Of a DNA stretch of 64,000 nucleotides, positions 1-64,000 are shown piece by piece. The stretch lies in NCBI RefSeq assembly GCF_902809865.1, contig NZ_CADDWH010000001.1, positions 3,782,001 to 3,846,000 on the forward strand. The letters are read 5' to 3'. Within the stretch, counting starts at the first letter, position 1, and every line of letters begins with the position of its first letter. Under the pieces are notes generated by a model that made no database searches, had not been told where the DNA came from, and saw nothing but the letters and a program-made list of their open reading frames with translations. The position numbers were made by a program, and so were the translations under genes. The stretch comes from Halobacillus sp. Marseille-Q1614 (GTDB lineage Bacteria; Bacillota; Bacilli; Bacillales; Halobacillaceae).

Positions 1-666
<666 letters not shown>

Positions 667-744
667 GCATATCATTGCAAGTGTCACTCAGGTGTTGCGC
701 TCTTGCAGCGGAATGCCTGACACAGGCGCTTATGATCTGCCTAA

Positions 745-1161
<417 letters not shown>

Positions 1162-1162
1162 A

Positions 1163-1191
1163 AAACTGCTTTCGAGAGAAAGCAGTTTTTT
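1163..1191 (+). terminator. Intrinsic terminator of the atp operon
   Basis: An 11-bp stem (1163-1173 with 1178-1188, AAACTGCTTTC against GAAAGCAGTTT) with a GAGA loop is followed by a run of T. It begins right at the atpC stop codon. Confidence 0.9.
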
Positions 1192-1576
1192 CTTAATTAG
1201 AGAAACAACTAGGCGAGGGAAGGTATTCTCACTAGGAGGAGGGAGCGAAGAGCGAAAGACTGCTGCGGAAAAATGAGCGATCCGAGACCTCCGAGAGCGG
1301 TTTTTTCGCAAGGAGGCACGGTCGGTTGTCCGCTGAAAGCGTAATAGTCTTAACTCCAGGAACGTGCGCATCCACTTTTCGACGGACATGTCATTATTCC
1401 CCGGGAAATAGAAAATATTGCGCGGGAAATAAATTTTATGGCAGATCGCGCCGTTCACAAAATTGTCACATATTAATAGCCTGTTGTGCGATTATATACA
1501 TTGACAAAAATCCACTGACGTGGGATTCTTGAATATGTGCGTGAAATGGTAAACCACAGTAGTGAGGTGTACCCAA
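1192..1576. other. Non-coding gap between atpC and ywzB
   Basis: I see no convincing gene in this 385-base gap. Bases 1220-1345 are purine-rich and look like decayed sequence. Bases 1401-1430 carry two copies of the word CGGGAAAT, a word seen again in palindromic form near 31.45 kb. A minus-strand open frame of 107 codons crosses the gap but lacks a ribosome site. The ywzB promoter should lie near the end of the gap. Confidence 0.5.
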
Positions 1577-1810
1577 ATGGAACAGTACTTCGTAGAGGAA
1601 GCGCTTCTCAGCATGACCTCCCACGTGATTTTTATCATTATTACGTGGAAAGTGCTTCAAGCCGTAAACCTGGACGCTTTTTTTCGTAAAGGCCGTGTGT
1701 TCGAGATCCGAGTCTTGATGATTCTGATTACGATTGCAATTGCTACATCGGTAAGTAACTTTTTCCTGGATTTAATCCGCTGGTCAAACAGCATTGCTTA
1801 CCTTTTTTAA
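1577..1810 (+). CDS. ywzB: YwzB-like membrane protein (DUF1146)
   Basis: This is a 77-residue integral membrane protein of the DUF1146/YwzB family, whose function is unknown. Two hydrophobic segments (about residues 10-28 and 45-65) flank a basic loop around FFRKGRVFEIR. I chose the ATG at 1577 because GTGAGGTG at 1562-1569 sits at the right distance. The position between atpC and ywmB-murA is the same as in B. subtilis, and this supports the family call more than the short sequence does. Confidence 0.85.
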   Translation: MEQYFVEEALLSMTSHVIFIIITWKVLQAVNLDAFFRKGRVFEIRVLMILITIAIATSVSNFFLDLIRWSNSIAYLF

Positions 1811-1912
1811 AAAGAATACGTTGTCTAAAGATGTCGCCAATTAACTCGTATGAAATCCTCTGTCTTCGTTCAAACTTGTAGGTATACAAGAAAAGAATGG
1901 GGAGAGATACAT

Positions 1913-2632
1913 ATGAAGTTTTTTTGGATTTGTTCAATCGTCGCCGTCGTACTAGGGGTAGGTGTTCATCCACAGGGAAAGGCTGAAGGCTGGAGCGAGG
2001 TTTCCCCGCTTATAGAAATGGCAGCCTTCGCTGAGGATGAGCAGCTTGAGATTAGTGAGTTAAATATAACATTAAAAGAAACGATGAATATAAAAGACTT
2101 AGCAGCGGTCAAACTAGCAATCACACAATACTTTGATTCCGTCAACGTTACAGAAGAGAATAGTACAGAGGCAAGTAAGCTTATCTTTACAGACGGTCAG
2201 AAAAGAAATGCGGAATTCGAAACCTTTACTGTAATCGTGCCGAAAAATGAAATCAATTCATTTGAGGTAGTTTACACGGTAACATCAAGGGGTACAGCAC
2301 CACTAGCAGCGCAAATTATGGAACATATGGCCGGTAGGGTAAAAGCTCATGTTTTTACAGAAAATGTCTCTTTATACTCATTTGTTAAGGCAGAGCAGAG
2401 TGGTAAAATAAATGAGTCTTTATTCTATCAATCATTCAAAAAATCATTCGATATAGCAACAGTGGAAGAAACCATCGAAGAAAGCTGGACGAGCAGGTCC
2501 GGCTATACAACACGATGGGGCGAGGCCATTGATTTACCGGGGGGTCCGATGAATGTTCAGCTGGGCATTCGAAATTTGGGCAACCGGACGATCGTCACAA
2601 TTGGCACACCCATCCTAACTGCTGAATATTAA
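1913..2632 (+). CDS. ywmB: YwmB-like exported protein
   Basis: This 239-residue protein belongs to the YwmB family, exported proteins of unknown role found directly upstream of murA in Bacillaceae. The N-terminus MKFFWICSIVAVVLGVG looks like a signal peptide or anchor, probably ending near HPQGKAEG. The remainder is a mixed alpha/beta domain with no catalytic motif that I recognise. The open frame extends upstream to 1850, but the GGGGAGAG site at 1899-1906 fits only the ATG at 1913. murA starts 34 bases after the stop, so the two are probably co-transcribed. Confidence 0.85.
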   Translation: MKFFWICSIVAVVLGVGVHPQGKAEGWSEVSPLIEMAAFAEDEQLEISELNITLKETMNIKDLAAVKLAITQYFDSVNVTEENSTEASKLIFTDGQKRNAEFETFTVIVPKNEINSFEVVYTVTSRGTAPLAAQIMEHMAGRVKAHVFTENVSLYSFVKAEQSGKINESLFYQSFKKSFDIATVEETIEESWTSRSGYTTRWGEAIDLPGGPMNVQLGIRNLGNRTIVTIGTPILTAEY

Positions 2633-2666
2633 TAATAATGAATATGGACGCGGAGGAGAATGAACC

Positions 2667-3977
2667 TTGGAAAAAATCATCGTCCGTGGTGGAAGGCAGC
2701 TTAAAGGCACTGTCAGAGCTGAAGGTGCAAAGAATGCCGTACTGCCTGTCATCGCAGCAAGTATAATCGCAAGTGAAGGAAAAAGTGTTTTGCACGACGT
2801 ACCAGCTTTAGCTGACGTCTATACAATTAACGAAGTGATAAGACATATGAATGCGGATGTTCATATGAATGGAAGAACAGTAACTATCGATGCTTCTGGA
2901 GATCTTAAAACAGAAGCCCCTATAGAATATGTACGCAAAATGAGAGCTTCTGTGCTCGTATTGGGACCACTTTTGGCCCGGTATGGACACGCAAAAGTTG
3001 CCCTGCCCGGCGGCTGTGCGATCGGCTCTCGTCCCCTTGATCAGCACTTAAAAGGCTTTGAAGCTATGGGAGCTGAGATAACAGTAGGGAACGGTACGAT
3101 TGAAGCGAATGTAGACGGACGTCTGCAGGGAGCTAAGATTTATCTTGATGTACCGAGCGTAGGTGCTACTGAAAACATCATTATGGCAGCCGCACTAGCG
3201 GAAGGTAAGACAGTTCTTGAAAACTGTGCAAAAGAACCGGAGATTGTCGACCTTGCAAACTACTTAAACAAAATGGGTGCCCGCATCGTTGGTGCTGGTA
3301 CAGAAACTATACGCATTGAGGGTGTCGAGAAGCTTCACGGCGCGACTCATAACATCATTCCAGACAGAATCGAAGCGGGAACATTTATGGTAGCTGCAGC
3401 AATTACCGGAGGAAACGTTCTTGTTCAAGGAGCTATGCACGAACATTTACGTTCCGTTGTTTCGAAAATGGAAGAAATGGGCGTAATCATTCAAGAAGAG
3501 GAAGACGGCTTACGAGTGATTGGTCCGAAGCAGTTGAAAGCAACAGACATCAAAACAATGCCTCACCCTGGCTTCCCTACAGATATGCAGTCACAAATGA
3601 TGGCATTAATGTTAGGGGCAACGGGTACCAGCGTAATCACAGAAACCGTCTTTGAGAACCGCTTTATGCACGTGGAAGAATTCCGCCGCATGAATGCGAA
3701 GATGAAGATTGAAGGCAACAGCGTAATTATTGAAGGTCCATCTAACCTTCAGGGCGCTGAAGTGCAAGCCACTGACTTACGTGCTGGAGCCGCTCTTATT
3801 TTAGCGGGTCTTGTGGCCGATGGATATACTCGAGTCACAGAGTTGAAGCACTTGGACAGAGGTTATGTAGATTTTGCGGAAAAACTCGCTCAGCTTGGTG
3901 CTAACATCGAACGTGTCAACGAAGAAGAAGAGCATGCCGAAGAATTAGAACCTAGTGAATCTGTATCGACCTTATAA
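2667..3977 (+). CDS. murA: UDP-N-acetylglucosamine 1-carboxyvinyltransferase
   Basis: MurA carries out the first committed step of peptidoglycan synthesis, adding the enolpyruvyl group of phosphoenolpyruvate to UDP-GlcNAc in the cytoplasm. The start is TTG, eight bases after GGAGGAG. The protein has 436 residues against about 420 for the family; the excess is an acidic tail, [19 protein letters not shown]. Diagnostic features are the substrate-binding KNAVLP near residue 22 and the catalytic Cys117 in [13 protein letters not shown]. The context next to ywmB and spoIID marks it as the B. subtilis murAA-type copy. A strong terminator follows. Confidence 0.97.
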
Positions 3978-3993
3978 CATCATTATAACCACG

Positions 3994-4030
3994 GCAATCC
4001 CCATTTAATCACATGGGGATTGCTTTTTTT
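3994..4030 (+). terminator. Intrinsic terminator after murA
   Basis: A perfect 11-bp stem (3994-4004, GCAATCCCCAT, with 4013-4023) has an 8-base loop and is followed by seven T. It separates murA from the sporulation gene spoIID. Confidence 0.92.
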
Positions 4031-4063
4031 AGTTCTATTAAAGGGTCCAAATGGATATATTTT

Positions 4064-4083
4064 TTAGTAGAGAGGTCTACTAA
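4064..4083. promoter_or_regulatory. Perfect inverted repeat upstream of spoIID
   Basis: TTAGTAGA (4064-4071) and TCTACTAA (4076-4083) form a perfect 8-bp inverted repeat with a 4-base centre. It ends seven bases before the spoIID ribosome site. It could be an operator or an mRNA hairpin. spoIID is a mother-cell sigma-E gene in B. subtilis. I see an ATATATT here but no clean CATACAAT-type -10. Confidence 0.4.
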
Positions 4084-4102
4084 CGATTCAGGAGGACGAT
4101 AT

Positions 4103-5131
4103 ATGAAAAAGAACCATCGCGTAGGAATCATTACAATCATCAGTCTATTTGTGGGCATTTTACTCATTCCCGCCCTCATCGTCGTACCATTCATCGGCAA
4201 AAACGACAGCGCTACTGTACAGCCTGCTGAGCAAAAAGAGGAATACACAACAGAACTTCCCGAGAGCCTCTCGCCTTTTTCAATAAAAGTGCTGAGAAGC
4301 CAGACCGATAAAGTCGAGGAGGTCCCGTTAGAATCTTACGTCGCACGCGTCGTTGCCTCAGAAATGCCGGCGAATTTTCAAATGGAAGCTTTAAAAGCAC
4401 AGGCCTTAGCGGCACGTACTTACATTACGCAGCACCTCGTGCAGGAAGCACCTTTTTCACAAATTGCGGATGTCACCGATACAACCCAGCACCAGGTGTA
4501 TAAAGGTGAGGAAGAACTGCGGAAGCAATGGCAGCACGATTACAATAAAAACATGGGCCGCATCGCTCAAGCCGTCAAAGACACAGCCGGAGAAATCATT
4601 ACTTATAAAGAAGAGCCAATTACAGCCGCCTTTTTCTCAACAAGCAACGGGTTCACCGAGAACTCCGAGGACTACTGGGAAAATGAGATTCCTTATTTAA
4701 AAAGTGTAGAAAGTCCGTGGGATCAGAAATCGCCTAAATTTACCGATCAAAAAATTGTACCGATTTCAAGCCTGGAAGCATCGCTTAATGTTCAGGTGGA
4801 AAATGGATTGGGCAACTTAAAGCTGTCGAAAACAGATGGAGGGCGCGTCGCTAAAGTTTCATTTGGCGAGCAGACATTCACCGGCAGGGAAATTAGGGAA
4901 AAGTTTGAGCTCCCATCAAGCGACTTTACGATTGAACAAAAAGAAGACCACGTCATCTTTAGAACAAAAGGATACGGCCATGGGGTCGGCATGAGCCAGT
5001 ATGGTGCGAACGGCATGGCTGAAGCCGGCAAGAGCTACAAAGAAATCATCAAGCACTACTATCAAAATACAGAAATCACACCAGTCGACAAACAAACCGC
5101 CGCCCTCCCATTAGAAGCCAGAATGGATTGA
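4103..5131 (+). CDS. spoIID: Stage II sporulation protein D
   Basis: SpoIID is the mother-cell lytic transglycosylase that, with SpoIIM and SpoIIP, drives septal peptidoglycan removal and engulfment. The protein has 342 residues, almost exactly the B. subtilis length. It has an N-terminal anchor at about residues 8-31. The SpoIID/LytB domain includes the conserved SEMP with Glu87 as the likely catalytic acid. Near the end is the glycine-rich TKGYGHGVGMSQYGANGMA motif. I chose the ATG at 4103 from AGGAGG at 4090-4095; the frame is open further upstream but lacks a ribosome site. The repeat array downstream begins nine bases after the stop. Confidence 0.96.
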   Translation: MKKNHRVGIITIISLFVGILLIPALIVVPFIGKNDSATVQPAEQKEEYTTELPESLSPFSIKVLRSQTDKVEEVPLESYVARVVASEMPANFQMEALKAQALAARTYITQHLVQEAPFSQIADVTDTTQHQVYKGEEELRKQWQHDYNKNMGRIAQAVKDTAGEIITYKEEPITAAFFSTSNGFTENSEDYWENEIPYLKSVESPWDQKSPKFTDQKIVPISSLEASLNVQVENGLGNLKLSKTDGGRVAKVSFGEQTFTGREIREKFELPSSDFTIEQKEDHVIFRTKGYGHGVGMSQYGANGMAEAGKSYKEIIKHYYQNTEITPVDKQTAALPLEARMD

Positions 5132-5139
5132 TGAAATTT

Positions 5140-5246
5140 GGTACCAGGTACGCCGTCAGCCTCTGATGGTACCTGGTACCAAAAACTTTTTTTCTTTTTT
5201 CTCTGTGTACCTGGTACCGACATAACCATCTCCGGTACCAGGTACC
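5140..5246. repeat. 28-bp-period palindrome array 1, composite
   Basis: Four copies of GGTACCWGGTACC start at 5140, 5168, 5206 and 5234. The first copy ends in G instead of C, and the third begins with T instead of G. The first two and the last two are each 28 bp apart. The middle interval is 38 bp because the T-rich leader TTTCTTTTTTCTCTG (5191-5205) sits between copies two and three. Spacers are 15 unrelated bases. It fills the gap between spoIID and the spoIIQ promoter region. Confidence 0.93.
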
Positions 5247-5396
5247 GCATCTGTGCCCAACAGCATCACCCAACATCATCCAACATCATCCGTCCATCAT
5301 TGGGCGGTTTTTATTTTTTTCCTTTCCAATAAATTTTTTCATCATAATGTATATATTTCCAAAAAAGCGTTCAGAATGACTTTTGAGGTGATGAAC

Positions 5397-6347
5397 ATGA
5401 GAGAGGAAAAGAAAAGCGTAACTAAATTAAAGTTCAAACGCTTGATGCGCAAGAAATGGTTGTTTCCCGCTTTATACCTGGGTGTTGCAGCTTTAGTATT
5501 AGTGGGAGTGTTTTGGTACCAGCAGAGTTCGAATGAAGTAGCTGATCAGTTCAAGGAAGGGCAGAGCCAGGATGATGTGTACGTAGACCAGGATAATCCA
5601 TCCGTACCGGTTACCTCACACAATGAAAACCTGCAAATGCCAGTAGCCGATCAGGAACAAGCCACTGTCGTAACGAAGTTTTTCGATTATGGAGCAACAG
5701 ATGAAGAACAGGAAAGTGCACTAGTCCTTTACAACAATAAGTATTACCAGAGCAAAGGGATCGATATTACGCAAGGAGAAGGTGAAGCTTTTGATGTAAC
5801 AGCTTCTCTTTCTGGAACAGTAACAGAAGTTAAAGAAGATCCGCTTTACGGAAATGTCGTAGAATTAACTCACGGCGAAGAAGTGACAACTGTTTACTCT
5901 AGCTTAGCGGAAGTACAAGTTCAATCTGGTGACGAAGTGAAACAAGGTGATGTACTTGGTCAGTCTGGTCAAAGCTCTTTTGGACAAGACAGCGGTGTAC
6001 ACGTACACTTTGAAGTTCGTAAAAATGGTGAGCCTGTGAACCCTGAATCCTTCTTCGGACAAGCAGCAAGCGCGATTGAAGCACCAGCTGCTGAAGAAGA
6101 AGCTGCCGCTACATCTGAAGAAGACGGAACAGCTGACGAAACTGTGGAAAATGCAGACGAGTCCGCAGAATCCACTGAATCAGATGCCGCTCCTGAAGGT
6201 GAAGAAGGCGTGGAGTCTGAAGGAACACAAACAGACGATAACACAGATGCACCTGCAGAAGAAAATGCAGATGAAGGTACAGAAGAAACAGATCAGCCAG
6301 AATTAGATGAAGATACTTCTTCTTCTAGATCAACTACTCAATCTTAA
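5397..6347 (+). CDS. spoIIQ: Stage II sporulation protein Q, M23-type
   Basis: SpoIIQ is the forespore membrane protein that pairs with SpoIIIAH across the intermembrane space during engulfment. The 316 residues comprise a basic cytoplasmic end, one membrane segment (about 21-40), a LytM/M23 domain (about 105-225) and a very acidic low-complexity tail of about 90 residues that lengthens it relative to the 283-residue B. subtilis protein. HVH at 202-204 keeps the second zinc motif, but the first (HxxxD) reads GIDIT, so the domain is probably catalytically dead as in B. subtilis. The ATG at 5397 fits GAGGTG at 5385-5390. GTATA at 5349 and TTCAGAATG near 5370 may be a sigma-F promoter; this is weak. 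Confidence 0.93.
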   Translation: MREEKKSVTKLKFKRLMRKKWLFPALYLGVAALVLVGVFWYQQSSNEVADQFKEGQSQDDVYVDQDNPSVPVTSHNENLQMPVADQEQATVVTKFFDYGATDEEQESALVLYNNKYYQSKGIDITQGEGEAFDVTASLSGTVTEVKEDPLYGNVVELTHGEEVTTVYSSLAEVQVQSGDEVKQGDVLGQSGQSSFGQDSGVHVHFEVRKNGEPVNPESFFGQAASAIEAPAAEEEAAATSEEDGTADETVENADESAESTESDAAPEGEEGVESEGTQTDDNTDAPAEENADEGTEETDQPELDEDTSSSRSTTQS

Positions 6348-6370
6348 TCAATTAGAAAAACTCATGTGCC

Positions 6371-6402
6371 AAAAATGGAGGCTGCTTCGGTCTCCATTTT
6401 TT
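6371..6402 (+). terminator. Intrinsic terminator after spoIIQ
   Basis: AAAAATGGAG and CTCCATTTTT pair around an 11-base loop and are followed by T residues. The stem lies 24 bases after the spoIIQ stop codon. Confidence 0.88.
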
Positions 6403-6429
6403 CTATGCCTTCTTTTATGGAGGTATTTA

Positions 6430-6541
6430 TTTCTTTTTTCTCTGGGTACCTGGTACCCGCTCACGCTCCTTTGGTACCAGGTACGCCGACGCCGCCTCCC
6501 GGTACCAGGTACACCTTCGTTCAATTTCGGTACCTGGTACC
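6430..6541. repeat. 28-bp-period palindrome array 2
   Basis: The leader TTTCTTTTTTCTCTG (6430-6444) is followed directly by four copies of GGTACCWGGTACC starting at 6445, 6473, 6501 and 6529. They are exactly 28 bp apart, with 15-base spacers of unrelated sequence. Central bases are T, A, A, T. A lone half copy (CGGTACC) lies near 6600. The array lies between the spoIIQ terminator and spoIIID. Confidence 0.95.
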
Positions 6542-6705
6542 TCAAAATAGCGCATAACTGCTGATATTGGTTAATAGAATGATCATAACCGAACTTTCGG
6601 TACCATCCAGGGTGATACAACAAGAGCTTTTCTTCCCAACACAGAGAAAAACCCTAACCCGTCTCAACCACCCCCTTGGATAGTCAATATCAGGAGGCGA
6701 GAGAT

Positions 6706-6984
6706 GTGCATGACTACATCAAAGAACGGACAATCAAGACTGGCGAGTACATTGTAGAGACGAAAAAGACGGTACGCGTGATCGCGAAGGAATTTGGTGT
6801 CTCCAAAAGCACCGTGCATAAAGACCTAACGGAGCGGCTGCCAGAGATCAATGCTTCCCTTGCCAAAGAAGTGAAGAAAATTTTGGAGCACCACAAGGAC
6901 ATCAGGCATTTAAGGGGAGGCGAAGCCACTCGAATGAAATATCAGACGATCGGAAAAGATTCTCCTGCTGAAACCACCAGTTAA
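6706..6984 (+). CDS. spoIIID: Sporulation transcription factor SpoIIID
   Basis: SpoIIID is the small mother-cell DNA-binding regulator that modulates sigma-E and sigma-K genes. The 92-residue protein (93 in B. subtilis) starts at GTG, read as MHDYIKERTIK, eight bases after AGGAGG. A longer frame from 6676 exists but would add residues absent from the family. The helix-turn-helix is VRVIAKEFGVSKSTVHKDL (about residues 23-41). IRHLRGGEAT near residue 70 is the second conserved basic region. It sits between spoIIQ and mbl exactly as in B. subtilis. Confidence 0.97.
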   Translation: MHDYIKERTIKTGEYIVETKKTVRVIAKEFGVSKSTVHKDLTERLPEINASLAKEVKKILEHHKDIRHLRGGEATRMKYQTIGKDSPAETTS

Positions 6985-7045
6985 AATGGAGCGGTATCCT
7001 CCCGACGAATTACCCCCTCCCGAAATGGAACTTTTTTCTTAAGAA

Positions 7046-7074
7046 TTTACACGAATGTTGCAAATTTATGATAG
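7046..7074 (+). promoter_or_regulatory. Possible sigma-A promoter of mbl
   Basis: TTTACA (7046-7051) is followed 17 bases later by TGATAG (7069-7074). The overlapping TATGAT would give a 15-base spacer. The region is AT-rich and lies 84 bases before the mbl start codon. Confidence 0.4.
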
Positions 7075-7157
7075 AATATAGAATTAGATGTGCGATTCTT
7101 TAGAAGAATATAAAGTGTGAAGCAGCTTTTTTTAGAAATAGGGAGGATCTACTCAAG

Positions 7158-8159
7158 ATGTTTGCTAGAGATATTGGAATTGACTTAGGTACAGCGAACG
7201 TACTGATACATGTAAAAGGGAAGGGTATTGTCCTTAATGAGCCTTCTGTTGTCGCGATGGACCGTAACACAGGCAGGGTTCTTGAAGTAGGTGAAGCAGC
7301 TCGCCGAATGGTAGGACGTACACCAGGAAACATCGAAGCGATTCGACCTTTAAAAGATGGGGTTATTGCCGATTTTGATGTGACTGAAGCGATGCTGCGT
7401 CACTTTATTCAAAAGACGAACGTTAAAGGATTCCTGTCGAAGCCGCAAATGCTGATCTGCTGTCCGACGAACATTACAAAAGTCGAGCAGAAAGCGATTC
7501 GTGAAGCGGCAGAGAAGTCAGGCGGCAAGAAGGTGTATTTAGAAGAAGAACCAAAAGTGGCAGCGATTGGAGCCGGGATGGATATTTTCCAGCCGAGCGG
7601 TAACATGGTCGTCGACATCGGTGGCGGGACGACAGATGTGGCCGTGCTCTCGATGGGAGATATCGTAACGGCTTCTTCTATTAAAATGGCCGGGGACAAG
7701 TTCGATAGCGAGATTTTAAATTACATTAAAAAGACGTACAAGCTGCTGATTGGTGAGCGTACGGCGGAGAACATTAAATTAGAAGTAGCGACGGTTTTTA
7801 AGGGCTCCCGTAATGAAGAGGTTGAGATTCGCGGCCGTGATATGGTGTCAGGCCTGCCGCGGACGATTTCGGTGAATTCTGAAGAAATTGAAGGGGCTCT
7901 GCACGAGTCTGTGCAATCGATCATACAAGCGGCCAAGTCCGTGCTTGAGCGTACTCCGCCTGAGCTTTCTGCGGACATTATTGACCGCGGCGTTATCCTG
8001 ACAGGAGGGGGAGCGCTTCTGCACGGCATCGATCAGCTGCTGGCCGAAGAGTTGAAAGTTCCTGTTTTCATAGCGGAAGATCCAATGGACTGTGTCGCCA
8101 AAGGGACAGGCATTATGCTTGATAACATCGATAAAATCACTCGTAATAAAATTGGATAA
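7158..8159 (+). CDS. mbl: MreB-like cell-shape protein Mbl
   Basis: Mbl is an actin homologue that forms membrane-associated filaments and guides lateral wall synthesis. The 333-residue protein starts MFARDIGIDLGTANVLIHV, which holds the phosphate-1 loop. Also visible are VDIGGGTTDVAVLS (phosphate 2) and ILTGGGALLHGIDQLL (adenosine loop). The ribosome site GGGAGGA lies about 10 bases upstream. The position after spoIIID and the length identify it as mbl rather than mreB or mreBH. Confidence 0.97.
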   Translation: MFARDIGIDLGTANVLIHVKGKGIVLNEPSVVAMDRNTGRVLEVGEAARRMVGRTPGNIEAIRPLKDGVIADFDVTEAMLRHFIQKTNVKGFLSKPQMLICCPTNITKVEQKAIREAAEKSGGKKVYLEEEPKVAAIGAGMDIFQPSGNMVVDIGGGTTDVAVLSMGDIVTASSIKMAGDKFDSEILNYIKKTYKLLIGERTAENIKLEVATVFKGSRNEEVEIRGRDMVSGLPRTISVNSEEIEGALHESVQSIIQAAKSVLERTPPELSADIIDRGVILTGGGALLHGIDQLLAEELKVPVFIAEDPMDCVAKGTGIMLDNIDKITRNKIG

Positions 8160-8176
8160 TACAAGGGGCGATCGTC

Positions 8177-8960
8177 TTGCTGAGAGGATTTAACACGGCA
8201 GCGGCAGGCATGATGGCCAGCCAGCGCATGCAGGAAACACTTTCGAACAACATGACGAACTCAAGCACGCCAGGATACAAAGCAGATTAAGGCACATTGC
8301 GGGCTTTTCCAGAGTTACTGATTCAAGAAATGGGAGGAACCACTATTCCAACAAGCAGGGGAGGAATTACGCTTCCGGCCAGGAATGAAGTCGGTTCTCT
8401 CAACACCGGTGTTTACCTGCAGGAAACCGTGCCTGAATTTTCTCAGGGCGATTTAAGGGAGACAGGCCAGACGACAGATCTGGCTCTCTTAAATGGCAGT
8501 TTACCTGACGAGGCAGGATTTCTGTTTTTTAATGTTCAAAATGAAAACGGGGAGATCCCTACACTCGAAACGGGAATTTCTCCGTAGATCTTGAGGGTTT
8601 TTTGACGACGAATCAGGGCTATTATGTGCTCGATAACGACGGAAACCCGATTCAGACGAACGGACTTGGTTTTACCGTACAGAACAACGGCGCGATCATA
8701 GCAGATGGACAAGAAGTCCTTCTTGGTTTATCTTACACGCCTAATGCGTTCGATATGATAAAAGAAGGAAATAATTTATTTACCCCCGCCGAAGGTGTCA
8801 TGCAGAATGCGCGTGAAACGGCCGCCGGTTTTGTAGTGAAGCAGAAGCAGTCAGAAGGTTCGAACGTTGATCCTGCCCGGACGATGACGGAAATGATGAA
8901 TACATACCGTACATTTGAGATGAATCAGCGAGCGTTGAAGGCTTATGACCAGAGCCTGCA
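8177..8960 (+). pseudogene. flhO: Decayed flagellar basal-body rod gene flhO
   Basis: This sequence reads as FlhO, a FlgG/FlgF-type rod protein of the flagellar basal body. It starts at TTG 8177 (MLRGFNTAAAGMMASQRMQ) after AAGGGG. Codon 38 is TAA at 8288, in the context KAD-stop-GTLRAFPELL, where the family has Gln, so a single C-to-T change would explain it. Near 8557 a base is missing: ENGEI is followed out of frame by YTRNGNFSVDLEGFLTT. The 3' end is fused after AYDQSL to the middle of flhP. At least three lesions make a working product unlikely. Confidence 0.9.
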
Positions 8961-9409
8961 TCAGGCAATTTTTACATTAACGCCCTTGAAAATGGACAAG
9001 TAATGCTGGCGACATCCGCCGGTGAGCCGATCCTTTGGGCAAATGAAGAGCCAATAGTTCTGACAGGGAATATGGAAGACATTGCGTTTCGCGTAGATGG
9101 TTCGGTCATGGTGACGCGTAATGGAGTGTCAGCTGTCGAAGGTCGGCTTGGCGTGATCGAAGCTGTATGGCCAAGAATGCTTGAATCAGCAGGAGCTAAT
9201 CGTTTTCGGCTGCCTGAAGGCATAGAGCCTGGTGGAATTTTACAGCAGGTAGACGCCCAGATAGTCACGGGAACTCTCGAATCTTCTAATGTCGATTTAG
9301 CGCGGGAAATGACGGAATTACAAATTGTACAGCGAGCCTAAGAATTTACCTCTCGTTCGATATCCACGGGAGACCAGATGATGGGCTCGTCAATCAGTTA
9401 AGATCATAA
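8961..9409 (+). pseudogene. flhP: Decayed and truncated flagellar gene flhP
   Basis: This is the remainder of FlhP, the partner rod protein. The N-terminal third is missing; similarity begins at NFYINALENGQVMLATSAG near 8967, joined directly to flhO. The frame runs to EMTELQIVQRA, then TAA at about 9339 replaces the expected Tyr. The family C-terminus EFTSRSISTGDQMMG continues in the same frame, and one missing base near 9384 shifts the last residues LVNQLRS. A deletion, a nonsense change and a frameshift are all visible, so this is dead together with flhO. Confidence 0.88.
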
Positions 9410-9427
9410 AGTAAGGAGATAATATCG

Positions 9428-9676
9428 ATGGCAATAGAGGAGAAACAACTAAGAAAACCAAAAAAAGAGAAGAAGCCAAAGGCGCGGCAGCCAAGAGCAG
9501 AAAGGCGCCGCATGATACCCATTTGGCTCCGGATCGTAATTGTACTCGTTCTTAGTGTTGTGGCCCTCGCTACGGGTCTGATGATCGGATATGGGGTACT
9601 CGGCGACGGTAATCCGACCGATGCTCTTAAATGGTCCACCTGGCAGCAGATCATCGATATCATGTCAGGCAAATAG
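9428..9676 (+). CDS. EpuA-like small membrane protein
   Basis: This 82-residue protein matches the EpuA family, often mis-annotated as an RNA polymerase beta-subunit fragment and of unknown function. It has a strongly basic N-terminus (residues 5-30, Lys/Arg/Glu rich), one membrane helix (about 33-53) and the conserved end GYGVLGDGNPTDALKWSTWQ followed by IIDIMSG. The ribosome site GTAAGGAG precedes the ATG. It lies between the flhP remnant and a strong terminator, which is the usual place for the family next to mbl and flhO/P. Confidence 0.8.
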   Translation: MAIEEKQLRKPKKEKKPKARQPRAERRRMIPIWLRIVIVLVLSVVALATGLMIGYGVLGDGNPTDALKWSTWQQIIDIMSGK

Positions 9677-9680
9677 AATA

Positions 9681-9712
9681 AAAAAACACGAGCCTTTGAG
9701 CTCGTGTTTTTT
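9681..9712 (+). terminator. Intrinsic terminator after the epuA-like gene
   Basis: AAAAAACACGAGC pairs with GCTCGTGTTTTTT around a short loop. It starts five bases after the stop codon. Confidence 0.9.
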
Positions 9713-9954
9713 AGTTTGTAGAAAAACCTCATGCTTTTGGACGACCGGCTTTTCTTTCAAAGGATCGATACTTCCTAAGGGCTTCGGGAAAGGGATCCTT
9801 TGAAGTAGGCGTAAGGTGAGCTTCCTGAAGGCTTAAGCCTTGTTGGGGCTTCGGATCATTCGTTTTTTAAGCAGGAGTCTCGTGTAGATAAGCTTCTCCT
9901 AACTAGATCTATCCTGATTTTTAGTGAGATGTTTATAAACTCCGTGTTATTCGA
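9713..9954. other. Structured intergenic gap
   Basis: I see no gene here. TTCAAAGGATC (9756-9766) and GATCCTTTGAA (9794-9804) form an 11-bp inverted repeat. AAGGCTTAAGCCTT (9828-9841) is a perfect 14-bp palindrome. These may be remnants of a repeat element or a terminator region for the convergent lipoprotein gene. Confidence 0.4.
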
Positions 9955-10362
9955 TTATTTTACTGCGTCGATGACTGGACTTTCAATAAGGGGAGTGCCA
10001 TCCTCATCAGTCCCTTGATAAGTGCCAAAAACTTCGACGATCTCGCCGGTTTGATAATCAGCATCTTTTGCCATACTTTCCACGGTATACGTTCCGTAGC
10101 CATCCTCTTCTTTCGTAGTTACGGTGAAAATGCTTGATTCAGTTCCCTCCTCCTCTGTGATCCCTCCTATAATAGATACTTTTTCACCAATTTCTACTTT
10201 CCCGGCATTTATAGCTGCGAAATCAATGGCTGTCGCTTCTTCTCTTAGTTTCTCATTCAATTCCTGCTGGGTAGGTTTTTCTTCAATCGTTTCATTTGCA
10301 CTTGTACTTTGTGAGCAGCCAATAAGTGTAGCTAATCCAACAATGATTAAGTATTTTTTCAT
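9955..10362 (-). CDS. Putative lipoprotein with OB-fold-like domain
   Basis: This is a 135-residue predicted lipoprotein. The N-terminus MKKYLIIVGLATLIGCSQS has a lipobox with Cys16. A polar linker follows, then a beta-rich segment (KVEIGEKVSIIGGI, TYTVESMAKD, EIVEVFGTYQG) resembling the tRNA_anti-like OB folds found in small Bacillus lipoproteins. I did not recognise a specific family. The start is the ATG at 10362, preceded by GGAGGGTCGAGGA; the frame extends 18 codons upstream without a ribosome site. It faces the epuA-like gene tail to tail. Confidence 0.7.
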   Translation of the reverse strand: MKKYLIIVGLATLIGCSQSTSANETIEEKPTQQELNEKLREEATAIDFAAINAGKVEIGEKVSIIGGITEEEGTESSIFTVTTKEEDGYGTYTVESMAKDADYQTGEIVEVFGTYQGTDEDGTPLIESPVIDAVK

Positions 10363-10572
10363 TCCTCGACCCTCCATGAAGTTCTTATAAGCCTTAATTC
10401 TATATTTTACATCCAATCCCTTTGAAAGAAATTGTCGGCAGCCGAATAAAGTTACGACACGTCTCGCTAAAAAACCGAGCCTGTGAGAGTAGGGGATAGA
10501 GGCAGGCCATTGTTATATTTCAATAACCATATTCATAAAGAATAAGAAGATAAAATATAAGGGGCTGGAGAA

Positions 10573-11277
10573 ATGAGTGTAAATTACAGAAGATGGTCAT
10601 CATATCCCTATCAAGGAGAGCAAGCCCCGCCTACAGCTTATCCTGCGCCAGCGTATTATCCGATGTTTTTTATGATTAGGCAGGAAAATGGATTCCTGGA
10701 TCCCTATGGAAAGCGTATTAATTGGCAAATTAAAAATCCTGCTGAGGTGAATTGGGGTACAGAGTTATCGATTGTCGAAAGAATATTATCCTCCCTGACA
10801 CCTCAAAATATCCAAATGGCACAATACTGGGGAAATTCTGAAGCTGCTCAGAATATGATTCCTATGATTTTCAATTTAGCCAAAAAATATAGGCTCGGTT
10901 CGCCATATACGGCTAGAATTCTTGGATATTTTAACGCTGCAGTGAATGATGCCTTTGTGGTGTCGTGGTATTTTAAATACCTTTGGGATGTGGCACGTCC
11001 TAATCAATATGACAGAAACCTGCCTCCCGTTCTGCCTACCCCGCGTTTTCCTTCCTATCCTTCCGCACATGCCGCTGTAGCAGGGTGTGCAGAATCCGTA
11101 TTGACTTATTTCTTTCCACCCGAAGCCGCAGGAATAAAAAAGGTAATGGAAGAGTGCGCCAAATCCCGTTTGTATGCGGGCGTCCATTTTAAAGTGGATA
11201 ATGATGAAGGGTTGAGATTAGGCAGGCAAATTGGAGATATAGTTGTAAGCGTTTTGGAAAACCAAAAACCTGAATAG
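10573..11277 (+). CDS. PAP2 / vanadium haloperoxidase-like protein
   Basis: This 234-residue protein carries the three-part phosphate/vanadate-binding signature of the PAP2-haloperoxidase superfamily. Motif 1 is KYLWDVARP (about residues 135-143), motif 2 is PSYPSAHAA, and motif 3 is SRLYAGVHFKVDNDEG. Bacillus homologues are usually called vanadium-dependent haloperoxidases, but phosphatase activity cannot be excluded from sequence. There is no clear signal peptide; the first 25 residues are Pro/Tyr rich (YPYQGEQAPPTAYPAPAYYP). It appears monocistronic. Confidence 0.8.
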   Translation: MSVNYRRWSSYPYQGEQAPPTAYPAPAYYPMFFMIRQENGFLDPYGKRINWQIKNPAEVNWGTELSIVERILSSLTPQNIQMAQYWGNSEAAQNMIPMIFNLAKKYRLGSPYTARILGYFNAAVNDAFVVSWYFKYLWDVARPNQYDRNLPPVLPTPRFPSYPSAHAAVAGCAESVLTYFFPPEAAGIKKVMEECAKSRLYAGVHFKVDNDEGLRLGRQIGDIVVSVLENQKPE

Positions 11278-11382
11278 GTATACGGCTGAATTAAGCGGAA
11301 AATCGGGCCGGCCCTAAGGTTTCTTATCCCTTATTTTGTGGAATTACCTCAGTATTAGAAAAAACAGGGGGGAGGGAAGCCT

Positions 11383-12693
11383 GTGAGAACCGAGGTGTTT
11401 ATTGCCGGGGGAGGAGTCGGCGGCCTCGCCTTAGCCGCAAAGCTGGCCAGCCGCGGTGTCCACGTGACCATCGCTGAACAGCTAAAATCAAAGTCGCGCG
11501 CGTATAAAGGCGAACTTTTGCAGCCAAAGACACTCGAAATCCTCCATCGTCTCGGTGTGCTTGATGAAATCGAAGCAAGCGGCCATGTCATCGATCAGCT
11601 TCGCTTTCAGGAAATAAAGCGCTGTCCCGGGCGAGAGCCGGAGAACATCCAGCTGACCGAGCTGAATTACAGCCGCGTCGCCAGCCGCTATGACCATGCA
11701 CTCATGGTTCCTCATGAAACAACGAAGGACATCCTGCGTGAAAAAGCTCAAAACTACGAAAAGTATTTTCATTACTTACCAGGCGCCAGGTTTCTAGGTT
11801 TTGAAAATGGCCGCGCCAAAGTCAGGCAGAAAAAAGAAACCATTCACATCGAAGCCGATATTTATGTCGGAGCGGAAGGGCGCTCGTCCCCAACGAGAGA
11901 CGCGATGAACGTCAGGATGAAGCGCAAGGAATACAACCATCACTTTTTAACCGTAACGATTCCAAGGCCGGAGACTTTTACAAAAGGGAAAATCATTACG
12001 ACGACAAGCTGCTTTCTCGGACTATTTCCATTACCCGACAACGAAGTACGTACCGTCTATCTCATTAAAGCCGGCGAGTTTAAAAAAATTAAGCAAAAGG
12101 GTCTCGACTATGTCTATAAGGCCTATGGAGACCTGGAACCTGAGCTTGCCGAGACGGTCCAAGCGATCACTGACTGGAAAGACATCCAGCTGATGATTCC
12201 CCACACGTACCACGTCGACCGCTATGTATCAGGCAACCTTACCTTAGTGGGAGACGCCGCACATACCGTTCACCCGATGGCCGGGGAAGGGATGAACTTG
12301 GCGATTCAGGATGCCGATGTGCTCGGTGAACTGCTTGCCTGGTGTAAGGAAGAAGGTAAGTCGTATCACGAGCACCTTCATTATTATGAAGACGTTCGAA
12401 AGCCGCGCGTCTCGTTTTTATTAGCATTAAGCCATATGTCCGCACTCGTCTATTCTTTTTCAAACCCATGGTGGAGGAAGCTGAGAATGCGGGCGGTCCA
12501 GCGCATCTATGACGACGATCAGCTGCACGTAAAGCAGATGCTGAATATCTCAGGGCTTGGGCGCTGGAATTTTTCCCTGCTCGACCGTGCGATTCAGGGA
12601 AGCATGCTGCCGGTGAGGAGAAAGAGAATCTCTGATCAAAAGCAGCAGGACAAGTTATTCAGTGAACAGGAAGACTATCCATGGAAATTTTAA
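11383..12693 (+). CDS. FAD-dependent monooxygenase
   Basis: This 436-residue flavoprotein belongs to the aromatic hydroxylase (UbiH/PHBH-like) group. The dinucleotide fold GGGVGGLALAAKLASRGV lies at residues 9-26. The second FAD motif, GDAAHTVHPMAGEGMNLA, lies near residue 290. The start codon is GTG after GGGGGGAGGGA. Enzymes of this group hydroxylate or epoxidise aromatic, quinone or isoprenoid substrates using NAD(P)H and oxygen; the substrate here is unknown. A methyltransferase gene begins 18 bases downstream, suggesting a two-step hydroxylation plus methylation. Confidence 0.85.
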   Translation: MRTEVFIAGGGVGGLALAAKLASRGVHVTIAEQLKSKSRAYKGELLQPKTLEILHRLGVLDEIEASGHVIDQLRFQEIKRCPGREPENIQLTELNYSRVASRYDHALMVPHETTKDILREKAQNYEKYFHYLPGARFLGFENGRAKVRQKKETIHIEADIYVGAEGRSSPTRDAMNVRMKRKEYNHHFLTVTIPRPETFTKGKIITTTSCFLGLFPLPDNEVRTVYLIKAGEFKKIKQKGLDYVYKAYGDLEPELAETVQAITDWKDIQLMIPHTYHVDRYVSGNLTLVGDAAHTVHPMAGEGMNLAIQDADVLGELLAWCKEEGKSYHEHLHYYEDVRKPRVSFLLALSHMSALVYSFSNPWWRKLRMRAVQRIYDDDQLHVKQMLNISGLGRWNFSLLDRAIQGSMLPVRRKRISDQKQQDKLFSEQEDYPWKF

Positions 12694-12711
12694 AAACAAA
12701 GGAGTCATCAT

Positions 12712-13785
12712 ATGAATGAATGGATCCACGCCATGCAGGCCCGCAAATGGATGAAGAAAAACGAATCCTTTCTGCCGGTCTGGCATGCTTATGTAGGAGC
12801 AGAACTCAACTTATTCCACCATTTTAAGAAATCCCGCACTGTCGAAGATGTCAGTGAAGAAACCGGCTACCCGGTTGATTTACTTGCCTCCTGGACGAAT
12901 GTCGGAGTTGCGGTCAAGCACTTAAAGCGCCGCCCGAACCAGACGTTTAGGACTTCGAAAAAACGCTGCGCCTCACTCGTTGGCAGAAACGCTTCACCCG
13001 GAGTAAAAGCTCTCTTAAAAGAGATCATGGAGCTGCATATGCCGACACTTTTAAACTATCCCAAATACATGAGATCACAAAAGCGCGCCCGCTTTGACCA
13101 TGAGCGCCACGGCGGCATTGTAGCAGAAACGTCCGCACTCCTCGAACATTTTGCGATTAAGAAGATTAAGAAAATGATCGGTGACCGCAAAGTCACTCGG
13201 ATTGTCGATTTAGGCTGCGGTCACGGCGGTTACTTACGAAAACTGGCCGACGACCATTCGGAAGTTGAAATGATCGGAGTCGATATTAACGAGGTTGTGA
13301 TTGAAGAGGCACGTGATAAATCCCGGGGTTATGATCATGTCCATTTTGAAGTGGGAGACATTCATTCGTGGACGCCTGATGAAGGAAAAGCGGACGTCAT
13401 TTTGCTGCACAATATTTTTCACTATGTTCATCCTGATTCACGTCAGATACTGCTCGATCACTTAAACAGCTATCTATCAAAAGACGGCCTGATTTCTGTG
13501 ATTACACCAATCAGCGAAACTGAACACGGTGAAGCTTTCTCTTCTGCGTTTAACAGCTTTTTCGTCGCTCATTCGAACTTATTCGCGCTTCCGACAAAAA
13601 ATCAGCTGCGGCAGATAACGTCCGACTGCCAGTTTGAGCTGTTTGACTTAGATCCGATTATTAAAGAAGGCTCGTGGTTTACGTTCTGGCTGAGTCCTGG
13701 AATTACGCTTCACGATCTCAGGCAGACACAGCTCGCCGGAAGCACCGAGCAGACGCTGGCGAAACAGCAGCAGATGTCTTCTTAG
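12712..13785 (+). CDS. SAM-dependent methyltransferase
   Basis: This 357-residue class I methyltransferase has motif I as IVDLGCGHGGYLRKL at about residues 164-178 and an acidic motif II (IGVDIN). DVILLHNIFHYV is the motif IV region. The N-terminal 120 residues form a helical, winged-helix-like dimerisation domain (TVEDVSEETGYPVDLL), the build of O-methyltransferases acting on phenolic or quinone compounds. AAGGAGTC precedes the ATG. The 18-base gap to the monooxygenase indicates an operon. The C-terminus is unusually Gln/Ser rich. The substrate is not inferable. Confidence 0.82.
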   Translation: MNEWIHAMQARKWMKKNESFLPVWHAYVGAELNLFHHFKKSRTVEDVSEETGYPVDLLASWTNVGVAVKHLKRRPNQTFRTSKKRCASLVGRNASPGVKALLKEIMELHMPTLLNYPKYMRSQKRARFDHERHGGIVAETSALLEHFAIKKIKKMIGDRKVTRIVDLGCGHGGYLRKLADDHSEVEMIGVDINEVVIEEARDKSRGYDHVHFEVGDIHSWTPDEGKADVILLHNIFHYVHPDSRQILLDHLNSYLSKDGLISVITPISETEHGEAFSSAFNSFFVAHSNLFALPTKNQLRQITSDCQFELFDLDPIIKEGSWFTFWLSPGITLHDLRQTQLAGSTEQTLAKQQQMSS

Positions 13786-13878
13786 CTGTATTGTTGATTT
13801 TTTCGGGAACATCGCTTGCTTTCCGCTTGCGAACCGCCAAAGAAAATATCAAGCAGGTAATCAAATAAACGACAAATT

Positions 13879-13918
13879 AAATAAACCGTAGCGCCTGTTT
13901 TGCCGCTACGGTTTATTT
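13879..13918. terminator. Bidirectional terminator
   Basis: AAATAAACCGTAGCG (13879-13893) pairs perfectly with CGCTACGGTTTATTT (13904-13918). The right arm overlaps the stop codon of the minus-strand membrane-protein gene. It can serve both that gene and the methyltransferase operon. Confidence 0.8.
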
Positions 13919-14052
13919 CTGCCACGAACAACTTTCATAATGATCACAATCGCTGCGACAATAAGCAGTAAATTAATAAAACCGCCCGCTATGTCGAGCA
14001 CAAGACCTAACAGCCAGATCACAAGGATGATGGCAACAATAGTCCAAAGCAT
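13906..14052 (-). CDS. Lmo0937-family small membrane protein
   Basis: This 48-residue protein begins [20 protein letters not shown] and continues [20 protein letters not shown], two adjoining membrane helices with a basic end. It matches the Lmo0937/DUF5670 family of tiny stress-associated membrane proteins in Firmicutes. The function is unknown. AAAGGAGGACC lies 5-7 bases before the ATG, a strong ribosome site. The gene is divergent from fabZ. Confidence 0.85.
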
Positions 14053-14141
14053 GGATGGTCCTCCTTTTCTTAGAAAAAATTCGTTCTTTAACTCCTTTTC
14101 CTAAAACGAACGAGTCGAAACCTTCCGCTTGCGAAAAAACT

Positions 14142-14170
14142 TTGTCCTTTCGGAAGGCTGCCTTTATAAT
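14142..14170 (+). promoter_or_regulatory. Sigma-A promoter of fabZ
   Basis: TTGTCC (14142-14147) and TATAAT (14165-14170) are separated by 17 bases. CCTTCCG (14121-14127) and CGGAAGG (14151-14157) form an inverted repeat that brackets the -35 box and could be an operator. Confidence 0.7.
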
Positions 14171-14201
14171 AGGAGTAGTTTGTACGGAAAGGAGCTTTTT
14201 T

Positions 14202-14624
14202 ATGCTGGACATTCAACAAATTAAAGAAATCATCCCCCACCGCTATCCCTTCTTGCTGATCGACCAGGTCGAAGAAATCGAAGAAGGAAAGCGCGCGGTC
14301 GGGTACAAAAACGTAACGATGAATGAGCCGTTCTTCCAGGGACACTTCCCGGATTACCCGGTAATGCCCGGTGTTCTTATTACAGAAGCCCTTGCGCAAA
14401 TGGGGGCTGTTGCGATGCTTAAGAAAGAAGAAAACCAGGGCAAGCTTGCCTTTTTCACAGGAATTGACAAGTGCCGCTTTAAGCGCCAGGTTAAGCCCGG
14501 TGATCGGCTGAAGCTTGAAGTCGAAATCATCCGTTTAAAAGGACCAATCGGCAAAGGAAAAGCCACCGCTACAGTTGACGGGGAAGTCGCGTGTGAAGCT
14601 GAAATCATGTTCGCGTTAAAATAA
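14202..14624 (+). CDS. fabZ: (3R)-hydroxyacyl-ACP dehydratase
   Basis: FabZ dehydrates beta-hydroxyacyl-ACP to trans-2-enoyl-ACP in type II fatty acid synthesis. The 140-residue hot-dog protein has the family opening [17 protein letters not shown] and the catalytic pair His48 ([11 protein letters not shown]) and Glu62 ([10 protein letters not shown]). The ATG at 14202 follows AAAGGAG; the frame is open upstream without a ribosome site. It follows the former flhO-flhP-epuA block, as ywpB/fabZ does in B. subtilis, but here with about 4.5 kb of extra genes inserted between. Confidence 0.96.
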
Positions 14625-14633
14625 CAGGGAGAA

Positions 14634-14661
14634 GCCGCCTTCGTCGAAGGGCGGTTTTTTT
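14634..14661 (+). terminator. Intrinsic terminator after fabZ
   Basis: GCCGCC and GGGCGGT pair with a short TTC/GAA extension and are followed by seven T, ten bases after the fabZ stop. Confidence 0.85.
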
Positions 14662-14741
14662 GATGATTTTTTTGCATAACTCCTCCAATTACTGGACAAA
14701 CTAGCAACCGTAAACATTCAAACACAAGGAGGAAGACTGCA

Positions 14742-15014
14742 ATGAAAAATGCTTTACTTAAACTACTTATCGCTATGTGTGCCATCTCACTTCTAGGAGC
14801 TTGTGCAACTGAAGAAGAGCCGGCGCAGGAAGGCGAAGACAACCAAACAGAAGATCAAATGCAGCAGGAAGATGAAGGTAACGGCAACGAGGAAAAAGAT
14901 CAAATGGATGAAGATATGGGAGAAGATGAGCAAGAAGAAGCAGACGAAGATAACATGGATGATAACACGAACGAAGATACAATGGACGGAGAAAACGAAA
15001 ATAACGAGCAATAA
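14742..15014 (+). CDS. Highly acidic small lipoprotein
   Basis: This 90-residue predicted lipoprotein begins MKNALLKLLIAMCAISLLGAC, with a lipobox at Cys21. The mature part is almost entirely Glu, Asp, Asn, Gln and Met, with no hydrophobic core. It is probably disordered, and its role is unknown. AAGGAGGA precedes the ATG. Similar acid-rich lipoproteins are common in halophilic Bacillaceae. A terminator follows directly. Confidence 0.75.
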   Translation: MKNALLKLLIAMCAISLLGACATEEEPAQEGEDNQTEDQMQQEDEGNGNEEKDQMDEDMGEDEQEEADEDNMDDNTNEDTMDGENENNEQ

Positions 15015-15023
15015 AAGTTATAA

Positions 15024-15058
15024 AAAAAGCCGCCTTCACTTACCGAAGCGGCTTTTTC
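15024..15058. terminator. Bidirectional terminator
   Basis: AAAAAGCCGC (15024-15033) pairs with GCGGCTTTTT (15048-15057), with A-rich and T-rich flanks on either side. It can stop transcription from both directions. Confidence 0.85.
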
Positions 15059-15176
15059 CTTTTTTCGCTGACATCTGGATAAATCCCGCAGTCACGAGAA
15101 GCGGTAATCCTCCCATAATCAGAAGCGGAACACAGCCCGCCTGCCAAAAAGTGCAATCCTTCTTCTTTACATTCAC
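15036..15176 (-). CDS. Candidate 46-residue membrane protein
   Basis: This minus-strand frame encodes a basic start (VNVKKKDCTFWQAGC), one clear membrane helix (VPLLIMGGLPLLVTAGFIQM) and a basic tail (SAKKGKSRFGK). The topology is plausible and the stop falls inside the bidirectional terminator. The GTG start has no good ribosome site, however. An overlapping frame starting at ATG 15213, after AGGGGGTG, encodes a less protein-like sequence. One of the two may be real, or translation may be coupled. Confidence 0.35.
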   Translation of the reverse strand: MNVKKKDCTFWQAGCVPLLIMGGLPLLVTAGFIQMSAKKGKSRFGK

Positions 15177-15422
15177 CTGGCTTCAGCATCATCGAAGCTC
15201 CTGCAATATCCATACAAATCACCCCCTATCCCTAATACCATCGGCCGTATTTAATAAAATGTTAGAAAAATAAAAAGAAAATTTGGAAATCAACGGAAAA
15301 AACCGCCAGAACCCTTGTGATGAACCTATTTATTCCGATAGAATATAAATAACAGCCATTATATTTAAAAAATAGTTTTCCCTATCAGAAAGTGTGGAAT
15401 AGGGGAAGAGAGGTGATTTCCG

Positions 15423-16046
15423 ATGAAATACAGAACAGCTGCAGACTTAAAACAATTACTGTTTGATGAAGAAGAGAAAGTCGTCAACCAAATCCCACGG
15501 GAAAAAGTGGACGTGTACTCCTATCTCCACGAAAATTTTAAAAACACCTACGTCCCGGAGGACACCATTTATCAATTCATCTTTCGCTACTTCTTCAAAC
15601 TGGACAACCCAAGTCTGACGAACGAATTTGAAGAAGAATATTTTAAAATCATGGAAGAACAGCGCGGTCTGGAACGGCCAAGCATCGTACAAATCACGAA
15701 ACGCCTGTACGAAATTAAAAACCATAAGGGTAACCCAACGATGCAATTCCCACTCGCAGCGGCGATGCTGCACGCGATCAACCCTGGATTCCCATCCTAT
15801 GACAGCGACATCGCCAAAGCCTTTGACTTCTCGTCTACCTATCATTTGTCCGGATTTGATAAAAAGATGAAACGCTACATCGGACAATACCAGCACAGCT
15901 TTAAAACCTACAGAGAGCTAATCGAAGACGAAGCCGTAGGACCGCTGACCAATCACTTCAACGAAAAATTCCCAGACCATAGAGGACTTCCGGAAGTGAA
16001 AAAAATCGAGCTGATCGTCGGCCAGCTGGGCAGGAACCTTCAATAA
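15423..16046 (+). CDS. Conserved hypothetical protein, 207 residues
   Basis: I do not recognise this protein. It is soluble, largely helical and rich in charged and aromatic residues, for example YQFIFRYFFKLDNPSLTNEF and ITKRLYEIKNHKGNP. MLHAINPGFPSYDSDIAKAF in the middle resembles a DNA-glycosylase-like helical bundle, but I see no catalytic motif. There is no signal peptide or membrane segment. GAGGTGATTTCCG precedes the ATG. It stands alone between terminators. Confidence 0.7.
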   Translation: MKYRTAADLKQLLFDEEEKVVNQIPREKVDVYSYLHENFKNTYVPEDTIYQFIFRYFFKLDNPSLTNEFEEEYFKIMEEQRGLERPSIVQITKRLYEIKNHKGNPTMQFPLAAAMLHAINPGFPSYDSDIAKAFDFSSTYHLSGFDKKMKRYIGQYQHSFKTYRELIEDEAVGPLTNHFNEKFPDHRGLPEVKKIELIVGQLGRNLQ

Positions 16047-16060
16047 CTATTTCAATCTAC

Positions 16061-16091
16061 ATAACCGCCGGGGTTCCGGCGGTTATTTTTA
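16061..16091 (+). terminator. Intrinsic terminator
   Basis: ATAACCGCCGG (16061-16071) pairs with CCGGCGGTTAT (16076-16086) and is followed by TTTTT. It lies 14 bases after the upstream hypothetical gene. Confidence 0.9.
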
Positions 16092-16116
16092 TGAGAGGGA
16101 AGGGAAGAGGAGTTTT

Positions 16117-16200
16117 TTTCTTTTTTCTCTGTGTACCTGGTACCGGAAATAAGAGAACCGGTACCAGGTACTACACCTCTCCCCATCGGTACCAGGTACC
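16117..16200. repeat. 28-bp-period palindrome array 3, upstream of RAYT
   Basis: The leader TTTCTTTTTTCTCTG (16117-16131) is followed by three palindromes starting at 16132, 16160 and 16188, exactly 28 bp apart. The first begins with T instead of G, and the second ends in T instead of C. Spacers are 15 bases. The array ends about 60 bases before the transposase start codon. Confidence 0.95.
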
Positions 16201-16263
16201 ACCAAAAGTACAACCAATAATCGGTTTATAGTATAATGGTGGAAAACTTATTGGAGGTGCTAT

Positions 16264-16806
16264 ATGCCAAGAGGTAAACGAATCTGGTATCCGGGCGCGA
16301 TGTACCACATCACCGCAAGAGGAAATCGAAAGGAAAATATCTTCTTAAGCGACTATGACCGAATGAAGTATCTGGCTACCATTCAAAAAGTAAAAACTAA
16401 GTTTCGCTTTAATCTTCACGCCTACTGTTTAATGAGCAACCACATCCACTTATTGATTGAAACCACTCAGTTTCCCCCAGGAAAAATCCTTCATCTGCTT
16501 CACCTCAACTACTCTAAATACTTCAATAAGAAATACGATCATGTCGGCCATTTATTCCAAGGCAGGTACTGGGATAAGCTAATCATGAATCGCTATTACT
16601 TCACGAAAGCCTGCAGTTACATCCATCTGAACCCCTCAACCGCAAACCTTCTTGATGAAGAAAACAGTCCGCTCTGGTCTTCCCACTATTACTATGCCAA
16701 CAACGAATCCGACCCCTTAATCACAAAAGAACTGCTTCTCGCCTACATTGACGCCCTCTCCTATGACGAATGGTACAAACTTCAGCAATTTGAAAACAAA
16801 AAGTGA
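16264..16806 (+). CDS. REP-associated tyrosine transposase (RAYT)
   Basis: This 180-residue protein belongs to the Y1_Tnp/RAYT group, single-copy transposase relatives that act on REP palindromes. It shows the N-terminal RIWYPGAMYHITARGNRKEN and the metal-binding HIH pair at residues 60-62 (LMSNHIHLLIE). The tyrosine helix is LNYSKYFNKKYDHVGHLFQG, with Tyr83 or Tyr86 as the likely nucleophile. CSYIHLNPSTANL follows. It appears complete. TTGGAGGTG precedes the ATG and TATAAT lies at 16232-16237. Palindrome arrays lie directly on both sides, the arrangement expected if these arrays are its substrate. Confidence 0.9.
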   Translation: MPRGKRIWYPGAMYHITARGNRKENIFLSDYDRMKYLATIQKVKTKFRFNLHAYCLMSNHIHLLIETTQFPPGKILHLLHLNYSKYFNKKYDHVGHLFQGRYWDKLIMNRYYFTKACSYIHLNPSTANLLDEENSPLWSSHYYYANNESDPLITKELLLAYIDALSYDEWYKLQQFENKK

Positions 16807-16831
16807 AGCCTCATATTCCATTTTCTGTTTT

Positions 16832-16943
16832 TTTCTTTTTTCTCTGTGTACCAGGTACCGAAAGTGTCCCTCTTGGTACCAGGTACACAGTAGAGAGGTG
16901 TCGGTACCAGGTACGCCGAAAAGAAAAACCGGTACCTGGTACC
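16832..16943. repeat. 28-bp-period palindrome array 4, downstream of RAYT
   Basis: The leader TTTCTTTTTTCTCTG (16832-16846) is followed by four palindromes starting at 16847, 16875, 16903 and 16931, all 28 bp apart. Central bases are A, A, A, T. The array starts 26 bases after the transposase stop, in the same orientation as array 3. Confidence 0.95.
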
Positions 16944-17117
16944 CACCATCAGCACCGGTGTAACGATTTTCACCCACCATACAACTGTCACATCCGCCCC
17001 TGTCGAAACCTTGCATACCCCCTCGAATTTTAGTAACATTATCCATATCTATGACCACCCAGTCACCATCAGTCGCACACCATTTTGCCACATATACATA
17101 GGAGAGGAAGACAACTC

Positions 17118-18461
17118 ATGAAACGTACGATTCTCAGCCTCTTTTTGCTCGCAGCCGCACTTTTCACCCTTACCGCGTGCAATCAGAACGAGGGCGAAGA
17201 AACGACCGAAGAACGGATCACACCTGTGGAAACCGCCCGAGTGGAACAAGGAGACTTTATCATTGATCGAAAAATAGCTGGGAGGGCTGCGCCAGGGGAG
17301 AGTTCTCCCGTGCTTCCGAGCATCCCTGGTGAGTTAGTGACGTTGAACGTAGCCAAGGGAGACCGTATCGAGAAAGGCCAGACGGTCGGCGTTGTGAACC
17401 CTGGGGATCAGGGGAACCAGGTCGAACTACAGGAGGTCTCTGTCCGCCAGGCAGAAGCCCAGTTAGAGAATGCACAGACACAGTATGACCAGGCCGTAGA
17501 AGGCGTAAATATGGCCGAAGAACAGCTTGAGCTGATCAGAGAATCGGCAGGTACTCAAAGCACACAGACGGCTCTAGAAGAACAGGTTAATTCTGCCCAG
17601 CAGCTTGCCGATGAAGCGAAGAAGCTGGCGGATAAAGGATCGGTGCCTCAGTCGATTTATGAACAGGCGAAAAGCCGCGCGGATCAGGCGCAAAAGCAGT
17701 TTAATCAAACGCTTGACCAAGCCGGCGCAACCGCGTCAGCACAGGCTTCTCAAGCTGAAGCTCAGGCCGAGGCTCAGCTGAAGCAGGCCAAGCAGGCCGT
17801 CACACAGGCCGAGCAGGCTGTGGAACAGGCGCAGCTTGGTTTAGAACAGGCACAGATTCAGCTGGATGCTGCGCGCACTCAAACGGAAAACGAAGCCATC
17901 ATCGCACCTCGTACGGGAGAAGTAACAACTCTTGAAGCAAGCGAAGGGGACGACGTGACGAATCAGCAGCCGTTTGCGACGATTACGAGCCTCAACCCGA
18001 TGACGATTGTAGCGTCAGTTACGAGTAATCAGCTGTCTCTTTTTGAAAAAGGGGAAGAGCTCGAAGTAGAAATCGAGGGTGAAACTTTTACATCAACGAT
18101 TGATTATGTTCCTTCCATTCCTGATGACACGAATCTTTACCCTGTTGAAGCGACAATCAGCAATGATGAAGAGAATATTAAACCAGGCATGATGGCTTCT
18201 TTCGTCCTTCCGGAAACCGCGGTGGAAGGTGCGCTGATCGTACCGACCGATGCGATTACCGAGCAAAGCGGGCAGTCGTTTGTATATCGTATAAATGGTG
18301 ACACCGTTAAACGTGTTGATATTGAAGTCGTTGAATCCCAGACGGATCGAAGCGCCATTGAGGGTGATCTATCTGTAGACGAGGAAGTGGTCACGAGCGG
18401 ACAGTTGACATTAGAAGACGGGGCAAAGATCGAAGTTATGGAAAAAGAGGAGGACGAATAA
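17118..18461 (+). CDS. RND efflux adaptor lipoprotein (HlyD/MFP)
   Basis: This 447-residue adaptor subunit has a signal peptide with lipobox Cys21 (LFTLTACNQ), so it is probably membrane-anchored on the outside. It has a biotinyl-lipoyl-like half motif (GELVTLNVAKGDRIEKGQTV) and a long coiled coil of about 130 residues rich in Gln and Ala (residues 115-255). The second lipoyl half (EAIIAPRTGEVTTL) and the beta-barrel domain follow. GGAGAGGAAG precedes the ATG. The RND permease gene starts on the next base after the stop, so the two are translationally coupled. Gram-positive adaptors lack an outer-membrane partner; the substrate is unknown. Confidence 0.9.
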   Translation: MKRTILSLFLLAAALFTLTACNQNEGEETTEERITPVETARVEQGDFIIDRKIAGRAAPGESSPVLPSIPGELVTLNVAKGDRIEKGQTVGVVNPGDQGNQVELQEVSVRQAEAQLENAQTQYDQAVEGVNMAEEQLELIRESAGTQSTQTALEEQVNSAQQLADEAKKLADKGSVPQSIYEQAKSRADQAQKQFNQTLDQAGATASAQASQAEAQAEAQLKQAKQAVTQAEQAVEQAQLGLEQAQIQLDAARTQTENEAIIAPRTGEVTTLEASEGDDVTNQQPFATITSLNPMTIVASVTSNQLSLFEKGEELEVEIEGETFTSTIDYVPSIPDDTNLYPVEATISNDEENIKPGMMASFVLPETAVEGALIVPTDAITEQSGQSFVYRINGDTVKRVDIEVVESQTDRSAIEGDLSVDEEVVTSGQLTLEDGAKIEVMEKEEDE

Positions 18462-21400
18462 GTGAAGCTCGTCAATCTCTCAGTTAAACGCCCGGTCGGC
18501 GTCATTATGGTCATAGCGGCGATCCTGGCCCTCGGGTTCGTGTCGCTGCGATCACTTACGATCGATCTATATCCAGACATTGATTTGCCGGTTGCCGTCG
18601 TTTCTACGACTTACGAAGGAGCGGCACCGCAGGAAGTCGAGCGGCTCGTCAGCCAGCCGATTGAATCATCCGTCAGCGCCATCGAAGGAATGGAAGTGCT
18701 CCAGTCCCAGTCTCAAGCTGGCGCTTCGCTTATTTTTATGCAGTTTAGCACGGGAACCGATCTCGACAGCACCTTGCTTGAAGTAAGGGAGCGGGTCGAC
18801 CAGGTGAGAGAAGCTCTTCCTGAAGGAGCGGGTGAACCAAGCGTGCTGCGCTTTGATCCCCAGCAGCTGCCGATTATGACGGTCGGTCTCTCAGGAGCAG
18901 AGCCGGAGCAGCTTCAGCAGATCGCTGAAGACCAGATCATCCCGCAGCTTGAACGTCAGGAAGGGGTCGCTTCGATCGATATTGAAGGCGGCAAGACACG
19001 CGAAGTTCAGATCTTCATCGACCGATCCTTAATGGCGAACTATGAACTTACCTCTGATCAGATTGTGCAGGCCCTTAATGCGTCGAACCAGTCGGCTTCC
19101 GCCGGCTCGATTCAAAAAGGGGATCAGGACCTGCAAATTCGGGTTGAAGGGGAATATGACTCCATCGAAGATATCGAAGAAACGATCGTCCAATCGCCAT
19201 CAGGCGCACAGGTGACGATTGATCAAATCGCCAAAGTTCAGGAAACCTATGAAACGGATAACGTCTCCCAGGTGAACGGTGAGGAATCCGTGGCGCTTTC
19301 GATTTTGAAAAAAACCGACGCCAACACGGTAGAGACTTCTGATAACGTGCGTGAAGCTCTAGATGAAATCAAAGGAGACCTTCCGGAGAACGCGAATACG
19401 GAAATCATCCTTGATACAAGCGAATTCGTTAAAATTTCCATCAACAGTGTGGTTATCAACATCATCATCGGCGGGATTATCTCTGTCGCTGTTCTGATGC
19501 TGTTTTTAAAAAGCGTTCGGGCGACGCTCGTTATCGGGATTTCGATACCGATCGCAATTATTTCCACGTTTATTATGATGTATTTTACCGGCGAAACGCT
19601 CAACGTCCTGACGATGGGCGGCATGGCGCTTGGAATCGGGATGATCGTCGACAGTTCGATCGTAATTTTAGAAAATATCGTCAGCTACCGGCAAAAAGGA
19701 CACAACATGGTGGAGTCGGCCAAACTCGGAGCCTCTGAGCTCGCTCCCGCCGTTATCGCCTCGGCCACAACGACACTCGTTGTCTTCTTGCCGATTATAT
19801 TCGTAGAAGGGATCGCGTCCGAGCTGTTCACACCGCTTGCGCTCACGATTTCCTTTGCACTGATCGCATCACTCGCCGTATCTGTCACACTTGTGCCGAT
19901 GCTGTCCTCAAAGCTTTTAACAAAACCATTGCAGACAAGCGGACGCCGCTACTGGTTCGACCGCTTCTTAAATTACGTGAATAACAAATATCGCACGCTG
20001 CTGTCGCGCGTGCTGAAGTGGCGCAAAACAACGGTCGCCGCGACGCTCGCCTTAATTGCAGGGTCAATTGCACTTGTTCCGTGGATCGGCACGGAGTTCA
20101 TCCCGCCATCTGACCAGGGACAGATCACGATCTCTGTCGACATGCCGGCCGCCACGTCGCTTGAAAGCACACAGGAGACGACCGACACTATCAATGAACG
20201 GCTGGAAAACTTCAGCGATGAAATTGAGGTCAGCTACCTGACGATCGGCGGCGGAATGTTTGGGGGACCTGGGGGAGGCGGAGCAAATGACAGTGCGGAT
20301 TACACCCTCCAGCTGGTCGCCCCTGATGAGCGGGAGCGCACGACCCAGCAGGTGATGAAAGAGATCGATGAGTCACTTCAGGACATTCCTGGCGCTGATA
20401 TTGCTGTCAGCGAGCTCGAAGCCGGACTTGGTACGGGAGCTCCGCTTGAGATAAAAATTAACGGAAATGAATACGAAGTGCTCGATGAACTTTCACAGCA
20501 AATAGTCTATATGATGGAAGACATTGAAGGCGTCAGCGCTCCGACGTCCAGTACAGAAGAGGGACGCCCGGAGATGCAGATCAACGTCGATCATCAGCGT
20601 GCTGCGCAGTACGGCTTAACCGAGCAGCAGGTGATCGGCCAGGTGCAGACCGCTTTTACCGGACAGATCGCGACACGCTACCGCGAAGCTGGAGAAGAGA
20701 TTAACGTTTCGTTAATTTTACCGGAGGAACAGCGTCAGACGATTGCCGACCTAGAAGGCATGTCCCTGCAGACACCAACAGGAAGCGTCATTCCACTGGC
20801 TACGGTCGCTGACTTAGAGCAGGTGCAAGGACCCGTCTCCTTACAAAGGGAAGACCAGCAGCCGCAAGTCAACGTGGAAGCGGAAGTTGTCGACCGCGAC
20901 CTCGGAAGTGTCACAGAAGACGTGAGAGCTGAGCTTGAGCGCCTGAATTTTCCTGATGGATATACGTATGAAATCGGTGGTCAGGCCCAGGACATGGAGG
21001 AAGCCTTCGGTGACCTCGCGCTTGCTCTTGTGTTCTCGATCTTTCTCGTCTACGCCGTAATGGCCGTGCAGTTTGAGAACTTCCTGTTTCCTTTTATCAT
21101 CATGTTCTCACTGCCGGCCACGATCATCGGCATCACCGGTGGTCTGTTTATCACCGGCCTGTCGTTCAGTCTGCCGGCGTTTGTCGGGATTATCATGCTC
21201 GCCGGAATCGTCGTCAACAACGCCATAGTGCTCGTCGACTATATCAATATTCTAAGGCGGCGCGGCTACGACCGGACCGAGGCTATTTTGGATGCGGGCC
21301 CAAGCCGTCTGAGACCAATTTTGATGACCACCTTAACGACCGTCTTGGGCATGGTGCCGCTTGCGATCGGAATCGGACAGGGATCCGAAGCCCAGCAGCC

Positions 21401-21539
21401 GCTCGCGGTGACGATTATCTTCGGCTTAACCGTATCAAGCTTCTTTACACTCATCTTAATTCCAGTCGTCTATACGTATTTCGACGACCTATCACAAAAA
21501 ATCACAGGCTTCTTCCGCAAAAGACGCGATGAAGTTTAA
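18462..21539 (+). CDS. RND-family efflux permease
   Basis: This 1025-residue permease has the AcrB-type layout: one membrane helix, a large extracellular porter loop (about 35-330), six helices, a second loop (about 540-850) and five to six more helices. The family opening is VKRPVGVIMVIAAILALGF and the start is GTG. It is a proton-driven exporter of drugs, lipids or surfactants; B. subtilis SwrC is the best-known relative. In the fourth helix the proton-relay pair is VDSS (Asp397, Ser398) rather than the VDDA of AcrB, so one acidic residue is replaced. A glycine-rich insert, FGGPGGGG, lies near residue 605. Confidence 0.93.
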   Translation: MKLVNLSVKRPVGVIMVIAAILALGFVSLRSLTIDLYPDIDLPVAVVSTTYEGAAPQEVERLVSQPIESSVSAIEGMEVLQSQSQAGASLIFMQFSTGTDLDSTLLEVRERVDQVREALPEGAGEPSVLRFDPQQLPIMTVGLSGAEPEQLQQIAEDQIIPQLERQEGVASIDIEGGKTREVQIFIDRSLMANYELTSDQIVQALNASNQSASAGSIQKGDQDLQIRVEGEYDSIEDIEETIVQSPSGAQVTIDQIAKVQETYETDNVSQVNGEESVALSILKKTDANTVETSDNVREALDEIKGDLPENANTEIILDTSEFVKISINSVVINIIIGGIISVAVLMLFLKSVRATLVIGISIPIAIISTFIMMYFTGETLNVLTMGGMALGIGMIVDSSIVILENIVSYRQKGHNMVESAKLGASELAPAVIASATTTLVVFLPIIFVEGIASELFTPLALTISFALIASLAVSVTLVPMLSSKLLTKPLQTSGRRYWFDRFLNYVNNKYRTLLSRVLKWRKTTVAATLALIAGSIALVPWIGTEFIPPSDQGQITISVDMPAATSLESTQETTDTINERLENFSDEIEVSYLTIGGGMFGGPGGGGANDSADYTLQLVAPDERERTTQQVMKEIDESLQDIPGADIAVSELEAGLGTGAPLEIKINGNEYEVLDELSQQIVYMMEDIEGVSAPTSSTEEGRPEMQINVDHQRAAQYGLTEQQVIGQVQTAFTGQIATRYREAGEEINVSLILPEEQRQTIADLEGMSLQTPTGSVIPLATVADLEQVQGPVSLQREDQQPQVNVEAEVVDRDLGSVTEDVRAELERLNFPDGYTYEIGGQAQDMEEAFGDLALALVFSIFLVYAVMAVQFENFLFPFIIMFSLPATIIGITGGLFITGLSFSLPAFVGIIMLAGIVVNNAIVLVDYINILRRRGYDRTEAILDAGPSRLRPILMTTLTTVLGMVPLAIGIGQGSEAQQPLAVTIIFGLTVSSFFTLILIPVVYTYFDDLSQKITGFFRKRRDEV

Positions 21540-21549
21540 TAGATAGAAA

Positions 21550-21590
21550 GAAAACCCCACGGCCATCAAGGCCGTGGGGTTTTCTTTCTT
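21550..21590 (+). terminator. Strong terminator after the RND operon
   Basis: GAAAACCCCACGGCC (21550-21564) pairs perfectly over 15 bp with 21570-21584. The T-rich tail is the beginning of the array 5 leader. Confidence 0.93.
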
Positions 21591-21690
21591 TTTTCTCTGG
21601 GTACCTGGTACCAGAATTCTCTCATTCAGTACCAGGTACACCTTCTGTGGTCACCGGTACCAGGTACCGACGTTCTTAGTACCAGGTACC
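21585..21690. repeat. 28-bp-period palindrome array 5
   Basis: The leader (21585-21599) starts on the base after the terminator stem. Palindromes start at 21600, 21628, 21656 and 21678. The first two intervals are 28 bp; the last is 22 bp with a 9-base spacer. The second and fourth copies begin AGTACC instead of GGTACC. Confidence 0.93.
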
Positions 21691-22095
21691 TCCAAAATGA
21701 ACTCCCAATATTTATCATTAAATATATTAAATTGATGTAAAGTTTAATTTTTCCTTAATTTTTTCAAAGCAAAGACAAAATGTAAGCGCTGATGAAATAT
21801 TTGCGTTCGGGACCTTTCGATTATCTCCATGTTTTAACCATAAAGAAGAAAGCCCAGGTTAGAATAAATACTTATAATTAACTAGTATAATAGCATTGTT
21901 TAAATGGTTTAATTTGGGTTATTATCCTTTAGAAATAAATATAAATGAGTCTATAAAATCAAAAGAATCGTGTAAATGTTTTTTTATCCGTGTGTAACCT
22001 ATGCACGGGTTTTATTTAGTATATTGATCAACGGTTTATTTATAAATACTTCTTATGGGACAGGCTGTCGTTTACGAAGGATATGGAGGTTAACC
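21691..22095 (+). promoter_or_regulatory. Long AT-rich leader of the first pgs locus
   Basis: No gene is visible. TGTAAGCGCT near 21781 is the left half of a CcpA cre-like site, but the right half is poor. TATAAT lies at 21886-21891 with a weak -35. A small hairpin (CCGTGT with GCACGG, about 21988-22008) followed by TTTTATTT lies about 80 bases before pgsB and might attenuate transcription. Confidence 0.35.
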
Positions 22096-23289
22096 ATGAT
22101 AGTTGCACTCATTTTTATTTTGATATTAAGTTTGACTGCTTTCTTACTTGGGGCCAGGGAGAAAGTGAGAAACAACAAAAACATAGAAAGTATCCCGGTA
22201 CGGGTCAATGTGAATGGCATTCGAGGAAAATCGACGGTGACGCGGTTAACCACAGGGGTTTTACAGAAGGCCGGTTACAAAACCGTAGGGAAAACGACAG
22301 GAACTGATGCGCGGATGCTTTACTGGTTTGATGGCCAGGAAGAGCCGATTAAGAGAAGAATGGAAGGCCCGAACATCGGCGAGCAGCGGAAAGTGCTGGA
22401 ACAGACGGTGAAGCTGAATGCGGATGCGCTTGTCAGTGAATGCATGGCGGTTAAGCCGGATTATCAAGTCATTTTCCAGGAACAGCTTCTGCAGGCGAAT
22501 ATCGGTCTAATCGTAAACGTGCTCGAGGATCATATGGACGTGTTAGGGCCGACGCTGGAGGAGGTCGCGGATTCCTTCGGGGAGGCGATCCCGTATGATG
22601 GCGATTTAATCGTCAATGACAGCTCGTTTGTGCCTCATTTTAGAGAAATCGCAGCAGAGCGGAATACGAAGGTACATGTATGTGATACATCGCTTGTATC
22701 CGAAGACTTTTTGAAAAAATTCGAGTACATGGTCTTCCCGGAAAATGCCGCACTGGCTCTTGCTGTGGCGGATATTTTAGGGATTGACCATGAAACAGCC
22801 AAGCAGGGAATGCTTGAAGCCTGGCCGGACCCAGGGGCGATGCAGATCCTGCCGATCGGGGATGAAGATAACCCAAGCTTTCTAGTCAACGGGTTTTCAG
22901 CGAATGACCCGACATCGACACTCAACATCTGGGAGCGGGTGAAACTGTTGAGCTATCCGACAGAAGAGCCTGTAGTGATTATGAACTGCCGCGAGGACCG
23001 TGTTGATCGGACGGAACAATTTGCGAAACAGGTACTGCCGCACTTACCGGCAGAAACGTTAATTTTGATGGGAGAGACAACAGCGCCGATTGTTGATGAG
23101 CATAAAAACGGTGCACTGCCTGTCAAAAACCTTTTAGATCTGGAAAGTTATGAAACCGAAGAAATCGTGCGGGTCCTCGGCCCGTACCTGTCTGGCAAAA
23201 CCATTTATGGCATCGGAAATATACATGGCGGTGCCGAGGAACTCGTAAAACGGCTTGAACAGAAAAAAATAGATAAAGTTACGGCATAG
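22096..23289 (+). CDS. pgsB: Poly-gamma-glutamate synthase PgsB/CapB, copy 1
   Basis: PgsB is the ATP-dependent amide ligase of poly-gamma-glutamate synthesis, related to Mur ligases and acting at the membrane with PgsC and PgsA. The 397-residue protein has an N-terminal membrane helix (MIVALIFILILSLTAFLLG), the P-loop [18 protein letters not shown] (about 39-56) and the conserved [15 protein letters not shown] and YGIGNIHGGAEELV segments. TGGAGGT precedes the ATG at 22096; the frame continues upstream without a ribosome site. It heads the first of two pgs loci in this window. Confidence 0.95.
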   Translation: MIVALIFILILSLTAFLLGAREKVRNNKNIESIPVRVNVNGIRGKSTVTRLTTGVLQKAGYKTVGKTTGTDARMLYWFDGQEEPIKRRMEGPNIGEQRKVLEQTVKLNADALVSECMAVKPDYQVIFQEQLLQANIGLIVNVLEDHMDVLGPTLEEVADSFGEAIPYDGDLIVNDSSFVPHFREIAAERNTKVHVCDTSLVSEDFLKKFEYMVFPENAALALAVADILGIDHETAKQGMLEAWPDPGAMQILPIGDEDNPSFLVNGFSANDPTSTLNIWERVKLLSYPTEEPVVIMNCREDRVDRTEQFAKQVLPHLPAETLILMGETTAPIVDEHKNGALPVKNLLDLESYETEEIVRVLGPYLSGKTIYGIGNIHGGAEELVKRLEQKKIDKVTA

Positions 23290-23303
23290 AGAGGAAATTC
23301 AAT

Positions 23304-23780
23304 ATGTTTATATTTGATACAGCAGATGTTTATTTGGCTTTAGTTGCCGGAATCGTTCTCAGCTTATTTTATACAGAAAAAACGGGCGTCCTTCCAGCAG
23401 GATTGGTCGTACCAGGGTATATTGCCATGTTGTTTACGTTCCCGGTGAGTATTGCAGTTATTTTTATGATTAGCTTTTTAACTTATTTAATCGTTATGAA
23501 GGTCATCGCCAAGTTCACCATTCTTTATGGTAGAAGAAAATTCACGGCGATGCTGACCGTCGGCATTATTTTGAAAATTACGTTCGACTTAGTCGTCCCG
23601 GGGTATTCCACTCCGGCGATCGTAGAGGGAATGATGGCAATTGGCGTCATAATCCCAGGACTTATTGCCAATACTATCCAGAAGCAAGGGGTTTTACCGA
23701 CGACAGCAAGTACATTATTGCTCAGTGCGGTAACCTTTGGAATCGTGACATTATCCAGCTTTATTGGAGGAGGAATCTAA
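23304..23780 (+). CDS. pgsC: Poly-gamma-glutamate synthesis protein PgsC/CapC, copy 1
   Basis: PgsC is the polytopic membrane subunit of the synthase. The 158 residues form about five membrane helices. They include the family stretches SLFYTEKTGVLPAGLVVPGY and LYGRRKFTAMLTVGII near the middle, and VIIPGLIANTIQKQGVLPT near the end. GAGAGGAAATTC precedes the ATG. The stop codon abuts the start of the small PgsA-like gene. Confidence 0.95.
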   Translation: MFIFDTADVYLALVAGIVLSLFYTEKTGVLPAGLVVPGYIAMLFTFPVSIAVIFMISFLTYLIVMKVIAKFTILYGRRKFTAMLTVGIILKITFDLVVPGYSTPAIVEGMMAIGVIIPGLIANTIQKQGVLPTTASTLLLSAVTFGIVTLSSFIGGGI

Positions 23781-23945
23781 ATGGAAGCAGTTCTACAATA
23801 TAAAAAGAAGAAAAGGGTTGAAGAGAAACTTACATTCAGCCAGTGGATGTTAAAAACGATCAAAAAACATAAGAAAAGGACAACGACCGATGCCACTATC
23901 GGATTCATCATTACGGCTGTCCTCTTTTTAATTAATTTGGTATAG
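23781..23945 (+). CDS. PgsA-like membrane stump, 54 residues
   Basis: This small gene sits exactly where pgsA should be. It starts on the base after the pgsC stop, with GGAGGAGGAATC inside the pgsC end as ribosome site. The product has a basic part (KKKKRVEEKLTFSQWMLKTI, then KKHKKRT) and one membrane helix (GFIITAVLFLINLV). That is the pattern of the PgsA N-terminus: B. subtilis PgsA reads ELSFHEKLLKL then a Lys run, and copy 2 here reads VKEKILKQVKWHKKRA. The external CapA domain is absent. It may be a minimal anchor subunit or a relic kept by selection. Confidence 0.75.
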   Translation: MEAVLQYKKKKRVEEKLTFSQWMLKTIKKHKKRTTTDATIGFIITAVLFLINLV

Positions 23946-23949
23946 GGAA

Positions 23950-25593
23950 ATGTTAAAAAATAACCGTTTCAACATCTTGATCATCAGCTTGTTTGTCGTG
24001 ATTTTTGTTTTGTTAATTATCCAAGGCCGTGGCGATGAACGTCAGGAACAGGAGGATTTCACTCTTAACGATACAGCACCTGAGGAAGAAGGCGTGGAAT
24101 CGTACGGAGTCACCTCAGATAGTAAGATTGCGACTGAAGTAGGAACGAAGGTATTGGAACAAGGCGGCAATGCCGTCGATGCGGCTATCGCCGTAAGCTA
24201 TGTGTTAGGGGTCGCCGAACCCTATGGATCAGGAATCGGTGGAGGCGGAACGATGCTCATTCACCCTGAAAAAGGCAGCGAAAAGTCCCCCGCCATTTAT
24301 GATTACCGTGAAACGGCGCCAGAGTCCATCCCAGAAAGCGGGATAGGGGTGCCAGGTTTTGTAAAAGGTATGGATGAAGTACATGAAGATTTCGGAACCA
24401 TGGATATGGGACAGCTCATTGAACCATCGATTAACTTCGCCAGCAATGGAGTGGCCGTTTCACAAACCTTGCATAATCGGTTAAAAGATGCACAGCACCG
24501 TATGCCGGAGTTAGACCATATGTATCCTGAGGGGGAACCAATCGGTGAAGGTGAAATCCTGGTTCAGCAGCAGCTGGCCGACACGTTAAAAGCAATTAAA
24601 GACGCAGGCCCGAATGCATTCTATAAGGGCGACACTGCGGATGAAATAAAGGACGAAGAAGAAAAAATAGATAAAGAAGATTTGAAGGAATATGAAGTCG
24701 AAGTCAAAGAACCGATCGAAGGCGAGTTTAGCGGCTATGACGTATTAGCACCGCCCCCGCCATCCGGCGGTATCATGCTGCTTCAAAACTTAGAAATGGC
24801 CGAGCTGCTTGAAATCGAAGAGACGAAAGATAAACCGCTCGATTTTGCGATGATGATGGGGATGATCAACCGGGTCAGCTACAGTGACCGCTTAGATAAA
24901 GTAGGAGATCCAAGCTATGAAGATGTCCCGGTCAAAGAGATGCTGTCAAAAGATCATCTAAAAAATCTCGCTTCCGATATCGATGAATCCGGCTTGTCTG
25001 AAAAATATCGGACGAAGCTCGATTCAGATGCGGATCTTGAGGATCACGAAAACACGACTCATTTTGTCGTCGTTGATAAAAATGGCATGATGGTATCTGT
25101 GACAAACACACTCAGCAATTTCTTTGGATCCGGCGAATATGTGAATGGCTTTTTCCTAAACAACCAGCTGAAGAACTTCAGCAACAGCGAAGATTCACCG
25201 AACAGCCCAGAGCCAGGAAAACGCCCATTCAGCTATACAACACCAGCCATCTTAGCCAAAAATGGAAATCCCGTAATAGGAATTGGAGCTTCCGGCGGAC
25301 GCAGAATTACGTCCATGGTGTCCCAGCAGCTCGTAAAAATGATCAAATTTAACGAACCTGTTCAGTCATCGGTCGAAGAACCCCGGTCATTTTTGGAATT
25401 CGATAAAGATACACTGCAAGTCGAAAGTGACTATGTCTTTTTAGAGGATCCCGAAAAACACGGAATTGATATTGAATATTCTGACAGGACGACGTACTTT
25501 GGAAGTGTCCAGGGATTAGTGATCGACTATGAAAACAACAAAATCTACGGAGCCAGCGACCCGAGAAGACAGGGCAGCTGGGAATCCGAGTGA
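23950..25593 (+). CDS. capD: CapD-like gamma-glutamyltranspeptidase, copy 1
   Basis: CapD-type enzymes cleave and transfer poly-gamma-glutamate chains outside the cell, anchoring capsule or releasing polymer. The 547-residue precursor has an N-terminal membrane anchor (about 8-24) and the GGT fold beginning GVTSDSKIATEVGTKVLEQG. The self-processing site is NTTHFVVVD, where Thr369 is the predicted nucleophile that starts the small subunit. Substrate-binding NTLSNFFGSG and GASGGRRI follow. The ATG lies four bases after the PgsA-like stump. A terminator fused to array 6 ends the operon. Confidence 0.93.
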   Translation: MLKNNRFNILIISLFVVIFVLLIIQGRGDERQEQEDFTLNDTAPEEEGVESYGVTSDSKIATEVGTKVLEQGGNAVDAAIAVSYVLGVAEPYGSGIGGGGTMLIHPEKGSEKSPAIYDYRETAPESIPESGIGVPGFVKGMDEVHEDFGTMDMGQLIEPSINFASNGVAVSQTLHNRLKDAQHRMPELDHMYPEGEPIGEGEILVQQQLADTLKAIKDAGPNAFYKGDTADEIKDEEEKIDKEDLKEYEVEVKEPIEGEFSGYDVLAPPPPSGGIMLLQNLEMAELLEIEETKDKPLDFAMMMGMINRVSYSDRLDKVGDPSYEDVPVKEMLSKDHLKNLASDIDESGLSEKYRTKLDSDADLEDHENTTHFVVVDKNGMMVSVTNTLSNFFGSGEYVNGFFLNNQLKNFSNSEDSPNSPEPGKRPFSYTTPAILAKNGNPVIGIGASGGRRITSMVSQQLVKMIKFNEPVQSSVEEPRSFLEFDKDTLQVESDYVFLEDPEKHGIDIEYSDRTTYFGSVQGLVIDYENNKIYGASDPRRQGSWESE

Positions 25594-25597
25594 TAGG

Positions 25598-25631
25598 AAA
25601 AGCGGAGTTTTCAGACTCCGCTTTTTTTCTT
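25598..25631 (+). terminator. Intrinsic terminator of the first pgs locus
   Basis: AAAAGCGGAGT (25598-25608) pairs with ACTCCGCTTTT (25615-25625). The T run is supplied by the array 6 leader, which starts at 25626. Confidence 0.92.
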
Positions 25632-25709
25632 TTTTCTCTGGGTACCAGGTACCGATGGAGAGCATTCCGGTACCAGGTACCACCGTCGCTGCTATCGGTA
25701 CCTGGTACG
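25626..25709. repeat. 28-bp-period palindrome array 6
   Basis: The leader (25626-25640) is followed by three palindromes starting at 25641, 25669 and 25697, exactly 28 bp apart; the last ends in G. The array ends one base before the stop codon of the convergent hydrolase gene, so it fills the whole gap between two gene ends. Confidence 0.95.
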
Positions 25710-26318
25710 CTAAAAAACCCCGCATACTGCCCGAACATACTGGTAGAATTCTTCTGTTTGTGTGTTCCTGCGCCTACTTCTCGTGTTTTCTTCGAAAAAA
25801 GCTTCCCGCTGAGCCGTGCTGATTTCAAGCTGAACCCCCATACCTCGTTTATTTTTATTTACGATATTGTCAGGATCGATGCCGGCAAGTGGACTATCAT
25901 CGAGCAGAATTCCCGCGTGAAATCCAGCAGCTCTTAGAGCATTCAGTACTTTTTTTCGCAGCTGACGATCCCTTCCGCCAATAAGCGTATTTTTTCGCTT
26001 CCTATCCTCATACCCGTGATAGGCAAGGGTGTAGGAATGACTCTCCGCCATGCGTAAAGCTTCCGGCTCGTTAAAAGAAGTTGAATCAATGTGAAGGGCG
26101 CGATTCCCTTTTGATTTTACCCCCTCAAAGCAATAGCAGGAGAAGGAGCCCGCCTTGGACGTTCCAATCGTAAGCTCTGAACATCCCGGTTCAATGCCGC
26201 CTCCATGAATGGCCAGGATCACCACATCGGAGTTACGCTCGGTCCTTTTAACCTCATAATCCTTCCCATACTCATTCTCTTCCTTTAATTCTGAAAAGCT
26301 ATTATATTTTGATCCCAT
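25710..26318 (-). CDS. Poly-gamma-glutamate hydrolase, PghP type
   Basis: This 202-residue enzyme belongs to the PghP family of phage and Bacillus poly-gamma-glutamate hydrolases, zinc peptidases that cut gamma-glutamyl bonds. The metal-site motifs are AIHGGGIEPGCSEL (His38, Glu43), ALHI (His76) and SYTLAYHGYED (His101). There is no signal peptide, so it acts in the cytoplasm or after lysis, as phage versions do. I chose the ATG at 26318 (MGSKYNSF) after AAAGGA. The frame is open 48 codons further, through 42-bp repeats. It lies convergently between the two pgs loci. Confidence 0.85.
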   Translation of the reverse strand: MGSKYNSFSELKEENEYGKDYEVKRTERNSDVVILAIHGGGIEPGCSELTIGTSKAGSFSCYCFEGVKSKGNRALHIDSTSFNEPEALRMAESHSYTLAYHGYEDRKRKNTLIGGRDRQLRKKVLNALRAAGFHAGILLDDSPLAGIDPDNIVNKNKRGMGVQLEISTAQREAFFEENTRSRRRNTQTEEFYQYVRAVCGVF

Positions 26319-26343
26319 AACGTATCCTTTCTTTTTAAAGCGG

Positions 26344-26460
26344 TTATTAAAGAATGACGCCGCGTTATTATAGAATCCCTCACTCTTATTTAAGAAGGCA
26401 GCGGAGTTATTACAGTATAACCTTCCTTTATATAAGAATAAATACGAGCCCCTCGTCCTC
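26344..26460. repeat. 42-bp-period direct repeats upstream of the hydrolase
   Basis: Units starting at 26344 and 26386 agree at 25 of 33 positions (TTATTAAAGAA against TTATTTAAGAA, then GTTATTATAG against GTTATTACAG). A third partial unit, TTATATAAGAATAAA, starts at 26428. The period is exactly 42 bp. Read in the minus-strand frame they encode 14-residue repeats (FLNKSEGFYNNAAS-like). They may be operator iterons or an N-terminal extension of the hydrolase. Confidence 0.6.
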
Positions 26461-26609
26461 ACCGCCCACTTCTAAAGCCAACTCCGGACATTTTTACAAA
26501 ACTTTGAAACTATTTACAGATTATTTACAGAATCATAAAGATACTTACAAAGTCATATGGTAGTTTTTTCATTGAAGATAGATAGGAGAGAAAGGGGATC
26601 AAATTCAGG

Positions 26610-27800
26610 ATGCTACTCATACCGATCGTACTCACCATGGCGTTACTGTTAGGCATCTTTGAGAAATGGAGGCACCAGCGGGCAGTGAAGTCGATACCTG
26701 TCCGGATCAACGTAAACGGCATTCGGGGCAAGTCGACGGTTACACGGCTGATTACCGGGGTGCTCAAAGAAGCAGGGATGAAAACGGTCGGCAAGACGAC
26801 CGGAACGTCCGCACGCATGATTTACTGGCATACAGCGGAAGAAAAGCCGATCGAGCGCCGGCTTGAGGGTCCGAATATCAGTGAGCAGAAAAAGGTGGTA
26901 GCTGAAACGGCGAAGCTTAATGCCGACGCGCTCGTCAGCGAATGTATGGCCGTAAATCCTGACTATCAGCTCACGTTTCAGAATCATATGCTGCAGGCAA
27001 ACATTGGCGTCATCGTCAATGTACTTGAGGATCACCTTGATGTAATGGGGCCGACGACCGCTGAAGTGGCCGAAGCGTTCACGGCAACGATTCCGTACAA
27101 TGGCCATCTGATTCTCACCGATTCACCGTACACAAAGTATTTTAAAAGAATTTCCAGAAAGCGCCATACGAAGGTGATCATGGCTGATAATACAAAAATC
27201 ACCGATGAATACCTGCAAAAATTCGATTATATGGTGTTCCCCGATAATGCGTCGATCACGCTTGCTGTGGCTGAGGCGCTGAATATTGATAAAGAAACAG
27301 CCTTGCGAGGCATGTTAAACGCGCAGCCTGACCCTGGCGCCATGCGGGTTCTTCCTTTTATGGACAAAAGGGAACCGTGCTTTTTCGTCAATGGGTTTGC
27401 AGCCAATGATGCGGCCTCCACATTAAACATCTGGCGGCGGATTCAGACAACGAGCTATCCGCATCACGATCCGATTATCATTATGAACTGCCGCGAGGAC
27501 CGCGTGGATCGTACGGAGCTTTTTGCCCGCGACGTGCTTCCTCACATACAAGCCGAGCGGCTCGTCCTTATTGGTGAAGTCACGGAGCCGATCACAGCGG
27601 CTTACAACGCTGGGAACATTCCCGCAAGTCAGCTGATGAACCTTGAGGGGCATTCAACAGAAGAGATCTGGGAAACGCTCCAGCCGCACCTTCAACAAAA
27701 AGTCGTTTACGGGGTCGGCAACATTCACGGAGCCGCCGAGCCGTTAATTGAAAAGTTCCGCAGCGAAAAAACACTCAAAAAAGAATTAGTCGTAAGCTAG
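26610..27800 (+). CDS. pgsB: Poly-gamma-glutamate synthase PgsB/CapB, copy 2
   Basis: This is the second amide-ligase gene, 396 residues. It has an N-terminal membrane helix ([17 protein letters not shown]), the P-loop [18 protein letters not shown], and the same [15 protein letters not shown] and [14 protein letters not shown] blocks as copy 1. The two copies align end to end without visible gaps larger than a few residues, so they are true paralogues rather than a fragment. AAGGGGATC precedes the ATG at some distance. It heads a complete pgsBCA-capD-E operon. Confidence 0.95.
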
Positions 27801-27813
27801 GAGGAGACCATCT

Positions 27814-28263
27814 ATGTTCGGGTCCGATTTATATATTTCATTAGTAGTAGGCGTCATTTTGAGTTTAATTTATACCGAAAAAACCGGTATCCTGCCCGCC
27901 GGACTGATCGTTCCGGGCTATTTAGCGTTAAGCTTTGATCAGCCGGTGTATATGCTGACAATGTTTCTAATCAGCTTTCTCACATATTTTATCGTCCAGC
28001 ACGGCATCGCCCGGTTCTCGATCCTGTACGGACGGCGCAAATTCGCGGCCATGCTGACGGTCGGGATTGTCATTAAGCTGCTGCTTGATCTCGTATATCC
28101 AGTCGTGCCCTTCGAAGTGTTTGAGCTTCGCGGCATCGGCGTCATCGTACCCGGCTTAATTGCGAATACGATTCAAAAGCAGGGCCTTTTTCCAACTGTC
28201 ATCAGCACGTTTTTACTAAGCGGCCTGACGTTCCTGATCATGTTTGCATACTTCTTAATTTAG
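27814..28263 (+). CDS. pgsC: Poly-gamma-glutamate synthesis protein PgsC/CapC, copy 2
   Basis: This 149-residue protein equals the B. subtilis PgsC length. It is a polytopic membrane subunit with the family stretches SLIYTEKTGILPAGLIVPGY, LYGRRKFAAMLTVGIV and VIVPGLIANTIQKQGLFPT. It differs from copy 1 mainly in the third hydrophobic region (DLVYPVVPFEVFELRGIG). AGGAGGAGACC precedes the ATG, 13 bases after pgsB copy 2. Confidence 0.95.
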   Translation: MFGSDLYISLVVGVILSLIYTEKTGILPAGLIVPGYLALSFDQPVYMLTMFLISFLTYFIVQHGIARFSILYGRRKFAAMLTVGIVIKLLLDLVYPVVPFEVFELRGIGVIVPGLIANTIQKQGLFPTVISTFLLSGLTFLIMFAYFLI

Positions 28264-28273
28264 GGTGGGCATT

Positions 28274-29434
28274 ATGACAAAAAAACTAAACGTAAAAGAA
28301 AAGATCCTAAAACAAGTCAAATGGCACAAAAAGCGGGCGGCGCTACATACTTTGCTTGCGACCTTATGCGTCGCAGCGATTATCTATCCATTAAACGAAT
28401 GGCTCAAACCGAGCTCAGCCTCCGTTGAGGAAAAAGAGTCGATGTTTACCGCATCGATCGTCGGAGACATCATGTTTGGCCGCTATGTGAATGAGGTGAC
28501 GAGCAAGCATTCCTATGACCATCACTTCGACAAAGTCCGCTCGCTGCTGGAGAATTCCGATTATGTCTCCGGCAACTTAGAGCACCCGGTGGTCACGAAT
28601 GAAAATATCGTCCCGATTGAAAAGCCGTACAATTTTAAAACTGAACCAGAAGCGGTCACCGCTTTAAAAAATGCCAACTTCACGGTAGCAAATCTCGCCA
28701 ACAACAACACGCTCGACTATGGCGTACAGGGGCTGACCGAGACGATCCAGACGTTTAACGAAGCGGAACTCGGATTTGTCGGAGCGGGGCAGTCACTGGC
28801 AGAAGCCGAGCAGATTCACTACGCCGAATACAACGGCATTACTGTCGCCACGTTAGGCTTTAATGATATTTTGAATGACAGTACAAGGGCGACCGAATCC
28901 GGCGGAGGAGTGCTTGGAGCCGATCCGCAGACCTTCCTGCCGCTGATTAAAGAAGCAGACGAAAACGCGGACTTAGTCTTTGTTAATGTCCACTGGGGCA
29001 AGGAATATGAGCATCAGGTCGAGCCGAAGCAGCGGGACTACGCGCATGCGATGGCGGATGCAGGAGCGGACGCTATTTTCGGTTCACACCCGCATGTCTT
29101 ATCACCGGTAGAAAAGTACAAAGACACGATGATTTTCTACAGCCTTGGCAATTTTATCTTTGATCAGGGCTGGTCGCGTACGAAAGAGTCGGCGATCGTG
29201 CAGTATAACCTTCAGGAAGACGGGAGGGCATCGTATGAAATTCACCCGGCGTTTATCGAAGAAACGCAGCCTGCACTTTTAACAGAAAAGAACAAATATC
29301 GCAGCTCGATCATCCGGCGAAAATTGACGAAAAATCTCGAGCCGTCCGACTGGTCGAAGGAAGGCAATCGTATCGTCATTGATGTCGACCATTCCGATGT
29401 CGTGAAAAAGGAGGAATTCGCCCATGCAGAATAA
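28274..29434 (+). CDS. pgsA: Poly-gamma-glutamate synthesis protein PgsA/CapA
   Basis: PgsA is the membrane-anchored subunit with a large external metallophosphatase-like domain, needed for synthesis and export of the polymer. The 386-residue protein has a basic start (KLNVKEKILKQVKWHKKRA), one membrane helix (about 26-44) and the CapA domain. That domain shows SIVGDIMFGRYVNEV, SGNLEHPVVT, LANNNTLDYGVQGL, NVHWGKEYEHQV and FGSHPHVLSPVEKY. The ATG at 28274 follows GGGTGGG. The end overlaps capD copy 2 by 11 bases. Only this locus has a full PgsA, so copy 1 may depend on it. Confidence 0.95.
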   Translation: MTKKLNVKEKILKQVKWHKKRAALHTLLATLCVAAIIYPLNEWLKPSSASVEEKESMFTASIVGDIMFGRYVNEVTSKHSYDHHFDKVRSLLENSDYVSGNLEHPVVTNENIVPIEKPYNFKTEPEAVTALKNANFTVANLANNNTLDYGVQGLTETIQTFNEAELGFVGAGQSLAEAEQIHYAEYNGITVATLGFNDILNDSTRATESGGGVLGADPQTFLPLIKEADENADLVFVNVHWGKEYEHQVEPKQRDYAHAMADAGADAIFGSHPHVLSPVEKYKDTMIFYSLGNFIFDQGWSRTKESAIVQYNLQEDGRASYEIHPAFIEETQPALLTEKNKYRSSIIRRKLTKNLEPSDWSKEGNRIVIDVDHSDVVKKEEFAHAE

Positions 29435-31094
29435 AATCATCATGACTGTCCTTTCAATCATCGTGATCGGCGGCATGTTTATGTACTACCAGGTCGAAGG
29501 AGTATCGCCTGCGAACTCGATCTTCAGTCAATCGCCTGACTATGGGCTCGAGCAGGAAGGGGCGATCGAAACAGCCAACGGCTACGGCGTGAGCGCCTCC
29601 CACCCGCTCGCTGTAAAAGCCGGTATGGAAGTTTTAGAAAAAGGAGGAACAGCTGCAGATGCTGCAGTTACCGTTTCGTACGTGCTTGGCGTTGTAGAAC
29701 CTTATGGGTCTGGCATCGGCGGGGGAGGCGAAACGCTGATCTACCCGGCCGGCGGCGAGCCGACCACTTACGTCTATAACGAAAACGCTCCGCTAAGCGG
29801 TAATCTTCCTCCTGATTATGTGGGGCTTCCCGGTTTTGTAAAAGGGATGGAAACGATCAATCAAGAGCACGGCAATATGGAGATGAGCGAACTAATCCAG
29901 CCGGCGATCGACATTGCTGAAAAAGGGTTCCAAGTCGACAACAGCCTGCACAATCGGCTGAAAGCGGCTCAATACCGCATGCCGATTGGTGAGCTGCCGC
30001 ATCTTTATCCGGGCGGAACCGCCGTCAATCCGGGCGTAGAGATTAAGCAGACACAGCTTGCAAAGACGATGAAGGAGATCCGTGACGGGGGAGCGGCCAG
30101 TTTTTATCAAAACGAACTGGGCCAGAACTTCCTCGCCAGCACGCCGGAATATACCACGCAGGACCTTGCGCAGTACCAGGTAAAAAAAGAGCAGCCGGTC
30201 ACCGGAAGCTTCGCCGGCTATGATGTCATCAGCGCACCGCCTCCGTTTGGTGGAATTACACTTATTCAGTCGCTGCAAATGATGGAATCGATCGGCATCC
30301 AGAACGCTAAAGACGATCCAGCGCAATATATGCATCTGCTTGGGGAAGTGGTGAAGCAAAGCTATGACGACCGCTTAAACACGATCAGCGACCCGGCGTT
30401 TAATCCTGTCGAACGGGAGAAGCTGACGAGCAAGGCCTACTCCGATCAGCTGGCTGCCAATATTTCACACGATAAAGTGACGCAGGATATGGAGATTAAC
30501 GACAGCCCGGCCGATGAAGCGGATCACGATAACACCACACACTTCGTCATCGTCGATAAAGAGGGCACGATGGTATCGACAACGAACACGCTCAGCAACT
30601 TTTTCGGTTCAGGAAAATTTGTCGACGGCTACTTTTTAAACAATCAAATGTCTAATTTCAGTGAAACGAAAAACTCAATCAATGCACCGGCACCCGGTAA
30701 GAGCCCACGCAGCTATACATCGCCGACAATTCTGGCAAAAGACGGCCAGCCGGTAATGGGAATCGGGACGCCGGGCGGTAAGCGGATCCCAATGATGATA
30801 ACCGACGTCTTAACACGCCACCTCTTATTTGGACAGCCGCTTGAGGAAGCTATCGAGAAACCCAGATATTATATCGAAGAAGAACTCATTCAAATGGAGC
30901 CGTCTTTTGCCGAAAGCTTAGATCCCGCTGTGAAACAGCAGCTCACGGAAAAAGGCTACCTTCAGGAAGTCTATGATTCCGACCAATTCTATGGATCGCT
31001 GCAGAGTCTGGTGATCGACCGTGAGAATAATAGAATGTACGGCGGCGCGGACAGCCGAAGAAGCGGCGCCTGGCAGGTTAAAGAAGCACAATAA
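29424..31094 (+). CDS. capD: CapD-like gamma-glutamyltranspeptidase, copy 2
   Basis: This is a 556-residue CapD/GGT precursor with an N-terminal anchor (MQNKIIMTVLSIIVIGGMFM). The GGT core starts at GYGVSASHPLAVKAGMEVL. The processing site is NTTHFVIVD, with Thr371 as the predicted nucleophile, followed by NTLSNFFGSG and GTPGGKRI. AAGGAGGAATT lies inside the end of pgsA, so translation is coupled. It is the counterpart of copy 1 and parallels capD in the Bacillus anthracis capBCADE operon. Confidence 0.93.
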   Translation: MQNKIIMTVLSIIVIGGMFMYYQVEGVSPANSIFSQSPDYGLEQEGAIETANGYGVSASHPLAVKAGMEVLEKGGTAADAAVTVSYVLGVVEPYGSGIGGGGETLIYPAGGEPTTYVYNENAPLSGNLPPDYVGLPGFVKGMETINQEHGNMEMSELIQPAIDIAEKGFQVDNSLHNRLKAAQYRMPIGELPHLYPGGTAVNPGVEIKQTQLAKTMKEIRDGGAASFYQNELGQNFLASTPEYTTQDLAQYQVKKEQPVTGSFAGYDVISAPPPFGGITLIQSLQMMESIGIQNAKDDPAQYMHLLGEVVKQSYDDRLNTISDPAFNPVEREKLTSKAYSDQLAANISHDKVTQDMEINDSPADEADHDNTTHFVIVDKEGTMVSTTNTLSNFFGSGKFVDGYFLNNQMSNFSETKNSINAPAPGKSPRSYTSPTILAKDGQPVMGIGTPGGKRIPMMITDVLTRHLLFGQPLEEAIEKPRYYIEEELIQMEPSFAESLDPAVKQQLTEKGYLQEVYDSDQFYGSLQSLVIDRENNRMYGGADSRRSGAWQVKEAQ

Positions 31095-31111
31095 ACGAGA
31101 GGAGAGAGGAT

Positions 31112-31291
31112 ATGTTGAAAAAAGTATTTGCTGAGACCCGTTCAATTTTGCTGCTGATCGTCGTTATTGCTGGAATGATTGCCTTCAAACAAGTCGACAC
31201 GTTGTCCGATGAAGAGAAAACCTACATCGACAATTTTAACAACACCAACCAGACGGAAACTGAAAATAACACGACTGCCGAACTTCCATAG
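31112..31291 (+). CDS. pgsE: Small PgsE/CapE-like membrane protein
   Basis: This 59-residue protein, encoded 17 bases after capD, has one N-terminal membrane helix (SILLLIVVIAGMIAF) and a hydrophilic Asn/Thr-rich tail (NFNNTNQTETENNTT). CapE/PgsE proteins are about 47-55 residues with a single helix and close the cap operon, which fits length, topology and position. Sequence similarity in such short proteins is weak, so the call rests mainly on context. GAGAGGAGAGAGGA precedes the ATG. Copy 1 of the locus has no equivalent. Confidence 0.7.
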   Translation: MLKKVFAETRSILLLIVVIAGMIAFKQVDTLSDEEKTYIDNFNNTNQTETENNTTAELP

Positions 31292-31378
31292 GTTGTATGG
31301 GTGCCGGGAACGAGAACTCAATAGTCCCCTTTTATGGCCCAAGGAAACCAGCCAGAGATTTTCATGACTACCTATAAA

Positions 31379-31408
31379 ATCCCCGTTTCGACGGGGATTT
31401 TATTTTTT
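31379..31408 (+). terminator. Intrinsic terminator of the second pgs locus
   Basis: ATCCCCGT (31379-31386) pairs with ACGGGGAT (31391-31398) around a TTCG tetraloop, with flanking A and T runs extending the stem. Confidence 0.88.
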
Positions 31409-31418
31409 GCGAGAAATA

Positions 31419-31466
31419 GATTATTTCCTCGGAAATAATCGTTCCGACCGCGCGGGAAATTTCCCG
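31419..31466. repeat. Clustered palindromes
   Basis: GATTATTTCC (31419-31428) and GGAAATAATC (31431-31440) form a 10-bp inverted repeat with a 2-base centre. CGGGAAATTTCCCG (31453-31466) is a perfect 14-bp palindrome. The rest of the gap 31292-31622 shows no gene. Confidence 0.6.
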
Positions 31467-31622
31467 GAAATCCGCTCCCGCTCTACCAAATCCCACCCCG
31501 TCACGACAGCAATTTCTAGCGAAATCACAAATTCCTCGAAAAATTTTATAAAATAGTGATCCAATTCTGCTCTGCCTGCGTTAGCTTGGCAAGAACAAAA
31601 AAATACAAAGGGAGAGTGAAAG

Positions 31623-32954
31623 ATGAAAACTGTAAAGAAAGCAATACTTATGCTGATGGCGGTCCTCCTCTTAATTCCATCCTTCGCGCTGGCGCACGAC
31701 CACGAGGAGCCGAAAGTCAACACACCAGGCGCTGATCTTCGTGCAAGCCTGGATCAATTGTTATCGGAGCACTTTCACCTGGCCGTGACAGCGATGATGA
31801 AAGACTATAACGAAGCAGAGGATGCTGAGCAGGCGTATGCTGCTCTTGATCAGAACGCCAAGGATATGACACCGGCGATCGAAAGCATCTATGGGGAAGA
31901 GGGCGCGGGCCAGTTTGAAGAAATTTTCATCAACCATAACGATTATTCTCCAGATTTTGTTGAAGCGGTGAAAAACGATGATGAAGAAATGCGAAAGCAG
32001 GCTGAAGCTGAAGTTGACGAGTTTGTTTCGGAATTCAGTGAGTTTTTAGCCGCAGCAACAAAAGGCAACCTGCCGCAGGAAGCAGCTGCGGAAGTTCTAG
32101 CCGCTCACGAAAAGGACGTTATTAACGTATTTGATCACTATGTAAATGAAGAATCCGAAGAAGCGTACGGCGCTTACCGCGAAGGTTTCCACCGTATGTT
32201 TGATATAAGTAAAGCCTTAGCGGCAGCGATTACGACTCAAATGCCGGACAAGTTTGAGAATACAAAAGCAGATACTCAAGCAGCGGATCTTCGTTCAGAT
32301 CTAAACAGCCTGGCTGCGGAACACTTTGCTTTAGCAACGCTTGAAATGCAAAAAGGCTATGACCAGGCGGCGGATTATGATTTCGTAACTTGGGCGGAAG
32401 ACATGAATACGAAAGATTTCAAAGCAGCGATCGCTTCTATTTATGGCGATGAAGGCGCCGAGCAGTTTGAAAAATTGTGGCAGGAGGATCATATTTATGC
32501 GCAATCTGACATTGTAACGGCTGCACTGGAAGAGAATGAAGAAGCGAGGAAAGATGCAGAACAAAGACTGCAAAAGTTTGCCGAAGATTTCGGAGCTTTC
32601 CTTGATTCAGTGACAGAAGGAAACCTTCTGGCAGAAGATGCTAAAGAAGCGATATGGAAGCATGAATCTCAAGTGATCGATGGATTCGACCATTATGCAG
32701 CGGGTGATTATGATCTGGCTTATGACACATTCCGTACGGGATATGGCTTTGTATTTGGAATTGGTGAAACGCTGAGTGACGCGATTGTGAAGCAAATGCC
32801 AGATCAGTTCGCCCAAGAAGCAATGCCTGAAGAGATGCCGAAGACAGGGTTAGGCGGTATGGCTGATAAGGCCAGTAGTACAGCCTGGATGTGGGCAGCA
32901 TTTGCAGCAGCAACCTTAGTGACAGGCGGCTTCATGCTTAGAAAACAGGTGTAA
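31623..32954 (+). CDS. Cell-wall-anchored protein with two helical repeats
   Basis: This 443-residue secreted protein has a signal peptide ending near SFALAHDHEEP. Two copies of a helical domain of about 180 residues (ADLRASLDQLLSEHFHLAVT and ADLRSDLNSLAAEHFALATL mark their starts) are followed by a sorting signal. That signal is MPKTG (about 405-409), a hydrophobic segment and the basic end RKQV. Met replaces the usual Leu of LPXTG. The repeats begin with conserved His residues (EHFHLA, EHFALA) and might bind metal or haem, but I do not recognise the family. The sortase gene follows 14 bases later. Confidence 0.8.
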   Translation: MKTVKKAILMLMAVLLLIPSFALAHDHEEPKVNTPGADLRASLDQLLSEHFHLAVTAMMKDYNEAEDAEQAYAALDQNAKDMTPAIESIYGEEGAGQFEEIFINHNDYSPDFVEAVKNDDEEMRKQAEAEVDEFVSEFSEFLAAATKGNLPQEAAAEVLAAHEKDVINVFDHYVNEESEEAYGAYREGFHRMFDISKALAAAITTQMPDKFENTKADTQAADLRSDLNSLAAEHFALATLEMQKGYDQAADYDFVTWAEDMNTKDFKAAIASIYGDEGAEQFEKLWQEDHIYAQSDIVTAALEENEEARKDAEQRLQKFAEDFGAFLDSVTEGNLLAEDAKEAIWKHESQVIDGFDHYAAGDYDLAYDTFRTGYGFVFGIGETLSDAIVKQMPDQFAQEAMPEEMPKTGLGGMADKASSTAWMWAAFAAATLVTGGFMLRKQV

Positions 32955-32968
32955 GGGAGAGAAGGGCA

Positions 32969-33943
32969 ATGAAGTGGAAAATCTATTTTACAGCAGTAGG
33001 CTTAGTTGCCCTTCTGCTCGCCATTTACAGCACGGATGTGTGGGCAAGCTGGATACAGCCCGAAACCGGGGAAAGCCAGAGAGGCGAGCTTTCTACAGCA
33101 AGCGAGGAGCTGACCCCGCCATCTGAACTCAAGCCATCAGATCTGCCGCTTGACGAAGAATTTACGGTACTCAGTGATAAAGAAATCTTGGAAAAATTCC
33201 AGGATGAGAGAAAGAAAGAGGAAGGCATCATCCCCTCCAATGTAAAAATCCCGTCCCTTGACGTCGATGCCCCGATTGAAAAAGTCGGCATCCTGGAAAA
33301 CGGACAAATGGGTGTGCCTGACGGAACAGAGTCGGTCGGCTGGTTTGAACCAGGAACGAAGCCGGGACAAACAGGGAATTCCGTCTTCGCCGGCCACGTC
33401 GACAGTAAAACAGGGCCAGCCGTCTTCTTCTATCTCGATCAGCTGGAAAAAGGAGATGAAATCATCGTAACGGATGAGGAAGGAACAGAGCTGACCTATA
33501 CCGTTAAGAGAATGGAAAGCTATTCGTATAACGATGCCCCGATTGACGAAGTTTTTGGACGGACCGACTCGAAGAACCTTAATCTGATTACATGCACAGG
33601 GACCTTTAACAGGGAAAAAGGAACCCACGAGGAACGATTGGTCGTCTATACAGAGCTTAAAGAAGAGCCTGAAGAAGAAGTGAAAGAAGGCTTTGATATA
33701 AAGCCCCCGACGAATGTAGAAGTCAACGGTTTATTCCTGACGTGGCATGCGGTGAGAGTGGAAGGAGTTGCCGGATACCGCGTCTATCAATCGAGTGATG
33801 GAGAGAACTTCGAGCATGCAGCAAGCATTTCCGCCCATGAACGGAAGTCCTTCACGGCTGATGAGGCAAAAGGACAATCGTATTATGTGACCACTGTCTA
33901 CTTTGATGGAACCGAATCCGCACCTTCTGAAACAGTAAAATAA
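32969..33943 (+). CDS. Sortase with C-terminal FN3-like domain
   Basis: This 324-residue transpeptidase probably attaches the upstream MPKTG protein to the wall. It has an N-terminal membrane anchor (about 5-20) and a linker. The sortase core spans residues 88-230, with His143 (SVFAGHVDSKTGP), Cys209 (LNLITCTGTF) and Arg223 (EERLVVYTEL). The AGHVDSKTGPAVFFYL block resembles class D/F enzymes. Residues 240-324 look like a fibronectin type III fold (PPTNVEVNGLFLTWHAV, GYRVYQSSDGENF), which is unusual for a sortase. AGGGAGAGAAGGGC precedes the ATG. Confidence 0.87.
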   Translation: MKWKIYFTAVGLVALLLAIYSTDVWASWIQPETGESQRGELSTASEELTPPSELKPSDLPLDEEFTVLSDKEILEKFQDERKKEEGIIPSNVKIPSLDVDAPIEKVGILENGQMGVPDGTESVGWFEPGTKPGQTGNSVFAGHVDSKTGPAVFFYLDQLEKGDEIIVTDEEGTELTYTVKRMESYSYNDAPIDEVFGRTDSKNLNLITCTGTFNREKGTHEERLVVYTELKEEPEEEVKEGFDIKPPTNVEVNGLFLTWHAVRVEGVAGYRVYQSSDGENFEHAASISAHERKSFTADEAKGQSYYVTTVYFDGTESAPSETVK

Positions 33944-33945
33944 TC

Positions 33946-33978
33946 AAAAAGACCGCTCACAAACGAGCGGTCTTTTTT
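33946..33978 (+). terminator. Intrinsic terminator after the sortase operon
   Basis: AAAAAGACCGCTC (33946-33958) pairs perfectly with GAGCGGTCTTTTT (33965-33977). Confidence 0.93.
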
Positions 33979-34038
33979 TACGCAGGAGTCTTTAATAAAA
34001 TTTATCAGAAGTTGAACAGATTCCTTTTCATTAACCCC

Positions 34039-35763
34039 TTAAAGCATCTGCTGATCGACAAGCTCACGATAACGGTAATTCTCGGCATACAGCCTTTCAT
34101 GGCTGCCTATCCCGGTAATCATCCCATCCTCAAGCATCAGCAGCTGATCGGCATCCGCTACGGTCGACAGGCGGTGGGCGATTACTAGCGTTGTCCGTCC
34201 TTCCATCAATGCCCGCAAAGCTTCCTGCACGGCAGCTTCTGACTCTGAATCGAGGTTCGAAGTCGCTTCATCCAATAATAAAATCTCAGGATCGCGAAGC
34301 AGCGCGCGGGCAATCGCAATCCGCTGGCGCTGGCCGCCGGAGAGCTTAATGCCGCGCTCGCCGACCCAAGTATCGAGTCCGTCTTCAAGCTTCATGACAA
34401 AATCATAAGCATTCGCCTGCCGAAGAGCCGCCTCTACCCTCAGATCATCCACTTCTTCATTCAAACCGTAGCAGATGTTATCGCGTATCGTTCCTGACAT
34501 CACGGGGCTGTCCTGGGATACATAGCCGATCGACCGCCGCCATTTGTGAAGGCCGACCGTCTCGAGCGTCTCACCGCCGATCGTTATTTCACCGTCCGTC
34601 GGCTGATAAAACCGCTCAATCAGCGAGAAGACCGTCGTTTTCCCAGCGCCGCTCGGTCCAACAAGCGCCACCGTCTCACCCGGAAGCACAGTAAAGCTCA
34701 CCCCTTTTAAAATTACGCGCTCTGATCCCTTATAGCTGAACGACACGTCATGAAACCGTAACCCTTCATTGGCAAAATCTCCGCCAGCCGCCGATCGTTC
34801 TACAGACAGGCTGTGAATGTACTGGATCCGTTCCGTCGCTCCCATCGCTTTTTGAAAAGCGGTGAAGAACGTTGCCATCTGGCTAAACGGCACGATGATT
34901 TGGAAAACGTAAATAATCACGGCAACGAGCGAGCCGGCACTTAACGCCCCAGATGCCACGCGAACCCCGCCGTAGCCGATCAAAACAACGAGCACGACCA
35001 TAATAATGGACGTCACAAAAGGGGAGATGATCGCCTGAATACGTGCTTCTCTTAATCCATATGTAAAAAGCTGTCCGATTCCGCGCGCACCCTTAGTTGT
35101 TTCGGCATCTTCCGCATTCGAAGATTTGACTAGTCGAATTTCGCTTAACACTCTGCCAAGATTCGCACTGAAATCAGCCATCTCATCCTGCAGGCGTTTC
35201 GACACGCGGTACATAATCCGCCCAAGAGGCATTAAAACGAACAGAGCGACAGGCACACTAGAAAGCATAATCAGTGTCATCCGCCAGTCAATCGTCAGTA
35301 GAATCACAACAGCCCCGATAATCGTAATCACACCCGTTACAAATGAAACGAGGTGGTTCGTGATTAAGTTTTTCACAGTGGTCGTATCCTGCGTAATCCG
35401 GCTCATCGTCTCCCCGGATTCATGGTCGTCAAAATAGCCAACCGGCAGTCTTAAGATATGGGCCCATAAGCTGCGTCGGATATAGGATACGATATGCTCG
35501 CCGATGTACGCCAGGATATAGTAGGAAAACCCGCCCGATACGGTCTGAATCACAAATGTAACTGCCAAAAAGACGATCAGCCCGGTACTGATTCCTCCGC
35601 CCGCCAGCTGATCGACAAGATCGCGGGTAAACAATGGAACAACTAAGCTGGCTGCTGTTTCAAGCAGGCTCAATACAAGCGCAACGGCAACGAGCCATTT
35701 CGCCGGCAGCCCGGCTCGAATATAGGAAAAGAAATCTTTCACCGTGCGCTGCTTATCCTTCAT
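34039..35763 (-). CDS. bmrA: BmrA-like multidrug ABC exporter
   Basis: This 574-residue half transporter works as a homodimer to export hydrophobic compounds. Six membrane helices (about 20-300) are followed by an ATPase with Walker A GPSGAGKTT, Q-loop YVSQDSPVMSGTI, signature LSGGQRQRIAIARALL, Walker B ILLLDEATSNLD and the H-loop IAHRLSTV. It resembles B. subtilis BmrA (YvcC) along its whole length, including YFDDHESGETMSRITQDT and GERGIKLSGGQ. The start overlaps the end of the upstream CBS-domain gene by 11 bases, so the two are coupled. Confidence 0.88.
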   Translation of the reverse strand: MKDKQRTVKDFFSYIRAGLPAKWLVAVALVLSLLETAASLVVPLFTRDLVDQLAGGGISTGLIVFLAVTFVIQTVSGGFSYYILAYIGEHIVSYIRRSLWAHILRLPVGYFDDHESGETMSRITQDTTTVKNLITNHLVSFVTGVITIIGAVVILLTIDWRMTLIMLSSVPVALFVLMPLGRIMYRVSKRLQDEMADFSANLGRVLSEIRLVKSSNAEDAETTKGARGIGQLFTYGLREARIQAIISPFVTSIIMVVLVVLIGYGGVRVASGALSAGSLVAVIIYVFQIIVPFSQMATFFTAFQKAMGATERIQYIHSLSVERSAAGGDFANEGLRFHDVSFSYKGSERVILKGVSFTVLPGETVALVGPSGAGKTTVFSLIERFYQPTDGEITIGGETLETVGLHKWRRSIGYVSQDSPVMSGTIRDNICYGLNEEVDDLRVEAALRQANAYDFVMKLEDGLDTWVGERGIKLSGGQRQRIAIARALLRDPEILLLDEATSNLDSESEAAVQEALRALMEGRTTLVIAHRLSTVADADQLLMLEDGMITGIGSHERLYAENYRYRELVDQQML

Positions 35764-36484
35764 TTCCTAAAGCCGCCTGTTCATTGCCTTTTATTAAATC
35801 CCACGCCGTCACGATTCCAATCGGAGGGCTTTGCGGACGTCCGTCTTCATTGACGACAATCGACTTAAGCTTGCGGCCTTCCTGGTGGCTGCGCTCAAAC
35901 AGATTCTCGACATCAAACACTGTCGCCGTCTCCGGTAAGAACTTGATCTCATATACGTCTTCACCTTCTAAAACATCACCGACCGTCACGCCTTCCACAG
36001 ATACCTGGCCGGCATTATCCAGACGGCAGCTGATATACCGCACAATCCCCGTATCCGTCAGCAGTCCGAGAAACTTCCCATTTGTACGATCATAAATAGG
36101 AAACTGCGAAACCCCACGCTCACGGAACTCAGCCATCACCTCAAGCAGCCCGGAGTCATAATAGAAGAACATCACCGGAGTTGTAGCAATATCAAGGGCT
36201 AGGGGAGGTTGGTCAAACGTTTGTTTAATACGCTCAATCTCCTCAACGACCTCCTCATGCGGGTACGCGATGTAGAAATCCTCACGCACCTTCTCATGAA
36301 TGATCGCATTACGCAGCTTCGCATACTGCTTCAGCCGGTCGATATGCTCCTTAATCACACTATGATCCTGCGAACGGTTTAACAGCTCTACGAAGTTATC
36401 GTTTTTTGGATAATTATTTAATTCCTTTAAGTGTTGATGAATCTGGTTAAAAGCCAGTTCAAAGCGTTCCACTAACTCATTCAT
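35753..36484 (-). CDS. CBS-domain protein upstream of bmrA-like gene
   Basis: This 243-residue soluble protein has an N-terminal helical region (ELVERFELAFNQIHQHLKEL, KLRNAIIHEKV) followed by a tandem CBS pair. The first runs from about residue 105 (SGLLEVMAEFRERGVSQFPI); the second lies near DVENLFERSHQEGRKL. CBS pairs usually bind adenine nucleotides and act as sensors. The long frame also has ATG at 36517; I prefer 36484 because AAGGCGGTGA lies 9 bases upstream. It may regulate or be co-expressed with the ABC exporter. Confidence 0.75.
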   Translation of the reverse strand: MNELVERFELAFNQIHQHLKELNNYPKNDNFVELLNRSQDHSVIKEHIDRLKQYAKLRNAIIHEKVREDFYIAYPHEEVVEEIERIKQTFDQPPLALDIATTPVMFFYYDSGLLEVMAEFRERGVSQFPIYDRTNGKFLGLLTDTGIVRYISCRLDNAGQVSVEGVTVGDVLEGEDVYEIKFLPETATVFDVENLFERSHQEGRKLKSIVVNEDGRPQSPPIGIVTAWDLIKGNEQAALGNEG

Positions 36485-36840
36485 CTTCCCATTCACCGCC
36501 TTCACTATGTACTTCATAGTATACCGAATCCTGCCAGTTTTCACACATTGAAGCAACTCTTAAGGAGTACTCTTTATGTTATGCGTAAGAGGGTAATTTT
36601 TACATTTTAAAATTGTTGAAGCAGAAAACAAAAAAATGAAGCCGGATTCCGAGTTTAGTGATTGTTTAATCAGCAAATTATTAACCTCCATTCTGATAAA
36701 GCACACCAGAAGGCTGCACACTAAGGAGCCCTTCATTATATAATTCTAACAATTGGTGATAAAAAGGAAAATTGTAGTTGCCTCTTGCCATAAGGGAGTG
36801 ATAGTTTTATTTATAATCATACTCGGGGCAGGTGTTGTAA
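36485..36840. other. Divergent intergenic region
   Basis: This AT-rich region lies between the minus-strand CBS gene and the plus-strand threonine-synthase-like gene and should hold both promoters. I see no ORF, strong hairpin or clear consensus promoter. Confidence 0.4.
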
Positions 36841-37938
36841 ATGAACGAGCAGTACCAATGTCATTTTTGTGGAATAACATATGATGTCACAGCACACATC
36901 TGGAAGTGCACGTGTGGCGGCGTACTAAACCTTGTAAAAGAAAAGGTTTCTTTTGCTAGGACTGAAATTCGCGAGAGTACGCCTTCTATGTGCCGGTATA
37001 TGGAGGCCATGCCCGTTCAATCGGACACCTTGAAAGAGATCACGATGGGAGAAGGCGGCACACCTTTAATTCCTCTAGATCCTCAAAACCCAAATGTTCA
37101 GGTGAAAGTTGATTATATGATGCCCACTTTATCCTTTAAAGACCGCGGGGCAGCTGTGTTGATAGCCAAAGCCAAGGAGTGGGGAGTGAAAAATGTTATC
37201 GCCGACAGCAGCGGGAATGCCGGGACATCCATTGCCGCTTATGCAAAGCGGGCGAATATAGCTTGCGAAATTTTTCTTGGAAAAGGGACGTCCCCTAAGA
37301 AAATCGCTCAGGTGAAAGCTCATGGCGCGAATGTCCGGGAAGTGGACGGCTCACGAGAAGATGTGGCAGAAGCGGCACAAAGGGCAGTTTTGGAGGAAGG
37401 GAAATTTTATGCCAGCCATGTGTATAATCCCTTTTTCTATGAAGGCACAAAAACATACGCTTACGAAATTTGGGAGCAGCTGAATGATGCACCGGATACC
37501 CTCATCCTTCCTGTTGGAAACGGTACTTTGCTGCTTGGCGCTTACTTTGGATTTAAAGAGCTGCTGGACAACAGGCTGATCCACAAAATGCCGAACTTTG
37601 TCGCGATCCAAGCAGAAAATTGTGCACCGCTGGCCCAGGCCTTCAAAAGCCAAAAGAAGCGGGCAGAACCCGTCCAAAACCTGGGCACACTGGCGGAAGG
37701 AATAGCGATTGCCAAGCCGGCAAGAGGCGCTCAAATCTTAGAGGTAATCCATGAGACAAACGGGGAGATCATTACAGCAAATGAGCAGGAGATCGACAAG
37801 GCGCGTGCAGCATTAGCAGACAAAGGCTTTTATGTAGAGCCGACAACAGCGGCTAACTATGCAGGCTATTTAAAATATAATCGCTCATCTGAGGAAAAAG
37901 TGATGATTCCATTATGCGGAGCCGGGATAAAGGTGTAA
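36841..37938 (+). CDS. Threonine synthase-like PLP enzyme
   Basis: This 365-residue fold-type II PLP enzyme resembles threonine synthase. An N-terminal zinc ribbon (Cys7, Cys10, Cys23, Cys25: CHFCG and CTCGG) precedes the catalytic domain. Lys100 in TLSFKDRGAAVLI should bind PLP, and SSGNAGTSIAAYA holds the cofactor phosphate. It is not linked to hom or thrB, so it may act on another beta- or gamma-substituted amino acid. ATG at 36841 follows GGGGCAGGTG. The downstream GNAT gene starts 15 bases after the stop. Confidence 0.82.
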   Translation: MNEQYQCHFCGITYDVTAHIWKCTCGGVLNLVKEKVSFARTEIRESTPSMCRYMEAMPVQSDTLKEITMGEGGTPLIPLDPQNPNVQVKVDYMMPTLSFKDRGAAVLIAKAKEWGVKNVIADSSGNAGTSIAAYAKRANIACEIFLGKGTSPKKIAQVKAHGANVREVDGSREDVAEAAQRAVLEEGKFYASHVYNPFFYEGTKTYAYEIWEQLNDAPDTLILPVGNGTLLLGAYFGFKELLDNRLIHKMPNFVAIQAENCAPLAQAFKSQKKRAEPVQNLGTLAEGIAIAKPARGAQILEVIHETNGEIITANEQEIDKARAALADKGFYVEPTTAANYAGYLKYNRSSEEKVMIPLCGAGIKV

Positions 37939-37952
37939 GAGGAGAGAGCAAT

Positions 37953-38507
37953 ATGAAAATCAAGCCAAAAGAGTATAAAGTACGTCACTTATCTTATATT
38001 CTCCGATCCGCAGAAGAAGCAGATGCAAAAAGCATTTCCGAGATAAGACTGCTAATCGACGGGGAAACCGAAAATTTAGACAGAGAAAAAGGAGAAGCTT
38101 ACATAGACGAACAAGGATTTAAAGAAATCATCAGACGTGATACAGAGACAATAAACCATTTATTTTTAGCAGCAGAAGTTGATGGAAGAATTGCTGGCTT
38201 TGCAAGGTGTGAAGGTAATCACTTGAGAAGAACCGCACATAAAGTAGAGTTTGGGGTTGGCGTGTTGAAGGATTTCTGGGGATACGGAATAGGAAAGAAC
38301 TTGTTAAAAGAAGCGATCAGCTGGGCTGACTCCGCTAATATAAAGAAGATAACATTGAGTGTGCTTGAAACGAATGAAAAAGCGGTACAGCTTTATAAAA
38401 GTCTTGGGTTTGAAGTGGAAGGAACGTTAAAAAAGGACAAACAGCTGTCTGACGGAAAATACTACGATACAATATTAATGGCCAGGTTCACCCCTGGATT
38501 CAACTAG
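37953..38507 (+). CDS. GNAT N-acetyltransferase
   Basis: This 184-residue GNAT-fold acetyltransferase has the acetyl-CoA loop VLKDFWGYGIGKNLLKEAI (Q/R-x-x-G-x-G/A type, at about residues 108-126) and the NEKAVQLYKSLGFEVEGTL block typical of ribosomal-protein or amine acetyltransferases. The ATG at 37953 follows AGAGGAGAGAGC. The frame is open upstream into the previous gene. The acceptor is unknown. It is probably co-transcribed with the PLP enzyme. Confidence 0.85.
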   Translation: MKIKPKEYKVRHLSYILRSAEEADAKSISEIRLLIDGETENLDREKGEAYIDEQGFKEIIRRDTETINHLFLAAEVDGRIAGFARCEGNHLRRTAHKVEFGVGVLKDFWGYGIGKNLLKEAISWADSANIKKITLSVLETNEKAVQLYKSLGFEVEGTLKKDKQLSDGKYYDTILMARFTPGFN

Positions 38508-38545
38508 CTTAGAGGCTGTTCTAATGAGGTATAAGGAGGATTCAC

Positions 38546-39016
38546 ATGAACGCACCCTTTCCATTTATTAAATCCGTGCCTTCAGAGTGGGTAGACTATA
38601 ACGGCCACATGAATGACGCCGAATACAACCGTGCCTTTAGCCAGGCGACCGATGCTTTTATTGATTACATCGGACTTCATGAAGAAGCGCGCACTGCGTG
38701 GAAGTATACAGTCTTTACTTTAGAGACTCATACTTGCTACCTGCAGGAAATGAAAGAAGGAGCTCAGTTCGAAATCGTCCCGCAGATCCTTGATTACGAT
38801 GCGAAGCGCATGCATCTCTTTCTATCTATGAAAAATCAAGCAGGTGAAGTCGTCGCTACATTAGAAGAAATGCTGATGGGCATTGATCAAAACGAGGGAC
38901 GCGGTGCACCATTTCCTGAACTTGTCGCCGCTGCCATTGCTGAAATCTATCAAAACGACAGCGCTTACGAAGCACCAGACCAGGCAGGCCGGACAATCGG
39001 AATACGAAGGAAATAA
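38546..39016 (+). CDS. Hot-dog thioesterase, betainyl-CoA type
   Basis: This 156-residue 4HBT-like thioesterase has the active-site stretch EWVDYNGHMNDAEYNRAFSQ near residue 14 and THTCYLQEMKEG. This pattern is seen in thioesterases paired or fused with L-carnitine dehydrogenase, where they hydrolyse betainyl-CoA. Glycine betaine is a compatible solute, so this would fit a salt-tolerant host, but carnitine genes are not in the window. ATAAGGAGG precedes the ATG. Confidence 0.75.
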   Translation: MNAPFPFIKSVPSEWVDYNGHMNDAEYNRAFSQATDAFIDYIGLHEEARTAWKYTVFTLETHTCYLQEMKEGAQFEIVPQILDYDAKRMHLFLSMKNQAGEVVATLEEMLMGIDQNEGRGAPFPELVAAAIAEIYQNDSAYEAPDQAGRTIGIRRK

Positions 39017-39022
39017 CGAAGA

Positions 39023-39058
39023 AAAGGGCAAGCAGCTTTAGCTGCTTGTCCTTTTTTT
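39023..39058 (+). terminator. Intrinsic terminator after the thioesterase
   Basis: GGGCAAGCAGC and GCTGCTTGTCC pair around TTTA, followed by seven T. Confidence 0.9.
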
Positions 39059-39132
39059 GTATTGGAAACAATTACGCGGCACCAGTCATACCTTATTCTA
39101 ATGGAACAATTTAAGTAACGGTGGTGAAGGAA

Positions 39133-39567
39133 ATGAAAAGATTCTTAGGTTATTTATTTATGACTATTTTCATAAGTGCTTTAGTCTTCTACGGATATAA
39201 AATCCCCCTGGACATAAAAGAAAACATGAGCTTTGAAGCTCCGATCCATGTTTTTACTATCTTAACTGCAATTTTCCCTGTAATTATTGGAGTCCTGATG
39301 CGTCTGCCGAAATTAATTATAGAAATAAGAGGAACGACGAGGTTGGGCTTCGATTGGATCAAGCTTCTAGCTATTGGAGGACCAGCACTCTACATCTCTC
39401 AGATGCTGATTCTTTATTTCTATACTCCTTTTGGCCACATCCTTCCATTTGGAGGGACGCTGGTGAATACGGATACACCGATAGCAGCGGTTGCAGGTGT
39501 TGTTTTTGGCTATGTTTTACTAGATAGTTTGAAAATGAGACGGAAAAAGAGAACAGTGATTCGTTAA
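39133..39567 (+). CDS. Membrane protein of unknown function
   Basis: This 144-residue protein has about four membrane helices (near residues 5-20, 38-58, 80-100 and 118-136) and a basic C-terminal end (KMRRKKRTVIR). I do not recognise the family. I chose the ATG at 39133 because GGTGAAGGA fits it; GTG at 39121 would add four residues. It stands alone between a terminator and the convergent SMR genes. Confidence 0.65.
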   Translation: MKRFLGYLFMTIFISALVFYGYKIPLDIKENMSFEAPIHVFTILTAIFPVIIGVLMRLPKLIIEIRGTTRLGFDWIKLLAIGGPALYISQMLILYFYTPFGHILPFGGTLVNTDTPIAAVAGVVFGYVLLDSLKMRRKKRTVIR

Positions 39568-39634
39568 GGGATAATATCCAGCGCAGGTAACGGTAGCCGA
39601 ATAGGTGAAAAACGAAAAATCAATAAGAGTCACC

Positions 39635-39671
39635 GTCCTGAACTTTAACAGCAGAAATTCAGGACTTTTTT
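39635..39671 (+). terminator. Intrinsic terminator before the convergent SMR genes
   Basis: GTCCTGAA (39635-39642) pairs with TTCAGGAC (39658-39665), followed by six T. It overlaps the stop codon of the minus-strand SMR gene. Confidence 0.8.
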
Positions 39672-40026
39672 AATTGTTGGATACTGCCCTTTTCTCTTCC
39701 GTTACTGGAGCCTTCGATGAATTCAGAAGCACAATCCCGGCAACGATCAACGCGATCCCAGAGAATTTCAGCAGGTCCATCGCTTCTCCCCAAAAGAAAA
39801 TCCCAATCATAACACTAAGCGCTGCACCAGCACCAGACCAAATCGCATACGCCAGACTTAACGGGATTATCCTTAATGCCAGCGACAGCAGATAAAAGGA
39901 GAAGAGATAACCGGCCACGACTCCAATCGACGGCAGCAAAACACTGAAGCCGTCAGACACCTTCAGCATCGCCGTGGCAAATACTTCAGCCGTAATGGCA
40001 ATCGCTAATATCATAAATCGATTCAT
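39670..40026 (-). CDS. SMR efflux subunit, second gene of the pair
   Basis: This small multidrug resistance protein has 118 residues, four membrane helices and the essential Glu14 in AITAEVFATAMLKVSDGF. It has the SMR pattern SLAYAIWSGAGAALSVMIG. Paired SMR genes of the EbrAB or YkkCD kind act as heterodimeric proton/cation exporters; this one looks closest to EbrA. The ATG at 40026 follows GGGAGGATG at a good distance, while the ATG nine bases upstream overlaps the site. It starts 18 bases after the first SMR gene. Confidence 0.88.
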   Translation of the reverse strand: MNRFMILAIAITAEVFATAMLKVSDGFSVLLPSIGVVAGYLFSFYLLSLALRIIPLSLAYAIWSGAGAALSVMIGIFFWGEAMDLLKFSGIALIVAGIVLLNSSKAPVTEEKRAVSNN

Positions 40027-40043
40027 AAAAATCATCCTCCCAT

Positions 40044-40373
40044 CTAATGGCCGCCGGATACATTCAGCAAAATCACGCCCATAATAATCACAGCCAGACC
40101 GAGTGCTTTTTGAACGTTCATTTTTTCTTTAAATATCCAAATCCCAATAGCTGCCGTCAGTGCCGTCCCAAGCCCGGCCCATAACGCGTACACTGTTCCA
40201 AGCGCCAGGGTCTTTAAAGACAGCGATAATAAATAAAACGCAGCCCCGTAGCCGGCGACTACTCCAAGGGTGGCCGGCAGTTTACGAAAACCATCTGACA
40301 GCTTTAACATCGTACTGCCAAAAACTTCGCCGAGAACGGCAAACAAAAGAAATACAAAAGCCATATTTTTCAC
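40044..40373 (-). CDS. SMR efflux subunit, first gene of the pair
   Basis: This SMR protein has 109 residues, four membrane helices and Glu16 in AVLGEVFGSTMLKLSDGF. The second-helix region YALWAGLGTALTAAIGIWIF is typical of the family and close to EbrB. AAAGAGGTG precedes the start. Upstream, ATACAA and TTGTAT (40397-40413) form a short inverted repeat that could be an operator. I saw no guanidine riboswitch. Confidence 0.88.
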   Translation of the reverse strand: MKNMAFVFLLFAVLGEVFGSTMLKLSDGFRKLPATLGVVAGYGAAFYLLSLSLKTLALGTVYALWAGLGTALTAAIGIWIFKEKMNVQKALGLAVIIMGVILLNVSGGH

Positions 40374-40531
40374 CTCTTTGTGGTTAGAAGCTGGTTATAC
40401 AAAAAAATTGTATTGGGCTGTTTCCCGGAAAAGATATTGTTTATGCAGGAGAATTTAGAAGAGGACTTAGGGACTAGCTTAATTTAAAAGTTAAACAGCA
40501 GCAAAAATAGATTTGGAAAGAATTCAATAAT

Positions 40532-40569
40532 AAAAAGCGAGCTCTGATCATCTGCTGAGCTCGCTTTTT
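40532..40569. terminator. Terminator-like hairpin, orphan
   Basis: AAAAAGCGAGCTC (40532-40544) pairs perfectly with GAGCTCGCTTTTT (40557-40569). It can work in both directions, but no gene ends here. It may be left from a lost gene. Confidence 0.75.
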
Positions 40570-40624
40570 CTAAAGGTAATGGACAGGGTGATTAAAGCAG
40601 TGAACATGGTTCACCCGCAATAAA

Positions 40625-40656
40625 AAGGCGTTGCCCTCAACTAAAGGGCAACGCCT
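40625..40656 (-). terminator. Terminator-like hairpin after the minus-strand lipoprotein
   Basis: AAGGCGTTGCCCT (40625-40637) pairs with AGGGCAACGCCTT (40644-40656). On the minus strand the tail is a short TTTTTA, downstream of the lipoprotein gene. Confidence 0.75.
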
Positions 40657-40742
40657 TAATTATTTAAACAATAGAGATGTGAGTATATCAAAATAAGGTT
40701 ACTGTACCGCATCAGCTGCAGGCTGCAATTGGATCACGATAT

Positions 40743-41204
40743 TTATCCTTCTGAGTCAACTTCTTGTTTCAGTTGATTTAAACTATCTGAAGTCGACTGC
40801 ACCCATTCCTTCATTTTCTCTACATCAGGTTCATCCTTTTTAGCTTCATCAATTAGGGGATAAAGGCTTTCCTCCGTTTCCGTATATCGATCAGGATACT
40901 GTTCTTCCACATCTTTTTCAATTTGGTCCCAACCTTCCTCAAGGGCTTCTCCCTGTTCATTGATTGTGTTGACGTCAGCGTCCTCTTCTAAGTTGGTCCC
41001 CAATTCCTCAACGGATTGAATGACCGAATCCACTCCGGCGCTTAGTTCATTACCTTCTCCTTCATCAGCATTTTCTTCCGTATTCTCACCAGCATTCTCC
41101 TCTGCAGGTTCATCTGCTGACTCTTCTGGTGTTTCGTCAGTCCCACAGGAACCTAATATCAGCCCAAGAACTAAGATTAAGGTGAGGGAATAAAATTTTT
41201 TCAT
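40743..41204 (-). CDS. Acidic lipoprotein of unknown function
   Basis: This 153-residue predicted lipoprotein has signal and lipobox MKKFYSLTLILVLGLILGSC (Cys20). A low-complexity Glu/Asn linker of about 35 residues follows. The helical domain (VDSVIQSVEELGTNLEED, EEGWDQIEKDVEEQYPDRY, MKEWVQSTSDSLNQLKQEV) resembles helical extracytoplasmic domains seen with iron-uptake proteins, but I cannot name the family. AAAGGAGGAAT precedes the ATG. Confidence 0.65.
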   Translation of the reverse strand: MKKFYSLTLILVLGLILGSCGTDETPEESADEPAEENAGENTEENADEGEGNELSAGVDSVIQSVEELGTNLEEDADVNTINEQGEALEEGWDQIEKDVEEQYPDRYTETEESLYPLIDEAKKDEPDVEKMKEWVQSTSDSLNQLKQEVDSEG

Positions 41205-41522
41205 TTAAATTCCTCCTTTAAACTAGAATTCACTGTGATGATTCCCATTATCATCCAGATGAAAACGAGGTCAATGGTACTAATCACTAAATGAACAAAC
41301 AAATAGATCATGATTTAACAGAGCAAGGAATTAAGGTCCATTAAGTTAAGGAGTTATTAATTTTTCCAAATGATATATTGTTAGTAATATAAAAGCAAGA
41401 GCATGCTGAAGAGTGAGGAGACAGCGATATAAACAGGGGAAATACAGCTCCATTACTTGATGGGGGAGGATAGCTTTGGAACCGATCATTAATTATTTAA
41501 TGACATGAATGCAGGCTTTTTT

Positions 41523-41530
41523 CATACAAT
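41523..41530 (+). promoter_or_regulatory. Possible sigma-E -10 element of cwlJ
   Basis: CATACAAT matches the sigma-E -10 consensus exactly. cwlJ is a mother-cell gene in B. subtilis. The -35 (around GACATGAAT, 41502-41510) is poor, and the predicted start would fall right at the ribosome site. The rest of the 343-base gap 41205-41547 shows nothing clear. Confidence 0.35.
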
Positions 41531-41547
41531 ATATTTGGGGTGAAAAT

Positions 41548-41991
41548 ATGCCAAGAGTAAAGTATACAGATTCAGACGTTGCCTTAATGGCCAGGATGAT
41601 GAGAGCGGAAGCTGAAGGTGAAGGAAAACAAGGAATGTTGTATGTCGGAAATGTCATTGTTAATCGGGCGAAAGCGGATTGTTTAGACTTTAGAGATGTA
41701 AGAACCATTCCACAAGTCATTTTTCAAGTGCAGGGAAACAATTATTCCTTTGAAGCTGTTCAAAAGGGGAATGTTTTTTACAACAGGGCGAGATCTGTAG
41801 AGAAAAGATTAGCAAGACAAAATTTGGAGTATTGGAGAGAACACCCAGCGAAATATGCTCTTTGGTATTTCAATCCATATGCTCCATGTCCTCCAACATG
41901 GTACGGTCAGCCTTTTTCCGGTCAGTTTAAAAATCATTGTTATTATGAACCAGCAGCTGGAACATGTGCAAGTGTTTATATAGGAGGTTAA
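41548..41991 (+). CDS. cwlJ: Spore cortex hydrolase CwlJ-like
   Basis: This 147-residue hydrolase of the SleB/CwlJ family degrades cortex peptidoglycan during germination; CwlJ is 142 residues in B. subtilis and, like this protein, lacks a signal peptide. It shows DVALMARMMRAEAEGEGKQG with the likely catalytic Glu21, then YVGNVIVNRAKADCLDF, YSFEAVQKGN and the end ALWYFNPYAPCPPTWYGQPF. GGGGTGA precedes the ATG at 41548. No gerQ or other germination gene is adjacent. Confidence 0.92.
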   Translation: MPRVKYTDSDVALMARMMRAEAEGEGKQGMLYVGNVIVNRAKADCLDFRDVRTIPQVIFQVQGNNYSFEAVQKGNVFYNRARSVEKRLARQNLEYWREHPAKYALWYFNPYAPCPPTWYGQPFSGQFKNHCYYEPAAGTCASVYIGG

Positions 41992-42303
41992 TCTTACTCT
42001 TTGGCGTTTTTTTCGTTAAATCAACATCGCGGTTTTTAGGGCAAATCCGTAATAAAGGGTTTGTCTTTTTTGTTTTTAAATGGGCCATAAAGAAATGGGG
42101 AAGACTTAAATCCAGCTCTTTCTGGATTTTATAGGCTTAAAGTTCGTACGATTTATTTATGCAGTTTGAATCTTAACTTATGATGCAAAACAGTATATGA
42201 TGAAAATAGAAAGAAGAGGCATAATAAAGAAGGAATTTGGCTCTTTTCTGAACACTGAACAGATTAATAAAAAAGATATAAATAAAAGAAAGGGGACGAC
42301 TTT
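41992..42303. other. Intergenic gap with a weak hairpin
   Basis: AAATCCAG (42108-42115) and CTGGATTT (42122-42129) form a short hairpin followed by TAT, a weak terminator at best. No ORF is seen. The promoter of the downstream reductase is not obvious. Confidence 0.35.
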
Positions 42304-43344
42304 ATGAGAGCAGTACAAGTAACAGGATATGGGGATGTTGATAAGTTAGAACTAGTGGAAACACCAATACCTGAACCTAAAGAAAAGGAAGTACTCGTAA
42401 AGGTCAAGGCTTGTGCAATTAATAATACGGAAATCTGGATGAGAGAAGGGGCCTACGGTACCGGCTCTAAATCAGGGTGGCGGCCAGAAGGAGTCCAGTT
42501 TCCACGTACACCTGGGTCGGACATAACAGGGGAAATAGTAAAAGTTGGAGATCAAGTAGAGGAATCTATGATGGGGAAAGATGTTGTTTTATTCCCTTTT
42601 ACGTCTATTGGAAAAGAAGGATTCGAACATATTTCTGAGGATATGTCTTTTATAGGCTCAGAATACGACGGGGGCTATGCTGAATATGTGGTCTGGCCTG
42701 CTGATCTTTGTTTTGATATGCCCCTCGCCAGTTATTCAGAAAGTGCGGTTTTCTCAGTAAGCGGGTTAACGGCTTGGCATATGGTCAAACAAATTCAAGT
42801 GCAGCCTGGAGAGACGGTTATAGTAACAGGAGCAAATGGGGGAGTTGGATCTTTAAATGTTCAAATTGCTTCTAAGGTCTTTGGGGCTAAGGTTATTGCG
42901 GTTATCGGCGACTTAAATGGTGAGGAAAAAATGAAAGAATTAGGAGCTGCCCATGTACTATCCTATAAATCCGACAGCCTTGCAGAAGAAATTTTAGAAA
43001 TGAATGGTGGACCAGTCGATTCTGTGCTGGATGTTGTAGGAGATGCTTTGTTCGCGACATCTCTTCAGGTTCTGAAGAAAGGCGGCAAGTTCTGTATTTC
43101 AGGATCTGCTGGCGGCCAGAAGACAAATCTTGATTTTAGAACGTTGTATTTAAAACATATTACCATGTATGGATCTGTGTTAGGCACGAGGGCAGAGTTT
43201 AAAGATATGCTTAAAGCGATTTCTGAAGGGAAAATAAAGCCAGTCATTGATAAGACTTTTCCTTTAGAAAAAGCAAAAGAAGCTCAAGTTTATTTTAAAA
43301 ATAAAGGAAAGCTGGGTAAAATTTTATTACTTCCTGAAGAATGA
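42304..43344 (+). CDS. Zinc-free MDR oxidoreductase, quinone reductase-like
   Basis: This 346-residue medium-chain dehydrogenase/reductase has a GroES-like N-terminal domain (VLVKVKACAINNTEIWMREG) and a Rossmann domain with VIVTGANGGVGSLNVQIA near residue 178. The position of the catalytic zinc Cys is Asn in AINNTEIW, so it belongs with NADPH-dependent quinone oxidoreductases rather than alcohol dehydrogenases. AAAGGGGACG precedes the ATG. It is a single gene with no functional partner nearby. Confidence 0.83.
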   Translation: MRAVQVTGYGDVDKLELVETPIPEPKEKEVLVKVKACAINNTEIWMREGAYGTGSKSGWRPEGVQFPRTPGSDITGEIVKVGDQVEESMMGKDVVLFPFTSIGKEGFEHISEDMSFIGSEYDGGYAEYVVWPADLCFDMPLASYSESAVFSVSGLTAWHMVKQIQVQPGETVIVTGANGGVGSLNVQIASKVFGAKVIAVIGDLNGEEKMKELGAAHVLSYKSDSLAEEILEMNGGPVDSVLDVVGDALFATSLQVLKKGGKFCISGSAGGQKTNLDFRTLYLKHITMYGSVLGTRAEFKDMLKAISEGKIKPVIDKTFPLEKAKEAQVYFKNKGKLGKILLLPEE

Positions 43345-43555
43345 TTCAATAAGTTTAAAGGTAAAAGAGGCAGACACTCAAAAGGTGGCTCGGATTTCTG
43401 AAAAAGAAAACGAACTACATAAATGTTTCGTTTCAGAAATTGAATGCCTTTAAAGGTGTGTTTCAAGCATCAGTTGACCTTTCACTTGGTTCCTTGCATT
43501 TTTAAGAGCTTAACCCCGGGAAGAAGCCAATAGAACAAGAGAGAAAAACAAGCTG

Positions 43556-43590
43556 AGCATTTCTCAAAAATGAGGAATGCTTTTTATTTT
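43556..43590 (+). terminator. Terminator-like hairpin
   Basis: AGCATTTCTCA (43556-43566) pairs with TGAGGAATGCT (43571-43581) with one mismatch and is followed by a T run. It lies 210 bases after the oxidoreductase stop. Confidence 0.6.
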
Positions 43591-43616
43591 TCTCTTCAAC
43601 GAATTAATTCTTTATC

Positions 43617-43678
43617 AATAAATATATTTATTAAAACAACAATTATTTATTGTTAAGCGATAAATAATGTCATATAAT
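43617..43678 (+). promoter_or_regulatory. Promoter and palindromic operators of yoaS-yozG
   Basis: TTGTTA (43650-43655) and TATAAT (43673-43678) are 17 bases apart. The -35 lies in the palindrome AACAATTATTTATTGTT (43638-43654). A second perfect palindrome, AATAAATATATTTATT, lies at 43617-43632. The downstream Xre-type regulator is the obvious candidate to bind here. Confidence 0.6.
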
Positions 43679-43712
43679 CATAATGAACAATAACTAAGTG
43701 AGGTGCTTTTTT

Positions 43713-44192
43713 ATGAAACGGGAAACTCTCTTCTTAAAGATCGTAGTGTTTCTTATGGCAATCCCCGTTCTTGCTTTGTGTATATTTTTGTTACCTGGGA
43801 TCGCTGAATTTTTTGCAGAATTAAATCCAAGTTTAGATTTTTTGCAATATCCCTTTTTAATCGGGTTGTATGTAACAGCGATCGTATTTTTCGCTGCCTT
43901 GAACCAGACCTTTAAACTTTTAAGCTATATTGACAAGAATGAAGCTTTCTCGGAATTATCGGTAAGAGCTTTGAAGAATATCAAATACTGTGCCATCATC
44001 ATTAGTGCCTTATATGTTGTATTTATGCCCCTCTTATATCTCATGGCAGAGGTAGACGATGCCCCAGGTATTATCTTAATCGGAATGGTCATTATTTTTG
44101 GCTGTCTGGTGGTTACAGTCTTTGCGGCGGTTCTTCAAAAGCTGTTAAAGAGTGCCATAGATATAAAATCGGAAAATGATTTAACGGTCTGA
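43713..44192 (+). CDS. yoaS: YoaS-like DUF2975 membrane protein
   Basis: This 159-residue protein with four membrane helices belongs to the DUF2975 family (B. subtilis YoaS). Conserved LLSYIDKNEAFSELSVRALK lies between helices 2 and 3. DUF2975 proteins are nearly always paired with a small Xre regulator, as here, and probably control its activity at the membrane. The ATG at 43713 follows GTGAGGTG. The stop is 10 bases before the regulator's start codon. Confidence 0.85.
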   Translation: MKRETLFLKIVVFLMAIPVLALCIFLLPGIAEFFAELNPSLDFLQYPFLIGLYVTAIVFFAALNQTFKLLSYIDKNEAFSELSVRALKNIKYCAIIISALYVVFMPLLYLMAEVDDAPGIILIGMVIIFGCLVVTVFAAVLQKLLKSAIDIKSENDLTV

Positions 44193-44202
44193 GGTGAATA
44201 AC

Positions 44203-44424
44203 ATGGCGATTATAATCAATATTGATGTAATGCTGGCTAAAAGGAAAATGAGCGTGACAGAGCTTTCGGAGAGGGTCGGAATAACGATGGCTAATCTTTC
44301 TATACTGAAAAATGGAAAGGCGAAAGCGATTCGTTTTTCAACCTTAGAAGCGATTTGCAAGGCATTAGAATGCCAGCCTGGGGATATTTTGGAGTACAAA
44401 CACGAGGAAGACTCTCGTGAATAA
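44203..44424 (+). CDS. yozG: YozG-like Xre-family regulator
   Basis: This 73-residue DNA-binding protein is a single helix-turn-helix of the Cro/CI type (MSVTELSERVGITMANLSIL, then KNGKAKAIRFSTLEAICKAL). It ends just after the typical CQPGDILEY. The ATG at 44203 follows GAGGTG overlapping the yoaS stop. With yoaS it forms the usual regulator and membrane-protein pair. It probably binds the palindromes at 43617-43654. Confidence 0.85.
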   Translation: MAIIINIDVMLAKRKMSVTELSERVGITMANLSILKNGKAKAIRFSTLEAICKALECQPGDILEYKHEEDSRE

Positions 44425-44509
44425 TCCTAAATAGGAGGTGTTCGAATGCCTTCTTTACATAACAGCACGACTTCCATATATTCTGATAAAAACTTTGGAG
44501 GCACCAATC

Positions 44510-45310
44510 ATGAATGCACTAAAACAACTCGTTCATTTTGGCTGGGAGCAGGCCTTATCCTGTTTGTTTCCTGTCGTTATTTTTGCCTCCCTGGCGTTGA
44601 CACAAATCATACCTCTTCCCATCCTGCCACGGTATGACTGGCTGCTCATCATTTTCCTTCTGATGCAGTGGTGGATGGTACGTGCGGGACTTGAAACCCT
44701 GGATGAACTGAAGGTGATTACATTGTTTCACTTGATTGGACTTGCTCTTGAGATTTACAAGGTGCATATGGGCTCCTGGTCGTATCCGGAAGAAGGATAT
44801 TCAAAAATTTTCGGAGTCCCTTTATATAGTGGATTCATGTACGCAAGTGTAGCGAGTTATCTTTGCCAGGCGTGGAGGAGATTGAAGGTTGAACTGATGA
44901 AGTGGCCGCCATTTTGGGTAGTGGTGCCGCTTGCAGCCGCCATTTATCTGAACTTTTTCACCCACCATTTTTGGGTGGATGTGCGATGGTGGTTATCTGG
45001 ACTTGTCATTATTGTGTTTTGGCCATCATGGGTTAAGTACGAGGTGAAAGGCACCCATTACCGTATGCCACTCGCGCTTTCTTTTGTCCTCATCGGATTT
45101 TTTATATGGATTGCTGAAAATATCGCCACCTTCTTTGGAGCCTGGGAATATCCAAACCAAGCCGATGCCTGGAGTCTTGTTCATCTAGGAAAAGTGAGTT
45201 CATGGCTCTTATTAGTGATTGTCAGCTTTCTTATAGTGGCGACGCTAAAGCAGGTTAAGGGAGAACGTTCAACCAGGGGAAGTGTGGCCGTCAAATATTA
45301 TAACGGTTAA
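44510..45310 (+). CDS. yoaT: YoaT-like DUF817 membrane protein
   Basis: This 266-residue polytopic membrane protein of the DUF817 family (YoaT) has about eight helices. Family stretches include LALEIYKVHMGSWSYPEEGY, YLNFFTHHFWVDVRWWL and WIAENIATFFGAWEYPNQAD. The function is unknown. ATG 44510 follows GGAGGCACC. B. subtilis also has yoaS, yozG and yoaT together. A second, stronger ribosome site, TAGGAGGTG at 44433, leads into an overlapping out-of-frame ORF at 44448. Confidence 0.87.
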   Translation: MNALKQLVHFGWEQALSCLFPVVIFASLALTQIIPLPILPRYDWLLIIFLLMQWWMVRAGLETLDELKVITLFHLIGLALEIYKVHMGSWSYPEEGYSKIFGVPLYSGFMYASVASYLCQAWRRLKVELMKWPPFWVVVPLAAAIYLNFFTHHFWVDVRWWLSGLVIIVFWPSWVKYEVKGTHYRMPLALSFVLIGFFIWIAENIATFFGAWEYPNQADAWSLVHLGKVSSWLLLVIVSFLIVATLKQVKGERSTRGSVAVKYYNG

Positions 45311-45338
45311 AGCACGTTCAAAAACGAACGTGCTTTTT
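45309..45338 (+). terminator. Intrinsic terminator after yoaT
   Basis: AAAGCACGTTC (45309-45319) pairs with GAACGTGCTTT (45326-45336). The stem begins within the stop codon. Confidence 0.9.
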
Positions 45339-45424
45339 GTTTTTGAAGATTGTGCTTTTCCCCCCTTTTTGAAATAATTGGGGCAGTTTAAAGTCTTATT
45401 AAGGGTTAGAGGGAGAGAAATTTT

Positions 45425-46072
45425 ATGTTTTCTAATGAAGAAAGAGATGCGATGTACAAAGTTATTTATAATAGGAGAGATATACGAAGTTTTTTACCAA
45501 CTCCTATTCCTGAAACCACCATTAAAAAAATACTAAATGCAGCTCATCATGCCCCCTCCGTAGGATTTATGCAGCCTTGGAATTTTATTTTAATTTCATC
45601 TGGCGAAATGAAAGAAAAATTAGCTTGGGCAGCAGAAAAAGAAAGGCGGGCATTGGCTATTCATTATGAAGATGAAAAAGAAACAAAATTCCTCAGTCTA
45701 AAAGTTGAAGGACTCAAGGAAGCGCCGATAACTATTTGTGTTACATGTGATCCCACACGAGGAGGTTCCCATGTATTAGGACGAAATTCCATACCTGAAA
45801 CAGATATGTTATCGACAGCCTGTGCTATCCAAAATATGTGGTTAGCCGCTTGTGCTGAAGGACTTGCAATGGGATGGGTGAGCTTTTATAAAAAGAATGA
45901 TGTTCGAGATATTCTCGAAATCCCGCCACATATTGACCCTATTGCTCTAATATCTATTGGATACACGGATGATTATCCTAAAAAGCCTATCTTAGAATCA
46001 GCCAATTGGGAAAAAAGGCGATCTTTAGAAAACCTTATCTTCGAAAATAAATGGGGAAAGAATAATCACTAA
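45425..46072 (+). CDS. bluB: 5,6-dimethylbenzimidazole synthase BluB
   Basis: BluB is a nitroreductase-fold enzyme that breaks FMNH2 with oxygen to make 5,6-dimethylbenzimidazole, the lower ligand of cobalamin. The 215 residues show NRRDIRSFLPTPIPE, AAHHAPSVGFMQPWNFILIS, TACAIQNMWLAACAEGLAMG and SIGYTDDYPKKPILESANW, all close to BluB rather than to general nitroreductases. AGGGAGAG precedes the ATG. No cobalamin genes or cobalamin riboswitch lie nearby, so it may be used for salvage or remodelling. Confidence 0.82.
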   Translation: MFSNEERDAMYKVIYNRRDIRSFLPTPIPETTIKKILNAAHHAPSVGFMQPWNFILISSGEMKEKLAWAAEKERRALAIHYEDEKETKFLSLKVEGLKEAPITICVTCDPTRGGSHVLGRNSIPETDMLSTACAIQNMWLAACAEGLAMGWVSFYKKNDVRDILEIPPHIDPIALISIGYTDDYPKKPILESANWEKRRSLENLIFENKWGKNNH

Positions 46073-46238
46073 TAGAAAATTTACAAGATCTTGGCAGCGA
46101 ATGTTCAAGAGTAAGTCGCGATGCTGGAATAAGAATTGTGCTCTTAATCAGGCATTTAATGGAACAGTGTTAGTGGTGATAGTATTTTCACCTCAATAAA
46201 ATGTTGAATAAATTGATATTAAAGGGGAGAGAGCTTGA

Positions 46239-46682
46239 ATGGAAGTATATCAAGCTGCGATTGAAGATTTAGAAGGAGTATCAAATTTATTTAATTTGTA
46301 TCGTGTCTTTTATCAGCAACCATCAGATATAGAAGGTGCTAAGACTTACATAAAAAATCGTATGGATAACAAGGATTCTGTAATTTTTGTTGTTAAAGAA
46401 AAAAATAAGTACCTGGGATTTACTCAACTATATCCTGTATTTTCATCAATATCTATGAAAAGAGCATGGATATTAAATGACTTGTATGTAGATTCAGAAG
46501 CCAGAAAACAAGGAATAGGAGAACTGCTCCTACATAAAGCAAAAGATTACGCAATTGAAACAGGAGCAAACAGTATTAGTCTGAGTACATCGCCGGATAA
46601 TGATTCGGCTCAAAGACTTTATGAAAAAAATGGATACATACGTGATTCACAATTTTATTATTATGAATTAAGTTTGACTTAA
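46239..46682 (+). CDS. GNAT N-acetyltransferase
   Basis: This 147-residue GNAT protein has the acetyl-CoA loop VDSEARKQGIGELLLHKAKD and the NDSAQRLYEKNGYIRDSQFY block. These single-domain enzymes acetylate small amines or protein N-termini; the acceptor is unknown. AAAGGGGAGAG lies about 11 bases before the ATG. It is monocistronic. Confidence 0.85.
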   Translation: MEVYQAAIEDLEGVSNLFNLYRVFYQQPSDIEGAKTYIKNRMDNKDSVIFVVKEKNKYLGFTQLYPVFSSISMKRAWILNDLYVDSEARKQGIGELLLHKAKDYAIETGANSISLSTSPDNDSAQRLYEKNGYIRDSQFYYYELSLT

Positions 46683-46808
46683 AAGGCGCAATTCCAAACG
46701 GGGATTCACACCTTTTCTGTAAGGAGATAGGTTGAGGATTTACTATCGTTTTGAAATAATTGGAATTAAGGAATCGGGCAGGTTAGAAATTCAAAGGGAG
46801 AGATTAGC

Positions 46809-47186
46809 TTGAGTTTAAAAGCTGGGGATATCATTAGTTTTGAACGCACATTCACAAAAGAAGATGTTGAAATGTTTACAAAAGTATCCTTGGATGAGGG
46901 AGATCACCATATGACCCCTGATGAACAGGGGAGGCTTGTCATTCAAGGGCTGCTGACGGCTACGCTGCCAACAAAAATTGGCGGAGAGAATAATGTCCTG
47001 GCTCGCACGATGAATTTTGAGTTTTTGAGACCCGTTTTTACAGAAGATACCATCAAATGTGATGTAACGGTAGAGACGTATGAAAAGCTGGAGAATAATA
47101 GAATATCTTTTGGAGCTTCATTCCTTTGCGCTAATCAAGAGGGAAAACCAGTATTGAAAGGAAGCTTTGCGGGAGTCATATTATAA
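46809..47186 (+). CDS. MaoC-like hot-dog protein
   Basis: This 125-residue single hot-dog domain is close to MaoC-type enoyl-CoA hydratases. FERTFTKEDVEMFTKVSLDE and GRLVIQGLLTATLPTKIGGE correspond to the usual first helix and substrate-lid regions, but the classical D-x-N-x-x-H motif is replaced by DEGDHH. It could be a hydratase or a thioesterase. The start is TTG, eight bases after GGGAG. Confidence 0.65.
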   Translation: MSLKAGDIISFERTFTKEDVEMFTKVSLDEGDHHMTPDEQGRLVIQGLLTATLPTKIGGENNVLARTMNFEFLRPVFTEDTIKCDVTVETYEKLENNRISFGASFLCANQEGKPVLKGSFAGVIL

Positions 47187-47201
47187 AATGATTTCCGCTT
47201 G

Positions 47202-47236
47202 AAGATGATCTCTGTCATTCAGGGATCATCTTTTTT
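47202..47236 (+). terminator. Intrinsic terminator
   Basis: AAGATGATC (47202-47210) pairs with GATCATCTT (47224-47232), followed by T. Confidence 0.85.
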
Positions 47237-47302
47237 AAGATCCACTGCCCTCTGTAATTATATTAATATCACGCCCTGGCCACAAAAATTACCATTGATG
47301 TT

Positions 47303-47375
47303 TTTTTATTGCAAGTACAACAAAAATTAAGTTAAAATGAATATGCGCTACTTTTTGTTGCATTTGCAATAAAAA
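47303..47375 (+). promoter_or_regulatory. MarR-type operators and promoter
   Basis: Two 24-base sites, 47303-47326 and 47352-47375, are inverted copies of one another with two mismatches. Each is itself a partial palindrome with core TTGCAAGTACAA or its relative TTGCATTTGCAA. TTGCAA at 47309 serves as a -35 with TTAAAA or TAAAAT near 47332-47338 as -10, so the promoter lies between the operators. Autoregulation by the downstream MarR protein is likely. Confidence 0.7.
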
Positions 47376-47395
47376 TACAGACTAAGGAGTTCATT

Positions 47396-47848
47396 ATGAA
47401 GGAAATACTTCGTGAAATTGGAATGATAGCCAGGGCATTAGATTCTATTAGTAATCTAGAGTTCAAAGAATATGACCTTACCCGCGGTCAGTATTTGTAT
47501 CTTGTACGAATTTGTGAAAAACCAGGAATCATTCAAGAAAAGGTAGCTGAGATGATAAAAGTAGATCGAACAACAGCAGCTCGCGCTATAAAAAAACTTG
47601 AAATGAATGGCTTTATTGAGAAGAAAGAGGACGAACATAACAAAAAAATAAAAAGGCTCTTTCCAACAGAGAAAGGGAAAAAGGTTTTTCCTTTTATTAA
47701 AAGAGAAAATGATCATTCCAATGCTGTTGCCTTAGAGGGTTTATCCGAAGGAGAAATAGAAACTATTTTCGATCTTCTTCAAAAAGTCAGAAATAATATA
47801 GAAAAAGACTGGGAATTTGTGAAAAAAGGAAACAAGAGAATTTATTGA
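47396..47848 (+). CDS. MarR-family transcriptional regulator
   Basis: This 150-residue winged helix-turn-helix protein has EYDLTRGQYLYLVRICEKPG, the recognition helix region MIKVDRTTAARAIKKLEMNG and the wing IEKKEDEHNKKIKRLFPTEK. Such proteins are dimers released from DNA by small ligands. ACTAAGGAG precedes the ATG. The stop is 20 bases before paiA, so this regulator may head an operon with paiA and paiB. Confidence 0.9.
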   Translation: MKEILREIGMIARALDSISNLEFKEYDLTRGQYLYLVRICEKPGIIQEKVAEMIKVDRTTAARAIKKLEMNGFIEKKEDEHNKKIKRLFPTEKGKKVFPFIKRENDHSNAVALEGLSEGEIETIFDLLQKVRNNIEKDWEFVKKGNKRIY

Positions 47849-47867
47849 GAAGGAGCGGCCTATTTAA

Positions 47868-48386
<519 letters not shown>

Positions 48387-48410
48387 TTTCTCAAAAAAGG
48401 TGGATGAGTG

Positions 48411-49024
48411 ATGTATATCCCGAAGTATTTTAAAATGAATGAGGAAGAAGTCTATGATTTTATCGAAACCTATGGATTTGCGACTTTATTCTCACAGCAT
48501 AATGGAGAACCGTGCGCGACACATCTTCCCCTGATGGTAAACAAACCTGAAAATGCTTTATATGGTCATTTTGCGCGTCCTAACGAACAATGGAAGGATG
48601 CTGAAAACGGGCAGGTGCTTGCAGTTTTTCAAGGTCCCCACTGTTATATTTCACCTTCTTGGTATGAAACTACTAAAGCCGTACCTACTTGGAATTATGT
48701 GTCTGTTCATTTATATGGAAAGATGGAGATTGTCGAAGATAGAAAAGTAATATTCGATTCTTTACATGACTTGGTAACTAAATATGAAAGCTCTGATAGT
48801 ACATACAATTTAAATGATGTTGAACCCAGCTTTATGGAAGGAATGAGTAAAGGAATTGTAGCGTTCAGAATAAAAATCACAAAAATTGAAGCAAAAGCTA
48901 AATTAAGTAAAATCATCCTGTGGAACGACAAGATTTAATTATTAAGAATCTGGAAAACACTTCACAACAGGATAATATACAAATAGCCTCTCTTATGAAG
49001 AAAAACCTGCAAAAACGCAAATAA
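48411..49024 (+). pseudogene. paiB: PaiB with a C-terminal frameshift
   Basis: PaiB is a split-barrel FMN-binding-like protein that acts with PaiA. The frame from ATG 48411 (GGTGG upstream) gives MYIPKYFKMNEEEVYDFIET, FQGPHCYISPSWYE and PTWNYVSVHLYGKME, then ends early at 48938 after AKAKLSK with the foreign tail IILWNDKI (175 residues). From about 48909 the +1 frame reads HPVERQDLIIKNLENTSQQD and continues to KKNLQKRK, stopping at 49022-49024. That is the missing family C-terminus. One deleted base near 48908 explains it. The truncated product might still fold. Confidence 0.82.
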
Positions 49025-49130
49025 AAGTCATTCCTGATTAAACTAACTGGGGCGATTGCAGCATAAAGGGTCGCCCTTATTACATAAAAATGGACAGGAT
49101 GATCTATCAGAAGGGGGATTAATATCAAAT

Positions 49131-49165
49131 AAAAAACACGGGGGTCCACTTAATCCCCCCGTGTT
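49131..49165 (-). terminator. Intrinsic terminator of dsdA
   Basis: AACACGGGGG (49135-49144) pairs with CCCCCCGTGTT (49155-49165). On the minus strand it is followed by TTTTTATTT, nine bases after the dsdA stop. Confidence 0.88.
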
Positions 49166-49174
49166 ACAAATCTT

Positions 49175-50530
49175 CTATTTCTCTAACGCTAATTTCAACC
49201 CTTTTTGGTAATATTGTGTCATGATTTCTTCAGGAACCATGCTTCCTCCAGTACCCCAAACAATATGTGTACCCTTGCTCATCTTTTCCGTTAAACGATG
49301 CTTCTGTAAATAATCGGTGCCCTCATTACATAATTTACTTGGTCCGATCATGCCTGCTAGTGCAGAAGGTTCTAAATGGATCCCCTCTGTATCCACTAGT
49401 TCTTTTAGCAACTTATACAACTGTTCATCGCTGACTGTATAATTACCGCTTAAAAAAGGTTCGATAATTTTACCTACAAAGCCGGATGGCCTTCCTACAG
49501 CAAGTCCATCCGCCTCTGTTCTATTATCGATACCAACATCTTGTACAGAAACCTTATCATGAAGTCCGGTCATTAAACCGAGTAACATACATGGTGAGTG
49601 GGTAGGCTCTGCAAAGAAACAATGAACATGGTCTTGATACAATAATTTCAAACCAAAAGCTACGCCTCCAGGACCACCGCCTACTCCACATGGAAGATAA
49701 ACAAACAAAGGATGGTCTTCATCGATTGTTATCTCCAACTCTTCTAATTGTTTCTTCAATCGAGAGGCAGCCACGGCATATCCTAAAAATAGGTCGTGAG
49801 AATTCTCATCATCTATAAAATAACATGTCGGGTCACTAGCGGCTTGAATTCGGCCTTCCTCTACTGCTTTACTATAATCATCCTCATATTCAATAACTTT
49901 GACATTTTTGCTTCTAAGCAAGTCTTTTTTCCACTGCTTTGCATCAGCTGACATATGAACAGACACCTGAAAACCTAACCTTGCACTGATAATGCCAATA
50001 CTAAGTCCTAAATTCCCAGTCGAGCCTACTGCGATTGAATATTGTGAAAAGAAAGTTCGAAACCTATCACTATCTAAAATTGAATAATCATCTTGAACTG
50101 TTAACAATTGATGGTGAAAAGCTAATTCTTCTGCATGTTTGAGAATTTCATAAATCCCGCCTCTTGCTTTAATAGATCCTGAAATAGGAAGGTGACTATC
50201 ACATTTTAGTAATAATTCCCCTGATATAGGTTGTTGATCATTCAGTTCTAAGGACTGCTTCATGGAAGGAACCCTCACCAAAGGAGATTCTATGATACCA
50301 TTCATTTCTTTTGTTTCAGGGAAAACCTTGGCGATATATGGAGCAAACCGTTTCAATCTTTCTTCTGCATCCCTTACATCCTCTTGAGTAAGGGGAGATT
50401 TGGTAATTCCCGTTTGAAACCTTTCGATATGAGGATTGATCCAAAATACTTCCTCCATCGAAATGAGCTTGTTTAGTAAAGGATACTGGTCTTTCCATGT
50501 TTGTATATCTTTGCTCTCCATCTCCTTCAT
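49175..50530 (-). CDS. dsdA: D-serine ammonia-lyase
   Basis: DsdA is a PLP enzyme that converts D-serine to pyruvate and ammonia. The 451 residues show [20 protein letters not shown] with PLP-binding Lys121, [39 protein letters not shown] and [20 protein letters not shown], all characteristic of DsdA rather than of serine racemase. AGGAGG lies about nine bases before the ATG. Upstream, the minus strand carries a structured leader with a terminator-like hairpin. The divergent neighbour is a flavin amine oxidase. Confidence 0.93.
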
Positions 50531-50621
50531 TTATCTGAGCCTCCTAAAGCGCTGAAGAAGCTATTAGCTTCTGGCAGATTGTTCAACTATTTGGCGGAAA
50601 TAGAAAAATAAAAAAACCTTA

Positions 50622-50862
50622 GAGGAGCGTGTTTACCTTTTCATATTTCCTTGTTCATCTAAGGAAGAGAAACCCTTGCCTATCCCTTTCAAAATCGTCT
50701 CTGTTTAAAAATATAGGATGGAATTCCGATATTTATATTAAAAGTCCAACATTAAGGTTACGCTGGGACTCATAGTGTTTGCGATAAATTCCTTATATAT
50801 AATCCTACCATAATATTAACTTCTAAAAATGATCAGCTATGCCACGCTCCTCTTCTTTCTGC
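50622..50862 (-). promoter_or_regulatory. Possible attenuator leader of dsdA
   Basis: Read on the minus strand, CCTTAGA pairs with TCTAAGG across 35 bases and is followed by seven T (ending near 50616), about 90 bases before dsdA. Inside that loop lies CACGCTCCTC, the exact complement of GAGGAGCGTG about 220 bases upstream (plus-strand 50843-50852). Pairing between them would break the terminator. No known riboswitch core was recognised. Nothing else is seen in the gap 50531-50954. Confidence 0.4.
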
Positions 50863-50954
50863 TTTTCTGATCAGAATCTGTTAAAACAATGGGCACCATT
50901 AATCATTTCCCTTTTGATATCCACATATTGTAAAAGAGAAGGCGGGTGTTGATA

Positions 50955-52427
50955 ATGAGGGAACAAGAGGAATTTTCTTTGCAATATCCAGATGATATGC
51001 TCTCGATCATACGGTATGGGCTGGATGAGACGTCCTCTCCTAAACGGGTAATCATTATTGGAGGGGGGATGGCCGGCCTTACAGCTGCCTCCCTTCTTAA
51101 ACAAGCCGGTCACCAGGTTATTATTTTGGAAGGAAACAATCGGATTGGCGGAAGAGTTTATACAATTAGAGAGCCATTCAGTCCAGGAAATTATTTAGAT
51201 ATGGGGGCTATGAGAATTCCGGATAATCACTCGTTAGTGATGGAATATATCAATAGGTTTCAGCTTCCGGTCCACACGTTTAATAATTCTTCTCCTGAGG
51301 ATTTGATTTTCGTTAATAACGTTTTAACGACAAGAAAGGAATATGAAGAAAATCCTGATATCTTAAATTTTCCGGTAGATGAGGATGAGAAAGGGAAGAC
51401 GGCCCTTGAACTGCTTATAGAAGCCACTCAGCCTTTTCTCGATCTCTACGAAAAAAGTTCGCCTGAAGAACGGGAGCAATTAGAAGATGAATACGGCAAA
51501 TACTCGATTGGAGATTTTCTGCATTATAACCCTCTTGGGAAGCCCCTTTCCCTTAGTGCGATCAGAAGCATTGGCGTGATGTTAGGCCTGGAAGGATTCC
51601 CGAACTTTTCTTTTGTCGATATCTTAACGGATATTATTTATCCGATCTTTAGTAAAACAGTGAAATTTTTAGAGATAGAGGGTGGGAATGATTACCTGCC
51701 GAGGGCTTTCTTGCAGCAGCTTTATGCAAATATTTATTTAAATCAGAAGGTGGAACGGATTTACCAGACACAGGAAGGGGTGCGAATCCAGACGAGAAAT
51801 CCTCAAAATAAGAAAGTGAATTATTTTTATGGGGATTATGCGATTGTAACAGTTCCATTCTCCGTCTTTCAATTCATCGATGTCGTGCCCTATGATTCAA
51901 TTCCCTTTAAGAAATGGCAGATCATCCGCGAATTAACCAATGTGCCCGCTGCTAAAATTGGCATTGAATTCAAAAGCCGGTTCTGGGAAAGAAACCAAGT
52001 AGGAAATGCGGTATCTGATCGGACCACCCAATTTTCATACGTGCCTAGTCATGGAATCGGTGCTAAAGGACCTGCGGTTATGCTGGCCAGCTATGGCTGG
52101 GGGGAGGATGCTCTTTTATGGGCGAGCGCACCTCCTGAAGTCATGATTCGAGAAGTATTAAAAGACTTGTCGAAAATTTATGGAGATATCGTGTATAAGG
52201 AATATATACAGACTGTGGCCTTTAATTGGACTCTCAACCCTTTTTCAGCCGGGTGCTTTACTCTCTTTACACCTGGCCAGGGCAAGGAGTTTTCTGAAAT
52301 CATACGGCGTCCTGAAGGGAGACTCCATTTTGCCGGAGAGCATACCTCTTCCTTTCATGGCTGGATTGAAGGAGCAATTGAATCAGGAATACGCACTGCT
52401 TATGAGGTCAACTCCCGGGATTCATAA
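50955..52427 (+). CDS. Flavin amine / L-amino acid oxidase
   Basis: This 490-residue flavoprotein belongs to the monoamine oxidase family. The FAD fold is RVIIIGGGMAGLTAASLLKQ then ILEGNNRIGGRVYTI, with the GG motif. DMGAMRIPDNHSL is the MGAMRLP-type stretch of L-amino acid and tryptophan oxidases. The C-terminal FAD motif is LHFAGEHTSSFHGWIEGAIE with SGIRTA. It releases ammonia and peroxide from an amine substrate. I chose ATG 50955 after GAAGGCGGG; GTG at 50946 is possible. It is divergent from dsdA, which also deaminates an amino acid. Confidence 0.87.
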   Translation: MREQEEFSLQYPDDMLSIIRYGLDETSSPKRVIIIGGGMAGLTAASLLKQAGHQVIILEGNNRIGGRVYTIREPFSPGNYLDMGAMRIPDNHSLVMEYINRFQLPVHTFNNSSPEDLIFVNNVLTTRKEYEENPDILNFPVDEDEKGKTALELLIEATQPFLDLYEKSSPEEREQLEDEYGKYSIGDFLHYNPLGKPLSLSAIRSIGVMLGLEGFPNFSFVDILTDIIYPIFSKTVKFLEIEGGNDYLPRAFLQQLYANIYLNQKVERIYQTQEGVRIQTRNPQNKKVNYFYGDYAIVTVPFSVFQFIDVVPYDSIPFKKWQIIRELTNVPAAKIGIEFKSRFWERNQVGNAVSDRTTQFSYVPSHGIGAKGPAVMLASYGWGEDALLWASAPPEVMIREVLKDLSKIYGDIVYKEYIQTVAFNWTLNPFSAGCFTLFTPGQGKEFSEIIRRPEGRLHFAGEHTSSFHGWIEGAIESGIRTAYEVNSRDS

Positions 52428-52664
52428 GGAGGAGAAGAGCGTATTAGAAATATAACTATGAGCGAAGGAGAACTGGCAATTTATAAGGGTTCTATCTTGT
52501 TGTAAGAATGAGACAGAAACTCTCTGTTCGTTTCTGCCCCTTATTTGGCTTCCTCTCTTTTGATGAGGGACTTTAGTTTCATTCCCTTGATATGGCGGAT
52601 TTATGTTTCATCGATTGTGGTATGTATAATTATGTAAGATATATTTCCAAAGGAGGTAGTGAAG

Positions 52665-53324
52665 ATGGACGAAGCAAAAGTCGAAGAGCCAAAAAGCACA
52701 ATGCCTCGAATTGGGGATCAAGCACCGGACTTTGAAGCACCCACCAGCCAAGGGAATATCAGGCTGCGTGATTATCAAGGGAAATGGATCGTCTTATTTT
52801 CGCATCCATCGGATTTTACACCCGTTTGTACGACAGAGTTTGTCGGGTTTCAAGAAATCTATCCGGAATTGAAAAAGCTGAACACAGAACTCCTCGGATT
52901 AAGTGTAGACAGCGTACCTTCTCACATCGCCTGGATCCGCAGCATTGAAGAGAACTTCAATACATCGATTGAATTCCCAGTTATTGCTGATCTGGATAAA
53001 GCGGTCGCCATGAAATATGGAATGATCATGCCAGGCGAAAGTCAGGTGGAGACAAGCCGCGCGGTTTTTGTGATCGATGACAAGAAAAAAATCCGGTCCA
53101 TCATCTATTATCCACTGACAACCGGAAGAAATATGGATGAAATCTTAAGACTGGTGAAAGCACTGCAAACAACAGATGAACATGGAGTCGCAACTCCTGC
53201 AAACTGGCAGGAAGGAGATCAAGCTGTTCTTTCCCCGCCGAAGTCACAGGAGGAAGCGGCACAGAGGGCACAGGAAGAAGGCATCGAGTACATTGACTGG
53301 TACATTTCAAAAAAAGATATTTAA
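52665..53324 (+). CDS. Peroxiredoxin, Prx6 / AhpC-TSA type
   Basis: This 219-residue thiol peroxidase has the peroxidatic Cys55 in SHPSDFTPVCTTEFVGFQ and the long C-terminal part typical of the Prx6 group (PLTTGRNMDEILRLVKALQ, ATPANWQEGDQAVLSPP). It removes peroxides in the cytoplasm. ATG 52665 follows AAAGGAGG; GTG 52659 lies too close to the site. TATAAT occurs at 52625-52630. The upstream gene is an oxidase that would produce hydrogen peroxide. Confidence 0.92.
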   Translation: MDEAKVEEPKSTMPRIGDQAPDFEAPTSQGNIRLRDYQGKWIVLFSHPSDFTPVCTTEFVGFQEIYPELKKLNTELLGLSVDSVPSHIAWIRSIEENFNTSIEFPVIADLDKAVAMKYGMIMPGESQVETSRAVFVIDDKKKIRSIIYYPLTTGRNMDEILRLVKALQTTDEHGVATPANWQEGDQAVLSPPKSQEEAAQRAQEEGIEYIDWYISKKDI

Positions 53325-53329
53325 AGATG

Positions 53330-53364
53330 AGCAAGACTATCTTTAATAGGATAGTCTTGTTTTA
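53330..53364 (+). terminator. Intrinsic terminator after the peroxiredoxin gene
   Basis: CAAGACTATC (53332-53341) pairs perfectly with GATAGTCTTG (53350-53359), followed by TTTTAT. Confidence 0.88.
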
Positions 53365-53422
53365 TGTTCGATGGAGAACAAATGGAGGAGTCGGGAGTTT
53401 TGAAGCGCCACCTTGATCATCA

Positions 53423-54847
53423 TTAAACGTATGAAGATTCAATTTCAAAAATAGTACCTTGGTTAAAATCAGTCACTTTCATAGAGCCATATACCCCTAA
53501 ATATAGTCGGGTTTGGTCTAGGTTCGTTCCCAGATTAACGTAATAAGCAGATTGAGACCCAAAATTATAATCGGTTTCAATAATACTAAAATCATTTAGT
53601 TTACCATCTAATCTTACCCTGGTATAAGCTAAAACCCCTTTAGCCGGAGTTTCAGATTCTTCCTTCCGGGCAAGGTCGGTAAACACAACGCTTCCCGTTA
53701 AAGCGGGGATGCCTTTTCCCATATATGGCTGGACTCCTGTCAGTGCAGTTCCCCCAAACTTATCGGGGCGGGGATCTTTATGGAAATAACTAGTTAAAGG
53801 CTGAATCCGCCTCACTGAAGTTTCAATGGCTTCATTGTAATAAGCCATCGTTTTCTCATCCAAATTCGGATTTGCAGGGCAGTCCCTTATAATCGAAGAA
53901 GGAAAAGGACCTTCCCATCCTCGCCAACCAAAGTTAATAAATCCTTCCTGGTCAGGTTCAGATTCCGTTAAAGAAGCTTGAACAAGCTGAGTAACAGGTA
54001 TTGGCTTATAATGAACGAATGAAAAAATCGATTCTACCAAATGCTGCCCAACATTTCCCGCATATTTTATATACTGATTATAATACCTTTGAAATGAAAT
54101 CCCCGGGATATTGCGAACCCCTTTGGCAATGACCGTAAGTGTTTCCTGAATAGGTACGGGTAGTTCATTAAAACGTGTGACTACGGGTGGATGATAGATA
54201 GATGTATGTTTAACTACATCAATTTCAATGATTTTACCCGCGATTTCCATTTCGTCCTGGCTTAAATTAAAAGGATCATAGCCTGATCCACCATCTCCGG
54301 TTGATAAAACAAGTTTTCCTGTTTCAGGTGAGAAGTTTAAGCTGTTAAAACCATTATGATTGAAAAATGGTCTTCTTAAGTTAAGTAATGTGCGTCTTAT
54401 TTGAGGTTGGCCATTCGATGGTAAAATCCATTCTTCAACGGTGTCCATATGATCATATTGAGTATCCCTATTTGTCCACCTTAGGTTTAAAGTTTTGGGA
54501 TCACACGGGTCAGGATTAAAAGATTCAGAAAGAGCACCTGGACCTTGTGTTCCAGCTGCTGAATAATGAAGATAAAACAAACCGTTATTATAAAATTCTG
54601 GATGAAACGCTAGCCCCAGCAATCCTCGCTCATCATATCCACCACCAGAAACACCTAGTTTTATGATTCGAGGGCGAATATCTAAAAACGTCCTAATCTC
54701 CCCGTTCCCTATGTAAAAGATTTCTCCTACCTGAGTTGCAATAAATAACCTTTCCATGGAGTCACCCGGAAGTATAGCTGTTTTCAAGACAGTAGGTAAA
54801 TTTATCCTATTTACAATAGGACGTAATCGAACCTTAACTTTTCTCAA
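53423..54847 (-). CDS. PQQ-type sugar dehydrogenase-like beta-propeller
   Basis: This 474-residue protein is of the glucose/sorbosone dehydrogenase family, six-bladed beta-propellers that oxidise sugars with PQQ. Visible are FIATQVGEIFYIGNGEIRTF, GGGYDERGLLGLAFHPEFYN with NGLFYLHYS, NHNGFNSLNFSPETGKLVLS, GDGGSGYDPF and FGWRGWEGPFPSS. There is no signal peptide, which is odd for this mostly extracytoplasmic family, and no PQQ genes are near. The start is TTG after AGAAGGAG. The role may be non-enzymatic or spore-associated. Confidence 0.78.
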   Translation of the reverse strand: MRKVKVRLRPIVNRINLPTVLKTAILPGDSMERLFIATQVGEIFYIGNGEIRTFLDIRPRIIKLGVSGGGYDERGLLGLAFHPEFYNNGLFYLHYSAAGTQGPGALSESFNPDPCDPKTLNLRWTNRDTQYDHMDTVEEWILPSNGQPQIRRTLLNLRRPFFNHNGFNSLNFSPETGKLVLSTGDGGSGYDPFNLSQDEMEIAGKIIEIDVVKHTSIYHPPVVTRFNELPVPIQETLTVIAKGVRNIPGISFQRYYNQYIKYAGNVGQHLVESIFSFVHYKPIPVTQLVQASLTESEPDQEGFINFGWRGWEGPFPSSIIRDCPANPNLDEKTMAYYNEAIETSVRRIQPLTSYFHKDPRPDKFGGTALTGVQPYMGKGIPALTGSVVFTDLARKEESETPAKGVLAYTRVRLDGKLNDFSIIETDYNFGSQSAYYVNLGTNLDQTRLYLGVYGSMKVTDFNQGTIFEIESSYV

Positions 54848-55198
54848 CTAACTTTACACTCCTTCTAATGGTTTTCTTTTATAAGAATATGATGAGAACA
54901 GTTCTAATAGTACCAATGAGGGCTGCAGAAGCTTCAAGGCTTGCACCATTATCCGTACCAGAGTAAAGCCATTTTCATTCATTCCAGCGGCCCCCATACT
55001 GCAAAGGACCCGCATAATGACTTCCTTGGTTGTTCATGAAAATAAAATGTATCAACTACACGTATGTAAACATATCCGTGAGATGCCACTATCTCGGTAC
55101 AGTATTAGGAAAATGTTTAGAAAAGGGACAACTTAATCTTCAATAATTTCCAGCATAAACTCCTTTCTCACTGCATTTACCTATTATGGGGGTGTCAG
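54848..55198. other. Divergent intergenic region
   Basis: This 351-base gap lies between the sugar dehydrogenase-like gene and a membrane-protein gene. I see no ORF with a ribosome site and no strong hairpin or promoter. Confidence 0.4.
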
Positions 55199-55756
55199 AT
55201 GCGGTCATTTTTCAAAAAAGTATTATGGGAAGAGGAGTTAACTCCGGCTATTGACAGTTATTCTAAGACAATGCGGCTTGTAGTTGGTGCCCTATTAGGT
55301 TCAATCGCCTTTATTTTTCAATCTGCGGGGATTTTCTCTGGTATGGGTTATATACTGAGCATGATGAGCACTGGTCCTCTTGTGCTGGCTAGCTTATTGG
55401 CACTCAGAATAGGGATAATGACTTATTTCGTCACCCTATTTTTATTGGCAATGTTCCAGCCAAGTGAGCTATTGGTGTTCCTCTTTACCACAGGATTATT
55501 AGGAATCAGTTTAGGTATTGGTCTTAAGTATTTAAAGAGAGGTATTTTTATTCTTCCATTTGCAGCTTCATGTTTAACATTAGGTATAAGTATTTTATTA
55601 TATGGATTTAAATTTTCTATACTGGGACCGTCGGTAACCTCTCACTTTAATAGTATGGTTATTTTAGGGACATTTGCTTTTTCCTTAGTGTATAGCTGGA
55701 TTTGGAAAAAATTAAGTATCTCTGCTTTCAAAGTCCTAAACAAGGTTTTATTCTAG
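55199..55756 (+). CDS. Polytopic membrane protein of unknown function
   Basis: This 185-residue protein has about six membrane helices (from residue 25 on: MRLVVGALLGSIAFIFQSAG, LVLASLLALRIGIMTYFVTL, LLVFLFTTGLLGISLGIGLK and two more). The size and pattern recall small integral transporter components, but I cannot assign a family. GGGGGTGTCAG precedes the ATG. It is monocistronic, with a terminator after it. Confidence 0.65.
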   Translation: MRSFFKKVLWEEELTPAIDSYSKTMRLVVGALLGSIAFIFQSAGIFSGMGYILSMMSTGPLVLASLLALRIGIMTYFVTLFLLAMFQPSELLVFLFTTGLLGISLGIGLKYLKRGIFILPFAASCLTLGISILLYGFKFSILGPSVTSHFNSMVILGTFAFSLVYSWIWKKLSISAFKVLNKVLF

Positions 55757-55793
55757 ACGATTGTCTTATTGGAAATAAGGTTTACCTTTGAAA

Positions 55794-55822
55794 GAAGCAG
55801 TTAGAGATAACTGCTTCTTCTT
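55794..55822 (+). terminator. Intrinsic terminator
   Basis: GAAGCAGTTA (55794-55803) pairs with TAACTGCTTC (55808-55817) around GAGA, followed by a T-rich tail. Confidence 0.88.
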
Positions 55823-55935
55823 TATTCATATAATTTAATCTTTAATGAAATTGATTTCTTATTTAATGAAAGGGTGCTAAAGGAAAAGAATTTCGTTGTA
55901 GGTATTTCAATTTCAAGTCTTCCACATAAGGGGGT

Positions 55936-55969
55936 GATTATGTAATAAGCGTCGTTTCCTTACATAATC
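55936..55969. promoter_or_regulatory. Inverted repeat upstream of the DUF2935 gene
   Basis: GATTATGTAA (55936-55945) and TTACATAATC (55960-55969) are a perfect 10-bp inverted repeat with a 14-base centre. It lies 125 bases before the gene and may be an operator. Confidence 0.45.
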
Positions 55970-56094
55970 CAGACTCGGATTAGTGAACCGCATTTTAAAG
56001 ATCTGTTGTGGAATTAGTGAAATAATGCCAGGTTCTTTCAAATATAATTAGCGCATATAATCTCTTCGGTGAAAACTTTCTGGGGGGGAATTAT

Positions 56095-56886
56095 ATGGCT
56101 AGTCCATTTGTAGCTCGTTCATTGGATGAAATCCGTTTCTGGTCTAGGATTATGAAAGAGCACGCCTTATTTCTAAGTCTCGGATTTAACTTTGGCGATA
56201 CGAAATTAATCCAAGAGGCACAGCAGTTTATTGATTTGTTTGAACGAGTTGAACAACAATTAAGTCAATTCAATGTAAACTCTGACCCTCAACAAATCGC
56301 AGCTTTTAATAATCAAGTATATCAAGCCGCTTATTCTATTTGGGCCTATAAGCGAAAAGTCCTTGGATTGACGCTGCGATGTGAAATAAGGTCCAACAAT
56401 TATCCTCTATTACTAGACCATACGAGTCGGGAGGCCGCTTATTTTGCTGAACGGTTGAAAGAATTAAATGAAGGGAAATTGGAACCAACTCCTGCTAGAA
56501 TTATAAAAGAGAACGTGTTCTTCTTAAGAATAATGGCGGATCATTCTAAATTTATAGGTCATCTACTCGATCCATCTGAAAGAAAATTGGTTGACCAAGC
56601 GAGAGAATTTAGTCACGATTTTGATCAACTAGTTTTTCAGGCAACCGACTTAGATTCAATGCGTCCTCAGTCAGAAACTCAACCAATTTTAAATCATTTC
56701 CTTGATGAAAATCGGGTTTCAGTAGTTGCTCTTCGAGACTTTAAGAAAGCAGCAAAAGAATTGATTGAAGAATGTAGGGTCAAAAGCAATATCCATCCTC
56801 TTTTAGCTGACCACGTTTTCCGTGAAGCAGAAAGGTTCCTTCATATTATAGATATGTTTGAGGCCAGCCTTACTGCCAATAAATAA
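56095..56886 (+). CDS. DUF2935 helical protein
   Basis: This 263-residue protein of the DUF2935 family is a duplicated helical bundle of ferritin-like appearance. Each half has the pattern E(I/N)xF(W/L)xRIM(K/A)(E/D)H: EIRFWSRIMKEHALFLSLGF and ENVFFLRIMADHSKFIGHLL. Conserved Glu and His residues suggest metal binding, but no activity is established for the family. It is found mainly in spore formers. GGGGGGGAATTAT precedes the ATG. Confidence 0.85.
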   Translation: MASPFVARSLDEIRFWSRIMKEHALFLSLGFNFGDTKLIQEAQQFIDLFERVEQQLSQFNVNSDPQQIAAFNNQVYQAAYSIWAYKRKVLGLTLRCEIRSNNYPLLLDHTSREAAYFAERLKELNEGKLEPTPARIIKENVFFLRIMADHSKFIGHLLDPSERKLVDQAREFSHDFDQLVFQATDLDSMRPQSETQPILNHFLDENRVSVVALRDFKKAAKELIEECRVKSNIHPLLADHVFREAERFLHIIDMFEASLTANK

Positions 56887-57422
56887 ACAATTTAATAAAA
56901 TGCCAAGGATTGCAAAATAAAGATGACGAGGACCGCTACAATCAATAGAGTGTTAGTTTGTTTTCAACACTTAGCCCATAAGGAAGTCTACCGATCAACT
57001 CAAAGCTGTAAATCTGGTTCACACCTAAAACCAAGAATAATATAAAGTAATCCAACCATTAAAAAAATACCTTAGAAACATTGATTTCAATTTATAACCT
57101 TAAAGGCGCAGCTAAATAATTGGCATTGCGTCTTTTTATGTTAGGAAAGGTTGAGCAATTATTTTTGTTTTGAAATAACTTTGAACAAAGTCAGAGGGTT
57201 GCTATTTATTGATAAATAATAAGAAATGAGGTAGATGAATGGAAGGGGATCACATCTTCAGCTCCATATCTTTCTACATAAAGCTTTTTTCCTAGAATCT
57301 TAACAAGGTATAGGTTTCCATTACCTTTCTACTCGAATACAGGACACGTGCTAAACGAATTCAAAACTTTAGGGACTTAATGAGATGTCTGCAAAACATG
57401 CATTGATTTAAAAGTGTAATAT
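56887..57422. other. Intergenic gap
   Basis: AAAGGCGCA (57102-57110) pairs with TGCGTCTTT (57127-57135) and is followed by T, a likely terminator. Otherwise I see no gene or structured element in this AT-rich stretch. Confidence 0.45.
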
Positions 57423-57451
57423 TGTTAAAATTAAAAAAATTCAAATATTAT
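57423..57451 (+). promoter_or_regulatory. Likely promoter of the aminotransferase operon
   Basis: TTGTTA (57423-57428) and TATTAT (57446-57451) are separated by 17 bases. Transcription would start near 57458, giving a leader of about 150 bases. Confidence 0.5.
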
Positions 57452-57515
57452 TGTGACATAACTGTATATTCTAATTGACTCTGCTAATCTAATGCAGCGC
57501 ATCCCATTAGAAATA

Positions 57516-57595
57516 AAACCAGTATTTGCTCGAGAGAAAAGTATAAAGGTTTATACTCTTATTTCTTGTGCACAATACTGGTTTTTTAATAAGAA
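57516..57595 (+). promoter_or_regulatory. Nested hairpin leader, possible attenuator
   Basis: AAAACCAGTATT (57516-57527) pairs perfectly with AATACTGGTTTT (57582-57593), which ends in a T run like a terminator. Its loop holds a second inverted repeat, AGTATAAA and TTTATACT, with a 2-base centre. The structure ends just before the GGAGG site of the aminotransferase. Confidence 0.6.
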
Positions 57596-57610
57596 AATGG
57601 AGGTCGTAAC

Positions 57611-58957
57611 TTGGAACATCTTATTGATTTGGATCGAAAGCATTTTCTGCACCCTACCTCTTCTATCCAGCAGCAGCAAAAGCAGGGGGCAAAATTAATC
57701 GTAGATAAGGGGGAGGGGATATATTTAACAGATATTCATGGAAACACATTCATCGATGCGATGTCTTCTCTATGGAATGTACATATCGGACATGGAAGAG
57801 AGGAACTGGCAGAAGCAGCAGCTGACCAAATGAAGAAATTAGCGTTTAGCTCAGCGTTTTCTACATTCAGTCATGAGCCGGGGATTCGCTTAGCTGAGAA
57901 GATTGCCTCGATTTCTCCTGATCGTATGAACACGGTGTTCTTCACTTCAGGCGGCTCTGAGTCTAATGACACAGCTATTAAGCTGGTACGTCATTATTGG
58001 AAAATACAAGGGCAGCCGGGCCGCAGGAAAATCATTGCTTTAAAACGGGCGTATCATGGAGTAGCTGCTGCTTCTACCAGTGCTACAGGTATTCAGGAGT
58101 TTTGGGATATGGCGGGTCACATCATGAACGACTTTGTTCATGCCGAAACTTCTTATCAAAGGACAACAAAGGAAGCGGCTGCCTCCCTTCGGCAAAAAAT
58201 TGAAGAAGAGGGACCGGAAACAATCGCAGCTTTTATAGCGGAACCGGTTCAAGGGGCTGGCGGGGTGTTGATGCCATCAGAAGGTTACTTCAGGGAGGTT
58301 CGAAAGCTGTGTGATGAATATGGGATCTTATTTATAGCTGATGAGGTGATCACTGGATTTGGCCGAACGGGAGAAATGTTTGGTTTGGATAACTGGGGAG
58401 TGATTCCAGATGTCATGACGTTTGCAAAGGGAGTAACAAGCGGCTATATGCCGCTTGGCGGAGTAGTCATTTCCGATAAGATTCATGAAGTGCTAATCGC
58501 TCATTCAAAAGGAACCTTATTCCATGGGTTTACATATAGCGGTCATCCAACGGCCGCAGCTGTTGGTCTTAAAAATATTGAATTAATAGAAGAAGAAAGG
58601 CTTATTGAGAATTCAAGGAAAATGGGCGTGAAATTATTAGAAGGCTTTAAGGAAATGAGGAAACGGCTCGAAATCGTCGGTGATGTAAGGGCTCTTGGTT
58701 TGCTGGGAGCTGTGGAGCTCGTAAAGAACCCTGAAACGAATGAAAGCTTTGCAAAACATCTGCACGTGGCTCCTAGAGTTATTGAAGAACTGCACAAACG
58801 AGGGGTCATTTGCAGGGCGGTTACTTATGAACAAAGTGACATTATTTGTTTCGCCCCGCCGTTAATCATTAAGGAAGATCAAATAAGCGAAATTCTAGAT
58901 CGATTATATGATTCTATTTTGACTGTACAAAAAGAATTGCAGAGTCAGGCCCGATAG
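57611..58957 (+). CDS. Class III (omega) aminotransferase
   Basis: This 448-residue PLP-dependent aminotransferase is of the omega-amino acid:pyruvate group. It shows TSGGSESNDTAIKLVRHYWK (PLP phosphate site), FIADEVITGFGRTGEMFGLD and Lys273 in MTFAKGVTSGYMPLGG. The start is TTG (MEHLIDLDRKHFLHP), about eight bases after GGAGG; an ATG-started overlapping frame is out of phase. It is the first gene of an operon with an amidohydrolase 22 bases downstream and a sodium symporter, suggesting uptake, hydrolysis and transamination of an amide-containing amine or amino acid. Confidence 0.9.
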   Translation: MEHLIDLDRKHFLHPTSSIQQQQKQGAKLIVDKGEGIYLTDIHGNTFIDAMSSLWNVHIGHGREELAEAAADQMKKLAFSSAFSTFSHEPGIRLAEKIASISPDRMNTVFFTSGGSESNDTAIKLVRHYWKIQGQPGRRKIIALKRAYHGVAAASTSATGIQEFWDMAGHIMNDFVHAETSYQRTTKEAAASLRQKIEEEGPETIAAFIAEPVQGAGGVLMPSEGYFREVRKLCDEYGILFIADEVITGFGRTGEMFGLDNWGVIPDVMTFAKGVTSGYMPLGGVVISDKIHEVLIAHSKGTLFHGFTYSGHPTAAAVGLKNIELIEEERLIENSRKMGVKLLEGFKEMRKRLEIVGDVRALGLLGAVELVKNPETNESFAKHLHVAPRVIEELHKRGVICRAVTYEQSDIICFAPPLIIKEDQISEILDRLYDSILTVQKELQSQAR

Positions 58958-58979
58958 AAGGGAGCAGGAGGTCGTCGTA

Positions 58980-60587
58980 ATGAATGGAGCAGATTTAATT
59001 TTTTTAAATGGACATGTACTTACGATGGATGATGATTTACCTTCAGCAAGCGCTGTCGCTGTGAATAATGGAAGGATTGTGTATGTAGGTGATCGAGACA
59101 ATGTATTCAATTGGAAGGGTGAGAACACGGAGATCGTTGATTTGCAGGGCAAAACCCTGATGCCTGGTTTTATAGAGAGCCATATCCATCCTGCTGTTTA
59201 TGCGGCTTCTTTATTAGAAGTCGATTGTAAGCCAGAGGCTGCTCCATCGATACAGGACTTGTTGGATAAGGTTAAGGAAAAAGCAGCGGTTACCCCAGAA
59301 AATCATTGGATCGTAGGCTGGGGCTTTGATGATAGCAAACTGGAAGAAAGACGTAACCCCACCCGCTTTGATTTAGATGAGGCGGCCCCCGATCATCCTG
59401 TCGTGCTGAAACGAACTTGTGCTCATATGGCCGTTGCCAATTCAAAAGCTTTTGAGTTAAGTGGGATCACAGAAGCAACGGCAAACCCTCAAGGAGGGCA
59501 TTTGGAGCGGGACCAAGCCGGCTCTTTGACAGGATTATTACAAGAGAAAGCGCAAGGCCTTCTAAAAACCCCTCCATACAGCCGGGAAGATATGGTCAAG
59601 GGAATGAAACTGGCCCAAACAAAGCTGGCATCCTGGGGAATTACGACGGTCCATGATATGTCGACCCAAACAGAGGATCTTCAACTCTATCAATATTTAT
59701 TAGAGCAGGATGAATTGAGCGTTCGAGTGCGGCCGTGGATGTGGGCGATTGATCAAAATGGTTTCAACGGTTCTATGGAAGAGGTTTTAAAAGTTGGAGT
59801 AAGAAGCGGCTTTGGAAACGATCAATTAAAAATCCAAGGATTAAAATTTATGCTCGATGGCAGTATTGGGGGCAAAACCGCGGCTGTTTCCGATCCTTAT
59901 CTAGGAACCGAAGAAACAGGTATTCTTTATAACACAGTCGAGGAGATGGCCCCTCTTATGAAAAGAGGGATTGAATCAGGGATGCGGATTGCGATCCATG
60001 CCATTGGCGATCGTGCCATTGATGTGGCGATTCATTCTTTTTTGGAAACTAGTAAAACTGAAAATATAGCGGATATGCGTAATCGGATCGAGCATTGTAT
60101 TTTCCCTTCGAAAACTCATATGGAAAAAATGAAAGAACTGGGATTGATGGCTGCCTCATCGATAGGTTTTATGTATCACATTGGAGACAACTATGTAAAA
60201 AAATTAGGGGAAGAGCGTATGAAACAATCATTTCCTCATAAGTCGTTTAAAGAGTTTGGGATTCCAGCTCCCGGTAATTCTGATTTGCCTATTACGGATG
60301 GAAACCCGTGGTTTGGAATTTACAGTGCCGTTACAAGAAAGACTCATAGTGGACAACTTATTGATGAAGAAGAAAGCATAAGTGTATGGGAGGCATTAAA
60401 AGCCTACACCACATATGCAGCTTATAGTTCTTTTGAAGAAAACATATTGGGGGTGATCAAACCTCAAGCTTATGCCGACCTGATGGTGGTTTCGGATCAT
60501 CCCATGGAAATGAAGGAAGAAGAACTGCTGAGGATTCAAACGGAAAGAACGTATGTGGCGGGAAAGTTAATTTACAGCAAATCATAA
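58980..60587 (+). CDS. YtcJ-like amidohydrolase
   Basis: This 535-residue metal-dependent hydrolase of the amidohydrolase superfamily is close to YtcJ-type enzymes. An N-terminal beta domain (LIFLNGHVLTMDDDLPSAS) leads to the metal pair His68 and His70 in GFIESHIHPAVYAAS. IAIHAIGDRAIDVAIH and RIEHCIFPS supply further ligands, and the C-terminal beta domain closes the fold. There is no signal peptide, so it acts in the cytoplasm. GGGAGCAGGAGG precedes the ATG. The substrate is unknown; the operon context favours an N-acyl or amide compound imported by the symporter. Confidence 0.87.
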   Translation: MNGADLIFLNGHVLTMDDDLPSASAVAVNNGRIVYVGDRDNVFNWKGENTEIVDLQGKTLMPGFIESHIHPAVYAASLLEVDCKPEAAPSIQDLLDKVKEKAAVTPENHWIVGWGFDDSKLEERRNPTRFDLDEAAPDHPVVLKRTCAHMAVANSKAFELSGITEATANPQGGHLERDQAGSLTGLLQEKAQGLLKTPPYSREDMVKGMKLAQTKLASWGITTVHDMSTQTEDLQLYQYLLEQDELSVRVRPWMWAIDQNGFNGSMEEVLKVGVRSGFGNDQLKIQGLKFMLDGSIGGKTAAVSDPYLGTEETGILYNTVEEMAPLMKRGIESGMRIAIHAIGDRAIDVAIHSFLETSKTENIADMRNRIEHCIFPSKTHMEKMKELGLMAASSIGFMYHIGDNYVKKLGEERMKQSFPHKSFKEFGIPAPGNSDLPITDGNPWFGIYSAVTRKTHSGQLIDEEESISVWEALKAYTTYAAYSSFEENILGVIKPQAYADLMVVSDHPMEMKEEELLRIQTERTYVAGKLIYSKS

Positions 60588-60606
60588 AAAGGGGAAGGGT
60601 GAATGT

Positions 60607-62052
60607 ATGTTTAGTAACCAACAAGAGTTGATTTTAATTTCGATCATAGGGATTTATTTTGTTTTCTTATTCGCACTATCACTAGTTATTAACAGGAACA
60701 TTAAAACATATGACGATTATAATGTTGCCGGCCGTTCGACTAAACTTATGCCTCTTATCTTGACATTTGTAGGCACGGCTATAGGCGGGTCGATCTTGCT
60801 CGGTTACATGACAAATGGGTATACCGATGGAATGGGGCAGCAGTGGCTCGCTATTGGGTTTACCTTAACTTCGATCGTGATTGCAGCTTTTTTATTAAAG
60901 CGCATTCGTTTACTTGGCGAGAAATATAACATGGTCACATTAGGCGACTTTACCGCTTTGCGCTATGGAGAAGGGGCCAGGGTGCCGACAGTGATTAGTA
61001 TTCTTTGTGCTTATTCTGCCATAACAGGCATGCAGTTTGTCGCCATAGCTACCATTTTAAAGCTGACCATAGGATTAGGAATGACCACAGGAATAGTCAT
61101 CAGCTGGGTGCTGTTAACATTGAAGACGTACTTTGGCGGACTCAAATCGGTTATGGTGCAGGATGCTATTCATGGCACTATACAAACGGTTGGTATTTTC
61201 TTTTTGTTCATTGTTGTACTGTTTTTGGTCGGAGATTGGGGTTCACTTGCAGAAAATGCTAGAGGGGCAGAAGGCGGAAATATGCTGAGCATCTTCAACA
61301 TCAGCCCTTCGGAATTTTGGGTTTATATGCTTACGATAGGGGCTTATCAATTCGTAAGGCAGGATTTGTGGCAGCGTTTTTGGGCAGCAAAGGACATCAA
61401 AACGGCCAGTACTGGTTTTTGGGCGGCCATTGTCCTCGGTTTTTTGACAGCCTCTATAACGATCGTGATTGGATTTCTAGGTCGATATGGGTTGAATATG
61501 ACTAATATTGATCCAACGTTAATTTATTATGAAATTATAGGGCTGGTTTTGCCATTTCCATTAGTTATTATCATGCTGATTGCCTTATTAGCTACCGTTA
61601 TTTCTTGTGCCGATTCATTTTTCCTTGCCGCGTCTTCCTCCATTGTAAATGATATTATCAAACCGAGAATAGGGAACATTAGGGATCAAAAGATGTTAAC
61701 CTACAGCAGGATGTCCGTAGTCATTGTGTCGATCATATCCTTACTGCTGGCTCTCTATATCCCTCAACTTGTCACGCTGTGGATCACTGGAACGGCCATG
61801 CTCGTTTCTGGTCTGCTGGCTCCGGTATTATTCGGGTTATTCTGGAAGCGGACAACTAAAATGGCGGGGCTCTCTGCCATGTGGGCAGGACTGATTGTTG
61901 CAGTATTTTGGCAGGCTGCAGGACATCCCTACGGTTTACATCCGGTTTTCATCGGATTACCTTTATCCATTATCATCCTTGTTGGAGTAACTTTATTATC
62001 TAAGCGTGAAAATGAAAATGCGATGTATGAAGAGTTAAAGAAGTCTGGTTAA
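60607..62052 (+). CDS. Sodium:solute symporter (SSS family)
   Basis: This 481-residue importer has about 13 membrane helices. Family features are the first-helix region with TYDDYNVAGRSTKLMPLILT and GTAIGGSILLGYMTNGYTDG, then WQRFWAAKDIKTASTG and ISCADSFFLAASSSIVNDII in the core. Members import amino acids, sugars or carboxylates with sodium, which suits a halophile. GGGGAAGGG precedes the ATG, 19 bases after the amidohydrolase. It ends the operon. Confidence 0.9.
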   Translation: MFSNQQELILISIIGIYFVFLFALSLVINRNIKTYDDYNVAGRSTKLMPLILTFVGTAIGGSILLGYMTNGYTDGMGQQWLAIGFTLTSIVIAAFLLKRIRLLGEKYNMVTLGDFTALRYGEGARVPTVISILCAYSAITGMQFVAIATILKLTIGLGMTTGIVISWVLLTLKTYFGGLKSVMVQDAIHGTIQTVGIFFLFIVVLFLVGDWGSLAENARGAEGGNMLSIFNISPSEFWVYMLTIGAYQFVRQDLWQRFWAAKDIKTASTGFWAAIVLGFLTASITIVIGFLGRYGLNMTNIDPTLIYYEIIGLVLPFPLVIIMLIALLATVISCADSFFLAASSSIVNDIIKPRIGNIRDQKMLTYSRMSVVIVSIISLLLALYIPQLVTLWITGTAMLVSGLLAPVLFGLFWKRTTKMAGLSAMWAGLIVAVFWQAAGHPYGLHPVFIGLPLSIIILVGVTLLSKRENENAMYEELKKSG

Positions 62053-62325
62053 TCTCTTCGCTGAACCAATGGATAAATGGCGTCTCATGTAGTGATCTTG
62101 GTTATCTAAAAAGAAAAGGTATCCACCCTTCCTGCGTTACTGACCATACCAGTTTTTTCATCAACCACAATGACGGGTAGTTCTTAAGCTAGGAACAAAT
62201 CTATGGCATTCGGCCACGAATATTTAAGTTCATATTGTTAAATTGTGAGTAATGTACTTAAGTGAACAGGTTAGGTTCCTTCAAGACTATTGTGTATTTA
62301 TTATAGAAAAGGAGATGGTATTTAC

Positions 62326-62802
62326 ATGGCAACCCTCCATTTAATGGTCGGTCTCCCCTGTAGTGGTAAGACTACCCTTGCAAGGGAACTTGAAAAAAAA
62401 TATTCCGCACTTCGACTTACTCCCGATGAATGGCATACGCGATTAGGTCATGATTTCGGGTGTAATATGACGGATTCGGATGAGGCCGTACACAGTGCTA
62501 GACACGAAGCAGTGGAATCTTTGATGTGGGATGTTGCAGATAGAGTTTTAGTTCTTGGTGTAGATGTTATTCTTGATTTTGGATTCTGGGCTAAAAGTGA
62601 GCGGGACGAGTTTCGTTCTCGTGCAAAGGAACTGGGAGCTGACTTTAAAATCCATTTTAATGATCTATCAGAAGAGGAGTTATTGGAACGTTTACGAATT
62701 AGAAATGCTAAGAAACCAGATTCGACTATTGTTATTCCCGAAGCTAAACTTAAAGAGTGGATACAAATCTTTGAGCCCCCTTCGCCAGAGGAGCTTGAGT
62801 AA
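62326..62802 (+). CDS. P-loop kinase-like protein
   Basis: This 158-residue protein is an AAA/zeta-toxin-like small-molecule kinase. The P-loop GLPCSGKTTLARELEKK lies at residues 9-25, TPDEWHTRLG and VDVILDFGFWAKSERDEFRS lie in the middle, and LRIRNAKKPDSTIVIPEAKL holds the lid arginines. Related proteins phosphorylate antibiotics, nucleosides or other small molecules. The ATG at 62326 follows AAAAGGAG; the frame is open upstream. No antitoxin is visible, so a toxin role is unlikely. Confidence 0.75.
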   Translation: MATLHLMVGLPCSGKTTLARELEKKYSALRLTPDEWHTRLGHDFGCNMTDSDEAVHSARHEAVESLMWDVADRVLVLGVDVILDFGFWAKSERDEFRSRAKELGADFKIHFNDLSEEELLERLRIRNAKKPDSTIVIPEAKLKEWIQIFEPPSPEELE

Positions 62803-62826
62803 TAATTGAAAATATAGTATATGGGG

Positions 62827-62856
62827 GCGATTGTTCTATATGGACGATCGCTTTTT
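62827..62856 (+). terminator. Intrinsic terminator
   Basis: GCGATTGT (62827-62834) pairs with ACGATCGC (62844-62851), with one wobble, followed by five T. Confidence 0.8.
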
Positions 62857-63031
62857 CACTAACGTAGCTTTTTAGATTAAGATAGAATGGCTTCAAATGA
62901 TACCTTAGCCTCAAAAGGTAATACTGTTTTGTTACTGAATAAAGGAATAGGATTATCTTTGTTAAGTTTGATCTTAGTTAAACACCTATGAAACTTGTAA
63001 TGATGGGCTTTTTGACGAAAAGTTTTATCCT

Positions 63032-63118
63032 TGACAATTCACGCTATTATGTATTACTATATACCAGTAATAAGTATTACTTAATATCAGTAACACACAA
63101 TACCTGTAATACAGAGTA
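63032..63118 (+). promoter_or_regulatory. Promoter and tandem operators of the padR gene
   Basis: TTGACA (63032-63037) with TACTAT (63056-63061) is a good promoter. Two operator-like units start 23 bp apart: GTATTACTATATACCAGTAA (63052 on) and GTATTACTTAATATCAGTAA (63075 on). Each holds TATTACT and AGTAA as inverted halves, and the first overlaps the -10. A third, weaker copy (ACCTGTAATACAG) follows near 63102. Confidence 0.7.
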
Positions 63119-63150
63119 CTGAAAAAAGCAAAATACAAATGGAGGTAAAA

Positions 63151-63480
63151 ATGAGCAATTTTAGAGAAATGATGAAAGGGGTGCTGGAGGGGTGTGTGCT
63201 TGAGATCATCAGCCGTGGCGAAACTTACGGTTATGAAATCACTCAACAGCTGCGAGAACTTGGCTTCACGGATGTGGTTGAAGGCACAGTTTATACGATT
63301 ACCATGCGGCTTGAGAAAAACAATCTGGTGGATATCGAGAAAAAGCCATCCACTATGGGACCACCGAGAAAATTTTACACACTCAACGCAGCAGGCCAAG
63401 AGCACCTTGAAATATTTTGGGGGAAATGGGAATTTGTCTCAAGTAAAATTAACGAACTAAAAAAGGAAAAGGAGAAATGA
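63151..63480 (+). CDS. PadR-family transcriptional regulator
   Basis: This 109-residue winged-helix regulator of the PadR family has [40 protein letters not shown] and [20 protein letters not shown], with the wing [21 protein letters not shown]. PadR proteins are dimeric repressors, often of efflux or stress genes. The ATG at 63151 fits GGAGG at 63141-63145, while the upstream in-frame ATG at 63139 overlaps it. It forms an operon with the DUF1048 gene, one base after its stop. Confidence 0.92.
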
Positions 63481-63481
63481 T

Positions 63482-63826
63482 ATGAGTATTTTTGAGAAAA
63501 TTATCGGTAGTCTGAATGACAAGCGGGAATGGAAAGCGATGGAGGCGCGTGCGAAGGCACTTCCAAGTGATTATTACAATGCTTACAAAGCGATCCAAAA
63601 GTATATGTGGACCACTGGTGGTCCTTCTGACTGGAAGGACATAAGCCGTATCTTTGGCGGCATTCTCGATCTCTTCGAGGAAGGTGCAGCGGAAGGTAAG
63701 AAAGTTACTGACCTCACAGGTGAGGATGTGGCCGCTTTTTGCGACGATCTATTGAAAGACGAGAAAACCTGGAAAGACAAGTATCGCGAGAAATTGAACG
63801 ATTCGATTCGTCGGGAGCTAAGCTAA
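63482..63826 (+). CDS. DUF1048 protein paired with PadR
   Basis: This 114-residue soluble helical protein of the DUF1048 family begins [20 protein letters not shown]. It has the conserved [40 protein letters not shown] and a C-terminal [21 protein letters not shown]1048 genes nearly always follow a padR gene in Firmicutes, as here. The function is unknown; a modulator of the regulator is a reasonable guess. GGAGAAATGAT provides the ribosome site inside the padR end. Confidence 0.87.
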
Positions 63827-64000
63827 ATCCCTGGGGTTTTGTATGGCAGCTTTCACTGCCTTAAAAATATCGTTCGAGTTGCTTTATACTAGTACCATTA
63901 CCGATTTCGATTGTGAAGATTTGAAAGATAATATCATGAAGCGTTGGAAAAAACGAAAATTTGATAATTGATATAGACTGAATAGCGGGTTATGAAAGAG
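63827..64000. other. Window end, downstream of the padR operon
   Basis: A 42-codon frame (63843-63971, MAAFTALKISFELLYTSTIT onward) has no good ribosome site and may be a decayed fragment. No terminator is seen before the window ends. Confidence 0.3.

Follow-up and report, generated by a model that had tools for sequence, protein, structure and literature searches.

Periodic palindrome arrays of Halobacillus sp. Marseille-Q1614 as probable partner sites of a single-copy Y1/HUH transposase

The window analysed in this study is a stretch of 64,000 nucleotides of Halobacillus sp. Marseille-Q1614 (GCF_902809865.1, contig NZ_CADDWH010000001.1, positions 3,782,001 to 3,846,000 of the forward strand), in which a 13-bp palindrome is repeated in six arrays and a gene for a RAYT-like Y1/HUH transposase lies exactly between the third and the fourth of them (Table 1). 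The search at up to two mismatches gave 22 palindromes in the window (10 exact, 11 with one mismatch and one with two), as compared to 0.39 expected from shuffled sequences, and found no copy beyond position 25,709. Fourteen of the 16 intervals within arrays were 28 bp and the remaining two were 38 and 22 bp; the 14 spacers ended in C in 11 cases and in T in three. The first-pass annotation had reported these six clusters and intervals, spacers ending in a pyrimidine and the lack of arrays in the 26-64 kb part, and all of this was reproduced by the recount. Its leader of 15 bases was also found in six exact copies, all on the plus strand and one in each cluster, but that of array 1 is inside an interval and not at the front.

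Table 1. Arrays, leaders and transposase gene in the window (positions of the window)
Feature	Position	Strand	Remarks
Array 1	5140..5246	+	four palindromes; intervals 28, 38, 28; after spoIID
Leader of array 1	5191..5205	+	within the 38-bp interval, ahead of palindrome 3
Leader of array 2	6430..6444	+	
Array 2	6445..6541	+	four palindromes, 28 x 3; between spoIIQ and spoIIID
Leader of array 3	16117..16131	+	
Array 3	16132..16200	+	three palindromes, 28 x 2; transposase gene follows directly
RAYT-like Y1/HUH transposase gene	16264..16806	+	180 aa; sole Y1_Tnp match in the genome
Leader of array 4	16832..16846	+	
Array 4	16847..16943	+	four palindromes, 28 x 3; directly after transposase gene
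Leader of array 5	21585..21599	+	preceded by terminator-like hairpin
Array 5	21600..21690	+	four palindromes; intervals 28, 28, 22
Leader of array 6	25626..25640	+	preceded by terminator-like hairpin
Array 6	25641..25709	+	three palindromes, 28 x 2; after gamma-glutamyltranspeptidase gene

The whole genome contained 82 palindromes and 34 palindrome pairs at 28 bp, against one and none in the reversed control, which agrees with the earlier view of a real, non-random family with a fixed period and a leader. The palindromes were grouped in 27 small dispersed clusters, and six intervals genome-wide were exactly 38 bp. The leader was on the plus strand at 3.72-3.81 Mb and on the minus strand at 0.10-0.28 Mb of the same chromosome, so the one-strand rule proposed earlier applies within the window only. 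A replication-strand rule was rejected, because the strands differ though the sampled stretches all have positive GC skew and lie on the same side of dnaA (3.214 Mb), and co-orientation of the leader with the gene on its left was rejected because the orientations are mixed. The spacers had been described as sharing no sequence, which was too strong: among the genome's 33 spacers of 15 nt, 9 carried GAGAG or CTCTC (1.2 on average and 6 at most in 5000 shuffles), and the last base of the spacers was biased (C 21, T 9, A 2, G 1). The best match between any two spacers of this genome was 11/15 and no pair was near-identical, thus giving no sign of recent copying there. A stem reaching into the spacers was rejected, as spacer-end pairs (55) were fewer than the 68.9 expected. 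The units are self-complementary, and inverted pairing of the centre bases of the REPIN type exceeded chance in the relative G009 only (11/14 complementary adjacent centre bases, p 7e-5); the values for the own genome (17/33), G001 (12/21) and G002 (4/20) were near the composition expectation by our own arithmetic.

The transposase gene, whose position between two arrays had been missed in the first reading, is the only one of the Y1/HUH type in the genome. Pfam gives Y1_Tnp alone for the protein (E 3e-13). H60, H62 and Y119 are unchanged in all 12 relatives aligned, and Y119 is, judging from the motif, the putative catalytic tyrosine of the Y1 family. A comparison of the 180-aa protein with the PDB gave no match by sequence at E 0.001; by fold its best match is 4er8_A (TM 0.67/0.72, E 2.3e-8), the structure of a tyrosine transposase of the REP-associated type in complex with a REP hairpin. 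The NCBIfam model REP_Tyr_transpos gave 68.1 bits, under its cut-off of 80. The motifs NHIH, HLFQ and YIHLNP fit the NH-u-H, FQ and Y[IV]HLNP of TnpAREP subclass 2.1 (Table 1 of PMC6006769), with the caveat that I is absent from the u letters given for this subclass there. The protein is shorter than the subclass 2.1 median (180 vs 238 aa) and, as Y1_Tnp is its sole Pfam domain, the C-terminal HTH-like extension is absent. The fit of the protein to subclass 2.1 is one of motifs. No sigma-70-like promoter was found at 16047-16300 of the window, and self-regulation via array 3 is therefore no part of our proposal.

The first-pass annotation had staked its claim on a search of this and related genomes, which the claim survived: 28-bp pairs were present in 9 of the 150 genomes searched (own genome included), and the reversed control gave zero matches in all 150. 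Pairs and transposase occurred together far beyond chance (p 4e-8; 6e-7 excluding the own genome), while G036 and G038 had one 28-bp pair each and only distant protein matches. In the six closest relatives found, which belong to Halobacillus or its family, palindromes flank the transposase gene on both sides, each genome with its own variant. More widely, a gene-adjacent motif was repeated at least three times in 48 of 75 loci and was present on both flanks in 42. Palindrome and protein co-vary (Mantel r 0.361, a value reached by 0 of 2000 permutations); R. aquimaris, for example, carries 74 copies of its own palindrome vs one in the reversed control, and this palindrome occurs once in each of three Halobacillus-family genomes. 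The Rossellomorea and Bacillus salacetis relatives have a period of 25 bp, and the 28-bp and 25-bp groups fall into separate protein clades. The period follows the transposase clade and the palindrome sequence changes within each clade. Matches to leader plus palindrome were counted by hand at 14 places in G001, 9 in G002 and 4 in G009, and there was none in G003 or G007.

Some arrays of relatives had near-identical spacers, i.e., those of 9 units in G028, 17 in R. vietnamensis, 15 in B. salacetis and 21 in R. aquimaris. In one pair of orthologous arrays, counted fully, the differences were 4/78 in palindromes, 19/73 in spacers and 130/444 at fourfold sites; two of the four listed frames were used for the latter, and the remaining two lie over these on the opposite strand. 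Since some arrays have near-identical spacers, and orthologous spacers diverge like fourfold sites with the palindromes conserved, the most fitting reading of the differing spacers is that they are tandem repeats that have drifted apart. Spacer hypermutation had been suggested by the alignment of G026 and G028 and was rejected, because the fourfold sites of two flanking genes diverge as much.

We consider it likely that the arrays are cognate hairpin sites of the single-copy transposase, which the enzyme would bind and cut, and that they are probably non-autonomous mobile or once-mobile elements. This reading is drawn from the gene lying between two arrays, its place between or beside their own palindromes in relatives, the co-variation of palindrome with protein and of period with clade, and the conservation of the palindromes. 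Instead, a regulator or nucleoid protein could use the palindromes as double-stranded operators, with the transposase gene as just one location. They are perfect dyads between genes, divergent genes border 7 of the 26 arrays that were classified, and G043, a draft in about 1000 contigs, has 16 28-bp pairs and no match to the protein. However, palindrome form and period track the transposase protein in two clades, palindromes are found at its gene in all six closest relatives, and the DNA helix has 10.5 bp per turn, so that 28 bp (2.67 turns) and 25 bp (2.38 turns) place neighbours on different faces; we therefore regard operator sites as unlikely. That the arrays act at the RNA level, by terminating or attenuating transcription or by stabilising mRNA ends, is less probable still. 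A terminator-like hairpin directly precedes 18 of 41 leaders, as compared to 110 of the other 436 T-runs (p 0.015), and long hairpins are possible in the arrays when folded with DNA parameters, but the array sits behind the terminator with its own T-run on the 5' side, the arrays between divergent genes do not suit such a role, and the link to the transposase clade is left unexplained. Plain tandem repeats from replication slippage, with the transposase uninvolved, would suit the near-identical spacers of those four relatives, but are just as improbable, because slippage does not place one leader and palindrome at many separate sites, keep palindromes conserved while spacers drift, or link sequence and period to a protein.

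If the arrays are partner sites of the transposase, the single-stranded 13-mer may fold into a 5-bp stem with a CWG loop, and two neighbouring palindromes may pair into a 13-bp stem closed by a loop of 15 nt. The enzyme would bind the folded unit and cut near the leader foot TTCTCTG, with CT dinucleotides inside. Arrays would start as head-to-tail copies of the 28-bp unit, and the spacer letters would drift afterwards with palindrome and unit length retained. It is also conceivable, though we hold this idea only tentatively and would not bet on it, that the transposase determines the period and that the period has a function of its own. This RAYT branch would then build or maintain arrays of several hairpins with a ruler particular to each clade, of 28 bp in Halobacillus and of 25 bp in Rossellomorea and B. 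salacetis, irrespective of the palindrome sequence; the arrays would be platforms for several enzyme molecules at fixed spacing and the one-sided leader a loading or cutting site. Such a mode was not met in the available parts of the literature on REP or TIR elements. Because the palindrome changes along the protein tree independently of the period, these systems offer natural pairs for identifying the residues that recognise the palindrome and those that determine the spacing.

The palindrome GGTACCTGGTACC was not found in the open-licence PMC literature; one or another of five other palindrome forms occurs in 25 papers, and GGTACCAGGTACC was absent from the 20 of these that were listed. No description of this array-transposase system was recognised among the matches listed from that literature, as far as titles and the starts of abstracts tell. 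As in REP, REPIN and BIME systems with a RAYT, a single-copy transposase lies between its own dispersed intergenic palindromes, the arrangement that defines a REPtron. The first-pass annotation had set the arrays apart from classical REP or BIME elements, which is right in that they are not GTAG-tagged REPs (the GT[AG]G hairpin foot is absent and the conserved foot is CTCTG) and overlooks the REP-associated type of the transposase between two arrays and the palindromes on both sides of it in relatives. Unique spacers, counted there against REP kinship, are no such mark, because REPIN spacers are also highly diverse (PMC8049555, in the text available). Group 3 REPs include short perfect palindromes interrupted by 3-4 nt (PMC3116915, PMC8266576, available parts). 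Inverted pairs as in REPINs stood out from chance in one of the four genomes compared, and the tandem REPIN clusters described in the available text of PMC3116915 have longer and nearly identical units, whereas those here are 25 or 28 bp. A CRISPR array likewise has one repeat, differing spacers of equal length and an AT-rich leader on one side, but its repeats are of 24-48 bp (PMC3733652, available part) and not 13 bp, and the present family forms small dispersed clusters whose spacers drift by substitution between relatives.

A further likeness is to TIRYT/TIRtron (PMC3733652) and subclass 2.1, which share a Y1/HUH protein with FQ and Y[IV]HLNP and a gene with repeats at either side. Some of the TIR families described in PMC3733652 are dispersed as dimers or clusters. 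The TIRYT motif GGGGWSAS is abundant near wider relatives of the Halobacillus protein (110 vs 11 shuffled in the flanks of 75 loci), whereas the six Halobacillus-clade flanks, counted apart from the window itself, had none in four cases and one in two. The Halobacillus units differ from TIRYT as 13-bp self-complementary palindromes without GGGGWSAS, with a fixed 28-bp period and a leader on one side only. PMC6006769 reported no REP-like sequences for subclass 2.1 (Bertels group 1). The subclass described there without such a partner appears to have one in Bacillaceae, in strictly periodic arrays, and these systems bear on how and why such genes are maintained, a question raised in the same paper.

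The 13-bp palindrome GGTACCWGGTACC (at most two mismatches) occurs 22 times between window positions 5140 and 25709, against a shuffled expectation of 0.39, and a scan of the whole 64,000-nt window found zero copies outside this part, which agrees with the first-pass annotation that 26-64 kb holds none. Both the 28-bp period and the six leaders it had described were also recovered: 14 of 16 intervals within the arrays are 28 bp, and the T-rich 15-base leader is exact at six places in the window. The G+C content of the window falls from 0.45-0.50 over the first 36 kb to 0.38-0.41 past 40 kb; the last palindrome is at 25,709. That the palindrome might lie at random spacing over the genome is not borne out. 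The genome of Halobacillus sp. Marseille-Q1614 (G000; 3,981,759 bases, three contigs) has 82 copies at no more than one mismatch versus one for the reversed pattern, and 34 pairs exactly 28 bp apart (up to two mismatches) versus 0 in the control. Sampled stretches covering part of this genome gave 89 core palindromes (at most one mismatch) that group into 41 clusters, of which 27 hold at least two units; some of the single palindromes will be chance occurrences. The intervals there were 28 bp (33 times), 38 bp (six), 27 bp (two), 22 bp (one) and 7 bp (three, overlapping units), with 50, 53 and 62 bp once each. In a mechanical ORF set, none of the 27 multi-unit clusters lies wholly within an ORF of at least 100 codons, and the 26 clusters with ORFs on both sides have same-strand (15), convergent (4) or divergent (7) neighbours.

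The exact leader occurs 12 times in the own genome, always directly beside a palindrome, as do four of its 11 one-mismatch copies when compared with the sampled clusters; the reversed control gave 5. The 25-base stretch inside the 38-bp intervals carries the leader itself or a variant form. A longer form, TTTTTTTCTTTTTTCTCTG, has 10, 2, 1 and 4 exact copies in sampled stretches of G000 and its relatives G001, G002 and G009, each followed by NGTACC. Terminator-like hairpins lie directly 5' of 18/41 leaders versus 110/436 other T-runs over four genomes (p 0.015). A second palindrome-ended element was also seen, in which two palindromes 50-53 bp apart enclose an interior starting with gaaa and ending with tttc; G001 has three copies at 159-bp spacing.

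Positions of the transposase gene and of other features
Feature	Genome	Position
Transposase gene	G000	window 16264-16806
First Mur-ligase/PgsC-like/gamma-glutamyltranspeptidase set	G000	window 21976-25593
Second such set, adjacent and paralogous	G000	window 26610-31094
One-mismatch leaders beside a palindrome	G000	101272, 200771, 241507, 2088991
Second palindrome-ended element	G000	C1:3262673 (L073), C1:3156417 (L071)
Second palindrome-ended element		L116:14631, 14790, 14949
21-unit array at 25 bp (L250)	G111, Rossellomorea aquimaris	C3:282700-284200

Arrays 3 and 4 enclose the gene for a 180-aa protein of the Y1_Tnp family (E 3e-13), the only match to this family in the own genome. The structure predicted for it from 12 aligned sequences (pLDDT 87.7) is closest among PDB structures to 4er8_A (TM 0.67/0.72, 16% identity), a REP-associated tyrosine transposase in complex with a REP hairpin, followed by the IS608, IS200 and ISDra2 transposases. 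Among 150 genomes, the own included, nine have exact 28-bp pairs of GTACCWGGTAC (G001 54, G000 29, G043 16, G002 8, G009 5, G026 and G028 3 each, G036 and G038 1 each), and the reversed control gave 0 in all 150. The best transposase matches were in G001 (72%), G002 (69%), G009 (68%), G026 (55%, one stop), G029 (55%) and G028 (54%), all of Halobacillus or its family; the remaining matches listed reached at most 52%. All six genes have palindromes on both flanks in the form of their own genome: TGTACCWGGTACA in G001, GTGCCWGGCAC in G026, G028 and G029, and a mixture of GTACCSGGTAC and GTACCWGGTAC in G002 and G009, where the centre is G or C in 14/31 and 15/24 units of sampled arrays. The 28-bp pairs are present in six of seven genomes with a close transposase and in 3/143 without (p 4e-8; p 6e-7 with the own genome removed). 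The exceptions are G029, with the GTGCC form in place of GTACC, and G043, G036 and G038. The draft G043 (about 1000 contigs) has its 16 pairs and no transposase match, and a lost gene, an assembly gap or contamination are the alternatives.

Arrays after spoIID, before spoIIID and on both sides of the transposase gene are shared by G000, G001, G002 and G009, and the neighbours of the gene are an identical set in all four, which points to vertical descent. At least one unit was found in each of them at C1:204610 and C1:200730. The leader-plus-palindrome part of a DNA query with the array at C1:200730 matched 14, 9 and 4 places in G001, G002 and G009 (rows counted) and none in G003 or G007; G003 has no array at any of three sites, and G007 none at the two read. 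The conserved block that follows 204610 carries arrays at its far end in G001, G002 and G009, and the 200 bases examined there in the own genome have none; at 200730 the own-genome leader is on the opposite side to that in these three. Thus arrays are gained, lost or turned round, which alone is no proof of transposition. Only the second of the two paralogous sets was seen within the 40 kb examined in G001; in G002 and G009 the first is placed after the second, and an array is still behind its last gene.

Spacers are near-identical in arrays of G028 (9 units), G029 (7 units, one spacer excepted), R. vietnamensis (17), B. salacetis (15) and R. aquimaris (21, at exactly 25 bp; probably a young array), and differ in other arrays. 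In an orthologous six-unit array, G028 and G026 differ at 19/73 spacer sites and 4/78 palindrome sites, all four in the last unit (p 5e-4), and at 130/444 fourfold sites in the pair of genes that flank the array (p 0.68 against spacers). Between G038 and G028, both 11-base cores are intact by eye, with 3 changes in the 15-base spacer. Our reading of these sequences is that arrays would start as tandem copies, whose spacers then drift at a neutral rate. Among intervals of 13-45 bp without leader, 28 bp was kept in 33/36 (G000), 21/22 (G001), 20/20 (G002) and 14/14 (G009), and we infer that spacer length is under constraint.

In named genomes, the best 80 of 225 transposase loci included 75 with full flanks; an 11-mer repeated at least three times adjoined the gene in 48, above every one of 20 shuffles and on both flanks in 42, and was absent in 27. 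Motif similarity followed protein similarity (Mantel r 0.361, 0/2000 permutations, 41 loci). In Rossellomorea, in B. salacetis and in one Bacillus strain, the genes adjoin arrays of GAGCCAGGCTC, GTGCCAGGCAC or GTACCWGGTAC at 25 bp. R. aquimaris has 74 copies of GAGCCWGGCTC (reversed control 1), with one copy each in G026, G028 and G029, and 62/69 of its intervals in 14 sampled stretches are 25 bp. Its second transposase locus, L184, has no repeated 11-mer alongside, unlike L177. When 27 chosen proteins were placed on a tree, the 28-bp group (support 0.99 FastTree, 96 IQ-TREE) and the 25-bp group (0.98 and 99) came out as separate clades, each with both GTACC and GTGCC palindromes, so that within these two clades the period goes with the protein and the palindrome sequence does not. 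However, Metabacillus arenae (L159; intervals 25, 26, 26) lies outside both clades, and L155, which branches closest to the 28-bp group, is without such a period.

With DNA parameters, the lone 13-mer folds into a 5-bp stem with a CWG loop at -1.8 kcal/mol and four two-unit stretches fold at -10.9 to -14.2; inverted pairing of neighbouring units exceeded chance in G009 only, of the four genomes compared. The transposase would bind array hairpins and cut them, with the leader involved. The leader foot TTCTCTG contains a CT, a candidate cut site by analogy with E. coli TnpAREP, which cuts at C|T on the 5' or the 3' side of the REP; some REPs are perfect palindromes broken by 3 or 4 nt (both from PMC8266576). 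No report of 25- or 28-bp arrays of this kind was found in the literature searched. TIRYT genes are described with terminal inverted repeats, of which many contain GGGGWSAS; some TIR families are dispersed as dimers or clusters (PMC3733652). This motif occurs 110 times in the 75 locus flanks (45 loci; 11 in one shuffle each); it occurs 0 times in four and once in two of the six Halobacillus-clade loci. The tandem REPIN clusters of Pseudomonas consist of longer, nearly identical units, according to PMC3116915. The protein scored 68.1 with the NCBIfam REP-associated model, below the cut-off of 80. For TnpAREP subclasses 2.1 and 2.3, PMC6006769 states that REP-like sequences were not found by automatic or manual searches; its median for subclass 2.1 is 238 aa, longer than the 180 aa here. 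The NHIH, HLFQ and YIHLNP motifs of the protein resemble the subclass 2.1 row of its Table 1.
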